From contig JAFSRN010000002.1 in assembly GCA_017446095.1 (NCBI GenBank), forward strand, positions 1 through 64,000: DNA of 64,000 nucleotides. Direction: 5' to 3'. A model generated the notes under the pieces. It searched no databases, was not told the DNA's origin, and was given only the letters and a program-made list of their open reading frames with translations. Positions 1-64,000 of the stretch are shown in pieces. Within the stretch, counting starts at the first letter, position 1, and each line of letters opens with the position of its first letter. Both the position numbers and the translations under genes were made by a program. This stretch comes from Eubacterium sp. (GTDB lineage Bacteria > Bacillota > Clostridia > Oscillospirales > Acutalibacteraceae).

Positions 1-120
1 CGCAGAAACATTGAGTTCCTGCGGGTTTTGGCGTTTCCCGTTTTTTGCTCACAAGCGGTACCGTCGTACAGCAAAGTTCGCAAGAAAACGGGATTCTGCA
101 TCTTTTTCGTTCATCCTCAC

Positions 121-158
121 AGCGTGTCGAATTTGTTTCTTAGGTTTTTCGACACGCT
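121..158 (-). terminator. Long perfect hairpin downstream of the FHA cluster
   Basis: An 11-bp perfect inverted repeat (121-131 against 148-158) lies about 90 bases past the end of the last gene of the minus-strand cluster. It is a plausible terminator or 3' processing structure for the long operon, but there is no clear U-tract. Upstream of it, 2-99 contains further nested complementarity (GCAGAA/TTCTGC and CCCGTTTT/AAAACGGG), so the whole 1-182 stretch could be structured as RNA. No gene is seen in 1-244. Confidence 0.4.
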
Positions 159-160
159 AA

Positions 161-182
161 GGGAGGGTCTCCTGACCCTCCC
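161..182 (-). terminator. GC-rich hairpin after the last cluster gene
   Basis: A perfect 9-bp stem GGGAGGGTC/GACCCTCCC with a 4-base loop, followed on the minus strand by CTTAGC. It lies 62 bases beyond the stop of the FHA repeat protein. The strength of the stem suggests termination, but the U-run is missing. Confidence 0.45.
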
Positions 183-194
183 GATTTTGATATT

Positions 195-221
195 GTAGGG
201 GTCGGCGTCCTCGACGACCCG
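195..221. repeat. GTAGGG-type intergenic palindrome, copy 1
   Basis: A 27-base element starting GTAGGGGTCGGCG and ending CGACGACCCG. An exact reverse-complement copy is at 39346-39372 and related copies occur elsewhere in the window, always between genes. Confidence 0.7.
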
Positions 222-244
222 CGGCGCGATGTAGGCTTTTGCTG

Positions 245-1504
245 TTACTGATTATTTCCGCCGTACGGGTTGCCGCCGGGGATGTAGTTTGTGTTGTATG
301 CGCCGAATGCGTCGCCGTTTGACGGATTGTTTGAGTCGCCCGACTGAACAGGACCGTCGTTATTTGTAAACTGCGGCTGCGGGAAGAAGCTGTTGTTCTG
401 TTCCTGCGGCTGCGGTGCATATGCGTTCTGGTCGAACTGCGGCTGCGGTGCATATGCATTCTGGTCGAACTGCGGCTGCGGTGCGTAAGCGTTCTGGTCG
501 AACTGCGGCTGCTGCGGCGCGTATGCACTCTGGTCGAACTGCGGCTGCTGCGGTGCGTATGCGTTCTGGTCGAACTGCGGCTGCTGTGCGCCGTTATCAA
601 GTTCCGACTCACGTCTTGGAATATAGTTGTTGTTCTGGTCAAAATGCAGGTCGGGCGCGCCGAAACCGTTTGCATCAAACTCTGTGTGCGGAACGTAGTT
701 CTGATTGTCAAACTGCTCTGCAGGCATGCTGCCTACCGCTGCATCAAACTGCTGCTGCGGCGCATATGCATTCTGGTCGTACTGCGGCTGCGGTGCGTAT
801 GCGTTCTGGTCAAACTGCTCTGCAGGCATACTGCCGACTGCTGCGTCAAACTGCTGCGGCTGTGCAGGTGCTTCAAACTGCTCTGCAGGCATGCTCTCAA
901 CCGCTGCTTCAAACTGCTGCGGCGCAGGCTCTTCCGTCTGCATCGGGTCGATAGTGTTTGCGTTTTCCGCGTCAAAATTGTTTTCCTCATTCATCGGAGG
1001 TGTAACAAACTCGTCGTTAACTACCACGTTGCCCTGAAGGTCGTCAAAATCAGCTGCAGGTATGCCCATAAGCGGTGCAGGTTCAACTTCTTCCGACTCG
1101 GTTGTCGGCTCTGCCTCATCCTGCTGCCTGATGTAATAATACTTTTCGGAATCGGTATCCGCAAATGCAATTACGTCACCGTCGTCAAGCTTGCGCTTCT
1201 GCTCCGGGTCAAGGCGTTCGCCGTTAACCTTTGTGCCGTTTGTTGAATTGAGGTCTGTGATGTACCAGTCGCCGTTGAGCGCCTCAAACTTTGCCTGTAC
1301 TCTTGCGCAGTGGGGGTCCTTAAGCACAACCTTGCACACGTTGTAGTCACGGCCTGCCTGCACAGCCTCGCCCTGGCTTGTAACCTCCACAGTTACATTT
1401 TCCGGTGAGTCGCCGAGCATAAGCTTTGTTTCCTTACAATGCGGACAGGTAGCAAACATATCAGCATCGTAAAAGTGACCGTTTTCGCATCTTTGAATGT
1501 TCAT
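245..1504 (-). CDS. Zinc-ribbon/FHA protein with QFDQNAYAPQ repeat tail
   Basis: This 419-residue protein is predicted cytosolic: no signal peptide or membrane segment is seen. Residues 1-24 carry a C-x2-GH-x-YD...CPHC motif, a putative Zn ribbon shared with the FHA proteins at 13417-14160 and 18414-18962. Residues about 30-125 form an FHA phosphothreonine-binding domain (AGRD, LNSTNGT, VNG), although the usual S-x-x-H is replaced by an ARVQ segment. The rest is a low-complexity Gln/Ala/Pro tail with near-identical QFDQNAYAPQ and MPAEQFD units, encoded by tandem DNA repeats. AAAGGAGA precedes the ATG. It is the last gene of the signalling cluster. The likely role is adaptor or scaffold; that is inference. 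Confidence 0.8.
   Translation of the reverse strand: MNIQRCENGHFYDADMFATCPHCKETKLMLGDSPENVTVEVTSQGEAVQAGRDYNVCKVVLKDPHCARVQAKFEALNGDWYITDLNSTNGTKVNGERLDPEQKRKLDDGDVIAFADTDSEKYYYIRQQDEAEPTTESEEVEPAPLMGIPAADFDDLQGNVVVNDEFVTPPMNEENNFDAENANTIDPMQTEEPAPQQFEAAVESMPAEQFEAPAQPQQFDAAVGSMPAEQFDQNAYAPQPQYDQNAYAPQQQFDAAVGSMPAEQFDNQNYVPHTEFDANGFGAPDLHFDQNNNYIPRRESELDNGAQQPQFDQNAYAPQQPQFDQSAYAPQQPQFDQNAYAPQPQFDQNAYAPQPQFDQNAYAPQPQEQNNSFFPQPQFTNNDGPVQSGDSNNPSNGDAFGAYNTNYIPGGNPYGGNNQ
405..590. repeat. Minisatellite of 36-39 bp units inside the FHA repeat gene
   Basis: About five near-identical copies of a unit meaning QFDQNAYAPQP(Q) lie in tandem; further diverged units occur near 770-900. All unit lengths seen are multiples of three, so copy-number changes would lengthen or shorten the tail without frameshift. 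Confidence 0.75.
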
Positions 1505-1528
1505 AATATATCTCCTTTTTAATTATTC

Positions 1529-2038
1529 TTAACTTACAATCTGCATCTGGAATTTTTGCGACAGATTAATTTTATCGCCGCAATTCAGCGGAATAATCGT
1601 GTTTTTGCCGACGCGCCTGTTGTTGATGTACGTGCCGTTGGTGGACGAGTTGTCAAACAGCTGCCATTCGCCGCTTACGCTGTCAAAGTGCAGCACGGCG
1701 TGCTTTCTGCTGACGTACATACGGTTTGCAACGATATCGCAATCCGCAGCCGAGCCTACTGTTATTGTATCCTTTGTGGACAAAATGTCAATCATCTCGT
1801 CAATATCGGGGATATAAAGCGTGAGCCTGTAGCCGCGCGGCGCGGGCTCGGACGTGTAGGTTGAGGGCGTAGGTACAACCTCGCAGTACGGCTGTTCGGT
1901 TAAATCGTCGTAGCGTGGGTTGTAGCGCATATCAATTCTTTTGCCGCACATACAGCAGTATCTGTCGCCTGCGTTAATCCAGCTGTCACATCTGGGGCAA
2001 CGCTGTTTGTAAGAATCGTTTTGTCTTAATGTGTACAT
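1529..2038 (-). CDS. Small zinc-ribbon/FHA protein
   Basis: A 169-residue cytosolic protein. The N-terminus has a CPRCDSW...CCMCG four-cysteine ribbon, and residues about 85-169 are a canonical FHA domain (VGS, VSRKHA, NSSTNGTYIN), so phosphothreonine binding is expected. I chose the ATG at 2038 (MYTLRQND) over a GTG at 2047, because the GGGGAGTGAGG ribosome-binding sequence then has proper spacing and the preceding gene stops at 2044. It lies between the receptor paralogues and the repeat FHA protein, probably co-transcribed with both. Confidence 0.85.
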   Translation of the reverse strand: MYTLRQNDSYKQRCPRCDSWINAGDRYCCMCGKRIDMRYNPRYDDLTEQPYCEVVPTPSTYTSEPAPRGYRLTLYIPDIDEMIDILSTKDTITVGSAADCDIVANRMYVSRKHAVLHFDSVSGEWQLFDNSSTNGTYINNRRVGKNTIIPLNCGDKINLSQKFQMQIVS

Positions 2039-2043
2039 AAACC

Positions 2044-3273
2044 TCACTCCCCTGTGTTTTCGTTAAGTTGCCAAGTTTCGTATATAACATCGCTGTAGTT
2101 ATCAATGATTATGCCCTGGTACTCGTCGCCGCGGTCGTAGATGTAAAAGTTGTAATACTCTTTGTCGTTATCACTTTCAATCGTAAAGTATGCAAGCGTG
2201 CCGTTGATGGTTCTGCCGCTGATATTGTAGTAACCGTAGGACGACGCAATTCCGCCCTCCATCCAGTTGCTGTCGGCGCTGAGAGCGTTAATGTTTATAC
2301 TCTGGGAACCATCGCCGCACTTAAACACGCTGTTCAGATAGTCCGAGCAGAAACGTTTGCAGTCAAGCTCGGTAACATAGTCCATCATTTCATCCGTTTC
2401 GTAATCCGAGGCGAGCAGAAGGAAATCGGTGTTTGAATATTCGTATCCGTCGTTGTTATACTTTGAATCCACAACGTACTGAATCAAATCCGTTTCCTCG
2501 GGCTGCGAGAAGGTGAACACCATATGCTGCCACTCCGTGTCAAACACAGCAGTTACATTCTCGCCGTCAATTGAGTACTTTGATGTGTAGGTGTTTTCCG
2601 AAGGACCTGCAACCTCGTAAAGGCTTGCCTTGCCTGATTTAAACGTGATGTCGTAGTATTCCTCGCCATACGTGCCGTTGATGAAGCCGAGCAAAACGTA
2701 CTTGTTGCCCTCAAGCACATCGGCAAGGGCGTTTGTTTTGCTGCTTGTTGTGGTTTCCTCTGCCGCGGCGGTGGTTGCCTCCTGCGTCTGGGCAGCGGTT
2801 GTGGTTTCAATATCAATGCTGCCGCCTGACGAAGTGCTGCTGCCCGATGAACCGATGATGACAATAATTATGCCTGCGATTACCGCAAGCGCTGCGAGCA
2901 CGCCGACAATAATGCCGATAATCGCACCTGCGCTCATGCCGCCTTTAGCCGCTGCTGAAGCTGCTGCAGGTGCGTATGCACCGACAGGCGGTTTAGGCGG
3001 TTGCTGCGGTTGCATAGGTGCTTGCTGTGGCTGCCTTGGCGGCTGCTGCGGTTGTTGCGGCTGCTGTGGCTGCCTTGGCGGTTGTTGCGGCTGCTGCGGC
3101 GGTCGCTGTGGTTGTTGCGGCGGTCGCTGTGGTTGCTGCGGTTGCCTTGGCGGTTGTTGTGGTTGCTGCGGCGGTCGCTGACCTGCTGCCGCACCGAGTG
3201 CGAATACAAATCCGCAATGCACGCAATTGGGTACGCCGTCGGGCGTTTCTCTGTTACATCTTGGGCAAATCAT
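2044..3273 (-). CDS. Zinc-ribbon membrane protein with PQQ linker, ectodomain paralogue 1
   Basis: 409 residues. Order: CPRCNRETPD...CVHCG zinc ribbon (1-26), a Gln/Pro-rich linker (30-100), one membrane segment (about 118-142), a Thr/Ser-rich stalk, then an ectodomain (about 185-405). The ectodomain shares L-x-GN-x-[FY], the [LM]G pair, F-x-x-GKA-x-L, a beta-rich middle and an E-x-W end with the products at 3286, 4183 and 5337. Predicted topology is ribbon inside, ectodomain outside. The ectodomain family is not one I recognise. A GAGGTAAC site precedes the ATG. A sensor or wall-binding role coupled to the FHA/kinase system is inferred from position only. Confidence 0.75.
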   Translation of the reverse strand: MICPRCNRETPDGVPNCVHCGFVFALGAAAGQRPPQQPQQPPRQPQQPQRPPQQPQRPPQQPQQPPRQPQQPQQPQQPPRQPQQAPMQPQQPPKPPVGAYAPAAASAAAKGGMSAGAIIGIIVGVLAALAVIAGIIIVIIGSSGSSTSSGGSIDIETTTAAQTQEATTAAAEETTTSSKTNALADVLEGNKYVLLGFINGTYGEEYYDITFKSGKASLYEVAGPSENTYTSKYSIDGENVTAVFDTEWQHMVFTFSQPEETDLIQYVVDSKYNNDGYEYSNTDFLLLASDYETDEMMDYVTELDCKRFCSDYLNSVFKCGDGSQSININALSADSNWMEGGIASSYGYYNISGRTINGTLAYFTIESDNDKEYYNFYIYDRGDEYQGIIIDNYSDVIYETWQLNENTGE

Positions 3274-3285
3274 AGTGTTACCTCG

Positions 3286-4167
3286 TTATTCAATCGTAGT
3301 TGTTTCGAAGTGCATGCCGTTGCCGTCAACAGCTATAAGCTGATAGCCGCCGTCCGTCTTTTCTATGCAGAATTTATACCTTCTCGGCTCACCGTCGGAC
3401 GAGCCCTCGTTGCCGTAGATATACAAATCGCAGTACAGCAGACTGCTGTTGATGCCCTTGCAGTTGATGTTGTATTCCACGCTGAAGCCATCAATAGTAG
3501 CAAGCAGCACGTCGTCCGCATATTCCGCGTCCTTGTTAAAGGTAATCTTCACGCCGTTTGGCATATTCAGCGGCTTTTTGAAGTACTGCGCGTCAACCGT
3601 TTTGCCGTCGAGCTCCTGCACGATATCAAGCCTTGACTCATTGTCGTAGTCCGCCTTGATAACGGCGAGGTCGGTGTCCGCGCCCGCGTCCTTGATAGTT
3701 GAGGTGTACGTGATATAGCTACTTTTGCCCGTTGCTTCAAACTTAAAGTCAATGCTCTTGTACAGCGCGGAATCAACGGTAACGTACACGCCGTCGTCCT
3801 TTACCTTATAATCGGACTTTGCGGTGGTTTTTTTGCCCATAACCTCTTCGGTAAGCTCTGCCTTGCCGTCGTTAAAAGCAATCTGGAAATAGTCGCCCTC
3901 GGTGCCGATTGTAAGACCGAGCAGCACAAAGGTGTTGCCGCCGAGCGCCTTTTCCGTTTCCTTGCCGACGTTCACCTTTTTGGCAGTGGTTTCGCCGCTT
4001 GAAGGTTCGGCAGTAGTTTCCTGCGCTGTCTGCGTTTCGCTTGCAGCGGCAGTGGTGGTTTCCTCCGCTTTATCGCCGCCCTTGCCGCCGAGCACAATGG
4101 CAAGCACTGCGCATATTGCGGCTATTGCCAGAACGGCGATTATGATAATCGTTTTTCTGTTTTTCAT
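3286..4167 (-). CDS. Membrane-anchored ectodomain paralogue 2, lacking the zinc ribbon
   Basis: 293 residues. It begins directly with the membrane anchor (residues 6-28, after MKNRK), then an Ala/Thr/Glu stalk and the same ectodomain as its neighbours (LGGNTFVLLG, FNDGKAELT, a late FCIEKTDGGYQ). It therefore lacks the cytosolic ribbon and linker found in paralogues 1, 3 and 4 and should have almost nothing inside the cell. A lipid-modified cysteine is not evident. It probably arose by duplication and N-terminal loss. Function unknown; likely a partner of the other three ectodomains. Confidence 0.75.
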   Translation of the reverse strand: MKNRKTIIIIAVLAIAAICAVLAIVLGGKGGDKAEETTTAAASETQTAQETTAEPSSGETTAKKVNVGKETEKALGGNTFVLLGLTIGTEGDYFQIAFNDGKAELTEEVMGKKTTAKSDYKVKDDGVYVTVDSALYKSIDFKFEATGKSSYITYTSTIKDAGADTDLAVIKADYDNESRLDIVQELDGKTVDAQYFKKPLNMPNGVKITFNKDAEYADDVLLATIDGFSVEYNINCKGINSSLLYCDLYIYGNEGSSDGEPRRYKFCIEKTDGGYQLIAVDGNGMHFETTTIE

Positions 4168-4182
4168 AGTAACCTCACTTAC

Positions 4183-5286
4183 TTACGGGCTTACCCAGCC
4201 TTCAATTTCCGTACCCTCTTGTTCAAAGAAAGATGCCTGATAGCCGCTGTCCGTTTTTTCAATATAGAAGATATAAACATCCTGCAGCACGCCGTTATCA
4301 AGCAGGCACAGCTCGCACTTCATAAGCTTATCGTTAATCGGTATGCAGTAAACCTCGTGTTCCCTTGAGTAGTTGAAGAAGGCTGCCTTCATACTCGAGT
4401 AGCCGTCGCCCTCTTTGTAGAAGGTAAGCTCGCTCTCCCTCTCACTCATATTAAGCACATCCTGGAAATACGTTGCAACGAGCGTGAGGTTGTGCATATC
4501 GTAAATAATATCGTTTTTATCGTAGGTGTCGTATTCCGACTTGGGCAGCAGGTAGCCCGAATAATCCGCGCTGCCGCTGACATCCGGATACGATTCGGAA
4601 AAGGAGTAGCGCAGGTAGCGGCTGTAGCCCGTGTCATCAAACTTAAAATCAAGTTTACTGTAAGCCGTGTTGAACGACACCTTGACAGCGCTCTCCGTAA
4701 CAGAATAATCTGCTGTGTATTTTTTGTTGTCTGAGCCCCAGTCGGTAAGCTCTGCCTCTCCGTCGTCAAAGTAAAGCTCGTAGTACGCCATACCCTCCGC
4801 GTATTCGCCAAGCGCAAGGAACGTGCCGCCGTCAAGCGCTTTTTCAACCGCGTTGGTTTTGGCAGTTTTATCGGTGGTGGATTCCTCGGTAGTGGTTTCT
4901 GTATACGGGTCGGTTGTTACAATGTCAAGCCCGTCCGTAATATCCGGGTCGTTTGAAAACAGCAAAACGCAGACAACACCGATGATAAACAACAGCAGTA
5001 ATCCGCCGACTGCCGCGCCGACTATTATTCCGATTTTAGCGCCTGAACTGAGCCCCTTTTTCTGTGCAGGGTACGGCAGGTTATTGCCGCACACCGTGGG
5101 CTGATACATCGGCTGCTGCCTGTTTGGCTGCACGGGCGGTCTTGGCGGTACAGGTCGGTTTTGCGGCGGTCTGTTAGGCATCTGCCCCATCTTCTGACGC
5201 GGCGCACCCTGATTAAACCTGAAGCCGCAGTTCATACAAAACGTAGAATTATCCGGTACGTTTCTTTTGCATTTTGGACAAATCAT
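4183..5286 (-). CDS. Zinc-ribbon membrane protein, ectodomain paralogue 3
   Basis: 367 residues: CPKCKRNVPDN...CMNCG ribbon (1-26), Pro/Gln/Arg-rich linker, one membrane helix (about 80-110), a Thr-rich stalk, then the shared ectodomain (LDGGTFLALG, FDDGEAELT, YIEKTDSGYQ). Its C-terminal half is closest to paralogue 2: both have IEKT(D)xGYQ followed by a short acidic end. A GAGGTAG site lies upstream of the ATG. Orientation and spacing of 15-50 bases put all four paralogues in one transcription unit. Exact function not recognised. Confidence 0.75.
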   Translation of the reverse strand: MICPKCKRNVPDNSTFCMNCGFRFNQGAPRQKMGQMPNRPPQNRPVPPRPPVQPNRQQPMYQPTVCGNNLPYPAQKKGLSSGAKIGIIVGAAVGGLLLLFIIGVVCVLLFSNDPDITDGLDIVTTDPYTETTTEESTTDKTAKTNAVEKALDGGTFLALGEYAEGMAYYELYFDDGEAELTDWGSDNKKYTADYSVTESAVKVSFNTAYSKLDFKFDDTGYSRYLRYSFSESYPDVSGSADYSGYLLPKSEYDTYDKNDIIYDMHNLTLVATYFQDVLNMSERESELTFYKEGDGYSSMKAAFFNYSREHEVYCIPINDKLMKCELCLLDNGVLQDVYIFYIEKTDSGYQASFFEQEGTEIEGWVSP

Positions 5287-5336
5287 TTTTCTACCTCAAA
5301 ATATCGGTTTGTGTTCGTACAGTGCCGTGGGATAGT

Positions 5337-6542
5337 TTACCATTTTTCAACCGTTACGCCGTCGCTGTCGCAGAACAGCGCCTGAATATCGTCGCCGTTT
5401 CGCTCAACGTACATATTAAACGACGCTTTGCCCATGCCGATTTTAGTAGCCGTGAACACCGCAAGATTGCTGTTGATACCCTTGCCGGAAAACGTTTTTT
5501 CGTCCAGATTGCAGTGGTATTCCGCAAGGATGGGCATTGCGCTGTATTGTTTATCAATCTTGAAGTTGAGCGAGGACACGTCGTTACTCATATACAAGTC
5601 CTCAAGGTACTCTGAACGCACGGACTTGCCGTTAAGGTAGTTAACGATATCCTTTGATTCAAAATGGTAGTTGTCTTCTTTAATAATAATGTCGTGTATC
5701 TCGTAGCCGCCGTCGGATTCGCAGTCGTAGGCAACGTATCTGCTGCCGTCAAGCGCGTAAAAATGCAGGTTAAAGGTGTTGCCCGACGTGTTAAACTTAA
5801 CGGACAGCACGCCGTTTGCAACGGTGCAATCTGCTTTAACTGGCTTTGAACTTACGGAAACATTGAGCGTTGCCGTGCCTTTTGCAAACGTGATTTCCTG
5901 CTCATTTTCAGGCAGATCCTTTGCAAGCCTGCCCATAATGCGGTAGGTGTTGCCTGCAAGCTTTTTTTCAAGCGCGGTGCTGCCTGTTGCCGCAGCGGCG
6001 GTTGTGGTTTGCTTTTTAGTTGTGGTTTCCTGCGGTCTTGTTGTGGTTTCAACCTGCTCGGTTACCGTGGTGGTATCCGTTGCAGGCTCGTCAACGTGCC
6101 TGCCTCTGCCAAGCAGTATGGCGGCAACTGCTGCGATAATCACAACAAGTGCGATTACGCCGATAATAATGCCGATTGCCGCGCCGTTTTTGCGTTTTGG
6201 TGCAGGCGGCGCAGGAAGGTTTGCAGGCGGCTTTTGCGCTTCACCAAACTGTGTGCGTGCTTCTCTTACCTGCGGCGGCTGCTGCACTTCGCCGAACTGC
6301 GTGCGCGCTTCCCTTACCTGCGGGGGCTGCTGCATTTCACCAAACTGTGTGCGTACTTCCCTGACCTGCGGCGGCTGCTGCGCGCCGAACTGTGTGCGAA
6401 CCTCGCCGAACTGCGTGCGCGCCTCACCAAACTGTGTGCGTGCATTAACTGCGGCGTCTGTAGTGCCGCCGAAAACGCTGCCACAGTGGATACAGTAAGG
6501 AGTATTATCCGGTGTGTCTTTACCGCAAATCGGACATTTCAT
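5337..6542 (-). CDS. Zinc-ribbon membrane protein with RTQFGE repeats, ectodomain paralogue 4
   Basis: 401 residues from the ATG at 6542 (an upstream TTG is less likely; AGAGG lies 8 bases before the ATG). Order: CPICGKDTPDN...CIHCG ribbon; six copies of (A/V)RTQFG(E) separated by QQPPQVRE spacers (about 35-100); membrane helix (about 125-147); Thr-rich stalk; shared ectodomain (LAGNTYRIMG, FAKGTATL, final VEKW). The repeats are on the cytosolic side and each has a threonine, so they could be kinase substrates or docking motifs; that is inference. Otherwise as for the three downstream paralogues. Confidence 0.75.
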   Translation of the reverse strand: MKCPICGKDTPDNTPYCIHCGSVFGGTTDAAVNARTQFGEARTQFGEVRTQFGAQQPPQVREVRTQFGEMQQPPQVREARTQFGEVQQPPQVREARTQFGEAQKPPANLPAPPAPKRKNGAAIGIIIGVIALVVIIAAVAAILLGRGRHVDEPATDTTTVTEQVETTTRPQETTTKKQTTTAAAATGSTALEKKLAGNTYRIMGRLAKDLPENEQEITFAKGTATLNVSVSSKPVKADCTVANGVLSVKFNTSGNTFNLHFYALDGSRYVAYDCESDGGYEIHDIIIKEDNYHFESKDIVNYLNGKSVRSEYLEDLYMSNDVSSLNFKIDKQYSAMPILAEYHCNLDEKTFSGKGINSNLAVFTATKIGMGKASFNMYVERNGDDIQALFCDSDGVTVEKW

Positions 6543-6563
6543 CAATTATACCTCTGCAAATTG

Positions 6564-7805
6564 TTATTTGCTCTGTTTTCTGACTGACTTATTCAGCTTG
6601 GTTTCGCCCTTGCCGTTTAGCACTACTTTTGATTCGCGCAAGCCAATCCAGTTTTCACTGACGCCGTTTCTGTCCACAGCGTCATCAAGCGCATCCTGCG
6701 CCGTTTCGCCTGCTGCAAGCGAGGTCAGCACGTCCTGTGCAAAATTGGAATCGTATTCGAGCGATACCAGCGACGAGTTGCCGTACACGCACGCCGCGCC
6801 CTTTTTGATGAATGCGCCTGCGAGCTTGTCATCCATCGCGCTGCAGCACGCGCCGAGGTAAACCACCGCGCCGTCAAAGTCGCCGCCGTTATAGTAGCGG
6901 TTGATGAAGTTGCAGGTGATTGCCGCGCCGCCGTCCGTGGTGCCGATTATACGCAGCGTGTCCGTGCTGCAATCCCTCGGGTACTTCTGCTTAAGCTTTG
7001 CAAAATCGTCGTTAATTATCAAAAAAGAATGTGTTTTAGTTGAGTATCCGCCGTGACCGTCCCACAAAAGCAGTGTTGCATTTGAAAAGGTTTTTGCCGC
7101 CTCAAGGTCAACGGCGCCGTTTTTAATTTGGTATGAATCTTTAAAGCTGTACGCCGCGCCGTAGGCTTTTGCCACGGCTTTTGCCGAGTTTTCGTAGCGC
7201 TCGGCATACTGCTCGGGCGTGTCGTTATCAAACGGCTGAACAAGCACCGTGCCGCCGCCCTTGCCTATTTTATGGTCGCGTACTTTGGGGACGAACACAA
7301 CGGGCGTTTTGTCCTTAAGTTCAAAATAAACGCTGCTGTCCGTAGTTTCAAAATAGGTAACGCTGCCCTTTTTCTTTTCCTCTTTTATGTAATCAGCCAC
7401 TTTTTCAATAACGGCGGGAACCTGCTCGGGTTCGATGAACAAATCCTCGCCGAGGCTGTCTGCTTCAATTTCCTGAATATCGTTACAAACGTCGTAGTAA
7501 AGGTTTTTGCTAAAGACGTATGTATTGCTCTCTTTTTTCTGCTGCGTATACCGCAGCGAAGTTGCAATTACCGTGCCGAGGATGAGCGCAATGCTCAAAA
7601 TAACAAGAATAATCAGCACGTATTTACGCTGGCGCTTTTCCTCTTCCCTGTGCTTTACAATGAGTTCTTCGGGAATCTGCACCCTTGCGGACGAAAAGAC
7701 GTCCACATAATGTTCAATTTTATCATTCTGTTTGAAAACGTAGCCGCAATAAATACAGTTTGGTATGTTATCGGGTGTTTCCCTTTTACATTCGGGACAA
7801 ATCAT
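6564..7805 (-). CDS. Membrane-anchored caspase-like protein with zinc ribbon
   Basis: 413 residues from the ATG at 7805, preceded by AAAGGA. Residues 1-24 are the CPECKRETPDN...CIYCG ribbon, about 62-84 a membrane helix, and the remainder an extracytoplasmic region. Its second half resembles the caspase/gingipain (clan CD) fold: a first beta strand (GGTVLVQP), a WDGHGG motif (His251), and a hydrophobic strand ending in LGACCSA (Cys320/321), followed by AFIKKGAACVYG. The DGHG and xxCxS pair is the expected His/Cys dyad. The substrate is unknown, and loss of activity cannot be excluded without a structure. A strong hairpin sits immediately before its ribosome-binding site. Confidence 0.7.
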   Translation of the reverse strand: MICPECKRETPDNIPNCIYCGYVFKQNDKIEHYVDVFSSARVQIPEELIVKHREEEKRQRKYVLIILVILSIALILGTVIATSLRYTQQKKESNTYVFSKNLYYDVCNDIQEIEADSLGEDLFIEPEQVPAVIEKVADYIKEEKKKGSVTYFETTDSSVYFELKDKTPVVFVPKVRDHKIGKGGGTVLVQPFDNDTPEQYAERYENSAKAVAKAYGAAYSFKDSYQIKNGAVDLEAAKTFSNATLLLWDGHGGYSTKTHSFLIINDDFAKLKQKYPRDCSTDTLRIIGTTDGGAAITCNFINRYYNGGDFDGAVVYLGACCSAMDDKLAGAFIKKGAACVYGNSSLVSLEYDSNFAQDVLTSLAAGETAQDALDDAVDRNGVSENWIGLRESKVVLNGKGETKLNKSVRKQSK

Positions 7806-7817
7806 AAGTATTCCTTT

Positions 7818-7853
7818 TTCAGTGCAAACCGCCATGCGACGGTCTGCACTGAA
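7818..7853 (-). other. Intercistronic hairpin just upstream of the caspase-like gene
   Basis: A 14-bp stem with a single mismatch (7818-7831 against 7840-7853) and an 8-base loop. On the minus strand it is followed by AAAAAGGAA, the ribosome-binding site of the caspase-like gene, not by a U-tract. It therefore looks more like an mRNA-stability or translation-control element than a terminator. Confidence 0.6.
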
Positions 7854-7861
7854 GTTTTAGT

Positions 7862-8479
7862 TTAAAACAGTTGCGTTAAGCATTGAATAACGGAATCAAA
7901 AGAATCGAGTCCGCCGCCCTGCGTGAGCGCAATAATCCACATTACAAGACCGATGATGCCGCCGATAACGCCGATTGCAAGTTCAACCGACGAGAAGATT
8001 ATTGTGATAACCGACAGCGTTTTTGCCACCTCGTACTTATGGATATGCGTAGCCTCGTACGCTTCCTTGGCTCTGCTTTTAGCCATAATGCCGAGAATCA
8101 GGCTTACAAACAGCAGACCGCCGAAGAAAACCATAAGCACAATCGCAACGATGGACATAACAAGCGCGTCGTCGCCGCGTTTAACAACCTCGGGGTTTGC
8201 GTTGTAGTTAGCCCTTGCCTGGTTAAAGCTCTGCTGCATCTGCCTTGCGCCCTGATTGATGCTCTGACTTGCCTGACGGAAGCCGTTATCAATCGAGTTT
8301 GAAAGGTTGTTCATACCCCTGTTAACGGAATTGCCGAACTGGTTTACGCCGTTGCGGATATTCTGTTGCTGCTGAACTTTGTTCTGGTAATACATCTGCT
8401 GAAAATCAAATCTGTAGCCGCAGTTTGTGCAGTTAGGCACGCCGTCATACGCCTGTTTACCGCATCTTGGACAAATCAT
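7862..8479 (-). CDS. Zinc-ribbon, coiled-coil, two-helix membrane protein
   Basis: 205 residues: CPRCGKQAYD...CTNCG ribbon (1-25), an Asn/Gln-rich amphipathic stretch (30-100) with repeated N-x-x-N-x-[IG] spacing suggesting a coiled coil, then two membrane segments (about 108-135 and 150-185) separated by a short AKSRAKEAYEAT loop, as in DUF4190-type proteins. It stops 56 bases before the caspase-like gene and starts 5 bases after the permease, which suggests co-translation with the ABC exporter. Role unknown; possibly an exporter accessory. Confidence 0.7.
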   Translation of the reverse strand: MICPRCGKQAYDGVPNCTNCGYRFDFQQMYYQNKVQQQQNIRNGVNQFGNSVNRGMNNLSNSIDNGFRQASQSINQGARQMQQSFNQARANYNANPEVVKRGDDALVMSIVAIVLMVFFGGLLFVSLILGIMAKSRAKEAYEATHIHKYEVAKTLSVITIIFSSVELAIGVIGGIIGLVMWIIALTQGGGLDSFDSVIQCLTQLF

Positions 8480-8483
8480 TTTT

Positions 8484-10790
8484 CTACCTCTTATCTTTCT
8501 TAACTCTGATTAAAAATACAGTACACAGCACTGAATAAAGCACGATGCACGCAACGAGCACGCCCCATACTTTAAGCAGGTTTGCAGGCGTTGCAAGGTA
8601 TGCGTCCTTGACCGCCGCCATCTTTGATCCCATCTGCAGCTCAAGGTCGGGCGTGTTGATAAGCATTGTAAGGCGAGCGTCGTTAAGCCTGCTGCTTATA
8701 GCAAGACCTGCCATGCCCCACTTACTTATCATAAGTCCTGCAACGGCGTCCATAGCCTTGCCCACGTCAAACAGTACGCCTGTAAAGATAACCTGTACAA
8801 TCAGAATTACGGGGATAAATGTGCTGGCAACCGAACTGCTCTTTACCACGGCGGATACAACGAGCGCGAGTATGTCTGCCGAGAAGCAGAGCAGGAACAT
8901 CGTTACAAAGTATTCCATCCATACCCACGGCAGCAGCACGCCGGTTGTGTACATATCCTTGCCGCCGACGGCTATGCCGAACACGCCGAGCACAAGCAGC
9001 ATCTGCACCGCGCAGACCATTGCCTGAACGATGAGCTTTGACGATACGTAGGAGGTAAGGCGAAGGTTAGTCATATACTCACGCTTGAGGATATTCCTCT
9101 CCTTACAGATTTCCTGAATCGAGTTACAGATGCCGACGAAGATTGCAACGCACATCAGCATAAACAAGCCTATCTGCGTTTCGTCGAACATCGCGAGCTG
9201 ACCGTCCTTCTTAAAGCCGTAGTCGGTTTCCTCGTCGTCCTTATCGCCGTAGTTGTAGCCGAGCATTGCCGAGTATTCCTCAAGCTTATCCTGCTTAACG
9301 GAAATAACGTTGTTCTTCTTAATGTCAACGCTCTCCTGACCGTCGCCGACAGCCTTGACGCTCTCGTCGCTTCTGCTGATGTAGAAGCAGTTTTCCACAT
9401 TAGCGTCCCTGTTGACCACGTTGCCCGTAATCGTGCCGATGTGGTCGTTTTTGGAGTCGGTATCAATCTTGCCCACAAAGTAGCAAGCCTTGAGCTTACC
9501 CTCGCCGAGGTCGCCCACAATACCGCCTGCGTACTCCTTGTCAGTCTTGACATTCACTTCGTTTGCGTAGCAGGTGTGTACAATGCCGTCCTTGTCCGCA
9601 TTTACAAACTTACCTGCAATCGCGCCCACAAAGCCGTCCTCCGCCTCAACGTCGGAATCCTTAACGTAGCAGGAGTGAACCTTTGCGTTGCCCTCAAGCT
9701 TTGCGGCGATAACGCCTGCGCACTCTGCGGTGGTTTTAACGTTTGCGTTTTCAACGCCGAGGTTCATAACCTCGCCGCTTACGGTTGCAAACAGACCTGC
9801 CTGCGAGTTGCCGGCAAACTTAAAGTTTTTGATAATGTGGCCGTTGCCCTCAAATGTGCCGGAGAATGCCTTTTCCGTGCCGAGGGGCATAAGGTCGTCG
9901 CTGTATTCGTTAAGGTCAATATTCTCGTTGAGATAGTAGTTGTAGCCGCACCACTTTTCATTGTCGCCGTCGTCGCCGTACTTCTTTAAATCCTCTTTGT
10001 CCGAAAGGATGTAAACAAGCGTTTCAGCGTCGCTGATAACAACGTAGTCCTTGCCGCCGATACGCATAGTTGCGTCGGGCAGCGACATTAACTTGCGTGC
10101 GTTGTCCTGGTTTGAATAATACTCGCCGAGGTCGAAGTCCTTTTTCAGTTTTTTGTATTCGGTAAGGTCGCTCTTTGCGGTTTTTACGTCGTCGGTAACG
10201 TCGTCGTAATTATCCTCGCCCTTTGCAACGATGGTATACTCGTTTTCAAACTTGCCGAGGTTTTTATCGTCTGCGTCCTTAACCTTTTTTGCAGAGAGCG
10301 TCAGTTTGTACTCGCTGCCCTCTTTGAGTTTTGAGCCGTTGCCGATTTCGCAGCGCAGGCTGTAAATGCCCTTGTCTTTGCCGTTAACCCTTTCGCCCGA
10401 GGTGTCAACAAGCACCTCGTCCTCGTTGTTCATCTCAACAACCTTGATGTTAGGCTCAACAAGTTCTTTGTAGTTATTGTCTTCAAAAATCACGTATGCG
10501 CAGACTTTATCGTCCACCTCGTCAATGCCGTAGTCGTGAACTACGAATTCGCCGTCCGTTTCCTGCACGGACTGCTGCCAAGAGAGAATCGGCAAGCCGC
10601 CGTTTACGGTATGGTCCGCCTGTGTGCTAAGGCTGAACATATCGCCGGACGCCACTGCTGCAACGATTACGATTGTTAAAAGAGGAAGCATAATCGCGAG
10701 CGACAGATTCTGCCTGTCGTTAAAGAACACCCTTAAATAACGCGACGTCAGAATGTTTGTCTGCCTGAAATAAGAAGGTCTGTTTTTCAC
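8484..10790 (-). CDS. ABC-2/ABCG-type permease with large GLUG-like extracellular insertion
   Basis: 768 residues. One membrane helix near residues 30-50 (after NDRQN), then about 490 predicted extracellular residues, then a block of five or six helices (545-765) with the ICKERNILKREYM cytosolic turn typical of ABCG-like permeases. The insertion includes GLUG-like repeats (FSGTFEGNGH, then repeated GV/GI-x-A/G-x-L units at about 285-420). The start is GTG, overlapping the stop of the FHA-ATPase gene by 4 bases. Together the pair resembles mycobacterial Rv1747, but with ATPase and permease on separate chains. The substrate is unknown; a wall or surface molecule is plausible. Confidence 0.8.
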   Translation of the reverse strand: MKNRPSYFRQTNILTSRYLRVFFNDRQNLSLAIMLPLLTIVIVAAVASGDMFSLSTQADHTVNGGLPILSWQQSVQETDGEFVVHDYGIDEVDDKVCAYVIFEDNNYKELVEPNIKVVEMNNEDEVLVDTSGERVNGKDKGIYSLRCEIGNGSKLKEGSEYKLTLSAKKVKDADDKNLGKFENEYTIVAKGEDNYDDVTDDVKTAKSDLTEYKKLKKDFDLGEYYSNQDNARKLMSLPDATMRIGGKDYVVISDAETLVYILSDKEDLKKYGDDGDNEKWCGYNYYLNENIDLNEYSDDLMPLGTEKAFSGTFEGNGHIIKNFKFAGNSQAGLFATVSGEVMNLGVENANVKTTAECAGVIAAKLEGNAKVHSCYVKDSDVEAEDGFVGAIAGKFVNADKDGIVHTCYANEVNVKTDKEYAGGIVGDLGEGKLKACYFVGKIDTDSKNDHIGTITGNVVNRDANVENCFYISRSDESVKAVGDGQESVDIKKNNVISVKQDKLEEYSAMLGYNYGDKDDEETDYGFKKDGQLAMFDETQIGLFMLMCVAIFVGICNSIQEICKERNILKREYMTNLRLTSYVSSKLIVQAMVCAVQMLLVLGVFGIAVGGKDMYTTGVLLPWVWMEYFVTMFLLCFSADILALVVSAVVKSSSVASTFIPVILIVQVIFTGVLFDVGKAMDAVAGLMISKWGMAGLAISSRLNDARLTMLINTPDLELQMGSKMAAVKDAYLATPANLLKVWGVLVACIVLYSVLCTVFLIRVKKDKR

Positions 10791-12394
10791 ACTAACGCCC
10801 CCTCTCTGAGTCTTTCATACTTTTCGACATAGCCGTCTATGTCCTGACTGATTTTTTCGTAAGCGTCAACAAGATTGGATACACCGAAGAACTTTCTTGC
10901 GTCGTCGATTGAGCCGAAGAAGCAGAGCTTACCGCCCGGTGCGAGGAAGATAATCTTGTCAAACACGTCGATATTCTGAAGTGTATGAGTGATAACAAGC
11001 ACTGTCTTTTTCTTTTCGTTAGACAGGCGCTTGAGGCTGTGCATAAGGTGCGTTTCCGCCTCGGGGTCAAGACCTGATGTCGGCTCGTCGAGGAAGAATA
11101 TTGCCGGGTCTGCAACAAGCTCAACCGCGATGGAAGCACGCTTGCGCTGACCGCCCGATAACTTCTTGATGAACGTATCCTTCTGCTTGGTGAGGTCAAC
11201 CATCTCGAGCACGTTTGCAACAATCTGGCTGATTTCGCCGTTTGTGATATCCTTTGGCAGTCGGAGTTTAGCGGTGTATGTAAGCATTGATTCGACTGTG
11301 AGGTTATCGTGGACGATATCCTGCTGCGGCACATAGCCGATACGCGATTTAAGCTGCGAGTAGTTGCGGTAAAGGTCAACGCCGTTGATTGAAACGTCGC
11401 CCGAAGTACCCGGCTCAAAGCCGTTAATCGCGTTCATAAACGTGGTTTTACCTGCGCCCGAGCCGCCGCAGATTGCAACGAGTTCACCTGCTCTGATAGT
11501 GAGCGAGATGTTTTGCAGGATGTACTTTTTATCCGAGCCGTTTATGCCCGTGCCCTTTTTGCACTTAACCATACGCGAGATGTTGTTAACAACAATCTCG
11601 TTACCTTCGCCGACAACAATCGGCGCAGCAGGTGCAGGCATAGCAGGCGGTGCGCCCTGAACGCCAAACGGATTTTCAACAGCCGTAGGCGGTGCTGCGA
11701 CCTCCTGCCTGTAGGCGCTGTAAAACAGTGTGCCGTTTATGTAAACAATCTTTGCGGGGCCAACCATAATAACGCTACCCTCTTCAACAATCGCCTCTGT
11801 TACAGGTCTGCCGTTGACGTAGGTGCCGTTATAGCTGTTGTTATCCCTTACTGAAAGCACGCTGCCGTTAAACGTAATGCGCGCGTGTTCCCTTGAAACT
11901 GTGATAACAGGCAGGCAAATCTCGCACTGCGGTGCTCTGCCTATGCGTATCGGCATATTGGGAACGGGGCGAACCTGACGCCACTCGTTCCTTGTGGAAG
12001 TGGTGGTGGAAAAAATCATAATAACGCGCTGCGCGTCCGTAGGCTTGCCTATCATAAGAACGTCGCCGTCGTTGAGCTTGATTTTGTCCGAAACCTTTTT
12101 GCCAAAGTGATTTATAAATTCGCCGTTGTAGAAAGTACCGTTAAGGTTTTCGCAGTCGTTGTAGTAGTAATCGCCGTTGTACTCGGTAATCATACCGTGC
12201 ATTTTGGACACAAGCGGCGAGCGCAGCAGAATATTGCAGTGCGTTCCGGGAACGTCTGCTCTGCCTATAAACACCTGCGGTATCTTAAGGTTTGCGGTTT
12301 TTAGCTTTGCATAACCCTCGCCGTTTTCAACGATTATCAGCTGCGGACAAAACGAGTGTTCGGCGTGGCTATTGCTGTATCCTATTGTATCCAT
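10787..12394 (-). CDS. ABC transporter ATPase with two N-terminal FHA domains
   Basis: 535 residues from the ATG at 12394 (GAGGTG upstream; an in-frame GTG at 12400 is less likely). FHA1 (about 38-116: IGRAD, SKMHG, NLNGT) and FHA2 (about 148-223: IGRAPQC, VSREHA, NSYNGTYVNG) both keep the phosphothreonine-binding residues. A Pro/Ala linker follows, then an ABC ATPase (263-493) with Walker A GGSGAGKTT, signature LSGGQRKR and Walker B FFLDEPTSG. Family knowledge: in mycobacteria Rv1747, with the same FHA-FHA-ATPase order, is phosphorylated by the adjacent kinase PknF. This exporter is thus the likely output of the kinases in this cluster. Confidence 0.93.
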   Translation of the reverse strand: MDTIGYSNSHAEHSFCPQLIIVENGEGYAKLKTANLKIPQVFIGRADVPGTHCNILLRSPLVSKMHGMITEYNGDYYYNDCENLNGTFYNGEFINHFGKKVSDKIKLNDGDVLMIGKPTDAQRVIMIFSTTTSTRNEWRQVRPVPNMPIRIGRAPQCEICLPVITVSREHARITFNGSVLSVRDNNSYNGTYVNGRPVTEAIVEEGSVIMVGPAKIVYINGTLFYSAYRQEVAAPPTAVENPFGVQGAPPAMPAPAAPIVVGEGNEIVVNNISRMVKCKKGTGINGSDKKYILQNISLTIRAGELVAICGGSGAGKTTFMNAINGFEPGTSGDVSINGVDLYRNYSQLKSRIGYVPQQDIVHDNLTVESMLTYTAKLRLPKDITNGEISQIVANVLEMVDLTKQKDTFIKKLSGGQRKRASIAVELVADPAIFFLDEPTSGLDPEAETHLMHSLKRLSNEKKKTVLVITHTLQNIDVFDKIIFLAPGGKLCFFGSIDDARKFFGVSNLVDAYEKISQDIDGYVEKYERLREGALV

Positions 12395-12440
12395 ACTCAC
12401 CTCAATAGTTGGTTATAGAAGTCTTTTAATAAAGACGCAA

Positions 12441-12464
12441 AAGAGGTTAAATACTTAACCTCTT
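12441..12464 (-). terminator. Internal hairpin between the FHA genes and the FHA-ABC exporter
   Basis: A perfect 10-bp stem AAGAGGTTAA/TTAACCTCTT with a 4-base loop, followed on the minus strand by TTGCG, giving a run of four T. It could partially terminate transcription so that the exporter and downstream genes are expressed below the kinase/FHA genes. Confidence 0.55.
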
Positions 12465-12472
12465 AAATACTG

Positions 12473-13417
12473 TCAGACTAACTTGAACGAGTTTTCGCCG
12501 TTGCCGATACTTACAATTTTGCCCGGTTCGAGGTAAGTAGGCATACCCGATTCAATTCGCTTAGTCTGTGCGCCGTCGTTGATAAACGTGCCGTTTGATG
12601 AATAATCAGTTAATATGTAAAGTCTGTTTGCAGGGTCATACTGGATTCCTGCATGGCGTCTGCTGACTGTTGCGTGCTCTTTACCGATTACGATATTGCA
12701 CTGCTTGGGGTCTTTGCCGATAATGGTTTCCACACCCGGGTTCACAGGGAAGGTGTAGCCCGTGTAGTCGCCGTTGAGCCACATAACGTTGCCCACCGCA
12801 TTTTCAACAACAGTGCCGCCGTCATCGGGATACGCACCGTATCCGTCGCCGATATAGCCGCCGTCGCCGTAGCCGCCGTCCTGATAGCCGTAGCCGTCGT
12901 TGTAGCCGCCGTAACCGTCGCCGTAGCCGTAGCCCTCCTGATAGCCGTTGCCGTAATGCTCGTCAAGACCGGGGAAAGGTTCCCTTTCAATCTCAAGTCG
13001 CTCAATCGGGTTTGCGGAATATCTTTTTGGGCAAATAACGCCGACGTACTCTGAAAACTGGTTAACGTCGCTTACAAAGTAGCACAGCGCAACAATCGGA
13101 CCTACGGCAATAAATGAGCCGAGAAGGAACCAGAGCAGGAACTCGCCGCCCGAGTGCTTAACGTTTACGCCGTAGCGGTAGCCGTTATCCTTAAGCCTTT
13201 CCATAGTCTTGTAAAACCAGATAAGCGGAAAGATGCCGAGTGTAACAGCGCCGAGCAGCCACGCCCAGAGGTAAAACATTGTGTTTTTGCCGTCGCCCTC
13301 GCAGATTTCGTTAACCTCTTTGCTCATTATGCAAAAAGCCACGATACCGTAGATGCCGACGGTGATTGTATTAAGGATTATAAATAACAGTAGATTCCTG
13401 TTTTTTACTGTGCCCAT
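12473..13417 (-). CDS. DUF4234-like membrane protein with C-terminal FHA domain
   Basis: 314 residues. The N-terminal 120 residues have three membrane segments in a DUF4234-like arrangement (NTITVGIYGIV, LWAWLLGAVTLGI, then FLLGSFIAVGPIVALCYF). Residues 165-205 are Gly/Tyr/Asp-rich (repeats of GYG and DGGYGD). The C-terminus (about 228-314) is a canonical FHA domain (IGKDPKQC, VSRRHAG, DYSSNGTFIN). The ATG overlaps the preceding stop (TAATG), and AGGAGG lies in the end of that gene, so the two are translationally coupled. It places an FHA reader at the membrane. Confidence 0.88.
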   Translation of the reverse strand: MGTVKNRNLLLFIILNTITVGIYGIVAFCIMSKEVNEICEGDGKNTMFYLWAWLLGAVTLGIFPLIWFYKTMERLKDNGYRYGVNVKHSGGEFLLWFLLGSFIAVGPIVALCYFVSDVNQFSEYVGVICPKRYSANPIERLEIEREPFPGLDEHYGNGYQEGYGYGDGYGGYNDGYGYQDGGYGDGGYIGDGYGAYPDDGGTVVENAVGNVMWLNGDYTGYTFPVNPGVETIIGKDPKQCNIVIGKEHATVSRRHAGIQYDPANRLYILTDYSSNGTFINDGAQTKRIESGMPTYLEPGKIVSIGNGENSFKLV

Positions 13418-14160
13418 TATTTTTCCTCCTCAGGAATAACATCGTCCCACTTGAACTTATCTGTGCAGCAAGGGATAAACATAAGCTTTGTGTTGCCAAC
13501 CTGAATAATATCGTTTGACTTAATCTCTACAGGTGAAAGAACTACGTTATCGTTGAGATATGAAAGCTCTCTTGATTCGCCGGGTTCCATAATGAAGATG
13601 TTGTTCTTCGGCTCGTAAAGCACAACAGCGTGCTTACGTCTTGAAACTGACGGGTCGCCCTCAAGACGAACGTCCTGCTCGCTTCTGCCGATGAAGTTCC
13701 TGCCGACCTTGAGCTTGAAGTCTTTACCGAGGTTCTTTTCGCCCTCGATGCAAACAAGCCAGCCTGTTACGGGCTCTGTGCTTACAGCCTCAAAGTATCT
13801 TACAGTCTTGTCGCCTGTGTCGTATGTGTCGTCCTGTGCCGGTGCAGGTTCTGCAGCGGGAGGATTTGGAATCTGAACATTCTGCTGCGGTGCAATTACA
13901 GGCTCCTGACCCATCGGCATTGTAACGCCTGCGGGGTCAAAGTTATCTGTCTGCGGTGCGTAGCCTGCGTTGTTATCCGGAATAACAACTCTGCCGTCGC
14001 CTGCAGGATTGCCTACAAGTGCGACTGTTTTGTCAAGCTGCATTTCCATCGGCTGTGTCGGGTTGTTCATCGCCATGGGGTCTACGTTCTGGCAATGAGG
14101 GCATGAGCTGAACTTTTCTGCATCATAGAAGTGGCCGTTTGGGCAAGTTTGTAAATTCAT
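13417..14160 (-). CDS. Zinc-ribbon/FHA protein with two DKTV phospho-motifs
   Basis: 247 residues, cytosolic. The C-x2-NGH-x-YD...CPHC ribbon occupies residues 6-23. Two motifs match the repeats of the scaffold at 29512-31437: LDKTVALV (Thr45) and GDKTVRYF (Thr119). A Pro/Ala linker precedes a TGWLVC segment and an FHA domain (about 152-230: IGRS, VSRRKHA). The usual NG turn is replaced by SYLNDN. This layout, with a phosphorylatable Thr N-terminal to an FHA domain, parallels GarA/OdhI, where the phosphorylated N-terminus folds back on the FHA domain. That parallel is inference. Confidence 0.85.
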   Translation of the reverse strand: MNLQTCPNGHFYDAEKFSSCPHCQNVDPMAMNNPTQPMEMQLDKTVALVGNPAGDGRVVIPDNNAGYAPQTDNFDPAGVTMPMGQEPVIAPQQNVQIPNPPAAEPAPAQDDTYDTGDKTVRYFEAVSTEPVTGWLVCIEGEKNLGKDFKLKVGRNFIGRSEQDVRLEGDPSVSRRKHAVVLYEPKNNIFIMEPGESRELSYLNDNVVLSPVEIKSNDIIQVGNTKLMFIPCCTDKFKWDDVIPEEEK

Positions 14161-14182
14161 AATTATTCTCCTTTATACTGAC

Positions 14183-15307
14183 TTATAATTTTTTTGCAAT
14201 AATAACCGAAACATTGTCCTGATATTTCAGTTGTTTATCAAGTGTTTTGTTAACAAGAATGTTTGCGAGCAGTGGAATATCGTTGATGCCGTAGCGCACG
14301 GTTTCGTCAATTTCCGCGTCGGAAAGGGCTCTGTACATTCCGTCGCTGCAGGCAAGCACCACGTCGCCGGGCTCGATAATCAGCGGTGTTTCGCTTATAT
14401 CAATAAGCTCAAGACCATTCATACCCATGTAGCTGATAAGGGCTTCCTTCTGCTTGTTGCTGTTTGCCTGTTCTATTGTGATTTCGCCGCTTTCCACCAT
14501 AGCGCGAAGGCGCAGCATATAGTTGTGCTCGCGGTTAAGACGGCGAATACCGTTTTTGTTGATGATATACAGATGACTGTCGCCTACCGACGCCCAGAAT
14601 AGCTTGTTTTCTATCGCGTAGAAAACTATCATCGTCGCGCCTGCGCCGAGCTTTGCGCCGCTTGAATCCTGCAGGTCTGCAATTTCGGCGTCGATTGAGT
14701 CGTAGCATTTTTCGATGTAGTAAGCAAAGTCGCTTAAATCCACGCTCTCAAACATCTTCATCATACGGGCTGTGCAGATTGCGCTGGCTTTTTCGCCGCC
14801 TTTCATTCCGCCCATGCCGTCGCTTAAAATACCGAAAACGCGGTTTTCCATACAGGGGTTATCAAAATCGTTGTTTGAAAGTGCGATTGCGTCCTGCTGC
14901 GACTTCCTTTTGCCGATGTTGATTGACGAGCCTACGGAGAAGTAGCGGCTCATCGAGGTTAGCATCTTTGTGCTTTCAATCCCCTGCTCGGGCGGCGCCA
15001 TCGTGTTTGCAGGCGGTGCAGGCTGAAACACAATGCGTTCCGTAGTCTGCTCGTTTGCGTCGATTTTGCCTGCCTTTTTCTTCTTTTTGCCGTTGATGAC
15101 AATCTGGTTTTTATGCTTTTTTTGCTGCTTTGGTGGCTTTTTATCGTAAATCTGGTTAAATGCGGCAATAGCGTCGTCAATATTTTCGCTGTTATAATAT
15201 CCGTCGCCTGCGTAGCTTACGGGCTCGCTGTTCATATTAGCGTTTTCCGCAGGGTAGTTAGCGTCGGGATTATAATTCATATTGCCGTTGAAGTTGTTGT
15301 TATCCAT
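14183..15307 (-). CDS. PP2C-family Ser/Thr phosphatase
   Basis: 374 residues. The first 120 are Asn-rich then Lys-rich and low in predicted structure; 123-374 is a PP2C (PPM) domain with RKSQQDA, SDGMGGM (163-167), VGDSHLY, CSDGMY and QDNVSVI, the metal-binding aspartates expected of the family. No membrane segment. It starts 3 bases after the end of the FHA-kinase gene, so the two form a kinase/phosphatase pair. It probably dephosphorylates the substrates of that kinase. Confidence 0.92.
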   Translation of the reverse strand: MDNNNFNGNMNYNPDANYPAENANMNSEPVSYAGDGYYNSENIDDAIAAFNQIYDKKPPKQQKKHKNQIVINGKKKKKAGKIDANEQTTERIVFQPAPPANTMAPPEQGIESTKMLTSMSRYFSVGSSINIGKRKSQQDAIALSNNDFDNPCMENRVFGILSDGMGGMKGGEKASAICTARMMKMFESVDLSDFAYYIEKCYDSIDAEIADLQDSSGAKLGAGATMIVFYAIENKLFWASVGDSHLYIINKNGIRRLNREHNYMLRLRAMVESGEITIEQANSNKQKEALISYMGMNGLELIDISETPLIIEPGDVVLACSDGMYRALSDAEIDETVRYGINDIPLLANILVNKTLDKQLKYQDNVSVIIAKKL

Positions 15308-15310
15308 ATA

Positions 15311-16690
15311 TTATTTTCCACCTCCCACTTGCAGTGTAAGTTCAATAAGCGTCTGGAATCTGTCGCCGAGATAGAGCTTTGTGCCAACGGGATACTTGTA
15401 GGTTTTACCTTTTACGATACGCGTTTTTGTGTATTCAAAGGTACCCGAGCTTGAGCAGTCCACAATCTCAAAGCACTTATCGCTGCCGTTGTACTTGATG
15501 TAGCAGTGCGGCGCTCTTGACAGATTGTTGTTGCCGTCGATTGAGATATTGTTCTGCCGCGGCACACGACCGAGCGTGTAGTTGATGCCCGGCTGCAGGA
15601 AGATTTTATCCGTATACGTTGAGCCTGTGGCGGTGCTTACGCTCGCCTTGGGACCGCCGATAATCTTGATGCACGGCAGCGCGTTCTGCAGCGGCTGCGG
15701 CGTTTTAGGCTGCGGCTGCTGCGGTGCAGGCTTTTCGCCCGTTGCCTCGTTAATCTCCTTGAGGAAGCGCTCAACCGACTGCTGACGGTCTGACGCGTTG
15801 TTGCTAAGCGCCTTGTGAATCACTGCGGAAAGCTGCGGATTAACATCGCTGCAAAGCTGGTGCAGCGGCACCGTGCGGTCGCTGTGTATACGTTCCTTTG
15901 CAGGCTTTATGCTCACGCCGGAAACTATGTAGTAAAACGTTGCGGCAAGCGAGTAAATATCACTCCACGGCCCCTGATTGCCGTCCGAGCGGTACTGCTC
16001 AATCGGCGCATAGCCGGGCTTGATGTAAACCGACATACCCTCTGCGTTATTGCGCATATAGTTACGCGCCGAGCCGAAGTCAATAAGCTTGATATAGCCC
16101 TCGCTCGTGATAAATATATTCTCGGGCGTGATGTCCCTGTGCAGAATATCCTTTGAGTGAACGTCAATCAGCGTTGCCGAAATGGTGGTTATAATCGTGA
16201 GCGCATTATTCAAATCCATTTTGCCGTTTGAACAGTGCATCGCGATAAAACGCTTAAGGTTAACGCCGTCAAGAAATTCCTCAACAAGATAGGCGGTGTT
16301 ATTAGCCTCAAAGTAGTTCTTGTAGGTAACTACGTTTTTATTCTCTTTTAAACGACTGAGCGATTTTGCCTCCTCGATGAAGCTTTTCTGACCGTTTTTG
16401 TAAAGCCTTGTTTTTTCCTCATCAACAATCAGCTCGTCGTTGGTGCCGCGCTCAACAATATCGCCGGGATAGTATTCCTTGATAGCGCATTTTGCGCCCT
16501 CGATTTTGTCGTACGCGGAATATGTAATGCCGAAACCGCCTCTGCCAAGGCACCTGCCGATGGTATAAATACCGTTTAGCACAGTGCCGGGCGCTAAAAT
16601 ATCGGGGTCGCGGCCTTCGCGGTCGTAGGTATATCCACAGTGCGGACACGTGGACGTGGTGACCTCATTAAAACAATTTGGGCAAATCAT
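15311..16690 (-). CDS. Cytosolic Ser/Thr kinase with zinc ribbon and C-terminal FHA domain
   Basis: 459 residues: ribbon CPNCFNEV...CPHCG (1-20); Hanks-type kinase (about 41-312) with GRGGFG, Lys71 in AIKEYY, HRD at 184-186 and DFG at 204-206; Pro/Gln linker; FHA domain (about 363-445: LGRVP, LSRAPH, SSSGTF). The catalytic loop reads HRDITPEN, with Thr where most Ser/Thr kinases have Lys, and the activation loop (about 207-227) has no threonine, unlike the second kinase. No membrane helix. The kinase can bind phosphoproteins itself through its FHA domain, suggesting signal amplification on already marked targets. Confidence 0.92.
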   Translation of the reverse strand: MICPNCFNEVTTSTCPHCGYTYDREGRDPDILAPGTVLNGIYTIGRCLGRGGFGITYSAYDKIEGAKCAIKEYYPGDIVERGTNDELIVDEEKTRLYKNGQKSFIEEAKSLSRLKENKNVVTYKNYFEANNTAYLVEEFLDGVNLKRFIAMHCSNGKMDLNNALTIITTISATLIDVHSKDILHRDITPENIFITSEGYIKLIDFGSARNYMRNNAEGMSVYIKPGYAPIEQYRSDGNQGPWSDIYSLAATFYYIVSGVSIKPAKERIHSDRTVPLHQLCSDVNPQLSAVIHKALSNNASDRQQSVERFLKEINEATGEKPAPQQPQPKTPQPLQNALPCIKIIGGPKASVSTATGSTYTDKIFLQPGINYTLGRVPRQNNISIDGNNNLSRAPHCYIKYNGSDKCFEIVDCSSSGTFEYTKTRIVKGKTYKYPVGTKLYLGDRFQTLIELTLQVGGGK

Positions 16691-16717
16691 GTGTTACTCT
16701 CCTAACAAAATCACAAA

Positions 16718-18424
16718 TCACTGAATAATAATGAAACGACTGCAGCCCGCTTCAATTCTGTCGCCCGGTCTGACGAGCTGACGTGCGGTAACGCGTGTTC
16801 CGTTTACAAACGTGCCGTTTGTAGTGTTAAGGTCGGAAACAACAAAATTGCCGTTGATTAAATCAATTCTGAAATGCTGCCTTGAAAGTTTTGTATCCTC
16901 AATGCAGATGTCGCACTGCGACGACCTGCCCACGAATACAGGCTGAACCACATCTATGTCCGCGCGCTGACGGATACCTGCAACCTCGATATACATCGAA
17001 AGCCGCCTTGGCGCCGCCGCAGGCTGCGGATTGGCATAAACCTGCTGCCTTACATAGTTTGTGTGGTGCTGTTCAACAACCTGTTCTTCAACCTGCGTGG
17101 TGAAGATATCCTTGATTGTGGTAACTTTCTTTTTGCGTTTTGCAAGCACAAGCACGAGGTAAAGCGCGATAAGGAAAATAATCGGAAGCGATACCCACCA
17201 CCACTTTTTGAGTATTTTTACCGCAAGTGATATGGCTTTTATATGCTTAACCTGCGAAGCCTGCGCAATCTTATTCTTCTCGCGGCTGATATCCGTAACG
17301 CCTGCGAGGTTGAATTCGTACTCGCCTGAATAGAAGTCGTCCTTAGGCATGATATAAAGCGTGTCGTCAACCGCTTTTGCGCTTTCAATCGGGATATTTT
17401 TGCCGTTCTTGCTGATTGAAATTTCGGATTCCTTAACAGCGATATTCTCGCTGAACTTAATCTCTAACGATTTCGTATCCTTATTATAAGTGATGTCGCC
17501 CTTAATGCTCGGCGCGGTGTCGTCCTCAACGTTACTTCTTACGGCAACACTTTCAACGCTGCCGCCGTCAAATTTAAGCACGCAGCCCGTTTTGCTCTCG
17601 TCGTAAGCGTTGCTGCCGTCGTCAAACGCGCCCCTGATAACCGTGGCGTTGTTAATTTTTTTCTTAATTACATCGAACTTTGCCTTGGCGTTTGTCTGAT
17701 TGTACGTTTCAAACGCGCCGCCCGAAAGTGTGACAGCCTCTTTAAACGCCTTGATTCTTTCGTCAGTCTGGTCGTGATTGCCGAGGATGAGCGAGTAAAG
17801 GGGCAGGCTGTGCGATTTGTATAAGCTCTTAATCGTTTCGTAAGTCGTATCTTTGTAATAATCGTAGCCGTCGGAAATACAGATTACGAACTTGCGGTCG
17901 AAATCGAGATTTTTTGCAGCGTCCTTGTAAACAACGTTAAGCGATTCGCAGATTGCGGAATCCTCGCCCGTGTGGTAGAGGTTATCAATCGCGTTGTTTA
18001 CATCGCTCGTGCTTTCGCCGCCCTTGAGCACCTTTGTGGTGCTGTTGCCCATTGTGTAAAGGAAAAAGCTGTCGTCGCTGCCGACTGTGGCAGCAAGCTT
18101 TTTAAGGCTGTTTTTAAGCGGTTCAATCGCGTCGCCCTCGTAGTACATTGAGCTTGAAATATCAACCGCAACGTAGATAGCGACCTTCTGATTTTCAATA
18201 TCGTACTTCTCCGCCTTGCCGATGTTAATCTTATAATCGTCAACCTTTACGTTTTTAAAGTCATCCGTTGACGCATCCCCTTTTGCAACAAATGTGATAT
18301 CGGGCTTGTTGATGAACACACCCTCAACCGTTTTGCCGCCGTCTGCCGATGCGACAATGGATGCCGTTAAAATACAGACAAACAACATAAGAGAAATTAC
18401 GGTACTTTTAAGCCTATTTTTCAT
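16718..18424 (-). CDS. VWA-domain receptor with membrane helix and cytosolic FHA domain
   Basis: 568 residues. Signal peptide (1-27), extracellular VWA domain (about 80-245) with an intact metal-site motif DISSS (88-92), a beta-rich region (to about 395), one membrane helix (408-429, after a WWW), then a basic stretch, linker and canonical cytosolic FHA domain (about 495-565: VGRSSQC, LSRQHF, NTTNGTFVNG). It overlaps the preceding FHA gene by 11 bases. The architecture joins an extracellular adhesion or ligand module to a phosphothreonine reader on one chain. The ligand is unknown. Confidence 0.9.
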   Translation of the reverse strand: MKNRLKSTVISLMLFVCILTASIVASADGGKTVEGVFINKPDITFVAKGDASTDDFKNVKVDDYKINIGKAEKYDIENQKVAIYVAVDISSSMYYEGDAIEPLKNSLKKLAATVGSDDSFFLYTMGNSTTKVLKGGESTSDVNNAIDNLYHTGEDSAICESLNVVYKDAAKNLDFDRKFVICISDGYDYYKDTTYETIKSLYKSHSLPLYSLILGNHDQTDERIKAFKEAVTLSGGAFETYNQTNAKAKFDVIKKKINNATVIRGAFDDGSNAYDESKTGCVLKFDGGSVESVAVRSNVEDDTAPSIKGDITYNKDTKSLEIKFSENIAVKESEISISKNGKNIPIESAKAVDDTLYIMPKDDFYSGEYEFNLAGVTDISREKNKIAQASQVKHIKAISLAVKILKKWWWVSLPIIFLIALYLVLVLAKRKKKVTTIKDIFTTQVEEQVVEQHHTNYVRQQVYANPQPAAAPRRLSMYIEVAGIRQRADIDVVQPVFVGRSSQCDICIEDTKLSRQHFRIDLINGNFVVSDLNTTNGTFVNGTRVTARQLVRPGDRIEAGCSRFIIIQ

Positions 18425-18962
18425 TCCAGTTTCTCCCCTTTTTGCAGTACGGAATAAATACGTATTCCGCTTTTCCGATTATAATAACGTCGTCCTCGGC
18501 GAGCTTTTTGCTCTCCTTAACAACCTCGCCGTTTACTGTAACGGTGTTGGCGCCGTGCACGGCATAAAAACTGTCGTCCTTACTATCATAAACAATTGAC
18601 GCGTGATTAATCCTTGTTACGTCCTTATCGGGAATAACGATATCCATATCGTAATCCCTGCCGATAAAGCAGCGCCCTGTTTTAATCGGAAAGCTCTTGC
18701 CGATGTTATCGCCCTTGGTGCAGATAAGCCAGCCTGTGGTAAGCGAGTTTTTACCCTCCGCCATATTGATGGAGATGGTAAGTTCTTCCTCGGTGGCGTT
18801 ATCCTCGTCAAAGCGCTCGGTGAACTGCTGTGTGTTATCGCCTTTTCCGCTTGTTACAATTACTATTTTTTTAGAGGCACCAACCCTGTCGCCGCAAAAC
18901 GGGCAGACATGGTACTGCGTATCGTCAAACGTATGATTATTAGCACAAGTTACTATTGCCAC
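18414..18962 (-). CDS. Small zinc-ribbon/FHA protein with GTG start
   Basis: 182 residues. I place the start at GTG 18962 (MAIVTCANNH), because AAGGAGG lies 8 bases upstream; the ATG at 18980 is part of that ribosome-binding region. Residues 5-25 carry C-x2-NH-x-FD...CPFCG, matching the ribbons of the FHA proteins at 245 and 13417. A Thr/Glu-rich stretch (about 45-70) precedes TGWLIC and an FHA domain (IGRDYDMD, TRINHA, then HGANTVTVNG). It is the first gene after the LytTR regulator, directly downstream of the 21-bp repeats. Confidence 0.85.
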   Translation of the reverse strand: MAIVTCANNHTFDDTQYHVCPFCGDRVGASKKIVIVTSGKGDNTQQFTERFDEDNATEEELTISINMAEGKNSLTTGWLICTKGDNIGKSFPIKTGRCFIGRDYDMDIVIPDKDVTRINHASIVYDSKDDSFYAVHGANTVTVNGEVVKESKKLAEDDVIIIGKAEYVFIPYCKKGRNWNEK

Positions 18963-19019
18963 TGTGCCCCCTCCTTCCATCGTAATAATAACAAAAAACG
19001 GGAAATAAATATCAGTTTT

Positions 19020-19059
19020 GTAAAATTTGTACGTTTTGATGTAAAATTTGTCAGTTATC
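19020..19059. promoter_or_regulatory. 21-bp-spaced direct repeats between the LytTR gene and the FHA operon
   Basis: GTAAAATTTGT occurs at 19020-19030 and 19041-19051 (period 21). Interleaved are TACGTTTTG (19030-19038) and TCAGTTATC (19051-19059), separated by 12 bases. Known LytTR sites are pairs of about 9-bp direct repeats with 12-13 base spacers, so this is a candidate site for the adjacent regulator. The first box fits the published consensus at 8 of 9 positions as I recall it; the second fits less well. A weak minus-strand promoter TTTACA-N17-TACAAA overlaps it. Confidence 0.45.
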
Positions 19060-19746
19060 GAACACTTTTTTAAGGTCGTCGTAGTATTTTTTGCTTATCG
19101 GCAGCAAATCCTCGTTGTCAAGCAGCAGCTGCTTTTTTTCAATTCTCACAACGTGCTGGCGGTTAACAATGTAGCTTTGGTGTATCCTTAAAAAGTTTGC
19201 TTTGTCAAGCTGTTCCATAACCTCGTCAAGCTTTGCGTAAAAATCAACGGAATCGTCTGTGGTGTACATAGTAACCTTGCGCGCGGTGCTTGCAAAGCAG
19301 ACTATGGTATCCTCGCTGTAGCGCTCGATATTGCCGTTAATTTTGATATAGAAAAATGAATTTGAGTTTTGCTTGTAGTAGAATAAGCGGTTAATGGTTT
19401 CCCTGAACTCGTTAAGCTTTACGGGCTTAATAAGGTAGTCGAATGCGTTGAACTTGTAGCCAAGCGGCAGTCCGTTTAAATCGGAGGTGATGAAGATGAT
19501 GTTCACCTTAACATCCACCTTCCTGATTTGCTCGGCTGCGTAAAAGCCCGTGTTGGTGCTTTTTTCCGCGTCAAGGCATATAACATCGAGGTTGACGTCG
19601 CTTCCCTCAAAAAAGTCGAGTAGTTTTTCCTCATCAGTGAATCTGTAAACCTTAAATTCACACTCGTCAAAAAGGAAGGCGCTTATGTAATTTTCTATTT
19701 GCTTTAAATGCTCACTGTTTCTGTCAAACACAGCGATATTATACAT
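19051..19746 (-). CDS. LytTR-family response regulator (orphan)
   Basis: 231 residues: receiver domain (1-120) with the phosphoacceptor in VICLDAE (Asp59) and Lys107 in YLIKPV, then a LytTR DNA-binding domain (about 130-230) with FLRIHQSYIVN. The usual acidic pair near the start is reduced to VFDRN. No histidine kinase is seen in the window, so activation may come from elsewhere or from the Ser/Thr kinases. It sits between the giant surface protein and the second half of the FHA cluster, and probably controls this cluster through repeats just past its stop codon. Confidence 0.88.
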   Translation of the reverse strand: MYNIAVFDRNSEHLKQIENYISAFLFDECEFKVYRFTDEEKLLDFFEGSDVNLDVICLDAEKSTNTGFYAAEQIRKVDVKVNIIFITSDLNGLPLGYKFNAFDYLIKPVKLNEFRETINRLFYYKQNSNSFFYIKINGNIERYSEDTIVCFASTARKVTMYTTDDSVDFYAKLDEVMEQLDKANFLRIHQSYIVNRQHVVRIEKKQLLLDNEDLLPISKKYYDDLKKVFDN

Positions 19747-19761
19747 AAAATCACCGCTAAC

Positions 19762-19793
19762 TATTTACGGCACCAAAGCAGGTGCCGTAAATA
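19762..19793 (-). terminator. Hairpin between the giant surface protein and the LytTR gene
   Basis: A perfect 13-bp stem (19762-19774 against 19781-19793) with a 6-base loop, in the 73-base gap between the two genes. A U-tract is weak or absent, so it may be an attenuator or processing site that separates expression of the surface protein from the regulator. Confidence 0.5.
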
Positions 19794-19819
19794 TTTTAGA
19801 TAGTTAAACCGAATAATTA

Positions 19820-22800
19820 TTATTCTTCGTCTGCTGAATCGTCTGCTTCAGCCTCTGTCTGAACGTCTGATGCGTTTGCTCTTTTTCTTCTTGCGATAAT
19901 GAGCAGGATTGCAACAGCGAGTACTGCAAGTGCGCCGAAGCCGCCGATTGCAACGTAAATCCAGAAGTGGTTATCAAGGTTGAGGTTGAACGATGCTTCA
20001 ATGTCGTTGTTTGCAACGTCCTTTGCCTTGATAAGGATAACGTTGTCGTTTGCCTCGTCAGCGCTGCTTACCTTAACTTCGTAAACATCCTTATCAACCG
20101 GAGTGCATTCAAGTTCCTTGCCGTTCCATGTAACTTCAATAGAGCTTTCGTCAATGCCGGTGTTATCCTTAATGGTGAGGATAAGCGTACCGCTGTTTGT
20201 GAAGAATCTGTTTGAAGGAACAGCCTCTTCGCTGTCTAACGATACCTGCAGTTTTTCATTAACGGTATCTCTGCCGTAAGTAGGAACAAAGTCAATCGAC
20301 GCAGCAGCGATGGTCGGGTCGGTACTGTCCATATTAACCGTAAAATAATCAGGCGTGCCCTTTACAATTTTGTGGTTTGCGGTTTCAACTGTAGGAATAA
20401 CGGTTACAAGGTAGTCGCCGTCCTTCGGGTCGCCGGTGTAGTTACCGTTTTCGTCCTTCTCAAAGCAGAAGGCTGATTTTTCAAATACATACTCGTACTC
20501 GTAAGCGCGTCTTGAAACCTTATCGTGCTTGTTGGAGGTGTTCATGGTGTAGTCTACGCCTTCAACAAGTTCCTTTTTCTTGGTCTTATTGTTGCTTACA
20601 GTGATGATAGCGTCCGCATTCGGGCTTGCGCTGTACATATGGAATTTAACAACCTCTTTAACCTCTGTAGGACCTACAGGCTTCTTATCCTCAATCTTCC
20701 TGAAATCATCACTATTGATGAGCGCGCCGTTACGGCAGATTGCAAATCTTACGGACTGGGTTTCAGATGTGTTGTTAGCGTCGTCCGTTACGGTGAAGGC
20801 TAACTTGTAGAAGCCCTCTTTTTCAAGATTGTCAAATGTAAATGAAACTTCATTTCTGCTAACGTGCTTTGCAGTGCTCTTTACAGAAAGCACTTCGCTC
20901 TCGTTACCTCTTGAGCTGATAGCCTCGCAGGTAAGAGTTTCGTCGCTGAATTTAGCGTGCAGCAGGTTGCCGTCTGTGCAGGAAAGTCTGAGCACAATTT
21001 TATCCGTAGCAAACGCCTTGTATTCCGAGCCGCGTACGTCTGTTGTGCTGCCTGTATCGTCAACAATATCAGCCTTGAAGCCTGTCGGTGCAGCGGCGTC
21101 AACAGTGAAGTCGTTGCCGTTTGCAGGCGGCTCGTGAGTTGCGCTGTTCTTTGCAAGGTCAACTGCTTTAAGTGCGTTGAGTACGCAGTCGATGCTGCTG
21201 TAGTTAGCGCTGCCCGGTCTGAATGTGAACTCGTAGGTGAACCTGCGGTTGTTATCGGGATACTTTTTGCTTGCCTGGCTGTCGCCGATAAATCTGTAGG
21301 AACCGGCTTTCATATTATATGAGAAGCCCTTTTCCTTAAAGAATCTGTCCTGAACAACTACTCTGATAACACGCTCTCTCTGGTAGTACTTGCCGTTGTA
21401 CGGGCCTGTGTGAGTGGTTTCCGTAACAGTAATCTTCGGCGAGGTATGGTCGTAGTAGAATACCATCTTTGACGCGTTGTCGGACTTATTCTTTGCTCTG
21501 TCCGCAGCGTCAAATCTGAAGTCCTCATAAGTGCCTTCCTTGGTGAGGTTTGTAAGCGTGTAGGTATAAGCGTAGTCGTTTGACCAGTAGCTTGTGTTCT
21601 TTGAAGCGGCAAAGTTTTTACCGTAGAGCTTTTTGCTGACTTTCTTGCCGTCGAGCTTGTAGCTTACAGTACCGATGTACTCATCGCCTGCAGGGAGGTT
21701 CCTGTCCTTGATTTCCATCGTGTAGGTGGTCTTTTTGTTGTAGTAACCCTTGTTCTGCGTAGCCTTGCCGTTTGTTTTGAACGTTGCCTTGAGCTTTGGC
21801 GCAGTTTTATCAATACCGAAGTTGTAAACATCGTAGCTTACGTTGCCGCAGCCGCTCTGCAGTACAACAAGAATAACGATATCGTTTGCGTTTGCCTTAA
21901 CGGTAATCTGCTCTTTTACAGTAGTCGGATATGTGCCGTTTTTAAGCTCGGCAGTCTTTGGTGTGTTGATGTAAGTCTTGTTGCCGTTGTGAGCATTAAA
22001 TACGATGATTCTGTACTTCTTAATGCCCGCGTGCTTCTGAGTCATTGTGATGTTAAAGGTTGTGTCGTCGCTGAACAGCGGTGCGTTCTTGTGGAAGCTG
22101 TAATCCTTATCAGCCTCGTTATACTCTGCCTCGTTAGTCTTGCAGAACGCGCTTACAAAGTGAGTCTGCTGTTTAGCAAATTCATCCTCTGTTGCGGTGT
22201 TGCGCTGAACGCTCTTTTTAACGCCCTTTTCAGGTGCGATGGTGATTGCAGTGTTCTTAACGTGAGCGTCGATTGACTCGTAAACAACGTTGTTATCAAC
22301 AGTCTGCTCTGTTGTGCTGCCGTCGTCGTCTGTGAGGATAACATCGAGCTGACCTGTTTCATCAAGCACAAATCTGCCGTTAATTACATAGCCGTAGTTC
22401 TGGTATGTGTTACCCGACTTATCCTTAACATAGTACTGAATTGAGCCCTTGAACTGCTTTGACTTAACTGTGGCAAGCTTTTCCTCGTCAAGCGTGAACT
22501 TAACCGAGTCAACCTTTGTGCCGTTTTCAAACAGCTTGAAGCCGTCGTTATCGTCGGAATCGAGGTCAACAATAACGTTGCCGTTCTTATCCGCGATTTC
22601 AATATGACCCTTCCACAGACCTGAAGTCTTGTCGGCAGCCTTCATCTCGATACCAACCGGATCGTTGAAGAATATGCCGAAGGTAACGATGTTGAGGAAG
22701 GTTGTAAGACTTGTCTTTTTAAACTTGAACTTAACCTTGCTCGGTGCAACCTTATCGACTGTAAAGCCGATGCTGTCGGTGCTGTCGTCCTTATCATAGT

Positions 22801-25800
22801 TGCCTGCGAGGTCGGTTGACTTTGCGCTGATTTCGTACTGTGCGTCCCTGTCAATCGGGATTGTGTACTCGTAAACAGGCTCTTCGCCATAGGTGGTGAT
22901 AACCGTCCAGTTAGCCTTATCCTTGGCGTTGTCGATGTAAGTCTGGTAGTCAAGGTCAAGCGCGCCGTCGATGTCGCTTGTGTCAATCTTAACGGTTGCG
23001 CCGTCGAAGTTATGCTCTGTTACTCTGATTCGCAGAAGTCTTTGAGTTTCGTAGTAATTGTCTGCATAATGCTCGTCGTTGTCGGGGTCTGTGCTGTCTT
23101 TTTCTTCAGTAATAAGAACTGACGGCGCAGTCCAGTCAACGATGAAGTCTTTTGAATTCTTTTCGTAATAAATTGAGTTTTCTTTAAACTTATCAGCCTT
23201 TTCAACAACGTTTGATAAAACATTGTTGTTGCCAAGTGCGTCGTTCAACGAATCAATTTTTAAAGTGAAATGTCCTTCATCAGGGATTTCATAGGTAAAC
23301 TGATACTTGTCTGTATAGTTTTCGCCTTCTTTAAGGTGAGTCCAGTTTCCTGGATTTGCAAGAAGATTGTTAAATTCGTCATTGCTATTGTAATCATATT
23401 CGTAAACAGAATCGCCGTTTTTGTCAACAGTGTCGCTTTTTACAGTGAGAGTAGCTGTAATACCAACATTTCTGTTACCTACGATAAAGTCATCGTCCTT
23501 AACGGTGATAATAAGTTTGCGCTTATCATTCTTATTGTTAAAATACTTGTCATCTGCACCAACGCCATTGCCGCCGTCTTTAAACTCAACTGCGATTGAC
23601 GGGTTAGTTTTGTCATAAACAAAATGCCTTGAATACTCGTCGTAGCAGCTATCATTTATATCCGCGTCGTTAAGCGCCATATCGGAAAGGCTGTTGACTG
23701 CAAAGGTGTATTCCGCTTCAACAGGAAGTGCCTTTTCAAAAACATACTCACCACCGACAATGTTCCAGTTGTCGGGTTCTGTTAATTCCTCGTTGATATC
23801 ACCTACATCAATTGCTTTACCTGTAGCCGGGTTCTTTGCAGTGAGCGTAGCGTTAATTTTTACAGCACCGTCCTGCTTGTTGATGCGTGATAAAAGATAC
23901 GTTTCATTCACCGCTAAAACAAGGGTCTTTTCCTTTGTATAGTAGGCAATCCCATTGGTAGTATACTGATAACCGTCAGTTGCATTCTTGAGTGAAACTT
24001 TAAGTTCCGGCTTTGTTTTATCAACAACCGTGTATGCGTTGATGTCCTTTGTAGCGGTGGAAACCTCTTCGGACTCCAGCTTTGCAGCGTCGATAGCAAT
24101 AGCGGTTACATAGCCCTCAAATTCCTGTGATACGGTAACGCGTGCCTCGTTGCCTGCAGCGTCAACAGTCTGGGTAGAGGTTGTGTTGTTCTTCGTGTCG
24201 TGAAGTGTAACTTTGAACTGCTTAACGGACGTTGTAGCGTCGCTGCCGGTGATGATGATATCAACATCGTTTTTGAAGAAATCAAAGGTGATTGTGTTGA
24301 TAAAGTTCTCAATGGAATTCTTGGCGGTTGAATCAGCATAGTAGAAGCCTGTAACCTGCGGCTTTGTAGTGTCTACCTTAATGTTGCTGATAGTCTTTTT
24401 CTTAATATTTCCGTCGCTGTCCTTAACGTAGAACGAAATCTGGTTGGTGTTGCCGTCGCTTACGCTAAACGTAAGCTGCTCGGAATCCCAGTAATTGAGC
24501 ACTCTTGTGGGCAGCTTTGAGATTTTGTTTGTGCCCACGGGCTTTACAACAAGCGGATTTGCCGTGTAGTACAAATCGTCGTTGTAGCCGTTTTTGGCAG
24601 TTGTAATTTCGTAAGAGGTGTCGTCAGCGTCGTCCATCGACATATTGATGGTATATGAAACCTCTTTAGCGTCGTAATAATCGTTTGCAGCAAAAGATGC
24701 CGTAACGGTAGCGGTGCCTGAAGTTACCTCGTCAGTAAAGGTAACAGTGCCGTCGTCAGCTATAGACGAAATGAGCGATTCGCCCGAACCGTTAACAAAC
24801 GAATATGTCGGCGCAGGTGCGTCAGTAGGAACGGTGCCGTCTTTAAAGGTGTTCTTATAAGTGCTGTCAGTACCGTACTTGAGCGATACAGCCGAGGTAG
24901 TAAACTGAGGGTTATACGAACCCTTGTTTACAGTAACCTTTGCAGTGCCGTAAACGGCTTCACTTGCGTTATTCTTTCCGGTTACCTTAAGCTTAATCAC
25001 GCCGGGCTTGTGAACCGATAATGTTACTGTTTTTGTATCGCTTGATATGCTCTTAACAGTTGCAACAGAGGTATTGGCAACCGTCCAAGTACCATTATAT
25101 AAATTATCGCTTGGTATTATCGCGCGATACTCCAGCTCCAGACCTGCTGAATAATTAACATCTGGCGTACTACTACTGTAGCTATCGCCAATCTTATACA
25201 TTACATTAACGTCGTTCTTTACGTCAAGCACTTTAACTGTTGTTGTGCCGGAAGCGTTGTTGTATTTTTCCTGGTCGTCAGGAACAAAGGTAAAGCCCGC
25301 AAGGTTGTTACCTACAGGCGGAACGGTAGACGACGGGTCTGAATCAGCCCACTCAAGTCTGCCGGTTACATCCGTTTCGCCAACCTTTGCGGAAACGAGC
25401 GTGAGCTCGGAATCTTCAAGCGACTCGCCCTTGCAAATGTCTGACGCGGTAACGCTAACCGTAGGCGTAGCCTTGGGAACGGTAATTTTTGCATGCAAAG
25501 TTGCTGCATATGTATAACCCAAATCGGTGTTAATCATATAGCAATCAATCTTTGTCGAGCCGGGTGACACGCCGGTTATTACGCCTGTGGTCTCGCCTGC
25601 CGTAGCAATACTGTCATCCTCTGAAAAGAAGTATGCCTGTGCATTTGGATCAGACAGAAAAGAACCGCCTGACTCAAACCCTAAAGTATAGGTTACAGTA
25701 TTGCCTACCTCAACCTCATCATCAAATGAACCAAAGATCGTAAAGTCTCCTGCAGTCTGACCGTAAGCAATACGCTTGATCGTTCCCGCACCCTTACATA

Positions 25801-26038
25801 CAGTACAGGACGCGCTGTTTTCACCCTTACACTTGGGGCAGGTGATGGTTTCGCTTGCTTTGATGTATCCCGTATGGCTGCAGACGGTACATGTCGAAAC
25901 ATCGGTGCCATTCTTACATACAGGACACAATACGTCCTCGTCCGCAAGGGCGGAAAACGCGCCAAGCGGAACCGTTGTCATTACCATCAACAGCGCGAGC
26001 ACTATTGAAAGCAATTTTTTTACACTACTCTTTCTCAT
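19820..26038 (-). CDS. Giant membrane-anchored surface protein with Cys-ribbon head and Ig-like repeats
   Basis: 2072 residues. Signal peptide (about 1-32), then eight cysteines in DnaJ-like CxxC pairs (CPVC, CTVC, CPKC, CTVC; about 38-85), many Ig-like/Big-type beta modules (recurrent FVDK-, VDWTAPS- and DKTAPK-type module starts), a membrane helix (about 2030-2052) and an acidic cytosolic tail with RRKR stop-transfer. No LPXTG motif. Its start overlaps the preceding stop by 4 bases. It presumably spans the wall; its short tail, rich in Asp/Glu with Ser and Thr, could contact the kinase/FHA machinery. A CxxC zinc module outside the cell is unusual. Confidence 0.85.
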   Translation of the reverse strand: MRKSSVKKLLSIVLALLMVMTTVPLGAFSALADEDVLCPVCKNGTDVSTCTVCSHTGYIKASETITCPKCKGENSASCTVCKGAGTIKRIAYGQTAGDFTIFGSFDDEVEVGNTVTYTLGFESGGSFLSDPNAQAYFFSEDDSIATAGETTGVITGVSPGSTKIDCYMINTDLGYTYAATLHAKITVPKATPTVSVTASDICKGESLEDSELTLVSAKVGETDVTGRLEWADSDPSSTVPPVGNNLAGFTFVPDDQEKYNNASGTTTVKVLDVKNDVNVMYKIGDSYSSSTPDVNYSAGLELEYRAIIPSDNLYNGTWTVANTSVATVKSISSDTKTVTLSVHKPGVIKLKVTGKNNASEAVYGTAKVTVNKGSYNPQFTTSAVSLKYGTDSTYKNTFKDGTVPTDAPAPTYSFVNGSGESLISSIADDGTVTFTDEVTSGTATVTASFAANDYYDAKEVSYTINMSMDDADDTSYEITTAKNGYNDDLYYTANPLVVKPVGTNKISKLPTRVLNYWDSEQLTFSVSDGNTNQISFYVKDSDGNIKKKTISNIKVDTTKPQVTGFYYADSTAKNSIENFINTITFDFFKNDVDIIITGSDATTSVKQFKVTLHDTKNNTTSTQTVDAAGNEARVTVSQEFEGYVTAIAIDAAKLESEEVSTATKDINAYTVVDKTKPELKVSLKNATDGYQYTTNGIAYYTKEKTLVLAVNETYLLSRINKQDGAVKINATLTAKNPATGKAIDVGDINEELTEPDNWNIVGGEYVFEKALPVEAEYTFAVNSLSDMALNDADINDSCYDEYSRHFVYDKTNPSIAVEFKDGGNGVGADDKYFNNKNDKRKLIITVKDDDFIVGNRNVGITATLTVKSDTVDKNGDSVYEYDYNSNDEFNNLLANPGNWTHLKEGENYTDKYQFTYEIPDEGHFTLKIDSLNDALGNNNVLSNVVEKADKFKENSIYYEKNSKDFIVDWTAPSVLITEEKDSTDPDNDEHYADNYYETQRLLRIRVTEHNFDGATVKIDTSDIDGALDLDYQTYIDNAKDKANWTVITTYGEEPVYEYTIPIDRDAQYEISAKSTDLAGNYDKDDSTDSIGFTVDKVAPSKVKFKFKKTSLTTFLNIVTFGIFFNDPVGIEMKAADKTSGLWKGHIEIADKNGNVIVDLDSDDNDGFKLFENGTKVDSVKFTLDEEKLATVKSKQFKGSIQYYVKDKSGNTYQNYGYVINGRFVLDETGQLDVILTDDDGSTTEQTVDNNVVYESIDAHVKNTAITIAPEKGVKKSVQRNTATEDEFAKQQTHFVSAFCKTNEAEYNEADKDYSFHKNAPLFSDDTTFNITMTQKHAGIKKYRIIVFNAHNGNKTYINTPKTAELKNGTYPTTVKEQITVKANANDIVILVVLQSGCGNVSYDVYNFGIDKTAPKLKATFKTNGKATQNKGYYNKKTTYTMEIKDRNLPAGDEYIGTVSYKLDGKKVSKKLYGKNFAASKNTSYWSNDYAYTYTLTNLTKEGTYEDFRFDAADRAKNKSDNASKMVFYYDHTSPKITVTETTHTGPYNGKYYQRERVIRVVVQDRFFKEKGFSYNMKAGSYRFIGDSQASKKYPDNNRRFTYEFTFRPGSANYSSIDCVLNALKAVDLAKNSATHEPPANGNDFTVDAAAPTGFKADIVDDTGSTTDVRGSEYKAFATDKIVLRLSCTDGNLLHAKFSDETLTCEAISSRGNESEVLSVKSTAKHVSRNEVSFTFDNLEKEGFYKLAFTVTDDANNTSETQSVRFAICRNGALINSDDFRKIEDKKPVGPTEVKEVVKFHMYSASPNADAIITVSNNKTKKKELVEGVDYTMNTSNKHDKVSRRAYEYEYVFEKSAFCFEKDENGNYTGDPKDGDYLVTVIPTVETANHKIVKGTPDYFTVNMDSTDPTIAAASIDFVPTYGRDTVNEKLQVSLDSEEAVPSNRFFTNSGTLILTIKDNTGIDESSIEVTWNGKELECTPVDKDVYEVKVSSADEANDNVILIKAKDVANNDIEASFNLNLDNHFWIYVAIGGFGALAVLAVAILLIIARRKRANASDVQTEAEADDSADEE

Positions 26039-26481
26039 TGTTTCTTCTCCTCTCGGATTTTATTTATAATTTCATTAAATTTCCTTCCATTTAATACACA
26101 ATGCATTTCAAAAGAAAATATAAATACCGAAATTGCCAAATAACCTATAAAGTCGGTTTCGCTTTTTATCATAAGCACAATATTCGCCACAAGCGACACA
26201 GCGCAAAGCACGTCGAACACGGCGGAAATACTGTTTTTGAAAAAGCTGAAAATGCCGGGGGCGCCTTTAATCTCGCCCTTTAATTTTATATACATTATAA
26301 TCTGCGTGACTATACCTATTGCGAGGAACAGCCAGAACAGTATTGCCGAGCCGTAAGCAAGCACGCGCCTTGTCCCCTCTTCGTCAAAGCCGGCGCTTGA
26401 CATCAGTATCGGCTGCAGCGACGACATAAAGAACGCCGCTATTGAGATTATCTGATAGTTTTTAAGTGATTTCAATTCCAT
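26035..26481 (-). CDS. Four-helix membrane protein, unknown
   Basis: 148 residues with about four hydrophobic segments (10-30, 42-65, 80-105, 112-132) and a basic C-terminus. No family recognised and no catalytic motif visible. AAAGGAATG ribosome-binding site. Overlap with the giant surface protein suggests the two are translated together; a role in its insertion or stability is possible but unsupported. Confidence 0.65.
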   Translation of the reverse strand: MELKSLKNYQIISIAAFFMSSLQPILMSSAGFDEEGTRRVLAYGSAILFWLFLAIGIVTQIIMYIKLKGEIKGAPGIFSFFKNSISAVFDVLCAVSLVANIVLMIKSETDFIGYLAISVFIFSFEMHCVLNGRKFNEIINKIREEKKQ

Positions 26482-26506
26482 AACAACATTCCTTTCAGAC
26501 AGTTAA

Positions 26507-26872
26507 TCAGTCTATCCGTTCGGGAATATTAGCCACAACAACAAGGCGCTTGGTGATTTTGAAGTTGTTGTAGGTGTTTTCGTCCGCAACAAGCGCAATC
26601 GTTTCGTCTGCGCCGTCCTCTTCATCGTCGTCCTCCTGCACGGGTACGGCAGGTGCTGCGGGCATATTGGGTGAGTTTTTGTTCACCTTCGGTTTTTTAG
26701 CCTTGCCGCTTTCCACAGGCAGGCCCTTGAGTTCCCTGTACGCTTTTCTTATATCAAGCTTTTTGTAAAGAAACATAGTCAGCGCGGCGCATAAAAACAT
26801 GGCAGCCAGGGAAACAATCATAAGTATGTTAAACAAATTCGGCATACTTATTGCTAACAAAATATAACTCAT
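26507..26872 (-). CDS. Single-pass membrane protein with ETIALV phospho-motif
   Basis: 121 residues. One N-terminal membrane helix (about 12-35), basic stretch, Pro/Lys linker, acidic run (80-90) and then ADETIALVADE (Thr91), which matches the threonine motif repeated in the scaffold at 29512-31437 and in the FHA protein at 13417. It directly follows the transmembrane kinase gene (22-base gap). I infer a membrane-tethered kinase substrate that could recruit FHA proteins. Confidence 0.65.
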   Translation of the reverse strand: MSYILLAISMPNLFNILMIVSLAAMFLCAALTMFLYKKLDIRKAYRELKGLPVESGKAKKPKVNKNSPNMPAAPAVPVQEDDDEEDGADETIALVADENTYNNFKITKRLVVVANIPERID

Positions 26873-26894
26873 TGTTGCGTCCTTTCTTTACTGC

Positions 26895-28691
26895 TTACTG
26901 GTCGGCACCGTACTGCTTTTTATCATAGTGCAGGGTGATTGTATTCTTTGTGGATTTTGCCTGTTCGGGAACTAACTCGATTAATCTTTCAAGCAAGCTG
27001 CCCGTTCCTACAAGCTCTTCCTTGGTAACGCCGCTCGTTTTCATATCCCTGTAATTCTTGTCAAGGTAACTTACGGCAGAGCCGTAAACATACATCTTGC
27101 TGGAATCCGACAAGTTGGATTCTACAACAGCGTCAACCACTTTTTTGTAGGTGTTAAGGATATCAAGATACTTTTCTCTGTTAACGCCCTGACCTGCGTC
27201 GAGCTGCTGCGCGTTGGCAAATTCGAGCATAACGTCTACCATATCGGTTTTCCAGGTTGTTGATACATCGAAATTCTGCGCAGAGCCAAGCTGTTCGTGG
27301 AACGAACCGTCTGTGTAGCACTCATCAAGATACTTTTCATTAACATCAACGCCGCTGCCCATATGTTCTTTTGTATTTTTAAGGATTTTAAGCGCGTAAC
27401 CTGATGAAGTCGGCACATCCTCGTTAAACAGAAGATAATATGCATTTGCCTCGCACACGCAAAGCAGAGCCTTAAGCTCATCGGGATTATACTTATCTAA
27501 CTCATCGGAAATTTTTTCGCACTCTTTGCCGAATTCGTCAAATATTCTAACTAAATCGTTGTTATTATCTATTGAGCCGATCAAATCCTTATTGCTCAGA
27601 ATATCAAGCATTGAAAGCGAATAATTTGCCGCAAGCACGCCGCTGTGCATATTCTTTGAGGCATTTGTATAGCGTTCATGGATTTCGTCGCATTTGTCTA
27701 TAACATTTGTTGTGTTAACCTCGTTAGACTTGGTCTGCACGTCAACAGCCGCGGAAACTACGTCGTTCTTTTCAGCCGCGGTTTTTGCAAACGCCATGCC
27801 CACGCTTGTGATTGCAAACACAACAACGAGTGCAAGCGAGATGCAGAAGGTTGTGATTTTTTTGCTGAGCTTTTTGCGGTAAGCAGCAGTAAGCTCGTAA
27901 ACGTGGTTGAGGTCGTACATCAGTTCATCGCAGTTCTGGTACCTTTTGTTAGGATCCTCCTGCGTACACTTTTCGATAATATGCTCAAGACCTTCGGTGT
28001 ATTCGGACTGAATACCCACTACGCTTCTGAGCTTTGCAGGGCGCTTGCCGCGCTTTGGCACCTTGCCGGTGAGCAGGTGGTGCATGGTCATACCGATAGC
28101 ATAGATATCGGAACGCGGGTCAAACGGAACGCCTGTGGTCATCTGCTCGGGCGGCATATAGCCGGGCGTGCCCTCGATAGTTCTGCTGATGCTGTTTTCC
28201 GGCGTGATTTTTTGCGCAACGCCGAAGTCGAGCAGCTTGATATTATTGTGCGCACCTGGCTGCAGTACAAGGTTTGAGGGCTTGATGTCGCGGTGAACAA
28301 CGTTGTGACGGTGCAGATAGCCCATAACGTCGCAGAGCTGCTTCATCCAGTCGATAACGTCCTCTTCGTCCTGCCTGCCCTGAATTTTAAGCTTAACGCC
28401 CAGATCCTCGCCCTCGATATAGTCCATAACGATGTTGATTGTGGACTCGTCCTCAATGAGGTCGGTAATACGCGGAATCGCGTTGTGGTTGAGCGACGAC
28501 ATCAGGTTAATCTCTTCACGCAGTTTGCTGATGTAGACGTTGATATTCGGCTTGGTTGACCTTTTATCCACCTGCTTGATAGCCCAGATTTTAGTTCTCA
28601 TACTGGTATCAAGCGCAAGGTAGACTTTGGACATACCGCCTTTACCTATTTCACTTGTAAGCTCATATCTTCCGTTAATAATCGTAGGCAT
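26895..28691 (-). CDS. Transmembrane Ser/Thr kinase
   Basis: 598 residues: Hanks-type kinase domain (8-270) with GKGGMS, Lys39, HRDIKPSN (133-140), DFG (155-157) and a standard activation loop SRTIEGTPGYMPPEQ; membrane helix (about 279-303); helical ectodomain of about 290 residues without PASTA repeats. It therefore differs from the usual PrkC/PknB wall-sensing kinases. It starts 16 bases after the phosphatase gene. Probable master kinase for the TVAYA-type motifs of this cluster; that assignment is inferred from context. Confidence 0.95.
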   Translation of the reverse strand: MPTIINGRYELTSEIGKGGMSKVYLALDTSMRTKIWAIKQVDKRSTKPNINVYISKLREEINLMSSLNHNAIPRITDLIEDESTINIVMDYIEGEDLGVKLKIQGRQDEEDVIDWMKQLCDVMGYLHRHNVVHRDIKPSNLVLQPGAHNNIKLLDFGVAQKITPENSISRTIEGTPGYMPPEQMTTGVPFDPRSDIYAIGMTMHHLLTGKVPKRGKRPAKLRSVVGIQSEYTEGLEHIIEKCTQEDPNKRYQNCDELMYDLNHVYELTAAYRKKLSKKITTFCISLALVVVFAITSVGMAFAKTAAEKNDVVSAAVDVQTKSNEVNTTNVIDKCDEIHERYTNASKNMHSGVLAANYSLSMLDILSNKDLIGSIDNNNDLVRIFDEFGKECEKISDELDKYNPDELKALLCVCEANAYYLLFNEDVPTSSGYALKILKNTKEHMGSGVDVNEKYLDECYTDGSFHEQLGSAQNFDVSTTWKTDMVDVMLEFANAQQLDAGQGVNREKYLDILNTYKKVVDAVVESNLSDSSKMYVYGSAVSYLDKNYRDMKTSGVTKEELVGTGSLLERLIELVPEQAKSTKNTITLHYDKKQYGADQ

Positions 28692-28706
28692 AAAATACAG
28701 TCCCCG

Positions 28707-29474
28707 TTACATTATCTTGATAAGAATGGTTGTGATGTTATCCGTTTCGCCGCGCTCTTTGTTGAGTTCGGTAAGGTCGAGCAGCGCAATGCGCATAGTG
28801 GATTCGTCAAACAGGATTTTCGGCTGCATAACGCCGAGCATCTCTTTTTCGCTGACCTTGTGCCTGAAGCCGTCGGAACAGAGGAGGAAGCCCATATCGC
28901 TTTCCGTAACAATTCTGAAAAAGTCGGGCTTAACCGCCGCGCTTGTGCCGATGCACTGCGTGAGCGTGCTGCTGCGCGGATCGTTTTCCGCCTGCTCTCT
29001 TGTAATCTTATTCTCGCTTACCTCTTTTTCCACAACGGTGTGGTCCCTGGTAAGCTGCTTAAACTCCGAACGTATGGAATAGCATCTTGAGTCGCCGACA
29101 TTGCAGATGATAGCCTTGCCGTCAATCATAAGCATTGCAACAACAGTCGTGCCGAGCTGGATGCCGTGCTCAACGCCGTACTTGAAGATTTTATCGTTCT
29201 TCTCTTTTATAAGGGTATTCCAGCTCTGCCCTACCCCCACAAGGTCAAAATTATTCTGAATAAGCACGGGAAGGCGGTTATCAAACCATTCGGAAAAGCC
29301 TTCAATAACAGTTTTGCTGGCAAGCTCGCCCTTTGACAGTCCGCCAAGACCGTCGCACAAAACCGCCATAAGCACCTCGCCGATTTCCGTTTCCGCAATT
29401 TTGAGGCAGAAGGCGTCCTGATTAACTTTTTTTCTTATTCCCACATCAGTGTTGGCTGCTGTTAAATAATGCAT
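28707..29474 (-). CDS. PP2C-family Ser/Thr phosphatase, partner of the membrane kinase
   Basis: 255 residues, a minimal PP2C (PPM) domain with VNQDAF, CDGLGGLSKGE, VGDSRCY, LTRDHTV, CSDGFR and ETDNITTI, all metal-binding motifs intact. AAGGAG upstream. The pairing phosphatase-then-membrane kinase is the standard Firmicutes PrpC/PrkC order and here repeats the kinase/phosphatase pair 13 kb downstream. Confidence 0.95.
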   Translation of the reverse strand: MHYLTAANTDVGIRKKVNQDAFCLKIAETEIGEVLMAVLCDGLGGLSKGELASKTVIEGFSEWFDNRLPVLIQNNFDLVGVGQSWNTLIKEKNDKIFKYGVEHGIQLGTTVVAMLMIDGKAIICNVGDSRCYSIRSEFKQLTRDHTVVEKEVSENKITREQAENDPRSSTLTQCIGTSAAVKPDFFRIVTESDMGFLLCSDGFRHKVSEKEMLGVMQPKILFDESTMRIALLDLTELNKERGETDNITTILIKIM

Positions 29475-29511
29475 TTACTACTCCTTATCGCAAGCCGCGG
29501 TGCGTGCCTGC

Positions 29512-31437
29512 TTATTCAATATCGAATAAAAATTCTTCGTTGGAAATATAGACTCTTGAACCCCTGAACATTCTTGCAGGCGCGTTTGGCGTAAGCTGAA
29601 CGCCGTCTACAAACGTGTGGTTAGAGGAATTGAGGTCTGTGATATAACAGTCGTTTTTGCTGCGGATTGTAACGCTCGCGTGGCGCCTGCTTACAGTCGG
29701 GTTGCCGGTTACGCAGAAGTCGCACTTTGCAGCGTCCTTGCCGATGATGAAGTTCGGCTTGGTGATATATACCGCCTCGTTGGTTTTGATTCTGATAAGC
29801 TTTGCAACAAACCTCTCGTTCTTCGAGAAGGTGGACGGTGTTTCCGTGTACATATTGTCGGGCGTGAGCGCAACGGTTTCCGGGTACTCGTCGTCCGCTT
29901 CGTCGGTGAAGGATACGGTTTCGGGGTATTCTTCCTCCGCTTCCTCTGTGAACGAAACAGTCTCGGGATACTCCTCCTCAGTCGGCATCGGCTGCGGCTG
30001 ATACATCGGCTGCGGCTGGAACTGCGGCTCGGGCTGCACGTACTGCGGCTGCGGCTGAACCGGCGGTTCAGGCTCTGCATAGGCAATAGTTTCCGGAAAT
30101 TCCATCGGTTCGGGTTCCGGGTCTGCATAAGCCACGGTTTCCGGCAGAGGCTCGGGCTCTGCATACGCTATGGTTTCGGGGAATTCCATCGGCTCGGGTT
30201 CGTCCGCATAAGCGATTGTCTTTTGAAATTCTTCCGGCTCCGCGTACGCCACGGTTTTTGCAAACTCCTCGGGTTCTTCGTACGCCACGGTTTTTGCAAA
30301 TTCTTCCGGCTCTGCGTATGCTACGGTTTTATCAAACTCTTCGCGCTGCGTCTGCACAGGCGGCTCGGCAGGTGCTGCCGGCTCTGCAACAGGTTCCGCT
30401 GCAGGCGGCATAATCGGCTCTGCAACCTGTTCTGCCTGCGGCTCTTCAGGCGCGTAGGCAATAGTTGCCGGGAACTCGTCCTCGTCCTGCTCGTCGGTAT
30501 ACGCAACGGTTTTTTCAAATTCTTCCTGCTCTGCGTACGCTACAGTTTTTTCAAATTCTTCCTGCTCTGCGTACGCTACAGTCTTTTCAAATTCCTCTGG
30601 TTCTGCGTATGCTACAGTTTTTTCAAATTCCTCGGGTTCTGCGTACGCAACAGTTTTCTCAAACTCTTCAGGCTGTGCCTGCGGCACTTCTGGTGCGTAT
30701 GCTAAAGTTTCGGGAAATTCCTCCTGCTCAGGTGCATATGCCAAAGTTTCGGGAAATTCCTCCTGCTCGGGTGCGTATGCCAATGTTTCAGGGAATTCCT
30801 CCTGCACAGGTGCGTATGCCAATGTTTCAGGAAATTCCTCCTGCACCGGCTGTGCAGGCTGCGCGTACTGCGGCTGCTGCGCCGGCTGCGCATAAACCTG
30901 TACAGGCTGTGCATTTTCTAAATTCGTAAGGTATTCGTTGATGCTTTTACTTTCAGGCATCTGTGCAAGGAATGCGAGAAGCCTTTGCGTTTTGTCAACA
31001 TCATCCATCATCTTTGAGTTGGTTACGATGTAGCTGTAAAAGGACGCGATGCTGACCGTTTTCTGATTTGCAAACGGCACATACAGAATCTCAACGCCGT
31101 GCTTAACTCTGTCCACCATAATGTAGTCCGTATTGAGCAGCAGGTGCGCAGGAGTAAGACCGCACATCTCAATTTTCATAACAGCGTTGTTGATTGATTT
31201 TAAGTAAGCCACAAGCTCGGCAAACTTGATGCCGTCCGCAATATCGCTTTGCAGCGACGTGCGGTTAAGCGTTACATACAAAGCGGCTTTTGACTTGCGC
31301 TGATACGGCAGCACAACCGACGGAATATTGTTAGTCTGCAAAAACTGAAGCTCGCCGTCAACAAGGCTTTCACCCTTTTCGAGCTTGACAGTAATCCTCA
31401 TTCCGTTGTTTGCAGCGTTCAATTTAAATTTAGCCAC
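29512..31437 (-). CDS. Repeat scaffold with about 20 ExTVAYA motifs and C-terminal FHA domain
   Basis: 641 residues, GTG start preceded by GGGAGG. Residues 1-150 resemble the DUF6382-type domain found before FHA domains. A Gln/Pro region follows, then about 20 copies of EEF(P/E/D)(E/K)T(V/L/I)AYA and the related EYPETVSF (about 190-535), each with one Thr after acidic residues and followed by a hydrophobic residue. Residues 547-641 are an FHA domain (IGKDAAKC, VSRRHAS, NSSNHTFVDG). First gene after a strong promoter. The threonines look like multivalent kinase sites that FHA proteins of the cluster could bind; that is inference. Confidence 0.85.
   Translation of the reverse strand: MAKFKLNAANNGMRITVKLEKGESLVDGELQFLQTNNIPSVVLPYQRKSKAALYVTLNRTSLQSDIADGIKFAELVAYLKSINNAVMKIEMCGLTPAHLLLNTDYIMVDRVKHGVEILYVPFANQKTVSIASFYSYIVTNSKMMDDVDKTQRLLAFLAQMPESKSINEYLTNLENAQPVQVYAQPAQQPQYAQPAQPVQEEFPETLAYAPVQEEFPETLAYAPEQEEFPETLAYAPEQEEFPETLAYAPEVPQAQPEEFEKTVAYAEPEEFEKTVAYAEPEEFEKTVAYAEQEEFEKTVAYAEQEEFEKTVAYTDEQDEDEFPATIAYAPEEPQAEQVAEPIMPPAAEPVAEPAAPAEPPVQTQREEFDKTVAYAEPEEFAKTVAYEEPEEFAKTVAYAEPEEFQKTIAYADEPEPMEFPETIAYAEPEPLPETVAYADPEPEPMEFPETIAYAEPEPPVQPQPQYVQPEPQFQPQPMYQPQPMPTEEEYPETVSFTEEAEEEYPETVSFTDEADDEYPETVALTPDNMYTETPSTFSKNERFVAKLIRIKTNEAVYITKPNFIIGKDAAKCDFCVTGNPTVSRRHASVTIRSKNDCYITDLNSSNHTFVDGVQLTPNAPARMFRGSRVYISNEEFLFDIE
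30067..30860. repeat. Tandem coding repeats of the scaffold gene
   Basis: Units of roughly 36-42 bases encode the TVAYA motifs; neighbouring copies are nearly identical while distant ones differ, as expected from repeated unit duplication. Unit lengths are multiples of three. Confidence 0.75.
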
Positions 31438-31465
31438 GGTAACGCCTCCCTGAATTCACATTAAT

Positions 31466-31500
31466 AACTATATATAGACATAATTATAACTATATATACT
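31466..31500 (-). promoter_or_regulatory. Direct repeat in the leader of the scaffold operon
   Basis: TATATATAGTTAT-like sequences occur twice with a 22-base period between the transcription start and the GTG start of the scaffold gene. The spacing is like LytTR operator pairs, but the sequence fits the consensus poorly. Confidence 0.3.
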
Positions 31501-31511
31501 AAATCTTTAGA

Positions 31512-31540
31512 ATTATAGCATATTATAATTATACTGTAAA
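31512..31540 (-). promoter_or_regulatory. Sigma-A promoter of the signalling cluster
   Basis: TTTACA (31535-31540), 17-base spacer, perfect TATAAT (31512-31517). Transcription would start near 31505 and give a leader of about 68 bases before the scaffold gene. Confidence 0.75.
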
Positions 31541-31630
31541 CCAAAAACCATACAATGTAACTGAATTGTAATTTTTGGTTGTTTTACACATTCCCGATTG
31601 TGTAACAATTTTCCTGCCGAAAAAATGCGT

Positions 31631-31657
31631 AAAAAAAGGACGGGTTAAAACCCGTCC
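31631..31657 (-). terminator. Terminator of the GtrA-like gene
   Basis: Perfect 9-bp GC-rich stem GGACGGGTT/AACCCGTCC followed on the minus strand by seven T, 18 bases after the stop codon. It insulates the signalling cluster from the gene upstream. Confidence 0.9.
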
Positions 31658-31674
31658 ATACTGTGAAATTAAAA

Positions 31675-32364
31675 TTATTCTGTTTCTGCAGCTTCTGCTT
31701 CTTCGCCGTCCTCGGTCTTTTTCTCTTTGAGGAGAACAAATTTTTCCATCGGGAAGAGTACAACCATCTGTACAAATCCTGCAGCCAGACCTGCAATCGT
31801 TCTTGCAAGAGGCTGAACCCAAGCCCACGGGATTTTAGCGATGATACCAACAAGCCAGCCCTGGAACCATGTTGAGAACAGGATAAGCGCAATCATAAGT
31901 ACAATGTAAATTGCAAAGTTGTACCAAGGTGCGTCTGACTTAAAGGTTGTTTTTTTGTTCTGATAGAAGCCGTAGATGTTTGCAATAAGGTTTGAAAGGA
32001 AGAAAGGAAGAAGGAATCCCCAGGTTACTACACCGCCAACAACAACGCCGTTTTCAATAACGCCGCCGAGGTTGCCTGTAGCTGTGTCAACAACATACTT
32101 ACCAACCTGCTTGATGCCCTCTGCTTTAGTCGGGTCAAACACAACGTTAGGGTCAAAAATGCCTTGAAGGAAGGTCGGAAGCGGTGTTGTTACTTTATCA
32201 AAGATAAACGGAAGCACGTTAGCAAGAACGAGCTGAATAATGGTTACAAGTCCGCTTACAACCATAAATTTGATAAGCTGCCAAAGGGTTTTTATACCCG
32301 AGCCTTTTTCCTCTGCAGCGTTGTCAAGACCGCCCAGAGAAATCTTTTTCTTTTCATCTGCCAT
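31675..32364 (-). CDS. GtrA-like polytopic membrane protein
   Basis: 229 residues with four predicted membrane segments (about 25-48, 105-128, 148-168, 180-205) and the FLLSNLIANIYGFYQNKKTTF stretch (positions near 118-138) typical of GtrA-like proteins, which usually aid transfer of lipid-linked sugars. A roughly 50-residue insertion between helices one and two and an acidic C-terminus are unusual for the family. Own promoter and terminator; monocistronic. Confidence 0.7.
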   Translation of the reverse strand: MADEKKKISLGGLDNAAEEKGSGIKTLWQLIKFMVVSGLVTIIQLVLANVLPFIFDKVTTPLPTFLQGIFDPNVVFDPTKAEGIKQVGKYVVDTATGNLGGVIENGVVVGGVVTWGFLLPFFLSNLIANIYGFYQNKKTTFKSDAPWYNFAIYIVLMIALILFSTWFQGWLVGIIAKIPWAWVQPLARTIAGLAAGFVQMVVLFPMEKFVLLKEKKTEDGEEAEAAETE

Positions 32365-32406
32365 AATTTCTACTCCTTAATTATGAATTTTGTTTTTAAC
32401 ATATCC

Positions 32407-32435
32407 ATTATATCAAGTTTGTCGATACAATGCAA
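32407..32435 (-). promoter_or_regulatory. Promoter of the GtrA-like gene
   Basis: TTGCAT (32430-32435), 17-base spacer, perfect TATAAT (32407-32412), 43 bases before the start codon. Confidence 0.6.
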
Positions 32436-32463
32436 TAACTTTTTTCACACAATCGAAAAATAA

Positions 32464-32487
32464 AGCCCCTCTATGCAAGAGAGGCTA
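32464..32487 (-). terminator. Terminator after the phosphoesterase gene
   Basis: AGCCTCTCT/AGAGGGGCT stem with one wobble, followed on the minus strand by TTATTTTT. It lies 165 bases past the stop codon, beyond a stretch of short repeats. Confidence 0.6.
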
Positions 32488-32491
32488 TTAT

Positions 32492-32652
32492 TAAGTGTTG
32501 AGTGTTGAGTGTTAAGTGTTACGCTTAATGACGGGCGTTGCCCGTACCCAATTATAATAGGTGCGGACGAAGTCCGCCCGAAAGCTTAAAGCTTAAAACT
32601 TAAAACATACAATTATCATCAATTCCTAATTCCGAACTCCGAATTCCGAATT
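32492..32652. repeat. Composite intergenic repeat: short tandem units around a palindrome
   Basis: AGTGTTG/AGTGTTA units (32492-32520), a degenerate GC palindrome (GGGCGTTGCCC and GCGGACGAAGTCCGC, 32533-32580), AAGCTTAA units (32583-32605) and AATTCCG units (32621-32652). No gene is seen in 32365-32650. The last unit overlaps the stop codon of the phosphoesterase. Confidence 0.6.
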
Positions 32653-34330
32653 AAACAAACAATAATCCTATCAATCCCTTGCCTGCTGCAAGTCCAACAA
32701 GCGCGATTATGCCCTTAACGATAAGCACGATAAGGCAAACGATAATCGCAAGGATAAGCAGCACCGCAAGGATGAGCAGGCAGAGCACGCCAATGCCCTT
32801 TTTGCTCGGTTTAACGGGGTCAACAAATTCCTTTTCCTCAAACATTTCGGGCGGTGCCGGATTGTCGTCGTCAAACACGGGATACAGCGGCAGAGTAGCC
32901 TCCGCGTCGCAGTAGCCGGAATTCCACAAAAGCGGCTCTACAAGCGACCTTACGCTTGTTGCACCCTTGAGGAATTTGCCGATTTTGAGGTGGATAACAT
33001 TGAGGAACGAATCAATAACGTTAAGCAGACCGCAGGTGAGCTTGTACTCCCTCGTTTCAGGTCCGTAGGGCGAGTCGCCGCAGTAGAGATTCTGCACGAG
33101 CTCGAGGATAAAATCAACAACCTTGTTGTCCGCAATATCGGCGATATCCTCTTTTTTAAGTCCGCTTTCCTTCTTGCAGAGCTTCCACACTTTTTTGAAG
33201 GTGAGCTTGTTGAGGAACTTGCCAAGCGGATGGAGCACGGGCTTGAGTTTTTTAGCCTTTTCGGGGCTGATTGAGAAGGACGGAGCCATCTCGCAGAAGC
33301 GGTCATAATCATTGGCAAGCGCCTCAATAACGCCGCCGATCATACCGAAGAAGAAGCCCTTCATATACTCGTCAAACGGCTTGCCGCCGGTGTCAAGACC
33401 CGGCACGTCCTTGATAAGAATAGTTTCAACGTCAACCTTGGCGTTTTTCGGGTCAATTGTAACGTTGCGCATTGCAGGCGGGCAGCCAATCATAGCGCCG
33501 CACGCGATGTCGTAAAAACGGTTGCCCTTTGGGGTGGTTATGTAACCGATGTCGTGAACGTGGGTGTGACCTGAGAGCATAACCTGCAGACCGTTATCTG
33601 CAAAAATTTCACGCGTTACTTCGTGGTGCTTCTGCATATCGCCGCTGCCGATAATTGAGTAGAACGGCGAGGGCGAAACCATCGGGTGGTGCGTCATTGC
33701 GATAACGAACTGGTCATTGTCGTGAGCGTCCTTAAGCTGCTCCATAATCCACTTCATGCAGTCCTCGGAATAGCCTGAACCGCCGTCCGGGTCGGGGCGC
33801 TGATTGTAGTCGTCGTTAAGCGCAAAAAGCCTGTAACCGGGCGCTAACTGCACAACGTAGCACATCTGATCCTCGTGCACCGCAATAGCCTCCGACGGGC
33901 CGAAATCGTAGTACATTTTCCACAGGTCGTGCCTGTCCTCAACAGCGGGAACTTCAATAACATTGTCGCCGTCATAACCCGGCGCAACGCCTCCGCCGCG
34001 GTAGTCGTGAGTAGCGGTGATAACGTAAACCCTCTTGCCCCTCTTTTTGAGGTCGTAGAGCATTTCAATAAACTCTTTGTGCGACTCAATTTCGCCGTCG
34101 CGCGTGGTGTCGCCCGACAGGACAATGATATCGGTTGACGTATCCTCGCACAGCATATCAAAGCCTGCCTTGATAACAAGGTCGCTGTCCTTGATAACCT
34201 TCTGGCTCTTGGACTCGGCGTTCTCATACGCCTTGCCCTCTGTACCCGTCTTGCGTGAGTAGTAATGCAAGTCGGTGATAAACTGAATTTTCAGCGGCTC
34301 ATTGTTGCAGCCGTAGATTTTATTTGCCAT
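32651..34330 (-). CDS. Calcineurin-like metallophosphoesterase with C-terminal membrane anchor
   Basis: 559 residues from the ATG at 34330 (AAGGAG 7 bases upstream; a Met six codons earlier lacks a site). Metal-binding motifs of the calcineurin-like fold are complete: TDLHYY, SGDTTRDG, a THDYRG variant of GNHE, AMTHHP and SGHTHVHD. A roughly 200-residue helical region and acidic linker follow, then one or two membrane segments near the C-terminus (about 505-559). No signal peptide, so the enzyme domain should be cytosolic at the membrane. Substrate unknown. Confidence 0.88.
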   Translation of the reverse strand: MANKIYGCNNEPLKIQFITDLHYYSRKTGTEGKAYENAESKSQKVIKDSDLVIKAGFDMLCEDTSTDIIVLSGDTTRDGEIESHKEFIEMLYDLKKRGKRVYVITATHDYRGGGVAPGYDGDNVIEVPAVEDRHDLWKMYYDFGPSEAIAVHEDQMCYVVQLAPGYRLFALNDDYNQRPDPDGGSGYSEDCMKWIMEQLKDAHDNDQFVIAMTHHPMVSPSPFYSIIGSGDMQKHHEVTREIFADNGLQVMLSGHTHVHDIGYITTPKGNRFYDIACGAMIGCPPAMRNVTIDPKNAKVDVETILIKDVPGLDTGGKPFDEYMKGFFFGMIGGVIEALANDYDRFCEMAPSFSISPEKAKKLKPVLHPLGKFLNKLTFKKVWKLCKKESGLKKEDIADIADNKVVDFILELVQNLYCGDSPYGPETREYKLTCGLLNVIDSFLNVIHLKIGKFLKGATSVRSLVEPLLWNSGYCDAEATLPLYPVFDDDNPAPPEMFEEKEFVDPVKPSKKGIGVLCLLILAVLLILAIIVCLIVLIVKGIIALVGLAAGKGLIGLLFV

Positions 34331-34393
34331 AAATTTTCTCCTTTTCAAGAATTATGAGTTAATGGTGAGCTCCGCTCACACTCATTGTATTAT

Positions 34394-34463
34394 GGAATGT
34401 CGAGATCGCCATTCCCTACAAGTTGTTCGCCACCGTAGGGAGCGGCCCCTTGGAGCGGGCGCC
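34394..34463. repeat. GTAGGG-type palindromes, copies 2 and 3, head to head
   Basis: An inverted copy at 34394-34419 ending CCCTAC and a direct copy starting GTAGGGAGCGGCC at 34435. Followed by other GC-rich inverted repeats (CCGCAAGCGG, CCCCTAGTAGGGG) and ATTCATCATTCATAATTC units at 34552-34577. No gene is seen in 34331-34577. Confidence 0.6.
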
Positions 34464-34577
34464 AGACCCTTTTGTCCGCAAGCGGACATTTCCCCTAGTA
34501 GGGGAATAACCCGGACGCTCCGCATTATTGTCCGAGCACAGCTAGTACCCCCAATTCATCATTCATAATTCATCATT

Positions 34578-37238
34578 TTAACACACTTTAATTATACCAC
34601 TTCTGACAGTATTATCAAGTGTTATTTCGATGCAGCCTTTTACGCGCTCGGTGAACGGGATTTCGCTGCCGTCGAGCGTTACGGTATAGTCGCAGTTATC
34701 AGCAAGCGTAACTATCATTGTGTAGCGGTCGTTTTTGCCGAAGTATTTAAACTTGATTTCGGCAGAATTTTCCGTAGTTTTCTGGTAGTCTGTCCACACG
34801 TCAAGACCTGTGGTTACGGTCTGCGGCTTGTAGTATGCGTTCGCCCAGATGCATATGGGCGCAGACAGTCCGCCGAAGTTGTGGAACCAGCCTCCGCGGC
34901 GTGTTTCTATGCCAAAACACTCATAGGTGTTGTAAGAAAATTCGGTTTCCACCTTCCACATTTCAAGCGCTCTGTCGGCAATCGCAAAAGCAAAATCAGC
35001 GTCGCCGTTATCAAGCATGGTTTTCCAGACAAACCACTGGTGAGCCATCCAGACGTTGCCGTTCCAGTAGCCGTCGTTAAGGTAGTAGGACGCGCTCATA
35101 TCAACAGCGGAAACACCTGCAGCCGACCACATTTCCTTTGGATTTTTGATGTGCGCAATAAGGCGCTTTGCGCGCTCTTTATCCACCGCGCCTGCGATAA
35201 GCGGATACACGCCGTCAAAGCCTTTGTCCCAGTTTTCGCCGTCAGCCGTTTTCATAATATACGGCTCGTCTTTATCGTACATTGTGTAGCCGAAATAGCC
35301 GCTTTCCTCATCCCACGCAAGGGTGTTGAGGGCGCGCTCGCTCTCGGCAATATCGGCGTCGTAAACCGCAATATCATCGGTAAATCCGAGGTAGTCCGCA
35401 GCCATTTTCATAATCTTGCCTGCGCGGATAATGTGCGACGTCGGCAGGCAGGCGCAGGAGTAAGCCTCGGCATTATTTTTCATCATTTCAAGCTGCGCCG
35501 GGTAGTCGTCCATACCCGAGCAGGAGTACCAGTAATCGTATGTTGTGAGCAGTCCGTTGTTGAATTTTGCGCAGGTTGAGCCGTGCTTTCTGCCGCGCAG
35601 AAATTCGTAGTAAAGCTTCATTTTTTTGTAGAGATAGCGCAGTTTTTCCTTATCGTTTTCACGCTTAATCAGCTCCAGAAATTCAACGAACTGCGTTGGC
35701 ACAAGCGAGCCGTGCAGCAAGAAGCAGAAGTCGTCGTTAGTGCCGTCCGTAAGGTACATATCAAGCGCGTAGCGGCAAAGCTCGGGCGAGAACTCGAGCA
35801 GCCCCATACCGATAAATCCGCTGTCCCAGGTGTAGAACGAATCCCAGCGCTTACCCGGCGTATGATGCACCACATTTTCGCCGTGCAGGTACACGGGGTA
35901 AACCGTGTTTGTTAGCAGCGTCGCCTTAAGAACATCGGTGGAAAACGCGTACTTTTTGCCCTCCTCGTTAAATGGAGCGGAAACTGCTGCAGCGCGCGCT
36001 TTTTCGTAGATTTTTTCGTACTCGTCAAAGGTCATCGGCTCAAGCTTATTTTCCGAAATCACGGCGTATTCAGTGTGCGTTGAGTGCGGCTGAATAAAGA
36101 TTGATCTTATCACCGTGTTGTGGAAGTAGCCGTTGTCGCTGCTCTTGCGGCTGAACGAGGCGGAAAAGCTTTCTTTAAGGTCGTCATAGTTCACGTCGCC
36201 GTTTGACAGGCGGTTAATCAGCGCGTCCTCGAGCGTGCCTGATTCAAGCGTGCGAAAACGCGTGTTTTCGTTGTGAGTAAGTATGTTAAACTCGCAGCCG
36301 TCGTAGCCGTATTTAAGCGTTGTGCGCAGTGCCGTTCCAACCTTTTCAGCGCGTGTTTCAGGCACAAAGCGGTAGGAAACAAGGTCGGTTTCAACCGTGC
36401 TTCCCTCCTCGGTAACGGCGATAAAATCAAGTTCGATTCCCGCGCCGCCGAGGCTTGTGAAGGACGGATTTTCGTTAAACGGAAGATAGATAATCTCAAG
36501 CCCGTCGGTGTGCGGCAGCGTTACAGGCGTGCCGTTGTAATCGAGGTGCGCGTCGCCCTCGGTGACAGTCTGATACCTCACTGCGAGCACAGGATTTTCA
36601 AAGCCGTCAGCCGTGAGATTGTATGTAACAAAGTCGCCTTTTTCGCAGCAGAAAGGCTTTAAATCCAGGTGCTTCACGTGGTCGTTCCTGCACCTGTCGC
36701 CAAGACCTTCGTCAAGGTAAAACTCGCGGTCGCGGAACATTCCGCGGAACATTCCGTCAGGCGTTTCGTATTCCCACGGGCGTTCCTTTGCATAGCCGAA
36801 GGAGGCATAGTCGTTTGCATTTTTTATGTTGATTTTACCGCTGCAAGTAACCTCGGTGTACTTGGTGAACGAGAACTCGAGCGATGCAAAAATGTTGAGA
36901 ATACAGTTCTGCACAAGGTCTGTGTTGTTGTGGTAACGGCAGCGCATAAGGTACGCGCCCTCTGCCATTTTTGAAAAGGAAACGTCGGCATACACCTCGT
37001 CCTTCCACAGCAGCTCGTAGCGGTAAGCGTAGTAAGAGCAGTCGGGCGCACATTCCCACAGGTGGTAAGCAGACGGCACTGTGACGTTCGGCACAGGCGT
37101 TGCGCTGTTCCACAAGGTAGGATGCACGGCGATGTCAAAACGTCCGCCCCGTTTTTTTAGCGACGGCAGAATTTTTGACAGCCCCATATACTTTTTTGAA
37201 TACGGTCCCCAAAGGGGCATTTTTACTTTGTTTTCCAT
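34578..37238 (-). CDS. Large six-hairpin (alpha/alpha)6 glycosidase, GH63/trehalase-like
   Basis: 886 residues from the ATG at 37238 (GGGGTGG upstream). Earlier in-frame TTG and ATG codons overlap the promoter at 37273-37301 and are excluded. An N-terminal beta domain of about 430 residues precedes a catalytic region with FYTWDSGF, GMDDYPAQ, EESGYFGY, GYWNGNVWM and YECFGIETRRGGW, the pattern of GH63/GH37-like enzymes that use an Asp in WDSGF and a late Glu. No signal peptide; intracellular. Probably trims an imported oligosaccharide; the exact family and substrate are uncertain. Confidence 0.8.
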   Translation of the reverse strand: MENKVKMPLWGPYSKKYMGLSKILPSLKKRGGRFDIAVHPTLWNSATPVPNVTVPSAYHLWECAPDCSYYAYRYELLWKDEVYADVSFSKMAEGAYLMRCRYHNNTDLVQNCILNIFASLEFSFTKYTEVTCSGKINIKNANDYASFGYAKERPWEYETPDGMFRGMFRDREFYLDEGLGDRCRNDHVKHLDLKPFCCEKGDFVTYNLTADGFENPVLAVRYQTVTEGDAHLDYNGTPVTLPHTDGLEIIYLPFNENPSFTSLGGAGIELDFIAVTEEGSTVETDLVSYRFVPETRAEKVGTALRTTLKYGYDGCEFNILTHNENTRFRTLESGTLEDALINRLSNGDVNYDDLKESFSASFSRKSSDNGYFHNTVIRSIFIQPHSTHTEYAVISENKLEPMTFDEYEKIYEKARAAAVSAPFNEEGKKYAFSTDVLKATLLTNTVYPVYLHGENVVHHTPGKRWDSFYTWDSGFIGMGLLEFSPELCRYALDMYLTDGTNDDFCFLLHGSLVPTQFVEFLELIKRENDKEKLRYLYKKMKLYYEFLRGRKHGSTCAKFNNGLLTTYDYWYSCSGMDDYPAQLEMMKNNAEAYSCACLPTSHIIRAGKIMKMAADYLGFTDDIAVYDADIAESERALNTLAWDEESGYFGYTMYDKDEPYIMKTADGENWDKGFDGVYPLIAGAVDKERAKRLIAHIKNPKEMWSAAGVSAVDMSASYYLNDGYWNGNVWMAHQWFVWKTMLDNGDADFAFAIADRALEMWKVETEFSYNTYECFGIETRRGGWFHNFGGLSAPICIWANAYYKPQTVTTGLDVWTDYQKTTENSAEIKFKYFGKNDRYTMIVTLADNCDYTVTLDGSEIPFTERVKGCIEITLDNTVRSGIIKVC

Positions 37239-37272
37239 AGGTGCCACCCCGCAGTCAAAAATATTCGCCTTC

Positions 37273-37301
37273 ATTATGCAAAAGATTATTTGGTTTGTCA
37301 A
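37273..37301 (-). promoter_or_regulatory. Promoter of the glycosidase gene
   Basis: Perfect TTGACA (37296-37301), 17-base spacer, CATAAT (37273-37278). It overlaps the upstream in-frame codons and so decides the start codon at 37238. Confidence 0.8.
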
Positions 37302-37396
37302 TGATTAGCGCAAGATTTTTTAAAATACTGCAATGTGCATTATCAGCGCTACATTTTACCCTTACAATTTGTTAAATTTTGTATATATAAAAAAGA

Positions 37397-37425
37397 TTGA
37401 CAAAACACGTCAAATAAAGTATTAT
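37397..37425 (+). promoter_or_regulatory. Promoter of the tyrosine-phosphorylation operon
   Basis: Perfect TTGACA (37397-37402), 17-base spacer, TATTAT (37420-37425), 37 bases before the first start codon; divergent from the glycosidase promoter. Confidence 0.8.
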
Positions 37426-37462
37426 GTAATTTAGATTAATTTGCATATGAGGAAGAATTACT

Positions 37463-38257
37463 ATGAATATTGACGCTAATGTTCAAAAAATACTGTTTGC
37501 ACTGCTTGGCAGGTGGAAGCTGCTGGTAGTATTCCTGCTGATCGGCGTGCTGCTCGGCTACGTTTACACCGAGCATTTTACCACGCAGACCTACACGTCT
37601 ACCGTGCTTTACCTCGCGCAGGCTGTTGATAACAGCGACGAGATGAGCGACCAGACGCAGAACACCAACGGTAAAAACGAAGTGCGCATAAGCAACACCA
37701 GCAAGATGAACTACGTTCAGCATATGATGGCAACGTACATTCAGCTTATGTCCACAAACGTATTTTATCAGGCAACTGCGGACGACCTTAACAACCAGTA
37801 CGGTTCCGGCTACAGTGCAGGCACCATAAGCGGTGCAATGACGATTGAAGCTGTTGAGGACACGGCTATGTTCAAGGTAACGGTTACCACAAATAGCAGC
37901 GACACCTCGTACGCAATAGCGCATCAGCTTGAAACCACTATCCCCCGCTATATGAGGACGATGAACGACGGTCTTGTTAAAGCGACTGTTGCCGACAAGG
38001 CGATTAAAGCAGGCGCGGCGGAGAGCAAGGGTTATCCCAAAAAATGTGCTATCGGCGGCGCTATCGGCATACTGCTTGCAGGCGCATACGTTGTACTGCG
38101 TACCTTGTTTGATGTCAGAGTCAGATCGAGCGACGAGCTTACAGACAAGTACAATATTCCTGTACTCGGCTCTATTCCGAGCTTTGAAACCAGAGGCACA
38201 ACTATCCAGACTATGACAAGCGCTTCAAAGAAGGGAGAGGACAAAGACAATGGCTAA
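37463..38257 (+). CDS. CpsC/YveK-type membrane activator of a tyrosine kinase
   Basis: 264 residues of the Wzz/CpsC family: N-terminal membrane helix (about 17-37), extracellular segment, second helix (about 190-212), and a cytosolic tail ending with VLGSIPSFE. In Firmicutes such proteins activate a separate BY-kinase and regulate polysaccharide chain length. It overlaps the kinase gene by 8 bases. No glycosyltransferase or polymerase genes accompany the trio here, so the controlled polymer must be made elsewhere. Confidence 0.9.
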   Translation: MNIDANVQKILFALLGRWKLLVVFLLIGVLLGYVYTEHFTTQTYTSTVLYLAQAVDNSDEMSDQTQNTNGKNEVRISNTSKMNYVQHMMATYIQLMSTNVFYQATADDLNNQYGSGYSAGTISGAMTIEAVEDTAMFKVTVTTNSSDTSYAIAHQLETTIPRYMRTMNDGLVKATVADKAIKAGAAESKGYPKKCAIGGAIGILLAGAYVVLRTLFDVRVRSSDELTDKYNIPVLGSIPSFETRGTTIQTMTSASKKGEDKDNG

Positions 38258-39293
38258 ACGTAAAACAAGGCGTCAGCGCTCGAAGGCACAGAATTCGCAG
38301 CGTGTGCTGATTAACAACCTCAACATGAACCCTTCAACGAAGTTTAAGGTTGAAGAAGCATATAAGAGCATCAGAGCAAACATTATGTTCTCTGTTATGA
38401 AAAAGGGTTGCAAGACCATCGTTGTTACCTCCTCCGTTGCAGGTGAGGGTAAAACCACAACGACCATCAACCTTGCAATCACATTTGCGCAGGCAGGTCA
38501 GAAGGTTCTGCTGATTGACTCCGACCTTCGTAAGCCGAAGATTCACCACTACTTCGGCATTCCCAACGCACCGGGACTTACAAACTACCTCGGCTCAAGC
38601 GTGTTCAATACGCAAAACGACAAGGTAGACCTGTTCCAGGTTATCCACCCGACTGAGTTTGAAAACCTTTCGGTTATCTGCTCGGGTACGATTCCGCCAA
38701 ACCCTGCGGAACTTCTGGGCAGCGAGCCGATGGAAAACTTCCTGCGTGAAATCGGCAACGATTTTGACTACATTATTATTGATACACCGCCTGTTAACAT
38801 CGTGTCGGACGCGCTTCCGCTTATCAAAGAGTCGGACGGCGTTGTGCTTGTTGTACGCTACAACCAGTCCACACATCCGGAAATCGAGCGCACAATCTCC
38901 GCGCTTGAGTTCATCGACGCAAAGATTATAGGCTTTATCATCAACTTTGTTGAGCCGACCTCAACCGGCAAGTACAAGTATTCGGGCTACAGGCGTTACG
39001 GCTACGGCAGATACGGCTACAGCCGCTACGGTTACGGCTACGGCTACGGCGGTTACGGTTACGGTGGCTATGGCGGCTACGGCGGTTACGGTGGCTATGG
39101 CGGCTACGGCGGCTATGGCGGTTACGGTGGCTACGGCGGTTACGGCGGATACGGAAGCTACGGCGTATACGGCGGCGGCACGAACCTGTCCAACAGCACG
39201 TACGAAAACAACTATACCACATACGTTAATCCCCCGAGCAACCTGAGCAACGAAACGCTGCTTAACGATACGAAGTATAATCCGAACAGTTAG
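38250..39293 (+). CDS. CpsD-type BY-kinase with Gly-Tyr-rich tail
   Basis: 347 residues. P-loop BY-kinase core: Walker A VAGEGKTTTT (about 66-75), Walker A' LLIDSDLRKP and Walker B FDYIIIDTPP. After the core comes a tail (about 240-312) of GGY/GY repeats with about 25 tyrosines, then an Asn/Thr-rich end. Normal CpsD/EpsB kinases carry a handful of tyrosines in this position as autophosphorylation sites; this cluster is greatly expanded. GGGAGAGG precedes the ATG inside the end of the upstream gene. Cytosolic; partner of the CpsC-like protein. Confidence 0.93.
   Translation: MAKRKTRRQRSKAQNSQRVLINNLNMNPSTKFKVEEAYKSIRANIMFSVMKKGCKTIVVTSSVAGEGKTTTTINLAITFAQAGQKVLLIDSDLRKPKIHHYFGIPNAPGLTNYLGSSVFNTQNDKVDLFQVIHPTEFENLSVICSGTIPPNPAELLGSEPMENFLREIGNDFDYIIIDTPPVNIVSDALPLIKESDGVVLVVRYNQSTHPEIERTISALEFIDAKIIGFIINFVEPTSTGKYKYSGYRRYGYGRYGYSRYGYGYGYGGYGYGGYGGYGGYGGYGGYGGYGGYGGYGGYGGYGSYGVYGGGTNLSNSTYENNYTTYVNPPSNLSNETLLNDTKYNPNS
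38970..39180. repeat. GGY coding repeat in the BY-kinase tail
   Basis: Tandem GGCGGTTAC/GGTGGCTAT-type 9-base units encode the Gly-Tyr tail; units vary only at third positions. Confidence 0.8.
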
Positions 39294-39345
39294 CCGTTTA
39301 CAGTTAGCAGTTGTTTGTTTCTTGGCTTCGCCTCGAACAAGTAAA

Positions 39346-39372
39346 CGGGTCGTCGAGGACGCCGACCCCTAC
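39346..39372. repeat. GTAGGG-type palindrome, copy 4 (inverted)
   Basis: Exact reverse complement of the 195-221 element, lying between the kinase and phosphatase genes and immediately before the phosphatase start. Confidence 0.75.
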
Positions 39373-39394
39373 AAACACGTACGATTGGAAAATT

Positions 39395-40111
39395 ATGATA
39401 ATAGATAATCTTGTTGAAATGCACTGCCACATTCTGCCGGGCATTGACGACGGCTCGCCTGATGTGGAAACCAGCCTGAAAATGATTGAGCGGCTGCAGA
39501 ATCAGGGTGCAAAAAAAATAGTGCTTACACCGCACTACTACTCTGACACAATTTCGCTCGATGATTTTTTGCGGCGCCGTGAAGTGTCTTTCAACGCACT
39601 GGCAAAGGCGCTGCCAAGCGGCTCACCAGAGCTGTATCCGGCTGCAGAGGTTTACATCAGCCCCTACCTTTTCAACAACGATAACATTGACGATTTAAAG
39701 ATTGCAGGCTCTGACTATGTGCTGATTGAGCACGCATTTTCCGCACCGTTTAACGAGGCGGATTTTGACAGACTGATGAACCTGTACTGCGACTTCGGCG
39801 TGCGCCCCGTGCTTGCGCACATAGAGCGCTACAGGGCGCTGATGGAGGACAAGTACAAGCTTGACGACTTAATCAACATCGGCTGCCTGCCGCAGGTCAA
39901 CGTAAGCTCGTTTGCAGACGCGCCGCGCGGACTGCGCAAAAAACTGTTCAAGCATCTTGAAAACGGCAGAGTTATGCTGCTCGGTTCAGACGCGCACAAC
40001 CTTGACACGCGCCCGCCCGAATACGAAGCAGGCGTGAACGCAATAATCAAAAAATGCGGTCAGGAAGCAATAGACGTATTAATGCAAAATGCGAATAATT
40101 TAGTAAAATAA
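39395..40111 (+). CDS. CpsB/YwqE-type PHP tyrosine-protein phosphatase
   Basis: 238 residues from the ATG at 39395 (MIIDNLVEMHCHILPG); the longer frame reads through an intergenic repeat and is unlikely. PHP-fold motifs: MHCHILPGIDDG, TPHYY, HIERYRAL and a late GSDAHN. It should reverse tyrosine phosphorylation of the preceding kinase. The ribosome-binding site (TTGGAAAA) is weak, perhaps because the repeat was inserted just upstream. Confidence 0.9.
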   Translation: MIIDNLVEMHCHILPGIDDGSPDVETSLKMIERLQNQGAKKIVLTPHYYSDTISLDDFLRRREVSFNALAKALPSGSPELYPAAEVYISPYLFNNDNIDDLKIAGSDYVLIEHAFSAPFNEADFDRLMNLYCDFGVRPVLAHIERYRALMEDKYKLDDLINIGCLPQVNVSSFADAPRGLRKKLFKHLENGRVMLLGSDAHNLDTRPPEYEAGVNAIIKKCGQEAIDVLMQNANNLVK

Positions 40112-40137
40112 CGGTGTCAAAGGACACCGTTATTTTT
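40107..40137 (+). terminator. Terminator of the tyrosine-phosphorylation operon
   Basis: Perfect 12-bp stem AATAACGGTGTC/GACACCGTTATT followed by TTT, overlapping the phosphatase stop codon. Confidence 0.85.
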
Positions 40138-40165
40138 GTAGGGGCGATTCACGAATCGCCCCTAC
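40138..40165. repeat. GTAGGG-type palindrome, copy 5 (perfect)
   Basis: GTAGGGGCGATTC on the left and its complement ending CGCCCCTAC on the right, between two convergent terminators. Confidence 0.8.
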
Positions 40166-40170
40166 AACAA

Positions 40171-40196
40171 AAAAAGCACCTTTCGGTGCTTTTTTC
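40171..40196 (-). terminator. Terminator of the alcohol dehydrogenase gene
   Basis: AAAAAGCACC-TTTC-GGTGCTTTTT; on the minus strand a stable stem with a long T-run directly at the stop codon. Confidence 0.9.
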
Positions 40197-41408
40197 TTAT
40201 GCCATAAACGACCTGATTACACATTCGCAGTCGTTTTTATCCATAATTTTCGGTACGGGATAGCCTGGGTTGCCCTCTTTGAGCGCACGCTCGATGAGAG
40301 TCGGCAGGTCCTCTTCCTTAATGAAGTCGAACTTATCCGGGATATCCATTGCCTTGTTCATACGTCTGATTTCGGCAATGAACGCCCTGCCCTTTTCAGC
40401 GGTGGACATTGACGGCGTGGTGATACCGATTATATCTGCAAGCTTTGCAAGCTGCGGATAAGCGGCGTCTGCGTACCAGTCAAGCACATACGGCAGGATA
40501 ACCGCATTTGCAAGACCGTGCGGCGTGCCGTACAGTCCGCCGAGGTTATGCGCAATGGCGTGAACGTAGCCCACAAACGCACGGGTAAACGCGCAGCCTG
40601 CGAGATACGAGCCCTTGAGCATATTGCCCCTGGCTTCCAGATCCTTTCCGTCGACGTAAGCTTTTTCCAGGTTTTCGTGAATCAACTTGGTAGCTTCCTC
40701 GGCATATTGAACAGTAGATTTTGTGTTGCTTTTACCGATATACGCCTCAACTGCGTGAGTGAGTGCATCCATGCCTGTTGTCGATGTTATATGCGGCGGC
40801 AAACCAACGGTCAGAGCCGGGTCAAGCACTGCATGTTTCGGACGGAGACAGATGTCATTGATAGCATTCTTCTCATGCGTTTCGGGGTCGGTAACTACTG
40901 CGGCAACTGTTGTTTCTGAGCCGGTGCCTGCTGTGGTAGGAACGGCAAAGAACGGCGGCAGCTTTTTGAGTACTTTAAGGTAACCGCGCATTGAGCGTAC
41001 AGATTGATTGGGCTTAACAACTCTTGCACCTGCAGCCTTGGCACAGTCCATAGACGAGCCGCCGCCGAATGCAATAATACCCTGGCATCCGTTTTGAACG
41101 TAGATGTCCTTGCAATCCTCAATGTTCGGGATAGTCGGGTTTGGCTGAACGCCGTCGTAAATAACGTAATCCACGCCTGCAGCCTTAAGTTCTTCAAACA
41201 TAGGGTCAAGCAGATGAAGTCCCATAAGTCCCTTATCGGTAACCACAAGAACCTTGTCTATTCCCTTGCCCTTGATGTATGCAGGCAGCTTGAGCACTGA
41301 ACCTGCGCCCTCAAGAATTTCAGGCTCCGACCAGTCCATAAAGCACATTGCGACCATAAAAACTCTCTGGTAAATTCTATACCAGCACTTTTTTAAAGTC
41401 CAGAGCAT
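40197..41408 (-). CDS. Iron-dependent alcohol dehydrogenase
   Basis: 403 residues of the group III metal-dependent alcohol dehydrogenase family: NAD(P)-binding GGGSSMDCAK, TAGTGSE, and the metal-ligand stretch AIAHNLGG...GTPHGLAN. AAGGAGG lies 6 bases before the ATG, so the first 26 mainly hydrophobic residues appear to be translated, making the N-terminus longer than usual. Likely reduces an aldehyde to the alcohol in fermentation; substrate not determinable. Own promoter and terminator. Confidence 0.92.
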   Translation of the reverse strand: MLWTLKKCWYRIYQRVFMVAMCFMDWSEPEILEGAGSVLKLPAYIKGKGIDKVLVVTDKGLMGLHLLDPMFEELKAAGVDYVIYDGVQPNPTIPNIEDCKDIYVQNGCQGIIAFGGGSSMDCAKAAGARVVKPNQSVRSMRGYLKVLKKLPPFFAVPTTAGTGSETTVAAVVTDPETHEKNAINDICLRPKHAVLDPALTVGLPPHITSTTGMDALTHAVEAYIGKSNTKSTVQYAEEATKLIHENLEKAYVDGKDLEARGNMLKGSYLAGCAFTRAFVGYVHAIAHNLGGLYGTPHGLANAVILPYVLDWYADAAYPQLAKLADIIGITTPSMSTAEKGRAFIAEIRRMNKAMDIPDKFDFIKEEDLPTLIERALKEGNPGYPVPKIMDKNDCECVIRSFMA

Positions 41409-41439
41409 TCTTTTTCCTCCTTATTTTATTTTCATATAT

Positions 41440-41468
41440 ATTGTACAATTTTTTTTAGTTTTTTGCAA
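41440..41468 (-). promoter_or_regulatory. Promoter of the alcohol dehydrogenase gene
   Basis: TTGCAA (41463-41468), 17-base spacer, TACAAT (41440-41445). Confidence 0.65.
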
Positions 41469-41476
41469 TAGTTATA

Positions 41477-41505
41477 TTGTATATTGCAAAAGAATTTGTT
41501 ATAAT
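41477..41505 (+). promoter_or_regulatory. Promoter of the sialidase-fold gene
   Basis: TTGTAT (41477-41482), 17-base spacer, perfect TATAAT (41500-41505); 33 bases before the start codon, divergent from the dehydrogenase promoter. Confidence 0.5.
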
Positions 41506-41538
41506 ATGTTTATATTATATAAATTGGAGTGAGAAATT

Positions 41539-42765
41539 ATGGGCAAAATCATTTTCAGCGAAAGCGATTATCGCTTTTCAGGCACAGCGCTTGCAGCAAA
41601 CGGCAGCACCGCACTTGCAGTAGCAGTTAAATGCTCTGCGGATATTGACGACGGTGCAAAATGGGGCTACAGCGAACTCGTTGCAAAGACAAGCACTAAC
41701 GGCGGCGAGGACTGGTCGGACGCAGTTACAATTGCAGCACCCCCTGCAAGATGCGTTACCGCGGCTAAAGACAATGCAAAAACTTCATTTTTCCTTAATC
41801 CCGTACTTTCAACGGCGGCAAACGGCGACTTTGTGCTTGTTTTCACATTTTATCCTGAAAGCAAGGGCGCAGATGACAAAAAGCTGCTTGATAAGAAAAA
41901 GGTTCCGTTTACCTTCTTCGGCGGCAAGAACTGCCTTATCGTTTATGACCGCGACGGTAAGTTCTACACCGTAACCGAGGACGGCAAGGTGCTCGACTCA
42001 TCCAAAACACCTACACAGTACACAGTTAAGGGCATCGGCGATCTCTATAACGGCGACGAATTCCTCGGCAACATCTACCTCAACGGCGCAATGGGCAAGT
42101 CAGAGGATAAGGAGGTTACTGCTTCCTTCGGCGCACCGCTTAAGGCTGCAAAGAGAAGTTACCTTATGGCTATGACTTCACCCGACGGCGTTAACTGGAG
42201 TGAGCCTGTAAACATCACACCTGCTGTTCTGGCTGCCGATGACGGTCTTACAATGGCTACTGACGCAGGCCGCGGCGTTGTTTGCGACAGCGGCAGAATC
42301 ATAGTTCCCGTAATCACTGATAAGGGCGCTGCCTGCATTTATTCAGACGATAACGGCGCAACATGGTCACGCAATCAGCGCGCACCTTATATGCCTGTTA
42401 AAAAGCCCGTTACTGTTGTTCAGGCACCTTCGGGCGAACTGATTGCACTCGGTAAAAAGAGCAGCATCTCGCACGACAAGGGCATCAGCTGGATTACATA
42501 CAAGAGCAAGATGACTCCGTTTATGGCGCTTGCAATGGCTAACAGAATTTACACGATTATCAATTCCAAAGCAGGCACGGCGCAGGTAGGCGGCGAGTTT
42601 GAGTACAACAAAAAGGGCAAGCTCAAGGGCATTGCTTACAGCAAGGAAAAGAGCGAACTTGCAGGCGGACTTCTCCCCTACACCACGCTTGCAGACATCG
42701 GCGGCAAGCCTGCAGCACTGTACATCACACCTGACAATAAGCAGGTATCGTTTGCAGTCCTTTAA
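41539..42765 (+). CDS. Intracellular sialidase-fold (BNR repeat) protein
   Basis: 408 residues with at least four Asp-box (BNR) motifs: STNGGEDW, SPDGVNWSE, SDDNGATW and SHDKGISW, indicating a six-bladed beta-propeller of the sialidase superfamily. No signal peptide and no obvious arginine triad, so enzymatic sialidase activity is uncertain; it could be another glycosidase or an epimerase-like propeller. GGAGTG site before the ATG. Followed after 15 bases by a secreted LRR protein. Confidence 0.75.
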   Translation: MGKIIFSESDYRFSGTALAANGSTALAVAVKCSADIDDGAKWGYSELVAKTSTNGGEDWSDAVTIAAPPARCVTAAKDNAKTSFFLNPVLSTAANGDFVLVFTFYPESKGADDKKLLDKKKVPFTFFGGKNCLIVYDRDGKFYTVTEDGKVLDSSKTPTQYTVKGIGDLYNGDEFLGNIYLNGAMGKSEDKEVTASFGAPLKAAKRSYLMAMTSPDGVNWSEPVNITPAVLAADDGLTMATDAGRGVVCDSGRIIVPVITDKGAACIYSDDNGATWSRNQRAPYMPVKKPVTVVQAPSGELIALGKKSSISHDKGISWITYKSKMTPFMALAMANRIYTIINSKAGTAQVGGEFEYNKKGKLKGIAYSKEKSELAGGLLPYTTLADIGGKPAALYITPDNKQVSFAVL

Positions 42766-42780
42766 TAATCGGAGAGTAAA

Positions 42781-43815
42781 ATGAAAAAAGTTATATCATT
42801 AGTATTATCGCTTGTAATGCTTTGCACGCTGTTTACATCAACCACCGTTTTCGCAGGCGAATCGCTTGACGATTGCGGCGTGTACCTTGCAACAGGCATC
42901 AGCACAAGCACGCAGTCGCTTGACATTTCTCCTAAGTACGACGCACCGCAGTACGCAAGGAAATCAATGTCCGAGTTCTACTATGAGCAGGGCGTGTACG
43001 ACGATTTTCCGTGGGCGAAGTACAGAAATGAAATCAAGACCATTTACGTTGGCGAGGGCGTTAACACTATAGCACCCACAGCTTTTGCAGATATGCCGAT
43101 ACTTGAAGAGGTATGGCTTCCGTCCACACTTAACCACATCGGCGGCGGCGCGTTTGCAGGTTCCTTACACCTCAACATCAAATACGGCGGCAGCAAAACC
43201 GACTGGGGCTGGCTTCTTTTCACAAGCGACAGCGATGTTGAAGAGCTGCTTACCGCTAACATAACGTACGCGCAAAAGGCAAATATCAAGGACGTTGATG
43301 TTGACGGCGTTAAGGCTTCGTACGTTTACACAGGCAAGGCAATCAAGCCGAACCCGACTGTACTGCTTAAGGACCCGACAGGCTTTGCTGATATGTACTA
43401 CACCAACAAGGTTGACTACACATACAAGTATGCAAAAAACAAAAATGTCGGCACCGCAACGGTTACGTTCACCGGCATCAATGATTTTAACGGCACAAAA
43501 AAGGTTACGTTTAAAATCCTGCCGAAGGGCACCGCTGTTAAAAAGCTCAACAAGCCTTACAAAAAGCAGATTAAAGTAACGTGGAATCAGCAGACCGTGC
43601 AGACCACGGGCTACCAGATTCAGCTTGCTACAAACTCAAAGTTCACAAGCGGCAAAAAGACTTACACCGTAAAGAGTAATACCACCACCGCCAAAACAAT
43701 TACTAAGCTGGCAAGCGGCAAAAAGTACTATGTTCGCATCCGTACTTACAAGGCGGTTAACGGCAAGAACTACTGCTCTGCATGGTCAGGCGCAAAGAGC
43801 GTTACAACAAGATAA
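42781..43815 (+). CDS. Secreted BspA-like LRR protein with C-terminal Fn3-like module
   Basis: 344 residues: signal peptide (1-26, cut near TVFAG), an LRR_5-like segment (IYVGEGVNTIAPTAFADM, then LPSTLNHIGGGAF), a beta-rich domain (about 175-240) and a fibronectin-III-like module (about 250-344: TGYQIQ, KYYVRIRTYK, SAWS). The last two modules are shared with the proteins at 43863 and 53907. Exported; anchoring mode not visible. GGAGAG site upstream. Confidence 0.8.
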   Translation: MKKVISLVLSLVMLCTLFTSTTVFAGESLDDCGVYLATGISTSTQSLDISPKYDAPQYARKSMSEFYYEQGVYDDFPWAKYRNEIKTIYVGEGVNTIAPTAFADMPILEEVWLPSTLNHIGGGAFAGSLHLNIKYGGSKTDWGWLLFTSDSDVEELLTANITYAQKANIKDVDVDGVKASYVYTGKAIKPNPTVLLKDPTGFADMYYTNKVDYTYKYAKNKNVGTATVTFTGINDFNGTKKVTFKILPKGTAVKKLNKPYKKQIKVTWNQQTVQTTGYQIQLATNSKFTSGKKTYTVKSNTTTAKTITKLASGKKYYVRIRTYKAVNGKNYCSAWSGAKSVTTR

Positions 43816-43824
43816 AAGCATTTA

Positions 43825-43850
43825 CAGGGGCTCACGCAGCCCCTGTTTTT
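43825..43850 (+). terminator. Terminator between two secreted-protein genes
   Basis: 8-bp GC-rich stem CAGGGGCT/AGCCCCTG followed by five T, 10 bases after the stop codon. Confidence 0.85.
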
Positions 43851-43862
43851 AAGGGGTTATTT

Positions 43863-44918
43863 ATGAAAAGGATTATAAGTATTATATTATCGGCAGTTTT
43901 GCTGCTGTGCGCAGTTACGAGCACTTGCACAGTCAATGCGGAAAACTCTGTTAAAACCGCGATTACGGTGTATGCAGACAAAACCAACAACTGCAGTTTC
44001 GGCGCCGGCGACAGCACAATGTGGTATAAATTCACAGCGCCGAGCACGAACTGGTACAAGTTTGAGGTGTACAACCCGTACCTCAGCAAGAGCGACAGCC
44101 AGTACCACACCTATATTTCCGTACACAACAGCACGGGTACGGAAATCGAATTTACTGGCACAAACGAATTTACGGATATATGCGCGTGCTACGTTCCGCT
44201 TGAAAAATCAAAGCTGTACTACATCGAGCTTGACAATTTTGTTGACGACTGCTGTAACGAAAGCTATACTGTGCAGCTTGGTATTTCCGTTCACAAGCAC
44301 ACAATTAAGCGCGAAGTCTATCCTTCGGAGGTTACTGATTACTCGTTTATTTCCGGCGACTGTCTGGAGTCCTGCACCGTTTGCGACTACGAAGCATATG
44401 TGAGCATCCCTGCCGTTAAGACGATTAACCTCAGCGCAAAGTCCTACGTTTATGACGGCAAAGTGCACAAGCCGGGCGTATCAATTAACACCACTAAGGG
44501 CAAGGCGCTTGCAAAAAGCAACTACACCGTAGCCTACCCCAAGGACGTAAAGTCCGTTGGCAACCATGTTGTAAAGGTTAAGTTTAAAAACGACTACTCC
44601 GGCAGCCGCAGACTGAGCTACAAGATAGTGCCCAAAGGCACTTCGCTCGGCAAGCTCACAGGTGTTAAAAGCGGCATTAAAGCTACGTGGAAAAAGCAGA
44701 CCGTGCAGACCTCGGGCTACCAGATTCAGTGCTCAACATCCGCCAAATTCACCAAGGCTAAAACGGTTACAGTCGCAAAAAACAAGACGACCGCAACCAC
44801 CGTTAAAAGCCTGATCAGCGGCAAAAAGTACTATGTGCGCGTGCGTACATACAAAACGGTCAACGGCAAAAAAATCTGCTCTGCCTGGAGTAAGGCAAAG
44901 CAGATTAGCACGAAGTAA
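43863..44918 (+). CDS. Secreted protein with shared C-terminal Fn3-like module
   Basis: 351 residues from the ATG at 43863 (AAGGGG upstream); the longer frame begins inside the previous gene and crosses the terminator. Signal peptide (1-26, cut near VNAE), a beta-sandwich region (about 28-140: WYKFTAP, YYIELDNF) resembling pre-peptidase C-terminal or carbohydrate-binding folds, a CxxC pair, then the same beta and Fn3 modules as its neighbour (SGYQIQ, KYYVRVRTYK). Function unknown; probably surface adhesion or glycan binding. Confidence 0.8.
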   Translation: MKRIISIILSAVLLLCAVTSTCTVNAENSVKTAITVYADKTNNCSFGAGDSTMWYKFTAPSTNWYKFEVYNPYLSKSDSQYHTYISVHNSTGTEIEFTGTNEFTDICACYVPLEKSKLYYIELDNFVDDCCNESYTVQLGISVHKHTIKREVYPSEVTDYSFISGDCLESCTVCDYEAYVSIPAVKTINLSAKSYVYDGKVHKPGVSINTTKGKALAKSNYTVAYPKDVKSVGNHVVKVKFKNDYSGSRRLSYKIVPKGTSLGKLTGVKSGIKATWKKQTVQTSGYQIQCSTSAKFTKAKTVTVAKNKTTATTVKSLISGKKYYVRVRTYKTVNGKKICSAWSKAKQISTK

Positions 44919-44927
44919 TTATTATGA

Positions 44928-44953
44928 GGGCGGGTTAGGAAACCCGCCCCTAC
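44928..44953. repeat. GTAGGG-type palindrome, copy 6 (inverted)
   Basis: GGGCGGGTT...AACCCGCCCCTAC, followed by GAAAACTGAAAACCG tandem units at 44960-45001. Confidence 0.7.
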
Positions 44954-44999
44954 TTAATGCTGAAAACTGAAAACCGAAAACTGAAAACCGAAAACTGAA

Positions 45000-45025
45000 A
45001 AAAGAGCCTCGCGGCTCTTTTTTTT
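45000..45025. terminator. Bidirectional terminator
   Basis: AAGAGCC-TCGC-GGCTCTT with A/T runs on both sides, between the convergent secreted-protein and hydrolase genes. Confidence 0.85.
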
Positions 45026-45980
45026 ACTTAAGATGCTTACCGATAAACTCGTCGAGTTTTGCATAGTAGCCCTCGGTATCGTAAACGATACTGTCGGCGT
45101 GCTTTGCTTCGGGTACGATAAACTGGTCTTTTTCAGTTGTGCAGATGTCGTAGAGTTCCTGACCCATTCTTGTGGGAACAAAGTCGTCGCTGCCGCCGTG
45201 GATAAACAGCATCGGCACGCGTGCGTTATGCACACTCTCGCGAACATCGGTATCCCTGAGGTCGTAGCCTGCAAGGCGCTTGTTAATCTCGTTCATACCC
45301 TCAAAGAGGTACGGTGCAGCCTTTTCAAGACCTACGCCGCTTGCAACGGAGATAAACTCGTCCTTTGCGCTTGTGTACGGGCAGTCAGCAACAATCAGCT
45401 TAACCTGCGGCGGAATCTTATCAGCCATCTGGCAAACAGTCGCCGCGCCCATGGACATACCGTGAAGTATAATCTTGATATTCTCGCCGAAGCGGTCAAT
45501 CAGATAGTCGAGCCACTTGAGCATATCCTGACTCTCGTAGTAGTCAAAACCAACCCAGTCGCCGCCCGAGTCACCTGCGGAGGTGTGGTCTGTCGACAGG
45601 AAGTTGAAGCCCTTGTCGTGGTAGTATTTGTAGAAGTTAGCGGAGTCGCCGCGGTAACTGCCGCGATAGCCGTGCGAAAATACGGCAAATACGTCGCTCT
45701 CCTCCTCTGCGTGAAGCAGGTAGCCCTTGAGAATCTGATCCCTGTCGTTAAGCAGGTCAATGTGCTCAATAGGCTGCTCGTCAACCCATTTCATACTTTC
45801 CTCGCACATCTCGCCAAGCGGCACCATATCGCCGTTATCCATAAGGTCCTGCATACGCTTCATCGGACCCTTCGGTATAGTTTCCTTGTACATTACATCA
45901 AGGTAAGAGTGCAACGCAAGCACACCCATTGCCGCAGCGCCAAGACCTGCTGCCGCTGCAAGACCGAACAGTTTTTTCAT
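45024..45980 (-). CDS. Membrane-anchored alpha/beta hydrolase
   Basis: 318 residues from the ATG at 45980 (GGGGG upstream; the earlier TTG is weak). N-terminal hydrophobic signal-anchor (about 3-25), then an alpha/beta-hydrolase fold with nucleophile motif HGMSMG, acid in GGSDDFVP and catalytic His in AKHADS. Similar proteins are annotated as esterases or peptidases of the extended-lipase group; the substrate cannot be predicted. Confidence 0.85.
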   Translation of the reverse strand: MKKLFGLAAAAGLGAAAMGVLALHSYLDVMYKETIPKGPMKRMQDLMDNGDMVPLGEMCEESMKWVDEQPIEHIDLLNDRDQILKGYLLHAEEESDVFAVFSHGYRGSYRGDSANFYKYYHDKGFNFLSTDHTSAGDSGGDWVGFDYYESQDMLKWLDYLIDRFGENIKIILHGMSMGAATVCQMADKIPPQVKLIVADCPYTSAKDEFISVASGVGLEKAAPYLFEGMNEINKRLAGYDLRDTDVRESVHNARVPMLFIHGGSDDFVPTRMGQELYDICTTEKDQFIVPEAKHADSIVYDTEGYYAKLDEFIGKHLK

Positions 45981-46050
45981 TAATATACCCCCAAATATAA
46001 TCAATTAAACCTCTCAATCCTTCCCCAATAAAATCTATAAACCCTATCAA

Positions 46051-46143
46051 GCCTTCCCCTTGGGGGGAAGGTGGCAGCCGTAAGGCTGACGGATGAGGGG
46101 CTAATTATGGGGGAAAGGTGGCATCCGTAAGGCGGATGAGGGG
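46051..46143. repeat. GGAAGGTGGC-GGATGAGGGG intergenic repeat, two copies
   Basis: Two adjacent, imperfect copies (46051-46100 and 46109-46143), each with an AGCCGTAAGGCT or ATCCGTAAGGCGGAT hairpin and ending GGATGAGGGG. This type is common between genes in many Clostridia genomes (recollection, not searched). Confidence 0.7.
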
Positions 46144-46152
46144 AAAAACTAA

Positions 46153-46680
46153 TTACTTCTTTTTAGTCGTTTTTTCTGCTTTTTTTGTGGTTTCGTCCGC
46201 GTTTGTTACGGGCTTTGTGGTAGGCACAGCCTTAACCTTAAGCTCGCGGTAGTCCTTATCGTCGCCGTTTTTAGCAAGAATCTGCTTGCCGTCGTAGCGG
46301 ATTAAGTACTCGCCCTTATTGTCAAAAGTATAAGTTGTAACCTTTTTGCCTTTTTTGTCCGTAGTGTCCTCGTGAGCCGTCTTTACGGTTGCAATAACGT
46401 TAACATAGTAATTATTTTTGTACGAAACGCCGGACTTTTTAACGAGGAATGAGCACTTATTCATTTCTTCTTTGGTAAGACCGAGATCCTTTGCGGAATA
46501 ACTTTCAATAAGATTAATAGCGTCCGCCTCGGTAATCTTTGCGTCGTCGGTTGTGATTTCCTGCGTGGTGGAAGCCTTTGCCTTAGTGGTTTCCTTTTTA
46601 CCGCCGTCGTCCTTTGCGCAAGCGGCAAACACGCCTAAAATAAGTGAAAAGCAGATTAATGTAACTAAAACCTTTTTCAT
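46153..46680 (-). CDS. Small lipoprotein
   Basis: 175 residues with a lipoprotein signal peptide (lipobox GVFAAC, cysteine at 21), a Lys/Thr-rich linker, a compact alpha/beta domain (about 50-145; TEADAINLIESYSAKDLGL resembles small PepSY-like or DUF domains, uncertain) and a Lys/Thr-rich C-terminus. Surface-attached through lipid. Function unknown. Confidence 0.75.
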   Translation of the reverse strand: MKKVLVTLICFSLILGVFAACAKDDGGKKETTKAKASTTQEITTDDAKITEADAINLIESYSAKDLGLTKEEMNKCSFLVKKSGVSYKNNYYVNVIATVKTAHEDTTDKKGKKVTTYTFDNKGEYLIRYDGKQILAKNGDDKDYRELKVKAVPTTKPVTNADETTKKAEKTTKKK

Positions 46681-46716
46681 ATCCGTACCTCTAAAAGAAA
46701 ATTACTAGATAAATGT

Positions 46717-46745
46717 ATTATAAACTTAATTATAAGCAAAGTCAA
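46717..46745 (-). promoter_or_regulatory. Promoter of the lipoprotein gene
   Basis: TTGACT (46740-46745), 17-base spacer, perfect TATAAT (46717-46722). Confidence 0.8.
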
Positions 46746-46751
46746 TACTTA

Positions 46752-49700
46752 TTAATCATAGCTGTAGGTGTAAACGTCGGAATAATAAGTGTGCGATTCC
46801 GCCCCGTTTGTGTAGGTGATGTAAAACCTCACGCCGAACCATGAAGTCTTGCTCTTTAAGCCGTAGACAAGCGCCTTGTTTACAGCGTTTCCGTCCACAC
46901 TTTCCGCGATGCGGACAAGGTTATTTTCCGCATTTCTGGTGTTTGCGTTTTCAAGAATCAAATCGCTGTCCGTCATACGCACGCCGTAGAGGAAGCCTGC
47001 CGAGGTAATCCTGTAAACGCTCGGGTTGACGATAGTAACAGTAAAGTACTTGCGGTAATCAGTCTGCGCGTCGTTTGAGAAAATGAAGCCTGTGGCGTGC
47101 GGATTTTCCTGCTCGCCGTACGCCGTGTCAATAACGTACTCGCCATCGGCAGAAGCGCCGTAATCAAAGCGGCGGTAGTCGGTTATGCCGTTTTTCTTGG
47201 CGTATGCGAGGTCGCGCCCGTTAACAAAGCCGTCGCCGTTGTAGTCGCCGTAAGCAATAACAAGGTCGCCGCAGGTGTTCTGCTTGTCAACCGTTACGGT
47301 GGCGGTGCAGAACAGGTCGTTGTCGTTTTTAAACTGCGCCGTGTGCGTGCCGCACTTGATGTTTTCCGCAACGAATCTGCCGTCGCTTCCCGTAACTGCG
47401 CAAAGGTTGCCGTCGATGTAAACGTCCGCGTCGTTCACAGGCAGCCCTGCAAGCGTGGTAAGGCTGCCGGTGACGTAGTGTCCGTCGCTTGTGTGGACGT
47501 ATTCCGTGAAGTCGGACGCGCAGTCGTAGCAGTGGTAGACGTACTCGCTGTCGTAGCAGCAGTCGTGCACATCCTCGCTTTTCAGTTCGGTATTCCTGCT
47601 GTGTCCGCAGCCGAGCGACTGCCGCGTGAAGCCGAACTCATCGCAGTAATCGCGCGCGGTGGAATCGTCGAAGCAGTGGATAACAACCGAGTTGTAAATG
47701 CCGTAGTTGCTCACCTTGTACGCGCCGATTGAGTAGTCGGCAATCTGCGTGTCCTTTGAAAGAATGGTGAACTTGTTAAGCTGCGTGCAGGAAATAAATG
47801 CGTCCGTGGCGATATATTCACAGTTAGTGAGGGTTATCTCTTTAAGCGGATAGCAACCGCGAAACGCCTCTTTGCCGATACCGCGCACCGCACTGTCCAT
47901 ATCAAAAACGGTAATCGCCTTGCGGCTGAGGTACCACGGCGTGTTTTTGTAGTAAGTGACGTCGCCGCTTACATAGTCGTCCGTGTAGCCCGTGCCGTGG
48001 GTGAAATGAATCGTCTTAATCGCCGTGCAGTTGTACCACACGGTGGTGTTTTCCGGCGCGGCAAGGGACAGCGGCAGAGTGAGTTCCGTCATACCCGACG
48101 CACCGTAAAACGCGTAGTCGGAAAGCGCGGTAACGCCGTCGCCGATAACCGCCTTGCGCAGGGACGGGAGGTATTCGTTCCACGGAACAGCGGCGGCTGT
48201 TGAGTAGGCGTACATATCCCCTGTTCCGCTGATAGCAAGGGTTTTGCTGTCCGTATCAAAGTGCCACTGCAGGTCGTCGCCGCACACGCCCTTGTTGTAG
48301 GTGTGCAGGTCAAAGCCGTGCAAAGTTGCGTAGTCCGCGGCGGTGCTGACGTCGTATGTTTCAAACGTGACGTCGCGCCTGATCAGCGTGCCGCTAAACA
48401 CATAGCCTGCCGAGTAACTGCCGAACACAGCCGCGCGCGTTTCCACGCTGAAGGTCTGCGGATAAGATGTAAGAATAAACGCGTAGTCGTGCAGTTTAAT
48501 ATCGTTTTCAATAGCGAAATCCGTTTGCGTAAACGCGGCGAGCGCGCAGATTATATCGCCGTTTGTGCCGTAGACGATGCCGTTTTCCACAGTGAAATTG
48601 CTGTTAAAGCGCACCGCAGCCGTGCCGCTTAGCAGGAATGCTGACGCGTTAAAATCAGTAACCGTTTGCGGCATAGTGTAAACCGAGCCGCTGATTTTTG
48701 GCAACAGCACAAGCGCGGTGCCGTCCTTTGAATACAGCACGTTATCAACCGATTTATACAGCACATTATCTTCCGAGCAACGGATTTTTACCGCGTTGCA
48801 GCCGTAAAACGCAAAGGGCGAGAGTTCGCCCGCATCCGAATTAATCTGAATAACGCTTACGCTGTCCGCATAGTCAGCCCACGGAACAGCGGTTTGTGAG
48901 TAGTCGTACATATCGCCGCTGCCGCTGATGGTAAGCTTGCCTGTATCATCAACGGTGTAGGTCAGGCTGTCGCCGCAGGCGCCGCTGTCAATAACTGTCG
49001 GCACGATGTACGCGCCGTTATATGTGTCGCCGCATACGGTGCAGGTGTAGATTGTGTAGCCCTCTTCGGTGGAGGTGGGGTCGATAATATCAACAAGGTA
49101 GTGGTGGCGGCAGCCGATAGCGTTAAAGGTGACGTTTTCCGCAAGGGCATATGTTTCCGCAGGGGTGTTGCGGTAGCCGTTTATTACAAAATTCTCTATG
49201 CCGCCAAACGCACCCTCGCCAACTTCCTTGCACTCCTCTGTAAAGGTGTAAGACTTTACGTTTTTGCAACCATAAAAGGCGTATTTGCCGATTTTCTCAA
49301 GGTTTTGCGGAATTGTAAAGTTATTTGCCTTTACATTGTAAAGGTTATAATCGCCTATTCTTTCAACATCATCCGACACGTTAACGGTGTTCAGGTTGCC
49401 TGCAAACAGCCGCCACGGCAGAGTAGTTGCGGTGTAGTCCTTTGTGCCGTAAATATTCAGCGTACCCTCGGGGATATTCAGCGTATAACTCTCGCCGTCG
49501 GTGTACAAAATGCTGCCGATATTCGGCATGCCCCAGCCGTAATAGTAGTCCTTGCCCTCATCGCCGAAATCGGTGCAGAAGTCCTGCAGCACGCCGCACA
49601 AATCGTCAACGGGCATACTGTTATCTGTCGTTTTAAGGCAGGCGCACAGCGCTGCAATGTACGGCGAGGAGAACGAAGTTCCGCTGTTTTTTCTGTAATG

Positions 49701-50765
49701 CGAATCGCTGCTGCTTGTGTACGGCGCAAGGGATACAATCTTCCTGCCCGTTGCGCAAAAGTCAACCGCCGCGCCGTAGTTGGAAAACTCGGCAAACGTG
49801 GCAAAGTCGTCCTCTAAAGCAGATACTGTAATCGTTTCGCTAATCGCAGCAGGATAGAGGTACTTAATCTCTTTTGACTGGTTGCCTGCCGCCGCGCAAA
49901 CGCACACGCCGCTGCTTTTTGCATTTTGAATAGCGTTCCTGAACGAGTTTGCGCCCGACGACGAAGTGATACTAATATTGATAACCGTGGCGCCGTTTGC
50001 CACAGCGTCGTTAATTGCGGAAACCATTGACGACGAGGTCGCCGTGTTCGCGCCGAACGGCACAACCTTGTACGGCAGAATCTTAACCGTATCGGGCGTG
50101 TTGTCGGCAAGAATACCGGCAATAAACGTGGCGTGACCGTACACGCTGCCGGCTTTGCTCGTATCAAAGTACGCGTCCGCGCAGCCGTCGTCCGAAAAGT
50201 CGTAGCCGTGGCTTACAAACCTGCCCTGCAAATCGATGTGGTCGTACATAACGCCTGTGTCAATCAGCGCAACGGTCACGTCGTCGCTGCCCATTGCGTA
50301 CTTGCCTATGTACTGCGTGGTGCCAAGCGCATTACTGCCTGCAGGATAAAGGCTGCCCTTCTCCGTTTCGCACAGCTCGGCAGTGCCTTCGGTATCCACC
50401 AAAAGCCCGTCCGCCTGGAATTTGTAGTACGCGTTTTCCGCTTCTTTAGGTGTTTTGTACTGCAGCACGGCAAAGCCGTTTGGCTCGTCGTAAGCAGTCA
50501 TCACCGCGCCGTACTTTTTGCCGTTATAGTCGTTAACAAGCAGGCGCGCAAAGGCAAAGGTGTTGCCGCGTGCAAAGTCGTCATACGCCTCTTTGGTATT
50601 ATAGGTTTTATATATCTGCGTGAGGTTTGCACGATACGTTTCGCGGTCAAATGTTTTTTTATACGACGAAAAGACCGTTGCTGTAACCACAACAACAGCC
50701 GCGAGTACCGCCGCAAGCAGAATAAGCAGCGCGGCAGATATGCGTTTTTTCGCCTTAAAAAACAT
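46752..50765 (-). CDS. Membrane-anchored subtilase with LRR and dockerin-like regions
   Basis: 1337 residues from the ATG at 50765 (GGTGAT upstream; upstream Met codons lack a site). Signal anchor (8-33), propeptide-like segment, S8 subtilisin domain with Asp169 (LIDTGVM), His211 (GHATFIAG) and Ser364 (SGTSFSSP), several LRR_5/BspA-like stretches, a carboxypeptidase-regulatory-like domain, then GDYNGDGFVNGRDLAYAKK, a good match to one calcium-binding dockerin repeat, with a degenerate second one (SADGEYVIDTAY) and about 90 further beta-rich residues. Probably a surface protease; cohesin binding is possible but unproven. Confidence 0.88.
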   Translation of the reverse strand: MFFKAKKRISAALLILLAAVLAAVVVVTATVFSSYKKTFDRETYRANLTQIYKTYNTKEAYDDFARGNTFAFARLLVNDYNGKKYGAVMTAYDEPNGFAVLQYKTPKEAENAYYKFQADGLLVDTEGTAELCETEKGSLYPAGSNALGTTQYIGKYAMGSDDVTVALIDTGVMYDHIDLQGRFVSHGYDFSDDGCADAYFDTSKAGSVYGHATFIAGILADNTPDTVKILPYKVVPFGANTATSSSMVSAINDAVANGATVINISITSSSGANSFRNAIQNAKSSGVCVCAAAGNQSKEIKYLYPAAISETITVSALEDDFATFAEFSNYGAAVDFCATGRKIVSLAPYTSSSDSHYRKNSGTSFSSPYIAALCACLKTTDNSMPVDDLCGVLQDFCTDFGDEGKDYYYGWGMPNIGSILYTDGESYTLNIPEGTLNIYGTKDYTATTLPWRLFAGNLNTVNVSDDVERIGDYNLYNVKANNFTIPQNLEKIGKYAFYGCKNVKSYTFTEECKEVGEGAFGGIENFVINGYRNTPAETYALAENVTFNAIGCRHHYLVDIIDPTSTEEGYTIYTCTVCGDTYNGAYIVPTVIDSGACGDSLTYTVDDTGKLTISGSGDMYDYSQTAVPWADYADSVSVIQINSDAGELSPFAFYGCNAVKIRCSEDNVLYKSVDNVLYSKDGTALVLLPKISGSVYTMPQTVTDFNASAFLLSGTAAVRFNSNFTVENGIVYGTNGDIICALAAFTQTDFAIENDIKLHDYAFILTSYPQTFSVETRAAVFGSYSAGYVFSGTLIRRDVTFETYDVSTAADYATLHGFDLHTYNKGVCGDDLQWHFDTDSKTLAISGTGDMYAYSTAAAVPWNEYLPSLRKAVIGDGVTALSDYAFYGASGMTELTLPLSLAAPENTTVWYNCTAIKTIHFTHGTGYTDDYVSGDVTYYKNTPWYLSRKAITVFDMDSAVRGIGKEAFRGCYPLKEITLTNCEYIATDAFISCTQLNKFTILSKDTQIADYSIGAYKVSNYGIYNSVVIHCFDDSTARDYCDEFGFTRQSLGCGHSRNTELKSEDVHDCCYDSEYVYHCYDCASDFTEYVHTSDGHYVTGSLTTLAGLPVNDADVYIDGNLCAVTGSDGRFVAENIKCGTHTAQFKNDNDLFCTATVTVDKQNTCGDLVIAYGDYNGDGFVNGRDLAYAKKNGITDYRRFDYGASADGEYVIDTAYGEQENPHATGFIFSNDAQTDYRKYFTVTIVNPSVYRITSAGFLYGVRMTDSDLILENANTRNAENNLVRIAESVDGNAVNKALVYGLKSKTSWFGVRFYITYTNGAESHTYYSDVYTYSYD

Positions 50766-50798
50766 ACAATCACCGCGAATAATCCAATTCATTATGTA

Positions 50799-50828
50799 AT
50801 TATAACACAAATTATTGACTTGTGCCAC
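50799..50828 (-). promoter_or_regulatory. Possible promoter of the subtilase gene
   Basis: GTGGCA (50823-50828), 18-base spacer, perfect TATAAT (50799-50804). The weak upstream box makes this tentative. Confidence 0.35.
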
Positions 50829-50882
50829 TAAAATATGTTAAATTGTAATAAAGATTATAATATAAGGTGATCAGGGGGAAAT

Positions 50883-52361
50883 ATGGAAAAACAGACTTTT
50901 GTGCCCAAAAAAGAGTGGCTTGCCTACGGCATAGGCGCGCTCGGTCAGGGTATGATTTACGGAATTATGAGTTCGTACATATCGGACTTCTACCTGAACG
51001 TGCTTAAGGTTACGCCGATTTTTGTGCTGCTGCTTATGCTGCTGGCGCGAATCTGGGACGCAATCAACGACCCGATTATGGGCTTTATCGTTGACCACGC
51101 TAACCCGAAGCGCGGCAAGCTGAAAGCGTACCTGCTGTACACGCCGATACCCGTTGCAATACTTACAATGCTGCTGTTTTACGCACCGAATCTGTCGGAC
51201 ACACAGCGCATGATTTACGCAGGCGTTACCTACGTTGCGTGGGGTATGATTTACACCTCGTCGGACGTGCCGTTCTGGAGTCTGCCGAACGCGATGACTC
51301 CAAATGCTGATGAGCGCGGCTCGATTATCTCAAAGGCGAGAACGCTGAACGGCATAGGCTCGGCAGTACCGATGGCAATGTTTATGGCGCTCGGCTTCAT
51401 TCTGCCGAAGTTCAACCTGTCGGGCAGCGAGCTTGAGCAGAAAAAATATGTGATTATGGCACTCACGGCTTCAATCATCGGCAACCTGCTGTTTATACGC
51501 GTGTACTTTAAAACAAAAGAGCGCGTTAACATCCCGATTCCGCCGAAGAAGGACAAGTCGCAGCCAAGCACGCTCAAGCTGATTTTCACCTGCAAGCCGC
51601 TTATGATGACCGCACTTATGGGCATCATCTCGGGCGCAAGGTATATGTTCCAGGCAGGCGCGGTACACGTAGCAAGATATTCCTTCTACATCGGCAAGGA
51701 CCCGTCCACCCTCACGGGGCAGGAACTTGAAGCAGCGCTGCAGGGCAACATTTCCAAAGTTTCGCTCGTGCTGCAGGCTGCAAGCGCAATAGGAATGTTC
51801 GGCGCGATGATTGCAGTAACGCCGCTTATCAAAAAGTTTTCGTACAAGCAGATTATCATCGCTTCGTCGCTGCTCGGAGCGGCATCGTCGCTTGTTATGT
51901 GGTTTGTGGGCTACAACCACTTCTGGGTGTGCGCAGCGTGCCTGCTTGTTTCCACAATTCCGTGCGGCACAATCAACGTTTGCGCGTTTGCCATGGTTGG
52001 CGACTGCCTTGACTATATGGAACTCAAAACGGGCGTGCGCCTTACGGGAATGGGCAACGCGATACAGAGCTTTGTTACAAAGTTCGGCAACGCGATTGCG
52101 ACCTCGGCAATCATTCTGATGTACATAGTTGTAAAACTTGACGTTGCATCAATTTCCGCAAAAGTTACGGCAAATCCGCTGGATATGACGCACACGGTAC
52201 GTCAGGGAATGTTCAGCATAATTTCAATAATTCCTGCAGTATCGCTGCTGCTTTGCATAATCCCGATGCTGTTCTACCACCTTACAGGCGAGTACAAGGA
52301 ACAGATGGAACGCGACCTCGCAAAACAGCGTGAGGAAAAAGGAATTACGATAGAAGCGTAG
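50883..52361 (+). CDS. GPH-type sugar:cation symporter (MelB-like)
   Basis: 492 residues with about 12 membrane helices, the family-typical ARIWDAINDPIMGFI early motif (Asp cation site) and a central cytosolic loop with Lys/Pro-rich sequence. Glycoside-pentoside-hexuronide transporters import sugars with Na+ or H+; the sugar is not predictable. AGGGGG precedes the ATG. No glycosidase is in the same operon, though GH38 and GH63-like enzymes lie nearby. Confidence 0.88.
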   Translation: MEKQTFVPKKEWLAYGIGALGQGMIYGIMSSYISDFYLNVLKVTPIFVLLLMLLARIWDAINDPIMGFIVDHANPKRGKLKAYLLYTPIPVAILTMLLFYAPNLSDTQRMIYAGVTYVAWGMIYTSSDVPFWSLPNAMTPNADERGSIISKARTLNGIGSAVPMAMFMALGFILPKFNLSGSELEQKKYVIMALTASIIGNLLFIRVYFKTKERVNIPIPPKKDKSQPSTLKLIFTCKPLMMTALMGIISGARYMFQAGAVHVARYSFYIGKDPSTLTGQELEAALQGNISKVSLVLQAASAIGMFGAMIAVTPLIKKFSYKQIIIASSLLGAASSLVMWFVGYNHFWVCAACLLVSTIPCGTINVCAFAMVGDCLDYMELKTGVRLTGMGNAIQSFVTKFGNAIATSAIILMYIVVKLDVASISAKVTANPLDMTHTVRQGMFSIISIIPAVSLLLCIIPMLFYHLTGEYKEQMERDLAKQREEKGITIEA

Positions 52362-52364
52362 AAT

Positions 52365-52431
52365 AATTCGGAATTCGGAACTCGGAATTCGGAATTATAT
52401 GATATGTAGGGAACGGCGACCCAGACGTTCC
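52365..52431. repeat. AATTCGG tandem units followed by GTAGGG palindrome, copy 7
   Basis: GGAATTC/GGAACTC units at 52365-52395, then GTAGGGAACGGCG...CGTTCC at 52406-52431. Similar AATTCCG units lie at 32621-32652 in the opposite orientation. Confidence 0.65.
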
Positions 52432-52462
52432 ACAAAAAATACCCAAGGCAAAGGAGATTATT

Positions 52463-53881
52463 ATGAAAAAGGTATTATCATTTTTAATGGCAGTTGTTAT
52501 GGTGGCGGCGTTTATGCCGGTGAGCACCTATGCTGCCGATCTGGACACGGACGCATACATCAACGGCGTTACGCTTGACGCACCGACCGTTGACTGCTAC
52601 GGCGGATACAAGGTTACGCGCGCAAGCGACCCAACCGGGCTTTACGCTGCTGCTGAAGGCTGGAAGGGCGACGATGAAAACACAAAGTACTACTTTGTTT
52701 CCCACTACGTTTACCTTGCAAAATACGACGCTTACGTTGCTGATGAGGACTTTGGCGTATACGGCAGTGATGATGTTCTGAAGGCTGATTTTGCAGCAAG
52801 CGAATACTCGTTTATCGGCACAACCACCACTGAAAAAGCAGAGGTTGCGTATTATGATGCGGACGCGCTTGACGGCACAACGTACCATACGGAAAAGAAG
52901 CTCAACAACGCAAACGACCCCACCGGCGTTTACGGCTGTAACGCTTACACAAGCAGCGACGGCGAAGGTAATTTGCTCGAAACCGGCGTTATGATTCACC
53001 GCTTTGTTATTGCCCCCGGCACAACAAAGTACATCAAGGACTCCACCTTTGCAGAGGTCAGAATCACCGATGAGAACCTTCCGTCTTCCCCATACTCATA
53101 TGTATATGAGGAAGTTTTCAACCACGAATATCTTGAGTGGACGGGCAACGTTGCAATCGGTCAGTTCGGCAACTTCAAGGACGCAAACGGCACGCACTAC
53201 GCTGTTGACGACGCGCACAATGTTTACACTCTTGACGGCGACACAGTACAGGTTGGAAACACCGAATACTTCTACCTTACAAGGACAAGCGCTGTAAAGT
53301 ACAACGACCTTACACCCGCAGTTGAAGGCTATGTCCCCTGCACACACAACTACAAGGGCGAATACACAAATACTCCTACCTGCACGGCGGCAGGCACAAT
53401 TCTGTGGACTTGCACCAAGTGCGGCGACAGCTATACTTCTACAGCTGCGGCGCTCGGTCACTCCTGGAACGCAGGCAAAGTTACAAAGAAAGCTACCCCG
53501 ACTGCAACAGGCGTTAAGACCTTCACCTGCACAAGATGCGGCGCTAAGAAAACGCAAACCATTAAAAAGTGTGCAAAGTATGCAAACCCGATGGTTGCAA
53601 AGGCAAATGCACCCAAAATTAAGTATAGTAAACTGAAAAATAAAAACCAGACAATTGCCAAGAAAAATGCCTTCAATATCACAAAAGCGCAGGGCAAGGT
53701 TACATTCACCAAGAAATCCGGCAACAAGGCAATTACCGTAAATTCCGCAGGTAAGGTTACTGTTAAAAAGGGTCTTAAAGTCGGCACATACAAAGTAAAT
53801 GTTCAGGTTAAAGCCGCAGGCAACGCGACCTACAAAGCAAAAACAACAACCGTTACATTAGTAGTTAAGGTTGTTAAATAA
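52463..53881 (+). CDS. Secreted protein with Ig-like C-terminal domain
   Basis: 472 residues. Signal peptide (1-24, cut near TYAAD), a novel-looking N-terminal region (25-290) rich in Tyr/Asp, two CxxC pairs in small CTHNYKG...CTKCG and CTRCG repeats (about 300-370) like those in bacterial surface proteins, and a Lys-rich Big-type Ig-like domain (about 395-472). AAGGAG upstream. No membrane anchor or LPXTG. Function unknown. Confidence 0.75.
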   Translation: MKKVLSFLMAVVMVAAFMPVSTYAADLDTDAYINGVTLDAPTVDCYGGYKVTRASDPTGLYAAAEGWKGDDENTKYYFVSHYVYLAKYDAYVADEDFGVYGSDDVLKADFAASEYSFIGTTTTEKAEVAYYDADALDGTTYHTEKKLNNANDPTGVYGCNAYTSSDGEGNLLETGVMIHRFVIAPGTTKYIKDSTFAEVRITDENLPSSPYSYVYEEVFNHEYLEWTGNVAIGQFGNFKDANGTHYAVDDAHNVYTLDGDTVQVGNTEYFYLTRTSAVKYNDLTPAVEGYVPCTHNYKGEYTNTPTCTAAGTILWTCTKCGDSYTSTAAALGHSWNAGKVTKKATPTATGVKTFTCTRCGAKKTQTIKKCAKYANPMVAKANAPKIKYSKLKNKNQTIAKKNAFNITKAQGKVTFTKKSGNKAITVNSAGKVTVKKGLKVGTYKVNVQVKAAGNATYKAKTTTVTLVVKVVK

Positions 53882-53906
53882 AAATTTTTAAAAAGGAGTA
53901 AAAATT

Positions 53907-55577
53907 ATGAAAAAATCATTATCACTTGCGATTTCACTTATAATGATAATCGCATCACTCACGGCACTGCCGTTTACCGCACAGGCACTTGATTCAAGCG
54001 GCACCTGCGGCGTCAACGTAAACTACACGTTTGATTCCGAAACCGGCGCGCTCGTTATCAGCGGCAAAGGCGCAATCAACGATTACGGCACAAACTCAAA
54101 CAAATCACCGTTCAATATGGCAACAGGAGTTAAATCCATCGAAATTAAGGAAGGCGTAAAGGGCATTGGCAATAACGCATTTTATCTTTGCCCTAACGCG
54201 GCAAGCATCACGATTCCGGCAAGCGTAGAGAGCATCGGCGTGGGCGCATTCCGCCAGTGCTACCACTTAAAAAGCGTGATTATTCCCGACGGCATTAACG
54301 ATATTGAAGAAAGCGCATTTTATTACTGCAACCGTCTCGAGCGCGTGGTGCTTCCCGCAAGCGTAGTGTACATCGGTCCCTCTGCATTCACCAGCTGCGG
54401 CAACCTTAAAGCTATACTTTATAAAAACGATGAATCGCACTGGGGAGCTATCTCAATAAGCGACACCGGCAACGAACCTCTCAGCAGCACGCCAATAGTT
54501 TTCAACGTAAACGACGCAACGTTTTCAGGCACCTGCGTCAATGAAATTACGGGCGACAAAACATATTATTCATATGATATGGATACCGGAACTATGACAA
54601 TCAGCGGCAAAGGCGAGATGGCTGATTTTGAAAAGCCGAGTGATTCACCGTTTTATGCCAACGCAGCAATTAATACCGTTATTATTAAAAAAGGTATAGA
54701 GACCATCGGCGAATATGCATTTGCCGAATGCACGGGTTTAGAGGATGTTATAATTGCAGAGGGCACTTTAACCACAATCGGCTGGGAGTCTTTTTACAAC
54801 TGCACGGGCTTAAAGACTATTAATATTCCCGACAGTGTTATTTATTTCAGCGACGAAACCTTTGACGGCGCAAGCGACACCTTTACCATAACTGCAAGCT
54901 GCGAAAAAGCTTCGGTGTTAGCCGACTATGTAGAAGGCACGAACCGTGTTTGGAACAAAACGCACCCTTGCAGAGATTACGTAACAAAGGCAACGCTCAG
55001 CAAGAACGGCACCGTTGTAAACAGATGCGCATGCGGCGATGTTGTTAACAGCACCAAAACAATCATCCGTCCGAAAACCATTAAGCTGTCTGCCACAAAT
55101 TACACCCACAACGGCAAGGTTAAAAAGCCGAAGGTAACGGTTAAGGACTCCAAGGGCAAAACAATTGCCGCAAAGAATTACACCGTAACCTACGCAAAGG
55201 GCAGGAAGAACATTGGCAAGTACGCTGTTAAGATTAAGTTCAAGGGCAATTACAGCGGCACAAAAACGCTCAGCTTCAACATCAACCCCAAGGGTACAAG
55301 CATCAGCAAGATTACCGGCGGCAAAAAGAAGTTTACTGTTAAATGGAAAAAGCAGACAAAGCTGACCTCCGGCTATCAGATTATTTACAGCCCTAACAAG
55401 AGTTTCGGCATTTATTATCCGTATGTAACCGTAAAGGGCAACAAAAAAACGAAGAAAACCGTTACCAATATTTCCGAAAGCGGAACATACTATGTTAAGA
55501 TTCGCACCTACAAAACCGTAAAAGGTAAAAAGTATTACAGCAAATGGAGTGAGGCAGTTAAGGTTAAAGTAAAATAG
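53907..55577 (+). CDS. Secreted BspA-like LRR protein with shared Fn3-like tail
   Basis: 556 residues: signal peptide (1-27), repeated LRR_5 units (GAFRQCYHLKSVIIPDG, SAFYYCNRLERVVLP, YAFAECTGLEDVII), two copies of a GTCG/GTCV-start beta module (about 31 and 208), then the beta plus Fn3 module shared with the genes at 42781 and 43863 (SGYQII, YYVKIRTYK, SKWSEAV). AAAGGAG site. Likely adhesin or glycan-binding surface protein. Confidence 0.82.
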   Translation: MKKSLSLAISLIMIIASLTALPFTAQALDSSGTCGVNVNYTFDSETGALVISGKGAINDYGTNSNKSPFNMATGVKSIEIKEGVKGIGNNAFYLCPNAASITIPASVESIGVGAFRQCYHLKSVIIPDGINDIEESAFYYCNRLERVVLPASVVYIGPSAFTSCGNLKAILYKNDESHWGAISISDTGNEPLSSTPIVFNVNDATFSGTCVNEITGDKTYYSYDMDTGTMTISGKGEMADFEKPSDSPFYANAAINTVIIKKGIETIGEYAFAECTGLEDVIIAEGTLTTIGWESFYNCTGLKTINIPDSVIYFSDETFDGASDTFTITASCEKASVLADYVEGTNRVWNKTHPCRDYVTKATLSKNGTVVNRCACGDVVNSTKTIIRPKTIKLSATNYTHNGKVKKPKVTVKDSKGKTIAAKNYTVTYAKGRKNIGKYAVKIKFKGNYSGTKTLSFNINPKGTSISKITGGKKKFTVKWKKQTKLTSGYQIIYSPNKSFGIYYPYVTVKGNKKTKKTVTNISESGTYYVKIRTYKTVKGKKYYSKWSEAVKVKVK

Positions 55578-55584
55578 TATTATT

Positions 55585-55612
55585 AAAAGCCACTCGATGA
55601 GTGGCTTTTAGT
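55585..55612 (+). terminator. Terminator of the LRR-protein gene
   Basis: Perfect 10-bp stem AAAAGCCACT/AGTGGCTTTT followed by TAG. Confidence 0.8.
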
Positions 55613-55617
55613 TTGCA

Positions 55618-55644
55618 GTAGGGGCGGATTTCCCAATCCGCCCG
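55618..55644. repeat. GTAGGG-type palindrome, copy 8
   Basis: GTAGGGGCGGATT...AATCCGCCCG between convergent genes. Confidence 0.7.
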
Positions 55645-55746
55645 TTTATTATTTATAATATTTCTCTATTCTGCCGTAGCCGACAATCAGTTTCGAAATG
55701 CTCGGCGAGCACTGCTGCCTGTCACTTGTGTAAAACGCGTAAATTA

Positions 55747-56184
55747 TCAGATAACGTAGTTGTTCATATAGCGCGACTGCTGCTGGTCAAGAATGTCCTG
55801 CAGGGTTACGCTGTCAAGGTATTCGTTGATGATTTTTGACAGGTGCGACCATATGGGCAGAGTCGGGCAGTCGGCGCTGCGCGGGCACTCGTTGGGGTGC
55901 TGGTCAACGCAATCAACCGGCGACAGCGAACCTTCCGTAAGGCGCAGAATATCCCCCACCGTGTACTTATCGGGCGATTTTGCAAGCTTGTAGCCGCCCT
56001 GCGAGCCGCGGTTGGTGCGCAGAAAATCGGGCTTGTTTACAATGGCGATAATCTGCTCAAGGTATTTTTTGGAAATCTCCTGCCGCTCGGATATATCTTT
56101 AAGCGGAATGTAGCCGTCGTCCTTATGCTCGGCAAGGTCAATCATCAGGCGCAGAGCGTAGCGGCCTTTGGTAGAAATCTTCAT
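55747..56184 (-). CDS. Rrf2-family transcription regulator
   Basis: 145 residues from the second Met (56184), giving MKISTKGRYALRLM; the first ATG abuts the ribosome-binding GGGGGG. Winged helix-turn-helix (1-65: QEISKKYLEQI, RGSQGGYKL) followed by three cysteines in C-x6-C-x4-C spacing (CVDQHPNEC...SADC), as in IscR-like proteins that bind an Fe-S cluster. Monocistronic with its own promoter and palindrome; target genes not visible in the window. Confidence 0.92.
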   Translation of the reverse strand: MKISTKGRYALRLMIDLAEHKDDGYIPLKDISERQEISKKYLEQIIAIVNKPDFLRTNRGSQGGYKLAKSPDKYTVGDILRLTEGSLSPVDCVDQHPNECPRSADCPTLPIWSHLSKIINEYLDSVTLQDILDQQQSRYMNNYVI

Positions 56185-56215
56185 TCCCATCCCCCCTGAA
56201 TCTTTGCTCTTAATG

Positions 56216-56232
56216 CCTACTGTTATAGTAGG
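56216..56232 (-). promoter_or_regulatory. Palindrome just downstream of the Rrf2 promoter
   Basis: CCTACT-GTTAT-AGTAGG, a 17-bp inverted repeat at about +5 to +25 of the predicted transcript. Likely autoregulatory operator. Confidence 0.6.
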
Positions 56233-56243
56233 TGTTCTTATTT

Positions 56244-56272
56244 ATAGTATCACGCCGCTCCGATTTTGTCAA
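56244..56272 (-). promoter_or_regulatory. Promoter of the Rrf2 gene
   Basis: Perfect TTGACA (56267-56272), 17-base spacer, TACTAT (56244-56249). Confidence 0.65.
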
Positions 56273-56320
56273 GGATAATCAGCGCTGCGCATTTTAAGCG
56301 CATTAAAAACGCCCCACGCA

Positions 56321-56349
56321 TTGACGGCGGCGCAATTTCCTGCTAAAAT
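56321..56349 (+). promoter_or_regulatory. Possible orphan promoter
   Basis: TTGACG (56321-56326), 17-base spacer, TAAAAT (56344-56349). No gene follows on this strand before the hairpin at 56445, so it may drive a roughly 0.1-kb RNA or be fortuitous. Confidence 0.3.
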
Positions 56350-56444
56350 ACTACTATAATCAGCAAAGGCAGGTTTTGCAATAGTAAAAATCAGCAACTA
56401 ATACCAAAACTAATGGCTATTCATTGCTGCATAATAACAAAACA

Positions 56445-56467
56445 AAACCACCCATCAGGGTGGTTTT
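56445..56467. terminator. Terminator of tRNA-fMet
   Basis: AAAACCACCC-ATCA-GGGTGGTTTT (overlapping stems) 7 bases beyond the encoded CCA; T-rich on both sides, so active in either direction. Confidence 0.8.
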
Positions 56468-56473
56468 GCTTTG

Positions 56474-56549
<76 letters not shown>

Positions 56550-56580
56550 ATATTTAAACTGTATCGCTTAGTGCTATATC

Positions 56581-56608
56581 ATTATAACAGATTATTGTGT
56601 TTTGTCAA
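56581..56608 (-). promoter_or_regulatory. Promoter of tRNA-fMet
   Basis: Perfect TTGACA (56603-56608), 16-base spacer, perfect TATAAT (56581-56586). Confidence 0.85.
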
Positions 56609-56625
56609 GTATTTTTTTAGCGCAT

Positions 56626-56827
56626 AAAAATCTTGCACGCCGCGGCGCAAAAAGTTGCCCTAAATAGCAGGAAAGAGTAGCACTTAAAAACAAGATACTA
56701 CCCTTACCCAGCTGTTTAATTATCTGCTGCGTCAAACATTGCACAACATCTCTGGCGGGTTCGTCTCTACTCAAACCCTGTTATGCACACAACAGTTGCT
56801 GCTTCACGCACTAACGCGTGTTACAAC
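56626..56827 (-). ncRNA. Candidate structured non-coding RNA, about 200 nt
   Basis: Defined by a strong promoter (56834-56862) and a terminator-like TTGCGC hairpin with five T (56626-56650), with no credible ORF between. Internal hairpins include CACGC/GCGTG, CTGTT/AACAG, GGGTT/AACCC and a long GGGTAG/CTACTC stem, and the 5' end (TTG-CACGC) can pair with the 3' end (GCGTGCAA). Size and closing-stem possibility resemble 6S-like RNA, but I do not recognise a family. It accounts for most of the gene-free stretch 56550-56990. Confidence 0.5.
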
Positions 56828-56833
56828 ATCTTT

Positions 56834-56862
56834 AATATACAACATTAATCACAAATTGTCAA
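56834..56862 (-). promoter_or_regulatory. Promoter of the candidate ncRNA
   Basis: Perfect TTGACA (56857-56862), 17-base spacer, TATATT (56834-56839). Confidence 0.75.
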
Positions 56863-56931
56863 GCACTTTTAACGCTGAATTTTAATAAAATGTGAATATT
56901 TAAAATAATTTGTATTTTTTATTATACGCAC

Positions 56932-56960
56932 TTGAAATATTTACGCATTGAATATATAAT
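56932..56960 (+). promoter_or_regulatory. Promoter of the small protein/GH38 operon
   Basis: TTGAAA (56932-56937), 17-base spacer, perfect TATAAT (56955-56960), 30 bases before the start codon. Confidence 0.8.
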
Positions 56961-56990
56961 AATGTGAAAATAGAGAAAGGACAACGCGTT

Positions 56991-57212
56991 ATGAAAGTAA
57001 GGATTCCTAAACACAGAGAATTTCTTATCAAGTTTGAGGACGGCTATCCGCTTGAAAAGCAGGCGTGGGCTGAGCTCAACCAGATTGTGAAAGACTACAG
57101 TGTTGACGGCAAAAGTGTTTACACCGAAACCTTTATTGAAGATAACGAGGATAAGGTTAAGGCACTGCAGGAAAAGTACGAGTTTACATACGAAATTATC
57201 GAAAAGAATTAG
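56991..57212 (+). CDS. Small protein of unknown function
   Basis: 73 residues from the ATG at 56991 (AAAGGA about 9 bases upstream; the earlier Met lacks a site). Begins MKVRIPKHREFLIKF and is rich in charged residues with a predicted beta-alpha-beta-like pattern. No family recognised. It lies 12 bases before the alpha-mannosidase gene and shares its promoter, so a role linked to it is possible. Confidence 0.65.
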   Translation: MKVRIPKHREFLIKFEDGYPLEKQAWAELNQIVKDYSVDGKSVYTETFIEDNEDKVKALQEKYEFTYEIIEKN

Positions 57213-57224
57213 CAGGTATTTATT

Positions 57225-60200
57225 ATGCTTGAAAACAGAGTTTACGCTACTTCTACATCTCACCTTGACACCGTATGGCGCTGGGAACTGCCAAGGACGA
57301 TTGAAGAGTTTTTACCCGAAACCTTTAACAAAAACTTTGAACTGATTGAAAAATACCCCGAGTACCGCTTCAATTTTGAAGGGGCTTACAGGTATGCGCT
57401 GATTGAGGAATACTACCCCGAGGCGTTTGAAAAAATCAAAGAATACGTTGCAAAAGGCAGATGGAACCCGTCCGGCTCGGAATACGAGAACGGCGACGTT
57501 AACGTCCCCTCGCCCGAGGCGATTATACGCAACATTCTGTACGGCAACAAGTATTTTGAAGAGAAGTTCGGCAAAAGAACTACCGACATCTTCCTGCCCG
57601 ACTGCTTCGGATTCGGCTGGGCGCTTCCGTCGATTATGCACCACTGCGGGCTCAACGGCTTCACCACGCAAAAGCTGACGTGGGGCGCTGCGCTCGGCAA
57701 GGTGCCGTTTGACATCGGCTACTGGCGCGGCGTTGACGGCAACAAGATTTACGCAAACCTTATGCCGCTGTCGTACCGCCACAGACTGCTTGACGAGCTG
57801 CGCGGCAACCTGCGCGTTATCAGCAAGCTTGCGGACAACGGCGTTAACTACAACCTGCCCTGGACTACCTGCCTTTACGGCACTGGCGACTGGGGCGGCG
57901 CACCTGATGAGGAGAGCGTTAAACAGCTCAACGCCGATGTTTTTGACAACAGGTACGATGAGCATACAAAGATAGTTTCTGCGTCAACAGACCAGATATT
58001 CAAAGACCTTGACAAGCTGACAAACCGTGACAAGGCAAGGCTCCCCGTACACACTACGGAACTGCTTATGAAGTCGCACGGCGTGGGCGGTTACACATCA
58101 AGGACGATGAGCAAAAGGCTCAACTCGCAAAACGAAATCCTTGCGGATTACTGCGAAAAAGCGGCGGTTGCGGCAAACCTGCTGACGTCGCACGAATACC
58201 CTAAAAAGACAATTGACACGGCGTGGAAGCGTGTGATTGCACATCAGTTCCACGACGATATCCCCGGCACCTCAACCATGAAGGTGTACAACGACAGCTG
58301 GAACGACTACTTTGTTTCCCTCTCGCAGTTCAAAGGTGAGTACGAAGCCGCAGTCGGCGCAATCGCAAACGAGCTTGACACCTCGTGGTGCAAGGAGTGC
58401 GCAGTTGTTGTTAACAACCCCGTTGCCATCAGGCGCAAGGACGCTGTTGAGGCGCACGTTAAGCTTGCCCACAACGCAAAAAGCATAACCGTGCTTGACG
58501 AAATGGGCAAGGAAGTTCCGAGCCAGGTTATCAAAAAGCAGGGCAAGGAGTTTGACATTGTATTTCTTGCCGACGTGCCGAGCGTGGGCTACCGCGTTTA
58601 CGAAGTGCAGGGCGCAGAAAAGCCGTTTGCAAAGCGCGGAAGCGACCTAATTGTCACAGAGCACGAAATGCAGAACAGCCGCTATTATGTGCGGTTTAAC
58701 AAAAACGGCGACATCGCTTCAATCTACGACAAGAAGCTTGAAACGGAGATTCTTGAAAAGCCGGTTAAGCTTGCCGCGCTGCGCAATATGGGCGAGGTAA
58801 ACTACCCGAGCTGGGAAATGAGGAGCGACGAGGTCAACGCAGAGCCGATTGCCTATGCCAACACGCCTGAATTTGAGGTTGTGGAAAACGGTGCGGCGCG
58901 AGTTGCGGTTAAGATTACACGCCACATTGAGCACACAAGGATTGTGCAGATTGTGTCGCTAACAAGCGACAGCGACGTTGTGCGCGTGGACAATTACATC
59001 GACTGGCAGGAACGCAGAACTATGCTCAAGGCGCAGTTCCCTCTTGCCGTCAGGAATATTTTTGCGGCTTACGACCTCGGTCTGGGATACATACAAAGGC
59101 AGACGAACACTGAAACCGCTTACGAAGTGCCTGCGCAGAAGTGGGCTGACATCTCCGACTACCGCGGCACTTTCGGCGTGAGCATATTCTCCGACTGCAA
59201 GTACGGCTGGGATAAGCCTGATATCAACACCCTGCGCCTTACCTGCGTACATACGCCTGCGGGCGCGTTTACAAAGGACGCAAGGCAGGATTTGCAGGAC
59301 ATCGGCAGGAACGCATTTTCGTTTGGCATCTGCGCACACAAGGGCGGCGTTACCTCGATAACACAGCTCGGCGCGGAAAAGTTCAGCAAAAAGCTTTGCG
59401 CTTTCCAGACAAGTTCAAGACGTCAGGGCGCGCTGCCGTCATCATTTTCCGCACTTAAAGTCAGCAGCAAAGGCGTGCTGCTGCGTGCGATGAAGCAGGC
59501 TTACGACGGCAACGGAATCATCCTGCGCTTTAACGAGGGCGGCGGCAAACCGCGCAAGGGCGTTAAGGTTACTCTGCCGTTTGAAATTGCCGAGGCGTAC
59601 GAAATTAACGGTCAGGAAATTACGCGCAAGGGCGCAAAGCTCGATAGCGGCTCGCTCACCTTTGATATGAAGCCGTTTGAACTTAAATCCTTCAGAGTTA
59701 TACTTAAAAACGAGCGCAACACCGCGAGCGAAAAGTATAAGATGCTCGACCTTGAGGACGAGTTCAACGCGCAGGGCATTACGAAGGACAGCTACAAAGT
59801 CAACGTAATCCTGCAGGGCAGCGGCTGCTCGTTACCCGACGAGCTGATTGACTCGCGCGTGACAATCGACGGCATAAAATTCAAGCTGCCGAGCGCAGAT
59901 ATGCAGAGAAACGTGCTTATTCCGCGCGAGCAGGTAATTGAACTGCCAAAGACCTGCACAAAGCTTTACATACTTGCGGCAAGCACTCTCGGCGACAGGG
60001 AGGTTACCCTGCTGACGGACAGCAAAGAACGCAAAATTATGATGCATTCGATGACCGAGCCCGTGGGTGTGTGGGATATGGAAGGCCTTGACCAGAAAGC
60101 TAAAATCAAGGACGCAAAGGTTGCGCTTGAGTTCACCCACACGCACCACCCCGAGGGTAATCTTGCAAACAAGAAGGCGTACTTCTTTATCTACGAGCTG

Positions 60201-60497
60201 GATATCAGGGGCTGCAAAACGCTGACTCTGCCTGCAGACAGCAGGATTGTAATCCTTGCGATGACTGCGGTTAAGCGCTTTTCAAACACAAAGCTTGCAA
60301 CAGCGATTACCGACGAGGTATTTGAGCTTGATTCAATCGGCGCTGCGCCAATCGAAAAGATTATTGATAAGGCGGACTTTATTACAGTACACGCCGGCAG
60401 ATATATGGAGCAAAAGCGCTCCGGCAAGGGCAAAGGCTTTAAGCGCGACAACCCTGTAACAAATATGATACGTTCATTCACCAAGAGTGAGTGGTAA
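57225..60497 (+). CDS. GH38 alpha-mannosidase
   Basis: 1090 residues. The N-terminal catalytic domain carries the zinc ligands in SHLDTVWRW (His13, Asp15), the nucleophile motif PDCFGFGW (Asp126) and a later AHQFHDDIPGTS, the GH38 signature. A central helical region and C-terminal beta-sandwich domains follow. No signal peptide, so it acts in the cytosol on imported mannosides. The length is near the upper end for the family. A GCAGG site is weak; it may rely on coupling to the small upstream gene. Confidence 0.95.
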   Translation: MLENRVYATSTSHLDTVWRWELPRTIEEFLPETFNKNFELIEKYPEYRFNFEGAYRYALIEEYYPEAFEKIKEYVAKGRWNPSGSEYENGDVNVPSPEAIIRNILYGNKYFEEKFGKRTTDIFLPDCFGFGWALPSIMHHCGLNGFTTQKLTWGAALGKVPFDIGYWRGVDGNKIYANLMPLSYRHRLLDELRGNLRVISKLADNGVNYNLPWTTCLYGTGDWGGAPDEESVKQLNADVFDNRYDEHTKIVSASTDQIFKDLDKLTNRDKARLPVHTTELLMKSHGVGGYTSRTMSKRLNSQNEILADYCEKAAVAANLLTSHEYPKKTIDTAWKRVIAHQFHDDIPGTSTMKVYNDSWNDYFVSLSQFKGEYEAAVGAIANELDTSWCKECAVVVNNPVAIRRKDAVEAHVKLAHNAKSITVLDEMGKEVPSQVIKKQGKEFDIVFLADVPSVGYRVYEVQGAEKPFAKRGSDLIVTEHEMQNSRYYVRFNKNGDIASIYDKKLETEILEKPVKLAALRNMGEVNYPSWEMRSDEVNAEPIAYANTPEFEVVENGAARVAVKITRHIEHTRIVQIVSLTSDSDVVRVDNYIDWQERRTMLKAQFPLAVRNIFAAYDLGLGYIQRQTNTETAYEVPAQKWADISDYRGTFGVSIFSDCKYGWDKPDINTLRLTCVHTPAGAFTKDARQDLQDIGRNAFSFGICAHKGGVTSITQLGAEKFSKKLCAFQTSSRRQGALPSSFSALKVSSKGVLLRAMKQAYDGNGIILRFNEGGGKPRKGVKVTLPFEIAEAYEINGQEITRKGAKLDSGSLTFDMKPFELKSFRVILKNERNTASEKYKMLDLEDEFNAQGITKDSYKVNVILQGSGCSLPDELIDSRVTIDGIKFKLPSADMQRNVLIPREQVIELPKTCTKLYILAASTLGDREVTLLTDSKERKIMMHSMTEPVGVWDMEGLDQKAKIKDAKVALEFTHTHHPEGNLANKKAYFFIYELDIRGCKTLTLPADSRIVILAMTAVKRFSNTKLATAITDEVFELDSIGAAPIEKIIDKADFITVHAGRYMEQKRSGKGKGFKRDNPVTNMIRSFTKSEW

Positions 60498-60498
60498 G

Positions 60499-60527
60499 AA
60501 AAAAGCATCCTTTCGGATGCTTTTTTT
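60499..60527 (+). terminator. Terminator of the GH38 operon
   Basis: AAAAGCATCC-TTTC-GGATGCTTTTTTT directly after the stop codon. Confidence 0.9.
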
Positions 60528-60554
60528 GTAGGGAACGATGACCACATCGTTCCG
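60528..60554. repeat. GTAGGG-type palindrome, copy 9
   Basis: GTAGGGAACGATG...CATCGTTCCG between the GH38 terminator and the boxes near ftsZ. Confidence 0.7.
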
Positions 60555-60596
60555 TTTTTATACACTTATATGCATATTATACATAAAATGAATATG

Positions 60597-60626
60597 CAAA
60601 ATTTGTAAAGTATATTCACTTTACAG
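60597..60626. promoter_or_regulatory. TGTAAAGT-N6-ACTTTACA palindromic element, copy A
   Basis: CAAAATT then TGTAAAGT (60604-60611), six bases, ACTTTACA (60618-60625). It matches copy B at 62174-62203 on the other side of ftsZ, including flanking bases. Confidence 0.6.
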
Positions 60627-60647
60627 GGTATACGTGTTGAAATAATT

Positions 60648-60763
60648 GTTCAAAACTCGGTGCAAAATGTTCAAAACGTTTTACTCTCTGTTGAAAACAC
60701 GGTTAAAAGTGTTGAAAATGTAAAGGCGTTCAACTTGCTTTGAACGTAGTTTTTAACTTTACA
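60648..60763. promoter_or_regulatory. Array of GTTSAAAAC boxes with 21-bp period
   Basis: Boxes start at 60648, 60669, 60690 and 60711 (GTTCAAAAC twice, GTTGAAAAC, GTTGAAAAT), exactly 21 bases apart. They run into TGTAAAG (60719), an inverted repeat CGTTCAA/TTGAACG (60727-60746) and ACTTTACA (60756-60763). The region is a convergent gap where no promoter is needed. No gene is seen in 60498-60896. Confidence 0.55.
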
Positions 60764-60780
60764 GCCGATTTTTTTACATT

Positions 60781-60889
60781 TTGACATTTGTTTGTCAAGG
60801 TTAATATACAGTGTTGTTAATAAAACTGTACACTGTCCCCTGTCCGCTATCCACAAAAAAATGCCGTCCGATAGGACAGCATTTTTTTA
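60781..60889 (+). ncRNA. Possible small RNA ending at the ftsZ terminator
   Basis: TTGACA (60781-60786), 18-base spacer and TATACA (60805-60810) would give a plus-strand transcript of about 70 bases ending in the bidirectional hairpin at 60854-60889. No ORF. Tentative. Confidence 0.3.
60854..60889. terminator. Bidirectional terminator downstream of ftsZ
   Basis: ATGCCGTCC-GATA-GGACAGCAT (one wobble) flanked by seven A and seven T, 8 bases past the ftsZ stop. Confidence 0.9.
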
Positions 60890-60896
60890 TGTATTC

Positions 60897-61994
60897 TTAT
60901 TTCTTGAAGAAGCTTACGATATCGCTGAATGCGTCGTCGTCGCCTGCAGAGAAGCCTGAAGGTGCAGCTGCAACTTCGCTCGGAGGAGCAACGTCCTTTG
61001 TAGCTGTTACGGACTTAATCTCTTTGCCCGGGCCGTCGTCACCGAAACGTGTAGCGATAACTGTGATAATCATCTCGTCCTCAAGCTCTTCATCGAAGTT
61101 AGCACCCCAGATGATTTCGCAATCAGGATGAACAGCTTCCATAACAACGCTTGATGCAGCGTCGATTTCCTCAAGACCGATGTCTGTGGAAGCAGTGATG
61201 TTAAGCAGCACGCCGCGTGCGCCGTCGATAGAAGTCTGAAGAAGCGGAGAGGAAATTGCCTGTGCAGCAGCAACCTCTGCCTTGTCCTTGCCCTTTGCTC
61301 TGCCAACGCCCATGTGTGCGTAGCCTGCGTCCTTCATAATCTCTGTAACGTCTGCGAAGTCGGAGTTTACAAGACCTGTTGCGTTAACGAGGTCGGAAAT
61401 CGACTGAACGCCCTGACGAAGAACGTCGTTAGCAATCTCAAATGCGTTGAGAAGTGTAATCTTTTCGTTAGAAACGAGCTTAAGGTTCTCGTTCGGGATA
61501 ACCATAATAGAGTCAACGTACTGAGCAAGTTCCTCAATACCTTCCTGTGCCTGAGTCATACGGCGCTTACCCTCAAAAGCAAACGGTGTGGTAACAACAC
61601 CTACGGTGAGGATGCCCATATCCTTGGCAATCTTAGCAACTACCGGTGCAGCACCTGTGCCGGTTCCGCCGCCCATACCTGCTGTGATGAATACCATCTC
61701 GCAACCTGTAAGGATATCTGTAATTGCTTCGCGTGATTCTTCTGCAGCCTTAAGACCAACCTCCGGTCTTGCGCCTGCGCCTCTGCCCTTTGTAGCTTTT
61801 TCGCCGATCAGGATTTTCTGAGTAGCTGCTGACTTGCTGAGAGCCGGCTTATCTGAATTGATTGCAACAAATTCTACGTCTTTGATGTTGGCTCTTACCA
61901 TTCTGTTAACAGCATTTCCGCCGCCACCGCCGACACCGACAACTTTAATCTGTACAACTCTGTTATCGTCTGTATCAATTTCGTATCTGCCCAT
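60897..61994 (-). CDS. ftsZ: Cell-division GTPase FtsZ
   Basis: 365 residues. Tubulin/FtsZ signature GGGTGTGAA (108-116), N-terminal [18 protein letters not shown]7-loop residues NSDFADV, and a short variable linker with a conserved-type C-terminal tail ([14 protein letters not shown]). It polymerises into the Z-ring that recruits the division machinery. Own promoter at 62063-62091 in a 220-base gap after ftsQ. Confidence 0.98.
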
Positions 61995-62062
61995 CTTTAA
62001 TTCTCCTTAATTTTTTAATTCTTGTCAGGCGACTCAATCCTGCGGTCGCCGGTACAAATGCT

Positions 62063-62091
62063 ATTGTAACAGTTTTGTAACCGGTTTGCAA
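62063..62091 (-). promoter_or_regulatory. Promoter of ftsZ
   Basis: TTGCAA (62086-62091), 17-base spacer, TACAAT (62063-62068). Leader of about 60 bases. Confidence 0.7.
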
Positions 62092-62173
62092 TACTTTTTA
62101 AAAAATATTCCTGATAAATTTTACAAACTTTTGCTTTTGTTTTGTTTTTGCTTTGGATAATATGCCCAAATTT

Positions 62174-62203
62174 CAAAATTTGTAAAGGTGTTATACTTTA
62201 CAG
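62174..62203. promoter_or_regulatory. TGTAAAG palindromic element, copy B, upstream of ftsZ
   Basis: CAAAATT then TGTAAAGG (62181-62188), six bases, ACTTTACA (62195-62202). It lies about 85 bases upstream of the ftsZ promoter and 12 bases past the ftsQ stop. Confidence 0.6.
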
Positions 62204-62214
62204 TGATTTTTGCA

Positions 62215-63201
62215 TTATTTCTCTGTAAAGTAGATTTGCTTGTCAGATGTTGCCACAATTTCACCGTGTGCTGCAGGGTTAGTCTTATCGAGCCTGTCTA
62301 TGGCAGCAAGGGCAGAATAGAGCTTATCCTCCGCCTTATCAATTGAGCCGAGCTTAATTGTGATTCGATTATCGTACACAATATAATTGTTATTAATATC
62401 TTTAGAATATATAGCCGTGACCTTTTTCATATTCACGCTTGCAATCGTGTTGCAAATGCGCTTAAGGTAGCCGAGCATCTTTTTATCCTTGAGTTCAACT
62501 GTGGTTCCTGCAACAGCTGTCTTGATTTTGGCGTTCTTAATCTCAATGCTGTGCGACGGCGCTTTAGCCGCGCTGTCCTCAAGCACCTTGAATCTGTCGT
62601 CAAGCAGGGTGTAGGAATTATCGGCATTCTTTATGCGGTAAACCGTCTTGGTTTCCGTAATCGCAACATTGATTGTGGACGGGAACTTGCGCTTAATCTC
62701 TGCATTGTAGATGTAAGGCAGATTGGTTTCAAGCTTTTCCTTTGCGCCCTTGGTGTCCGCCATAAAGAGGTTTTTGCCCTTGTCAATCGGCAACACCGCT
62801 GTAATCTGCTGCGTTGTATACTTTTCGTTACCCGTGATATTGATGGTATCAATCTTAAACAGCACGGTGAGGCTGAGCGCAACAATTATCAGCGCAACAA
62901 GCAGAATCAGCATAACTGCATAGAGTGCGCGGCGTACCTTCTTTTTAAGGCGGCGCTTTTTGTTTTGCTGCTTAACCTTTTCCTGCGGGGTGCGCTGCGC
63001 GTTGCGGTTTGCGTTTGCAGGACGGCGGTTCTGCTGCGACTGCCCCCTGCTGCCTGTCTGCTGCTGGCGCTGCTGTTCCTGACGGCGGTAAACCTTTGGC
63101 GGTTCCAGACCGAAGCTGCCAAGCTGGCTGTCAAGGCTGCGCAGGTCGTCCTCACGCGGAGTGCGCTTTGTATTGGGTTTTTGTTTGTTGTCCTTTTTCA
63201 T
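62215..63201 (-). CDS. ftsQ: Cell-division protein FtsQ/DivIB
   Basis: 328 residues from the ATG at 63201 (GGAG 9 bases upstream); the longer frame lies inside murA. A long basic Gln/Arg-rich cytosolic tail (1-90), one membrane helix (92-115), then a POTRA domain (about 117-190: IDTINITGNEKYTT) and beta domain. It links early and late divisome proteins. Its start overlaps the murA end by 50 bases. Confidence 0.9.
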   Translation of the reverse strand: MKKDNKQKPNTKRTPREDDLRSLDSQLGSFGLEPPKVYRRQEQQRQQQTGSRGQSQQNRRPANANRNAQRTPQEKVKQQNKKRRLKKKVRRALYAVMLILLVALIIVALSLTVLFKIDTINITGNEKYTTQQITAVLPIDKGKNLFMADTKGAKEKLETNLPYIYNAEIKRKFPSTINVAITETKTVYRIKNADNSYTLLDDRFKVLEDSAAKAPSHSIEIKNAKIKTAVAGTTVELKDKKMLGYLKRICNTIASVNMKKVTAIYSKDINNNYIVYDNRITIKLGSIDKAEDKLYSALAAIDRLDKTNPAAHGEIVATSDKQIYFTEK

Positions 63202-64000
63202 CGTTAACTCTCCGAATGTCAGCGCCGAGCTGGGCGAGCTGACGTTCCGTATTTTCGTATCCCCTGTCGATATGTTCAATATTGTAAATGCGCGATTTAC
63301 CCTGCGCGCCGAGCGCTGCAATGATGAGCGCCGCGCCGCCGCGAAGGTCGGTACAATTGACGTTTGCACCATTAAGAACATTTACGCCCGTGACAGTAGC
63401 GGTATTGCCGCACACCTTAATATCCGCGCCGAATTTACGCAGTTCGTGAACGTGCTGCAGGCGGTTTTCAAATATAGTTTCCGTAATCGCAGACCTGCCG
63501 TGCGCCTTGCACAGAGCAGCCATAACGGGCGCCTGCGAATCTGTGGGAAAGCCCGGATACACGCCGGTGACAATGCTGTTCACCGCACGCGGACGGTCTG
63601 TAAATTCAACTGTGATTTCATTTACAGTAGCGGCGATTTTACCACCCATCTGCCTGAACACGTCAATAACCGATGCAACGTGCGCACTGTTTATGCTTTT
63701 GAGGCAAATCCTGCCGCTTGCCGAGGCTGCTGCGCACATCAGCGTGGACGCTGCAATTCTGTCCGGCATAACGGTGTGCTCTGCCGAGTGCAGTTTGGTA
63801 ACGCCCTCAATCTCAATCACCGTGCTTCCTGCGCCGCTGATTTTTGCGCCTGCGCTGTTGAGGTAATCCGCAAGGTCGCAGATTTCCGGCTCGCGAGCCG
63901 CATTGATAATTGTAGTTCTGCCGCTGAGCAGGACTGACGCGAGAATAACATTTTCCGTTGCGCCTACGCTCGGGAAAGCAAGTTTAACTGTGCCGCCGTG
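63152..64000 (-). CDS. murA: UDP-N-acetylglucosamine 1-carboxyvinyltransferase MurA (5' end outside window)
   Basis: The reading frame is open to the window edge, so the N-terminal part is missing; 282 residues are visible. MurA-type motifs are clear: PSVGATENV, a TVMPDRIAA segment, GFPTDSQAP, ENRLQHV and DLRGGAALI. MurA makes the first committed step of peptidoglycan synthesis by adding enolpyruvate to UDP-GlcNAc; the active-site Cys would lie upstream of the window. Adjacent to ftsQ as in many Clostridia. Confidence 0.96.
   Translation of the reverse strand, partial: HGGTVKLAFPSVGATENVILASVLLSGRTTIINAAREPEICDLADYLNSAGAKISGAGSTVIEIEGVTKLHSAEHTVMPDRIAASTLMCAAASASGRICLKSINSAHVASVIDVFRQMGGKIAATVNEITVEFTDRPRAVNSIVTGVYPGFPTDSQAPVMAALCKAHGRSAITETIFENRLQHVHELRKFGADIKVCGNTATVTGVNVLNGANVNCTDLRGGAALIIAALGAQGKSRIYNIEHIDRGYENTERQLAQLGADIRRVNDEKGQQTKTQYKAHSA

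Follow-up and report, generated by a model that had tools for sequence, protein, structure and literature searches.

Gene content of the cluster

The locus lies in the genome of a gut bacterium, Eubacterium sp. (GCA_017446095.1, 2.09 Mb; here G000), within a window, the whole stretch of 64,000 nucleotides that was analysed, which begins at the first base of its contig. Twenty-three ORFs, all on the minus strand, are present within 245..31437, with a largest intergenic gap of 73 nt (Table 1), in agreement with the original prediction. The contig end is situated 244 bases beyond g01 and genes beyond gene 1 could therefore be missing. Pfam supports the predicted inventory of two kinases (genes 14 and 21), two PP2C phosphatases (genes 13 and 22) and nine FHA proteins with ten domains above cut-off (genes 1, 2, 10 twice, 11, 12, 14, 15, 16 and 23), the FHA domain of gene 14 barely passing (21.7 vs 20.7 bits). 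The entire genome holds 12 FHA domains and four kinase matches and, since ten of the former and two of the latter are located here, the cluster exceeds chance. The existence of a threonine-phosphorylation cluster is well supported.

Table 1. Features of the cluster, in window coordinates.
Feature	Position	Strand	Assignment	Basis
g01, g02	245..2047	-	FHA adaptors, incomplete binding sites; g01 with long Q/N/P-rich tail	Pfam, binding-residue check
g03-g06	2044..6545	-	four paralogous TM proteins, one outside domain family	outside domains share 28-37% identity with the g04 one
g07	6564..7835	-	zinc ribbon + TM; unproven assignment of the outside domain to clan CD (caspase-like)	CHAT E 0.017, below cut-off
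g08	7862..8479	-	zinc ribbon + membrane domain	Pfam; 38% identical in G468
g09	8484..10790	-	ABC-2 permease, large outside insert	ABC2_membrane 2.4e-13; 49% identical in G468
g10	10787..12400	-	two FHA domains + ABC ATPase	ABC_tran 5.3e-32; FHA 1.1e-31, two stretches
g11	12473..13417	-	DUF4234 membrane domain + FHA	DUF4234 1.6e-17, FHA 6e-13
g12	13417..14160	-	zinc ribbon, then a segment with T-[VI] and an FHA domain, arranged much as in GarA	FHA 1.4e-8
g13	14183..15307	-	PP2C phosphatase of module B	PP2C 2.4e-9
g14	15311..16690	-	zinc-ribbon kinase with FHA tail	Pkinase 1.1e-32, FHA 2.7e-4
g15	16718..18424	-	signal peptide, outside VWA, TM, inside FHA	FHA 2.8e-19; VWA below cut-off
g16	18414..18980	-	zinc-ribbon FHA adaptor	FHA 4.1e-8; conserved in G468, G007
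g17	19051..19746	-	LytTR response regulator	LytTR 2.4e-20, Response_reg 9.3e-8
inverted repeat	19762..19793	.	perfect 13-bp repeat in the g18/g17 gap, where modules A and B meet	T-run only on + side
g18	19820..26038	-	TseI-like envelope protein of 2072 aa with signal peptide and C-terminal TM	homology, ends read from sequence
g19	26035..26481	-	roughly four TM helices by sequence reading; additional component of some EssC loci	homologues
g20	26507..26872	-	TseK/TseH-like: single TM, acidic cytoplasmic tail, one DETIALV motif	position, C-terminal block
g21	26895..28691	-	Ser/Thr kinase, TseD-like, one TM + outside part (read from sequence)	Pkinase 3.6e-51
g22	28707..29474	-	PP2C phosphatase, TseF-like	PP2C_2 7.3e-9
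g23	29512..31437	-	TseJ-like: DUF6382-like N-terminus, 18 repeats, C-terminal FHA	Pfam
promoter-like site	31512..31540	-	TTTACA-17-TATAAT, extended TG, upstream of g23	consensus match only

The other predicted parts fared unevenly. The four ectodomain proteins g03-g06 are indeed paralogous, their outside domains having no match in the module loci of relatives that were examined, and the 2072-residue surface protein corresponds to g18. For the proposed VWA-TM-FHA protein, g15, the FHA domain is clear and the VWA match remains below the Pfam cut-off (21.8 bits vs 27). Both halves of an ABC exporter with FHA domains are matched by Pfam (ABC_tran in gene 10, ABC2_membrane in gene 9), the FHA gating being putative. 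The caspase-like character given to gene 7 was not upheld: a search of solved structures returned no caspase, the best match being to a TPR protein (E 0.043), and the CHAT match is weak, although a His-Gly / Cys pattern can be read by eye. The response regulator encoded by gene 17 was absent from the earlier list of parts.

Two modules and their distribution in relatives

The region is best read, with modest confidence, as two joined threonine-phosphorylation modules, A (g18-g23) and B (g09-g16). Kinase/phosphatase pairs do occur twice, at 26.9-29.5 and 14.2-16.7 kb as predicted, because the join brings one pair from each module; the catalytic motifs of these kinases and phosphatases, read by eye, are kept.

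Genes 18-23 are of a described kind, namely the control/envelope set of the type VIIe secretion system (T7SSe, also known as T7SSj), published in 2024 (PMC11217815). In the sections of that description used here, J is a DUF6382-FHA protein, F a PPM phosphatase, D a membrane kinase, K/H a single-TM protein with a tail, and I a giant envelope protein with a signal peptide and a C-terminal TM. The TseJ counterpart is g23, with an FHA domain (2.9e-14), a DUF6382 match below the Pfam cut-off (1.8e-4; 21.7 vs 26.7 bits) and an N-terminal part that matches J of G033, G027, G028, G055 and G014 at E 1e-8 to 4e-5. The adjacent TseF and TseD are represented by g22 and g21, the latter with HRD and DFG, as read from the sequence, and in the same position as in EssC loci. 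TseI is represented by g18, which matches the same-position proteins of G468 (2.6e-133) and of the EssC locus of G027 (2e-19), the G468 protein in turn matching that of G046 (1.3e-57); a Big_13 match in g18 (E 0.019) is below cut-off. One of TseH/TseK is fitted by g20, which has the C-terminal block and position common to K proteins of EssC loci and matches a G468 protein (5.1e-6) that itself matches the G046 one (5e-7). The remaining gene, g19, has homologues in G046, G008, G029, G054, G050, G001 and G468, and does not appear in the consulted sections of the T7SSe description (PMC11217815).

Among 80 genomes of the genus, the TseF-class PP2C (defined at E<=1.9e-59, the next class starting at 5.1e-33) is present in 17, of which 13 carry EssC, nine of the 17 having it on the same contig. 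The order of module A matches that of the EssC genomes: J-F-D-K-(4TM in some)-I is uninterrupted in G046, G008, G055 and G450, is found with one to three extra genes between J and F in G028, G027, G033, G032 and G034, and is present in part in others. EssC follows I in eight of the EssC loci and precedes J in G046. In contrast to T7SSe, I is followed here by the LytTR gene and the FHA-ABC exporter module, in EssC's place, and neither the TsxC ATPase (TseC, EssC-type FtsK) nor WXG100 (TseA/TseA2) has been detected in G000. Searched for an EssC-type ATPase, G000 yielded nothing beyond an FtsK-like match and a single FHA-domain match to EssC; for WXG100 it yielded no match at E<=1. At 1e-4, WXG100 was not matched in G468, G457, G461, G007, G042 and G029; this is a soft sign, as two of 15 EssC genomes (G028 and G059) are likewise without a match. 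An assembly gap hiding EssC is unlikely, since four genomes of about 97% completeness (G000, G468, G457 and G029) would all need to be missing it. The PP2C tree (two outgroup rows used of four tried) places EssC-less genomes at its base, with an EssC-present clade at 80/82, so that the translocase could either have been lost or never have belonged to an older stand-alone module. In an unrooted kinase tree, the presence or absence of the translocase needs two changes.

Conserved linkage, as predicted, was found across these genomes for each module separately. Module A occurs without B in G029 and 13 EssC genomes, and module B alone in two species of the genus, G007 and G042. A single undescribed 31-kb unit, as originally envisaged, is therefore ruled out, the phosphorylation cluster itself standing as two modules of which one is of a described kind. 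The joined arrangement recurs in one further species, G468, giving two lineages in all. There, one contig carries K-(4TM)-I with g16 to g08 directly after it and another has J-F-D at its end, both contigs ending inside a kinase gene. Module A proteins of G000 and G468 are 32-58% identical, apart from the weakly alike g20. When genes 1-7 were compared with 18 G468 ORFs, only FHA or zinc-ribbon parts matched, with no clear counterpart.

Module B keeps its order, g16 to g09, in G468 and G007 and, as pieces on two contigs, in G042. Proteins of the g15 type are present in five of the 80 genomes and those of the g10 type in four. A g17 homologue lies directly before VWA-FHA in G461 (1e-99) and, among the ten neighbourhoods examined of the at least 80 loci given by a VWA-FHA scan of named genomes, in L129 (4e-32); weaker LytTR homologues are present in the EssC genomes G028, G032, G033, G050, G458 and G014. 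The gaps flanking g17 are 70 and 73 nt. No terminator is claimed for the hairpin between g18 and g17 or for that at the contig end, as both are without a T-run on the minus strand.

The mycobacterial FHA-ABC exporter has its ATPase and permease in one polypeptide, and both parts share an ORF in seven of ten order-level FHA-ABC loci, whereas in module B they are separate genes. Module B also differs from Rv1747/PknF in the addition of a PP2C, a VWA receptor and FHA proteins (genes 11, 12, 14, 15 and 16). Nevertheless, the mycobacterial operon, in the portions of its accounts used here, likewise combines FHA domains on an ABC ATPase, an exporter part, a Ser/Thr kinase and complete FHA site residues (PMC5549992, PMC3908365), and module B has the same FHA, ABC ATPase and ABC-2 permease beside a Ser/Thr kinase.

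Threonine repeats and FHA binding sites

The motif T-x-[VILAP]-[LYFM], which was picked after inspection of J and K and whose tandem copies are not independent, occurs 64 times in the linkers of 14 J proteins vs 9.4 expected, five of 18 candidate J rows having been left out as second FHA proteins, and 63 times in the tails of 14 K proteins vs 6.5 expected. The control of 16 ORFs outside the cluster contains 35 copies vs 40.1 expected. In g23, 18 copies of the unit [EKA]-T-[VIL]-A-[YL] give 18 motif copies vs 2.0 expected, which is reached by none of 2000 shuffles, and the J repeat of G029 has 12 copies. Two copies only are present in seven J proteins from EssC genomes (reached by 42-315 of 2000 shuffles) and none in the G458b J protein, and the K proteins of the window (g20) and of G468 have one each, reached by 204 and 192 of 2000 shuffles.

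All five phosphothreonine-binding residues named in the consulted part of PMC5549992 are kept in three of the ten FHA domains, the two of g10 and the one of g15; Lys replaces Arg in genes 11 and 23, and the domains of genes 1, 2, 12, 14 and 16 each lack at least one of the five. FHA I of Rv1747 is described as binding a pTRVV peptide (PMC5549992). GarA is phosphorylated at ETTS immediately before its FHA domain, and the g12-type adaptors resemble the GarA/OdhI switch, as presented in the part of the source used, in having a segment with threonine directly ahead of the FHA domain (PMC12321487). This T-[VI] segment is kept in most of 13 aligned g12/g16 sequences and, the likeness being one of layout, is a candidate for phosphorylation. 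Unlike GarA/OdhI, the g12 type has an N-terminal zinc ribbon and shows no evident link with the TCA cycle. The threonine phosphorylation pathway of the T6SS, cited in the T7SSe description (PMC11217815, in part), also couples a kinase and an FHA protein to the regulation of a secretion machine, but the TagH (VI_FHA) match of g15 reaches 30.9 bits vs a cut-off of 120, and among the four FHA proteins scanned VI_FHA is not listed for g01, g10 and g23.

Possible function and competing explanations

The explanation considered somewhat probable is that module A is a T7SSe-type control/envelope part, kept without its translocase and joined to the signalling/exporter set of module B. The kinases would phosphorylate the threonine of T-x-[VILAP]-[LYFM], with a hydrophobic residue at +3, in J linkers and K tails, and the PP2C phosphatases would remove these phosphates. 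The intact FHA domains, two on the exporter and one on the receptor, could bind the marks, through which an outside signal may lead to tethering or gating of the exporter and the envelope protein. The T7SSe description proposes phospho-control and, in the sections consulted, names no substrate or acceptor site (PMC11217815); the repeats in TseJ linkers and TseK tails provide exact residues for testing it. Moreover, genomes with the control and envelope half and without the translocase make the two halves separable for study. The joining of the exporter to module A hints that, by docking of FHA domains on phosphothreonine, a single control scaffold may be able to work with different export motors.

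A bolder and doubtful extension is a hybrid machine, in which the T7SSe scaffold has swapped its FtsK/WXG100 translocase for the putative FHA-gated ABC-2 exporter after tseI. The phosphothreonine repeats would then form a docking interface, with TseJ as the hub and TseK as the membrane anchor. The join has two supporting lineages, with the G468 locus split over two contigs.

It is also possible, if unlikely, that the modules are working but separate neighbours, A signalling to the cell wall and B running an exporter. Each occurs alone elsewhere with its own kinase/phosphatase pair and a hairpin marks their junction, but they share a strand, the gaps around g17 are short and the join is repeated in G468. 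Similarly improbable is a decaying remnant, in which a T7SSe locus that lost its translocase retains disappearing genes beside an unrelated module B. The undetected EssC and WXG100 would fit decay, as would the J proteins of G468 and G457, cut down to 142-148 aa with the DUF6382 part missing, the long branches of the window in the kinase tree and the visibly broken T7SS locus of G001. However, the six module A reading frames of the window are uninterrupted and the kinase and phosphatase retain their motifs, dead genes would hardly stay open at the divergence between G000 and G468, and the J repeat has expanded in G000 and G029 rather than eroded.

Very improbable, and rejected, is a kinase-signalling system for phage defence or conflict, of the PD-T4-6, MADS or vWA-ternary type: a PADLOC scan with single models of ten of the 23 proteins matched mad6 and PD-T4-6 to both kinases, mad3 to the g10 ATPase (2e-30) and PDC-M21C to g22 (2.2e-9), and GAP1-N2 systems of actinobacteria are described as containing triads of an active zinc-ribbon kinase, PP2C and vWA (PMC7159879, in part), but the kinase and ATPase matches are to common domains, g07, g09, g13, g15 and g16 have no match at 0.001, and Pfam of the 23 genes shows no MoxR or other vWA-system partner. 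The stretch scanned for the promoter-like site upstream of g23 contains 29 such sites vs 22.5 expected.

Content and genome setting of the cluster

Contig C18 (111,673 bp), whose first 64 kb make up the window, comes from a host genome (G000) of 2.09 Mb, 22 contigs and 96.99% completeness. The one-strand run of 23 genes put forward in the original prediction is borne out, as g01 to g23 all lie on the minus strand between 245 and 31437, with intergenic gaps of -11 to 73 nt. Pfam also recovers the ten FHA domains in nine proteins, the two kinases and two PP2C phosphatases, and the parts of the FHA/ABC exporter that had been claimed, the last as an FHA-FHA-ABC ATPase (g10) and an ABC-2 permease (g09). 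A DUF4234-FHA protein (g11) and a LytTR regulator (g17) are found as well, the latter missing from that prediction. The genome total is 12 FHA domains; the two outside the cluster are in one ORF on contig C10, and most of 60 genomes of the genus likewise have two. Close to the cluster, three consecutive genes probably serve surface polysaccharide as a tyrosine-type phosphorylation set (Table).

Table. Coordinates of features in the window and, where a locus is named, at related loci
Feature	Position	Strand	Remark
Promoter-like site	31540-31512		upstream of g23; basis, consensus match only
Perfect 13-bp inverted repeat	19762-19793		module A/B junction; minus strand without T-run
GC-rich hairpin	161-182		contig end; minus strand without T-run
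g06	5337-6545		tandem RTQFGE repeats in cytoplasmic tail, residues ~35-105
Wzz-like protein, ParA/AAA_31-type ATPase, CpsB/CapC phosphatase	37463-40111	+	consecutive
1278-aa fusion	L030:4394-8230	+	microbial PARG, GDSL lipase, FHA, SseB, Ser/Thr kinase; near T7SSe locus
Trypsin-like FHA protein	L028:16257-17750	-	next to TseJ
Trypsin-like FHA protein	L035:4334-5812	+	next to TseJ
Trypsin-like FHA protein	L120:14379-15749	-	next to TseJ

Module A and T7SSe loci of the genus

The genes g18-g23 (module A: TseI-like, a 4TM protein, TseK/TseH-like, TseD-like, TseF-like and TseJ-like) are of T7SSe type, because of their order in genomes with the FtsK-type ATPase EssC and their match to published components. 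In PMC11217815, TseJ is described as DUF6382+FHA, TseF as a PPM phosphatase, TseD as a membrane kinase, TseK/TseH as a single TM with an unstructured cytoplasmic tail, and TseI as a giant protein with a signal peptide, Ig-like domains and a C-terminal TM; the J-F-D-K-I sets of the genus match these. DUF6382 was found in open-licence literature only in that paper, which is also the only one concerning T7SS among the matches listed for T7SSe, TseJ, TseD and TsxC.

The genus survey covered 60 genomes for some searches and all 80 for g15, WXG100, TseF-class phosphatases and g10; EssC was sought in 60, then in the other 20 within a 25-genome set that included G000 and the positive control G046. With a long match to the G046 protein as the definition, an EssC-type ATPase is present in 15 of the 80, and a broken piece additionally in G001; the remaining matches are FtsK-like, mostly of ~850 aa. 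WXG100 (at 1e-4) was also found in 15/80, namely 13 EssC genomes, G001 and G004. As it was not found at this threshold in the EssC genomes G028 and G059 either, its absence on its own is a weak indication. TseF-class (g22-like) phosphatases, defined by E<=1.9e-59 with the next phosphatase class beginning at 5.1e-33, occur in 17/80 genomes; 13 of these have EssC, and G000, G468, G457 and G029 are without it. EssC occurs without the phosphatase in G014 and G056. The two share a contig in nine of the 17 (G027, G028, G032, G033, G034, G046, G055, G450, G458) and lie on different contigs in G008, G050, G054 and G059.

G046, G008, G055 and G450 have the genes as J-F-D-K-(4TM in some)-I; in G028, G027, G033, G032 and G034 one to three others stand between J and F, and further genomes show part of this order. 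EssC lies at most two genes after I in G014, G027, G028, G032, G033, G034, G055 and G450, and before J in G046. G000 differs from the T7SSe in that neither EssC nor WXG100 was found in its genome, despite its T7SSe-type genes.

The fusion at L030 has relatives in G033 and G059 and a shorter one in G468. The trypsin-like proteins, which combine FHA, a TM helix and an outside part with GNSGGP, adjoin TseJ in T7SSe loci.

Module B and its junction with module A

In G000, g17 and module B (g09-g16) directly follow g18, the place of EssC in eight EssC loci. In G468, the last genes on contig C15 are a J of 148 aa (with FHA, DUF6382 part absent), F and a kinase N-terminus; contig C7 starts within a kinase C-terminus and continues with K, 4TM, a 3090-aa TseI-like protein and then g16 to g08 in descending order. 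The 14 proteins paired by blastp between G468 and the window are 32-58% identical, which suggests that the join did not happen recently; the joins in the two genomes may be separate events. Genes g01-g07 match the G468 locus (18 ORFs compared) via FHA or zinc-ribbon parts only. A J-F-D set resembling that of G468 lies at a contig end in G457, but searches for g15 and g10 in this genome found neither. In the trees, the kinase shows two changes of EssC state, and the PP2C, rooted on two PrpC rows, an EssC-present clade (80/82) with EssC-less genomes at the base; they do not settle the direction of change.

The VWA-FHA gene g15 is present in 5/80 genomes (G000, G007, G042, G461, G468), in none of which EssC was found, and g10 in 4/80 (best 18 or fewer candidates scored per genome). 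G007 has the same g16-to-g09 order, and G042 has it split between two contigs, its genes fragmented; EssC and a TseF-class gene were not found in either. A scan of named genomes gave at least 80 VWA-FHA loci. Among ten neighbourhoods inspected, the core of VWA-FHA, kinase, PP2C, g12-like and g11-like FHA proteins occurs at L126 (Lachnoclostridium stercoripullorum), L128 (Clostridium sp.) and L129 (Ruminococcus RUG13152), and in part at L127 (Eubacterium RGIG2622). The 10-kb flanks inspected showed neither an FHA-ABC exporter nor, apart from FHA parts held in common, a match to TseI, EssC or WXG100. LytTR homologs precede VWA-FHA in G461 and, directly, at L129, and also occur in the EssC genomes G028, G032, G033, G050, G458 and G014, so that g17 marks neither module.

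At order level (394 genomes, E<=1e-60), FHA-ABC-type matches occur in at least ten further genomes, a lower bound with the best three candidates per genome scored. In ten such loci, ATPase and permease are in one ORF in seven and side by side in one (G432); a kinase and PP2C are nearby in four, a kinase alone in three and neither in two, and G203 would be a fifth with both only if a weak kinase match (3e-8) is counted. No mention of DUF4234 together with FHA was found in open-licence literature, and a joined system appears in no title or abstract opening among the papers listed there for FHA with T7SS or with vWA/PP2C/ABC.

Threonine motifs, FHA domains and proposed working

Copies of T-x-[VILAP]-[LYFM], mostly adjoining acidic residues, number 18 in the J linker of G000, 12 in G029, 6 in G028 and G055, 5 in G450, 3 in G014, two in each of seven other proteins and none in G458b; K tails have 1-9. 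The motif was picked after inspecting J and K and its tandem copies are non-independent; on these terms 64 copies in 14 J linkers (five candidate rows judged not J being omitted) compare with 9.4 expected by residue shuffling, 63 with 6.5 in 14 K tails, and 35 with 40.1 in 16 control ORFs from elsewhere in the window. The J proteins of G000, G028, G055, G029 and G450 each exceed all 2000 shuffles, those with two copies are equalled by 42-315, and the single copy in the window's K (g20) by 204. The expansion in the EssC-less G000 and G029 is unlike the TseJ of the EssC-less G468 (L117) and G457 (L118), only 142-148 aa long with the DUF6382 part gone; three copies were read before the FHA domain of the short G468 protein, outside the count.

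Most aligned relatives of g12/g16 have a T-[VI] segment in front of the FHA domain. Parallels are offered by GarA, in which ETTS ahead of the FHA domain is phosphorylated (PMC12321487), and by Rv1747, whose FHA I binds a pTRVV peptide (PMC5549992). The latter source gives five phosphothreonine-binding residues, Gly, Arg, Ser, His and Asn. In alignment, the two g10 domains and g15 alone have the full set; Lys replaces Arg in g11 and g23, and g01, g02, g12, g14 and g16 lack at least one. Because of such incomplete sites, some of the ten domains may need no phosphate for binding, or may not bind.

Beyond gene content, order and motif counts, the working is what we infer. Outside signals would likely reach g15 (VWA) and the outside part of the kinase g21, with g03-g07 perhaps as further receivers. 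Likely targets of the kinases g21 and g14 are the repeats of g23, the tail of g20, and g12, from which the phosphatases g22 and g13 would remove phosphate; g10 and g15 would read these marks through their FHA domains, and such reading would likely assemble or gate the g10/g09 exporter next to the envelope protein g18. The repeats of g06 are possibly another threonine repeat, of a type differing from T-x-[VILAP]-[LYFM].
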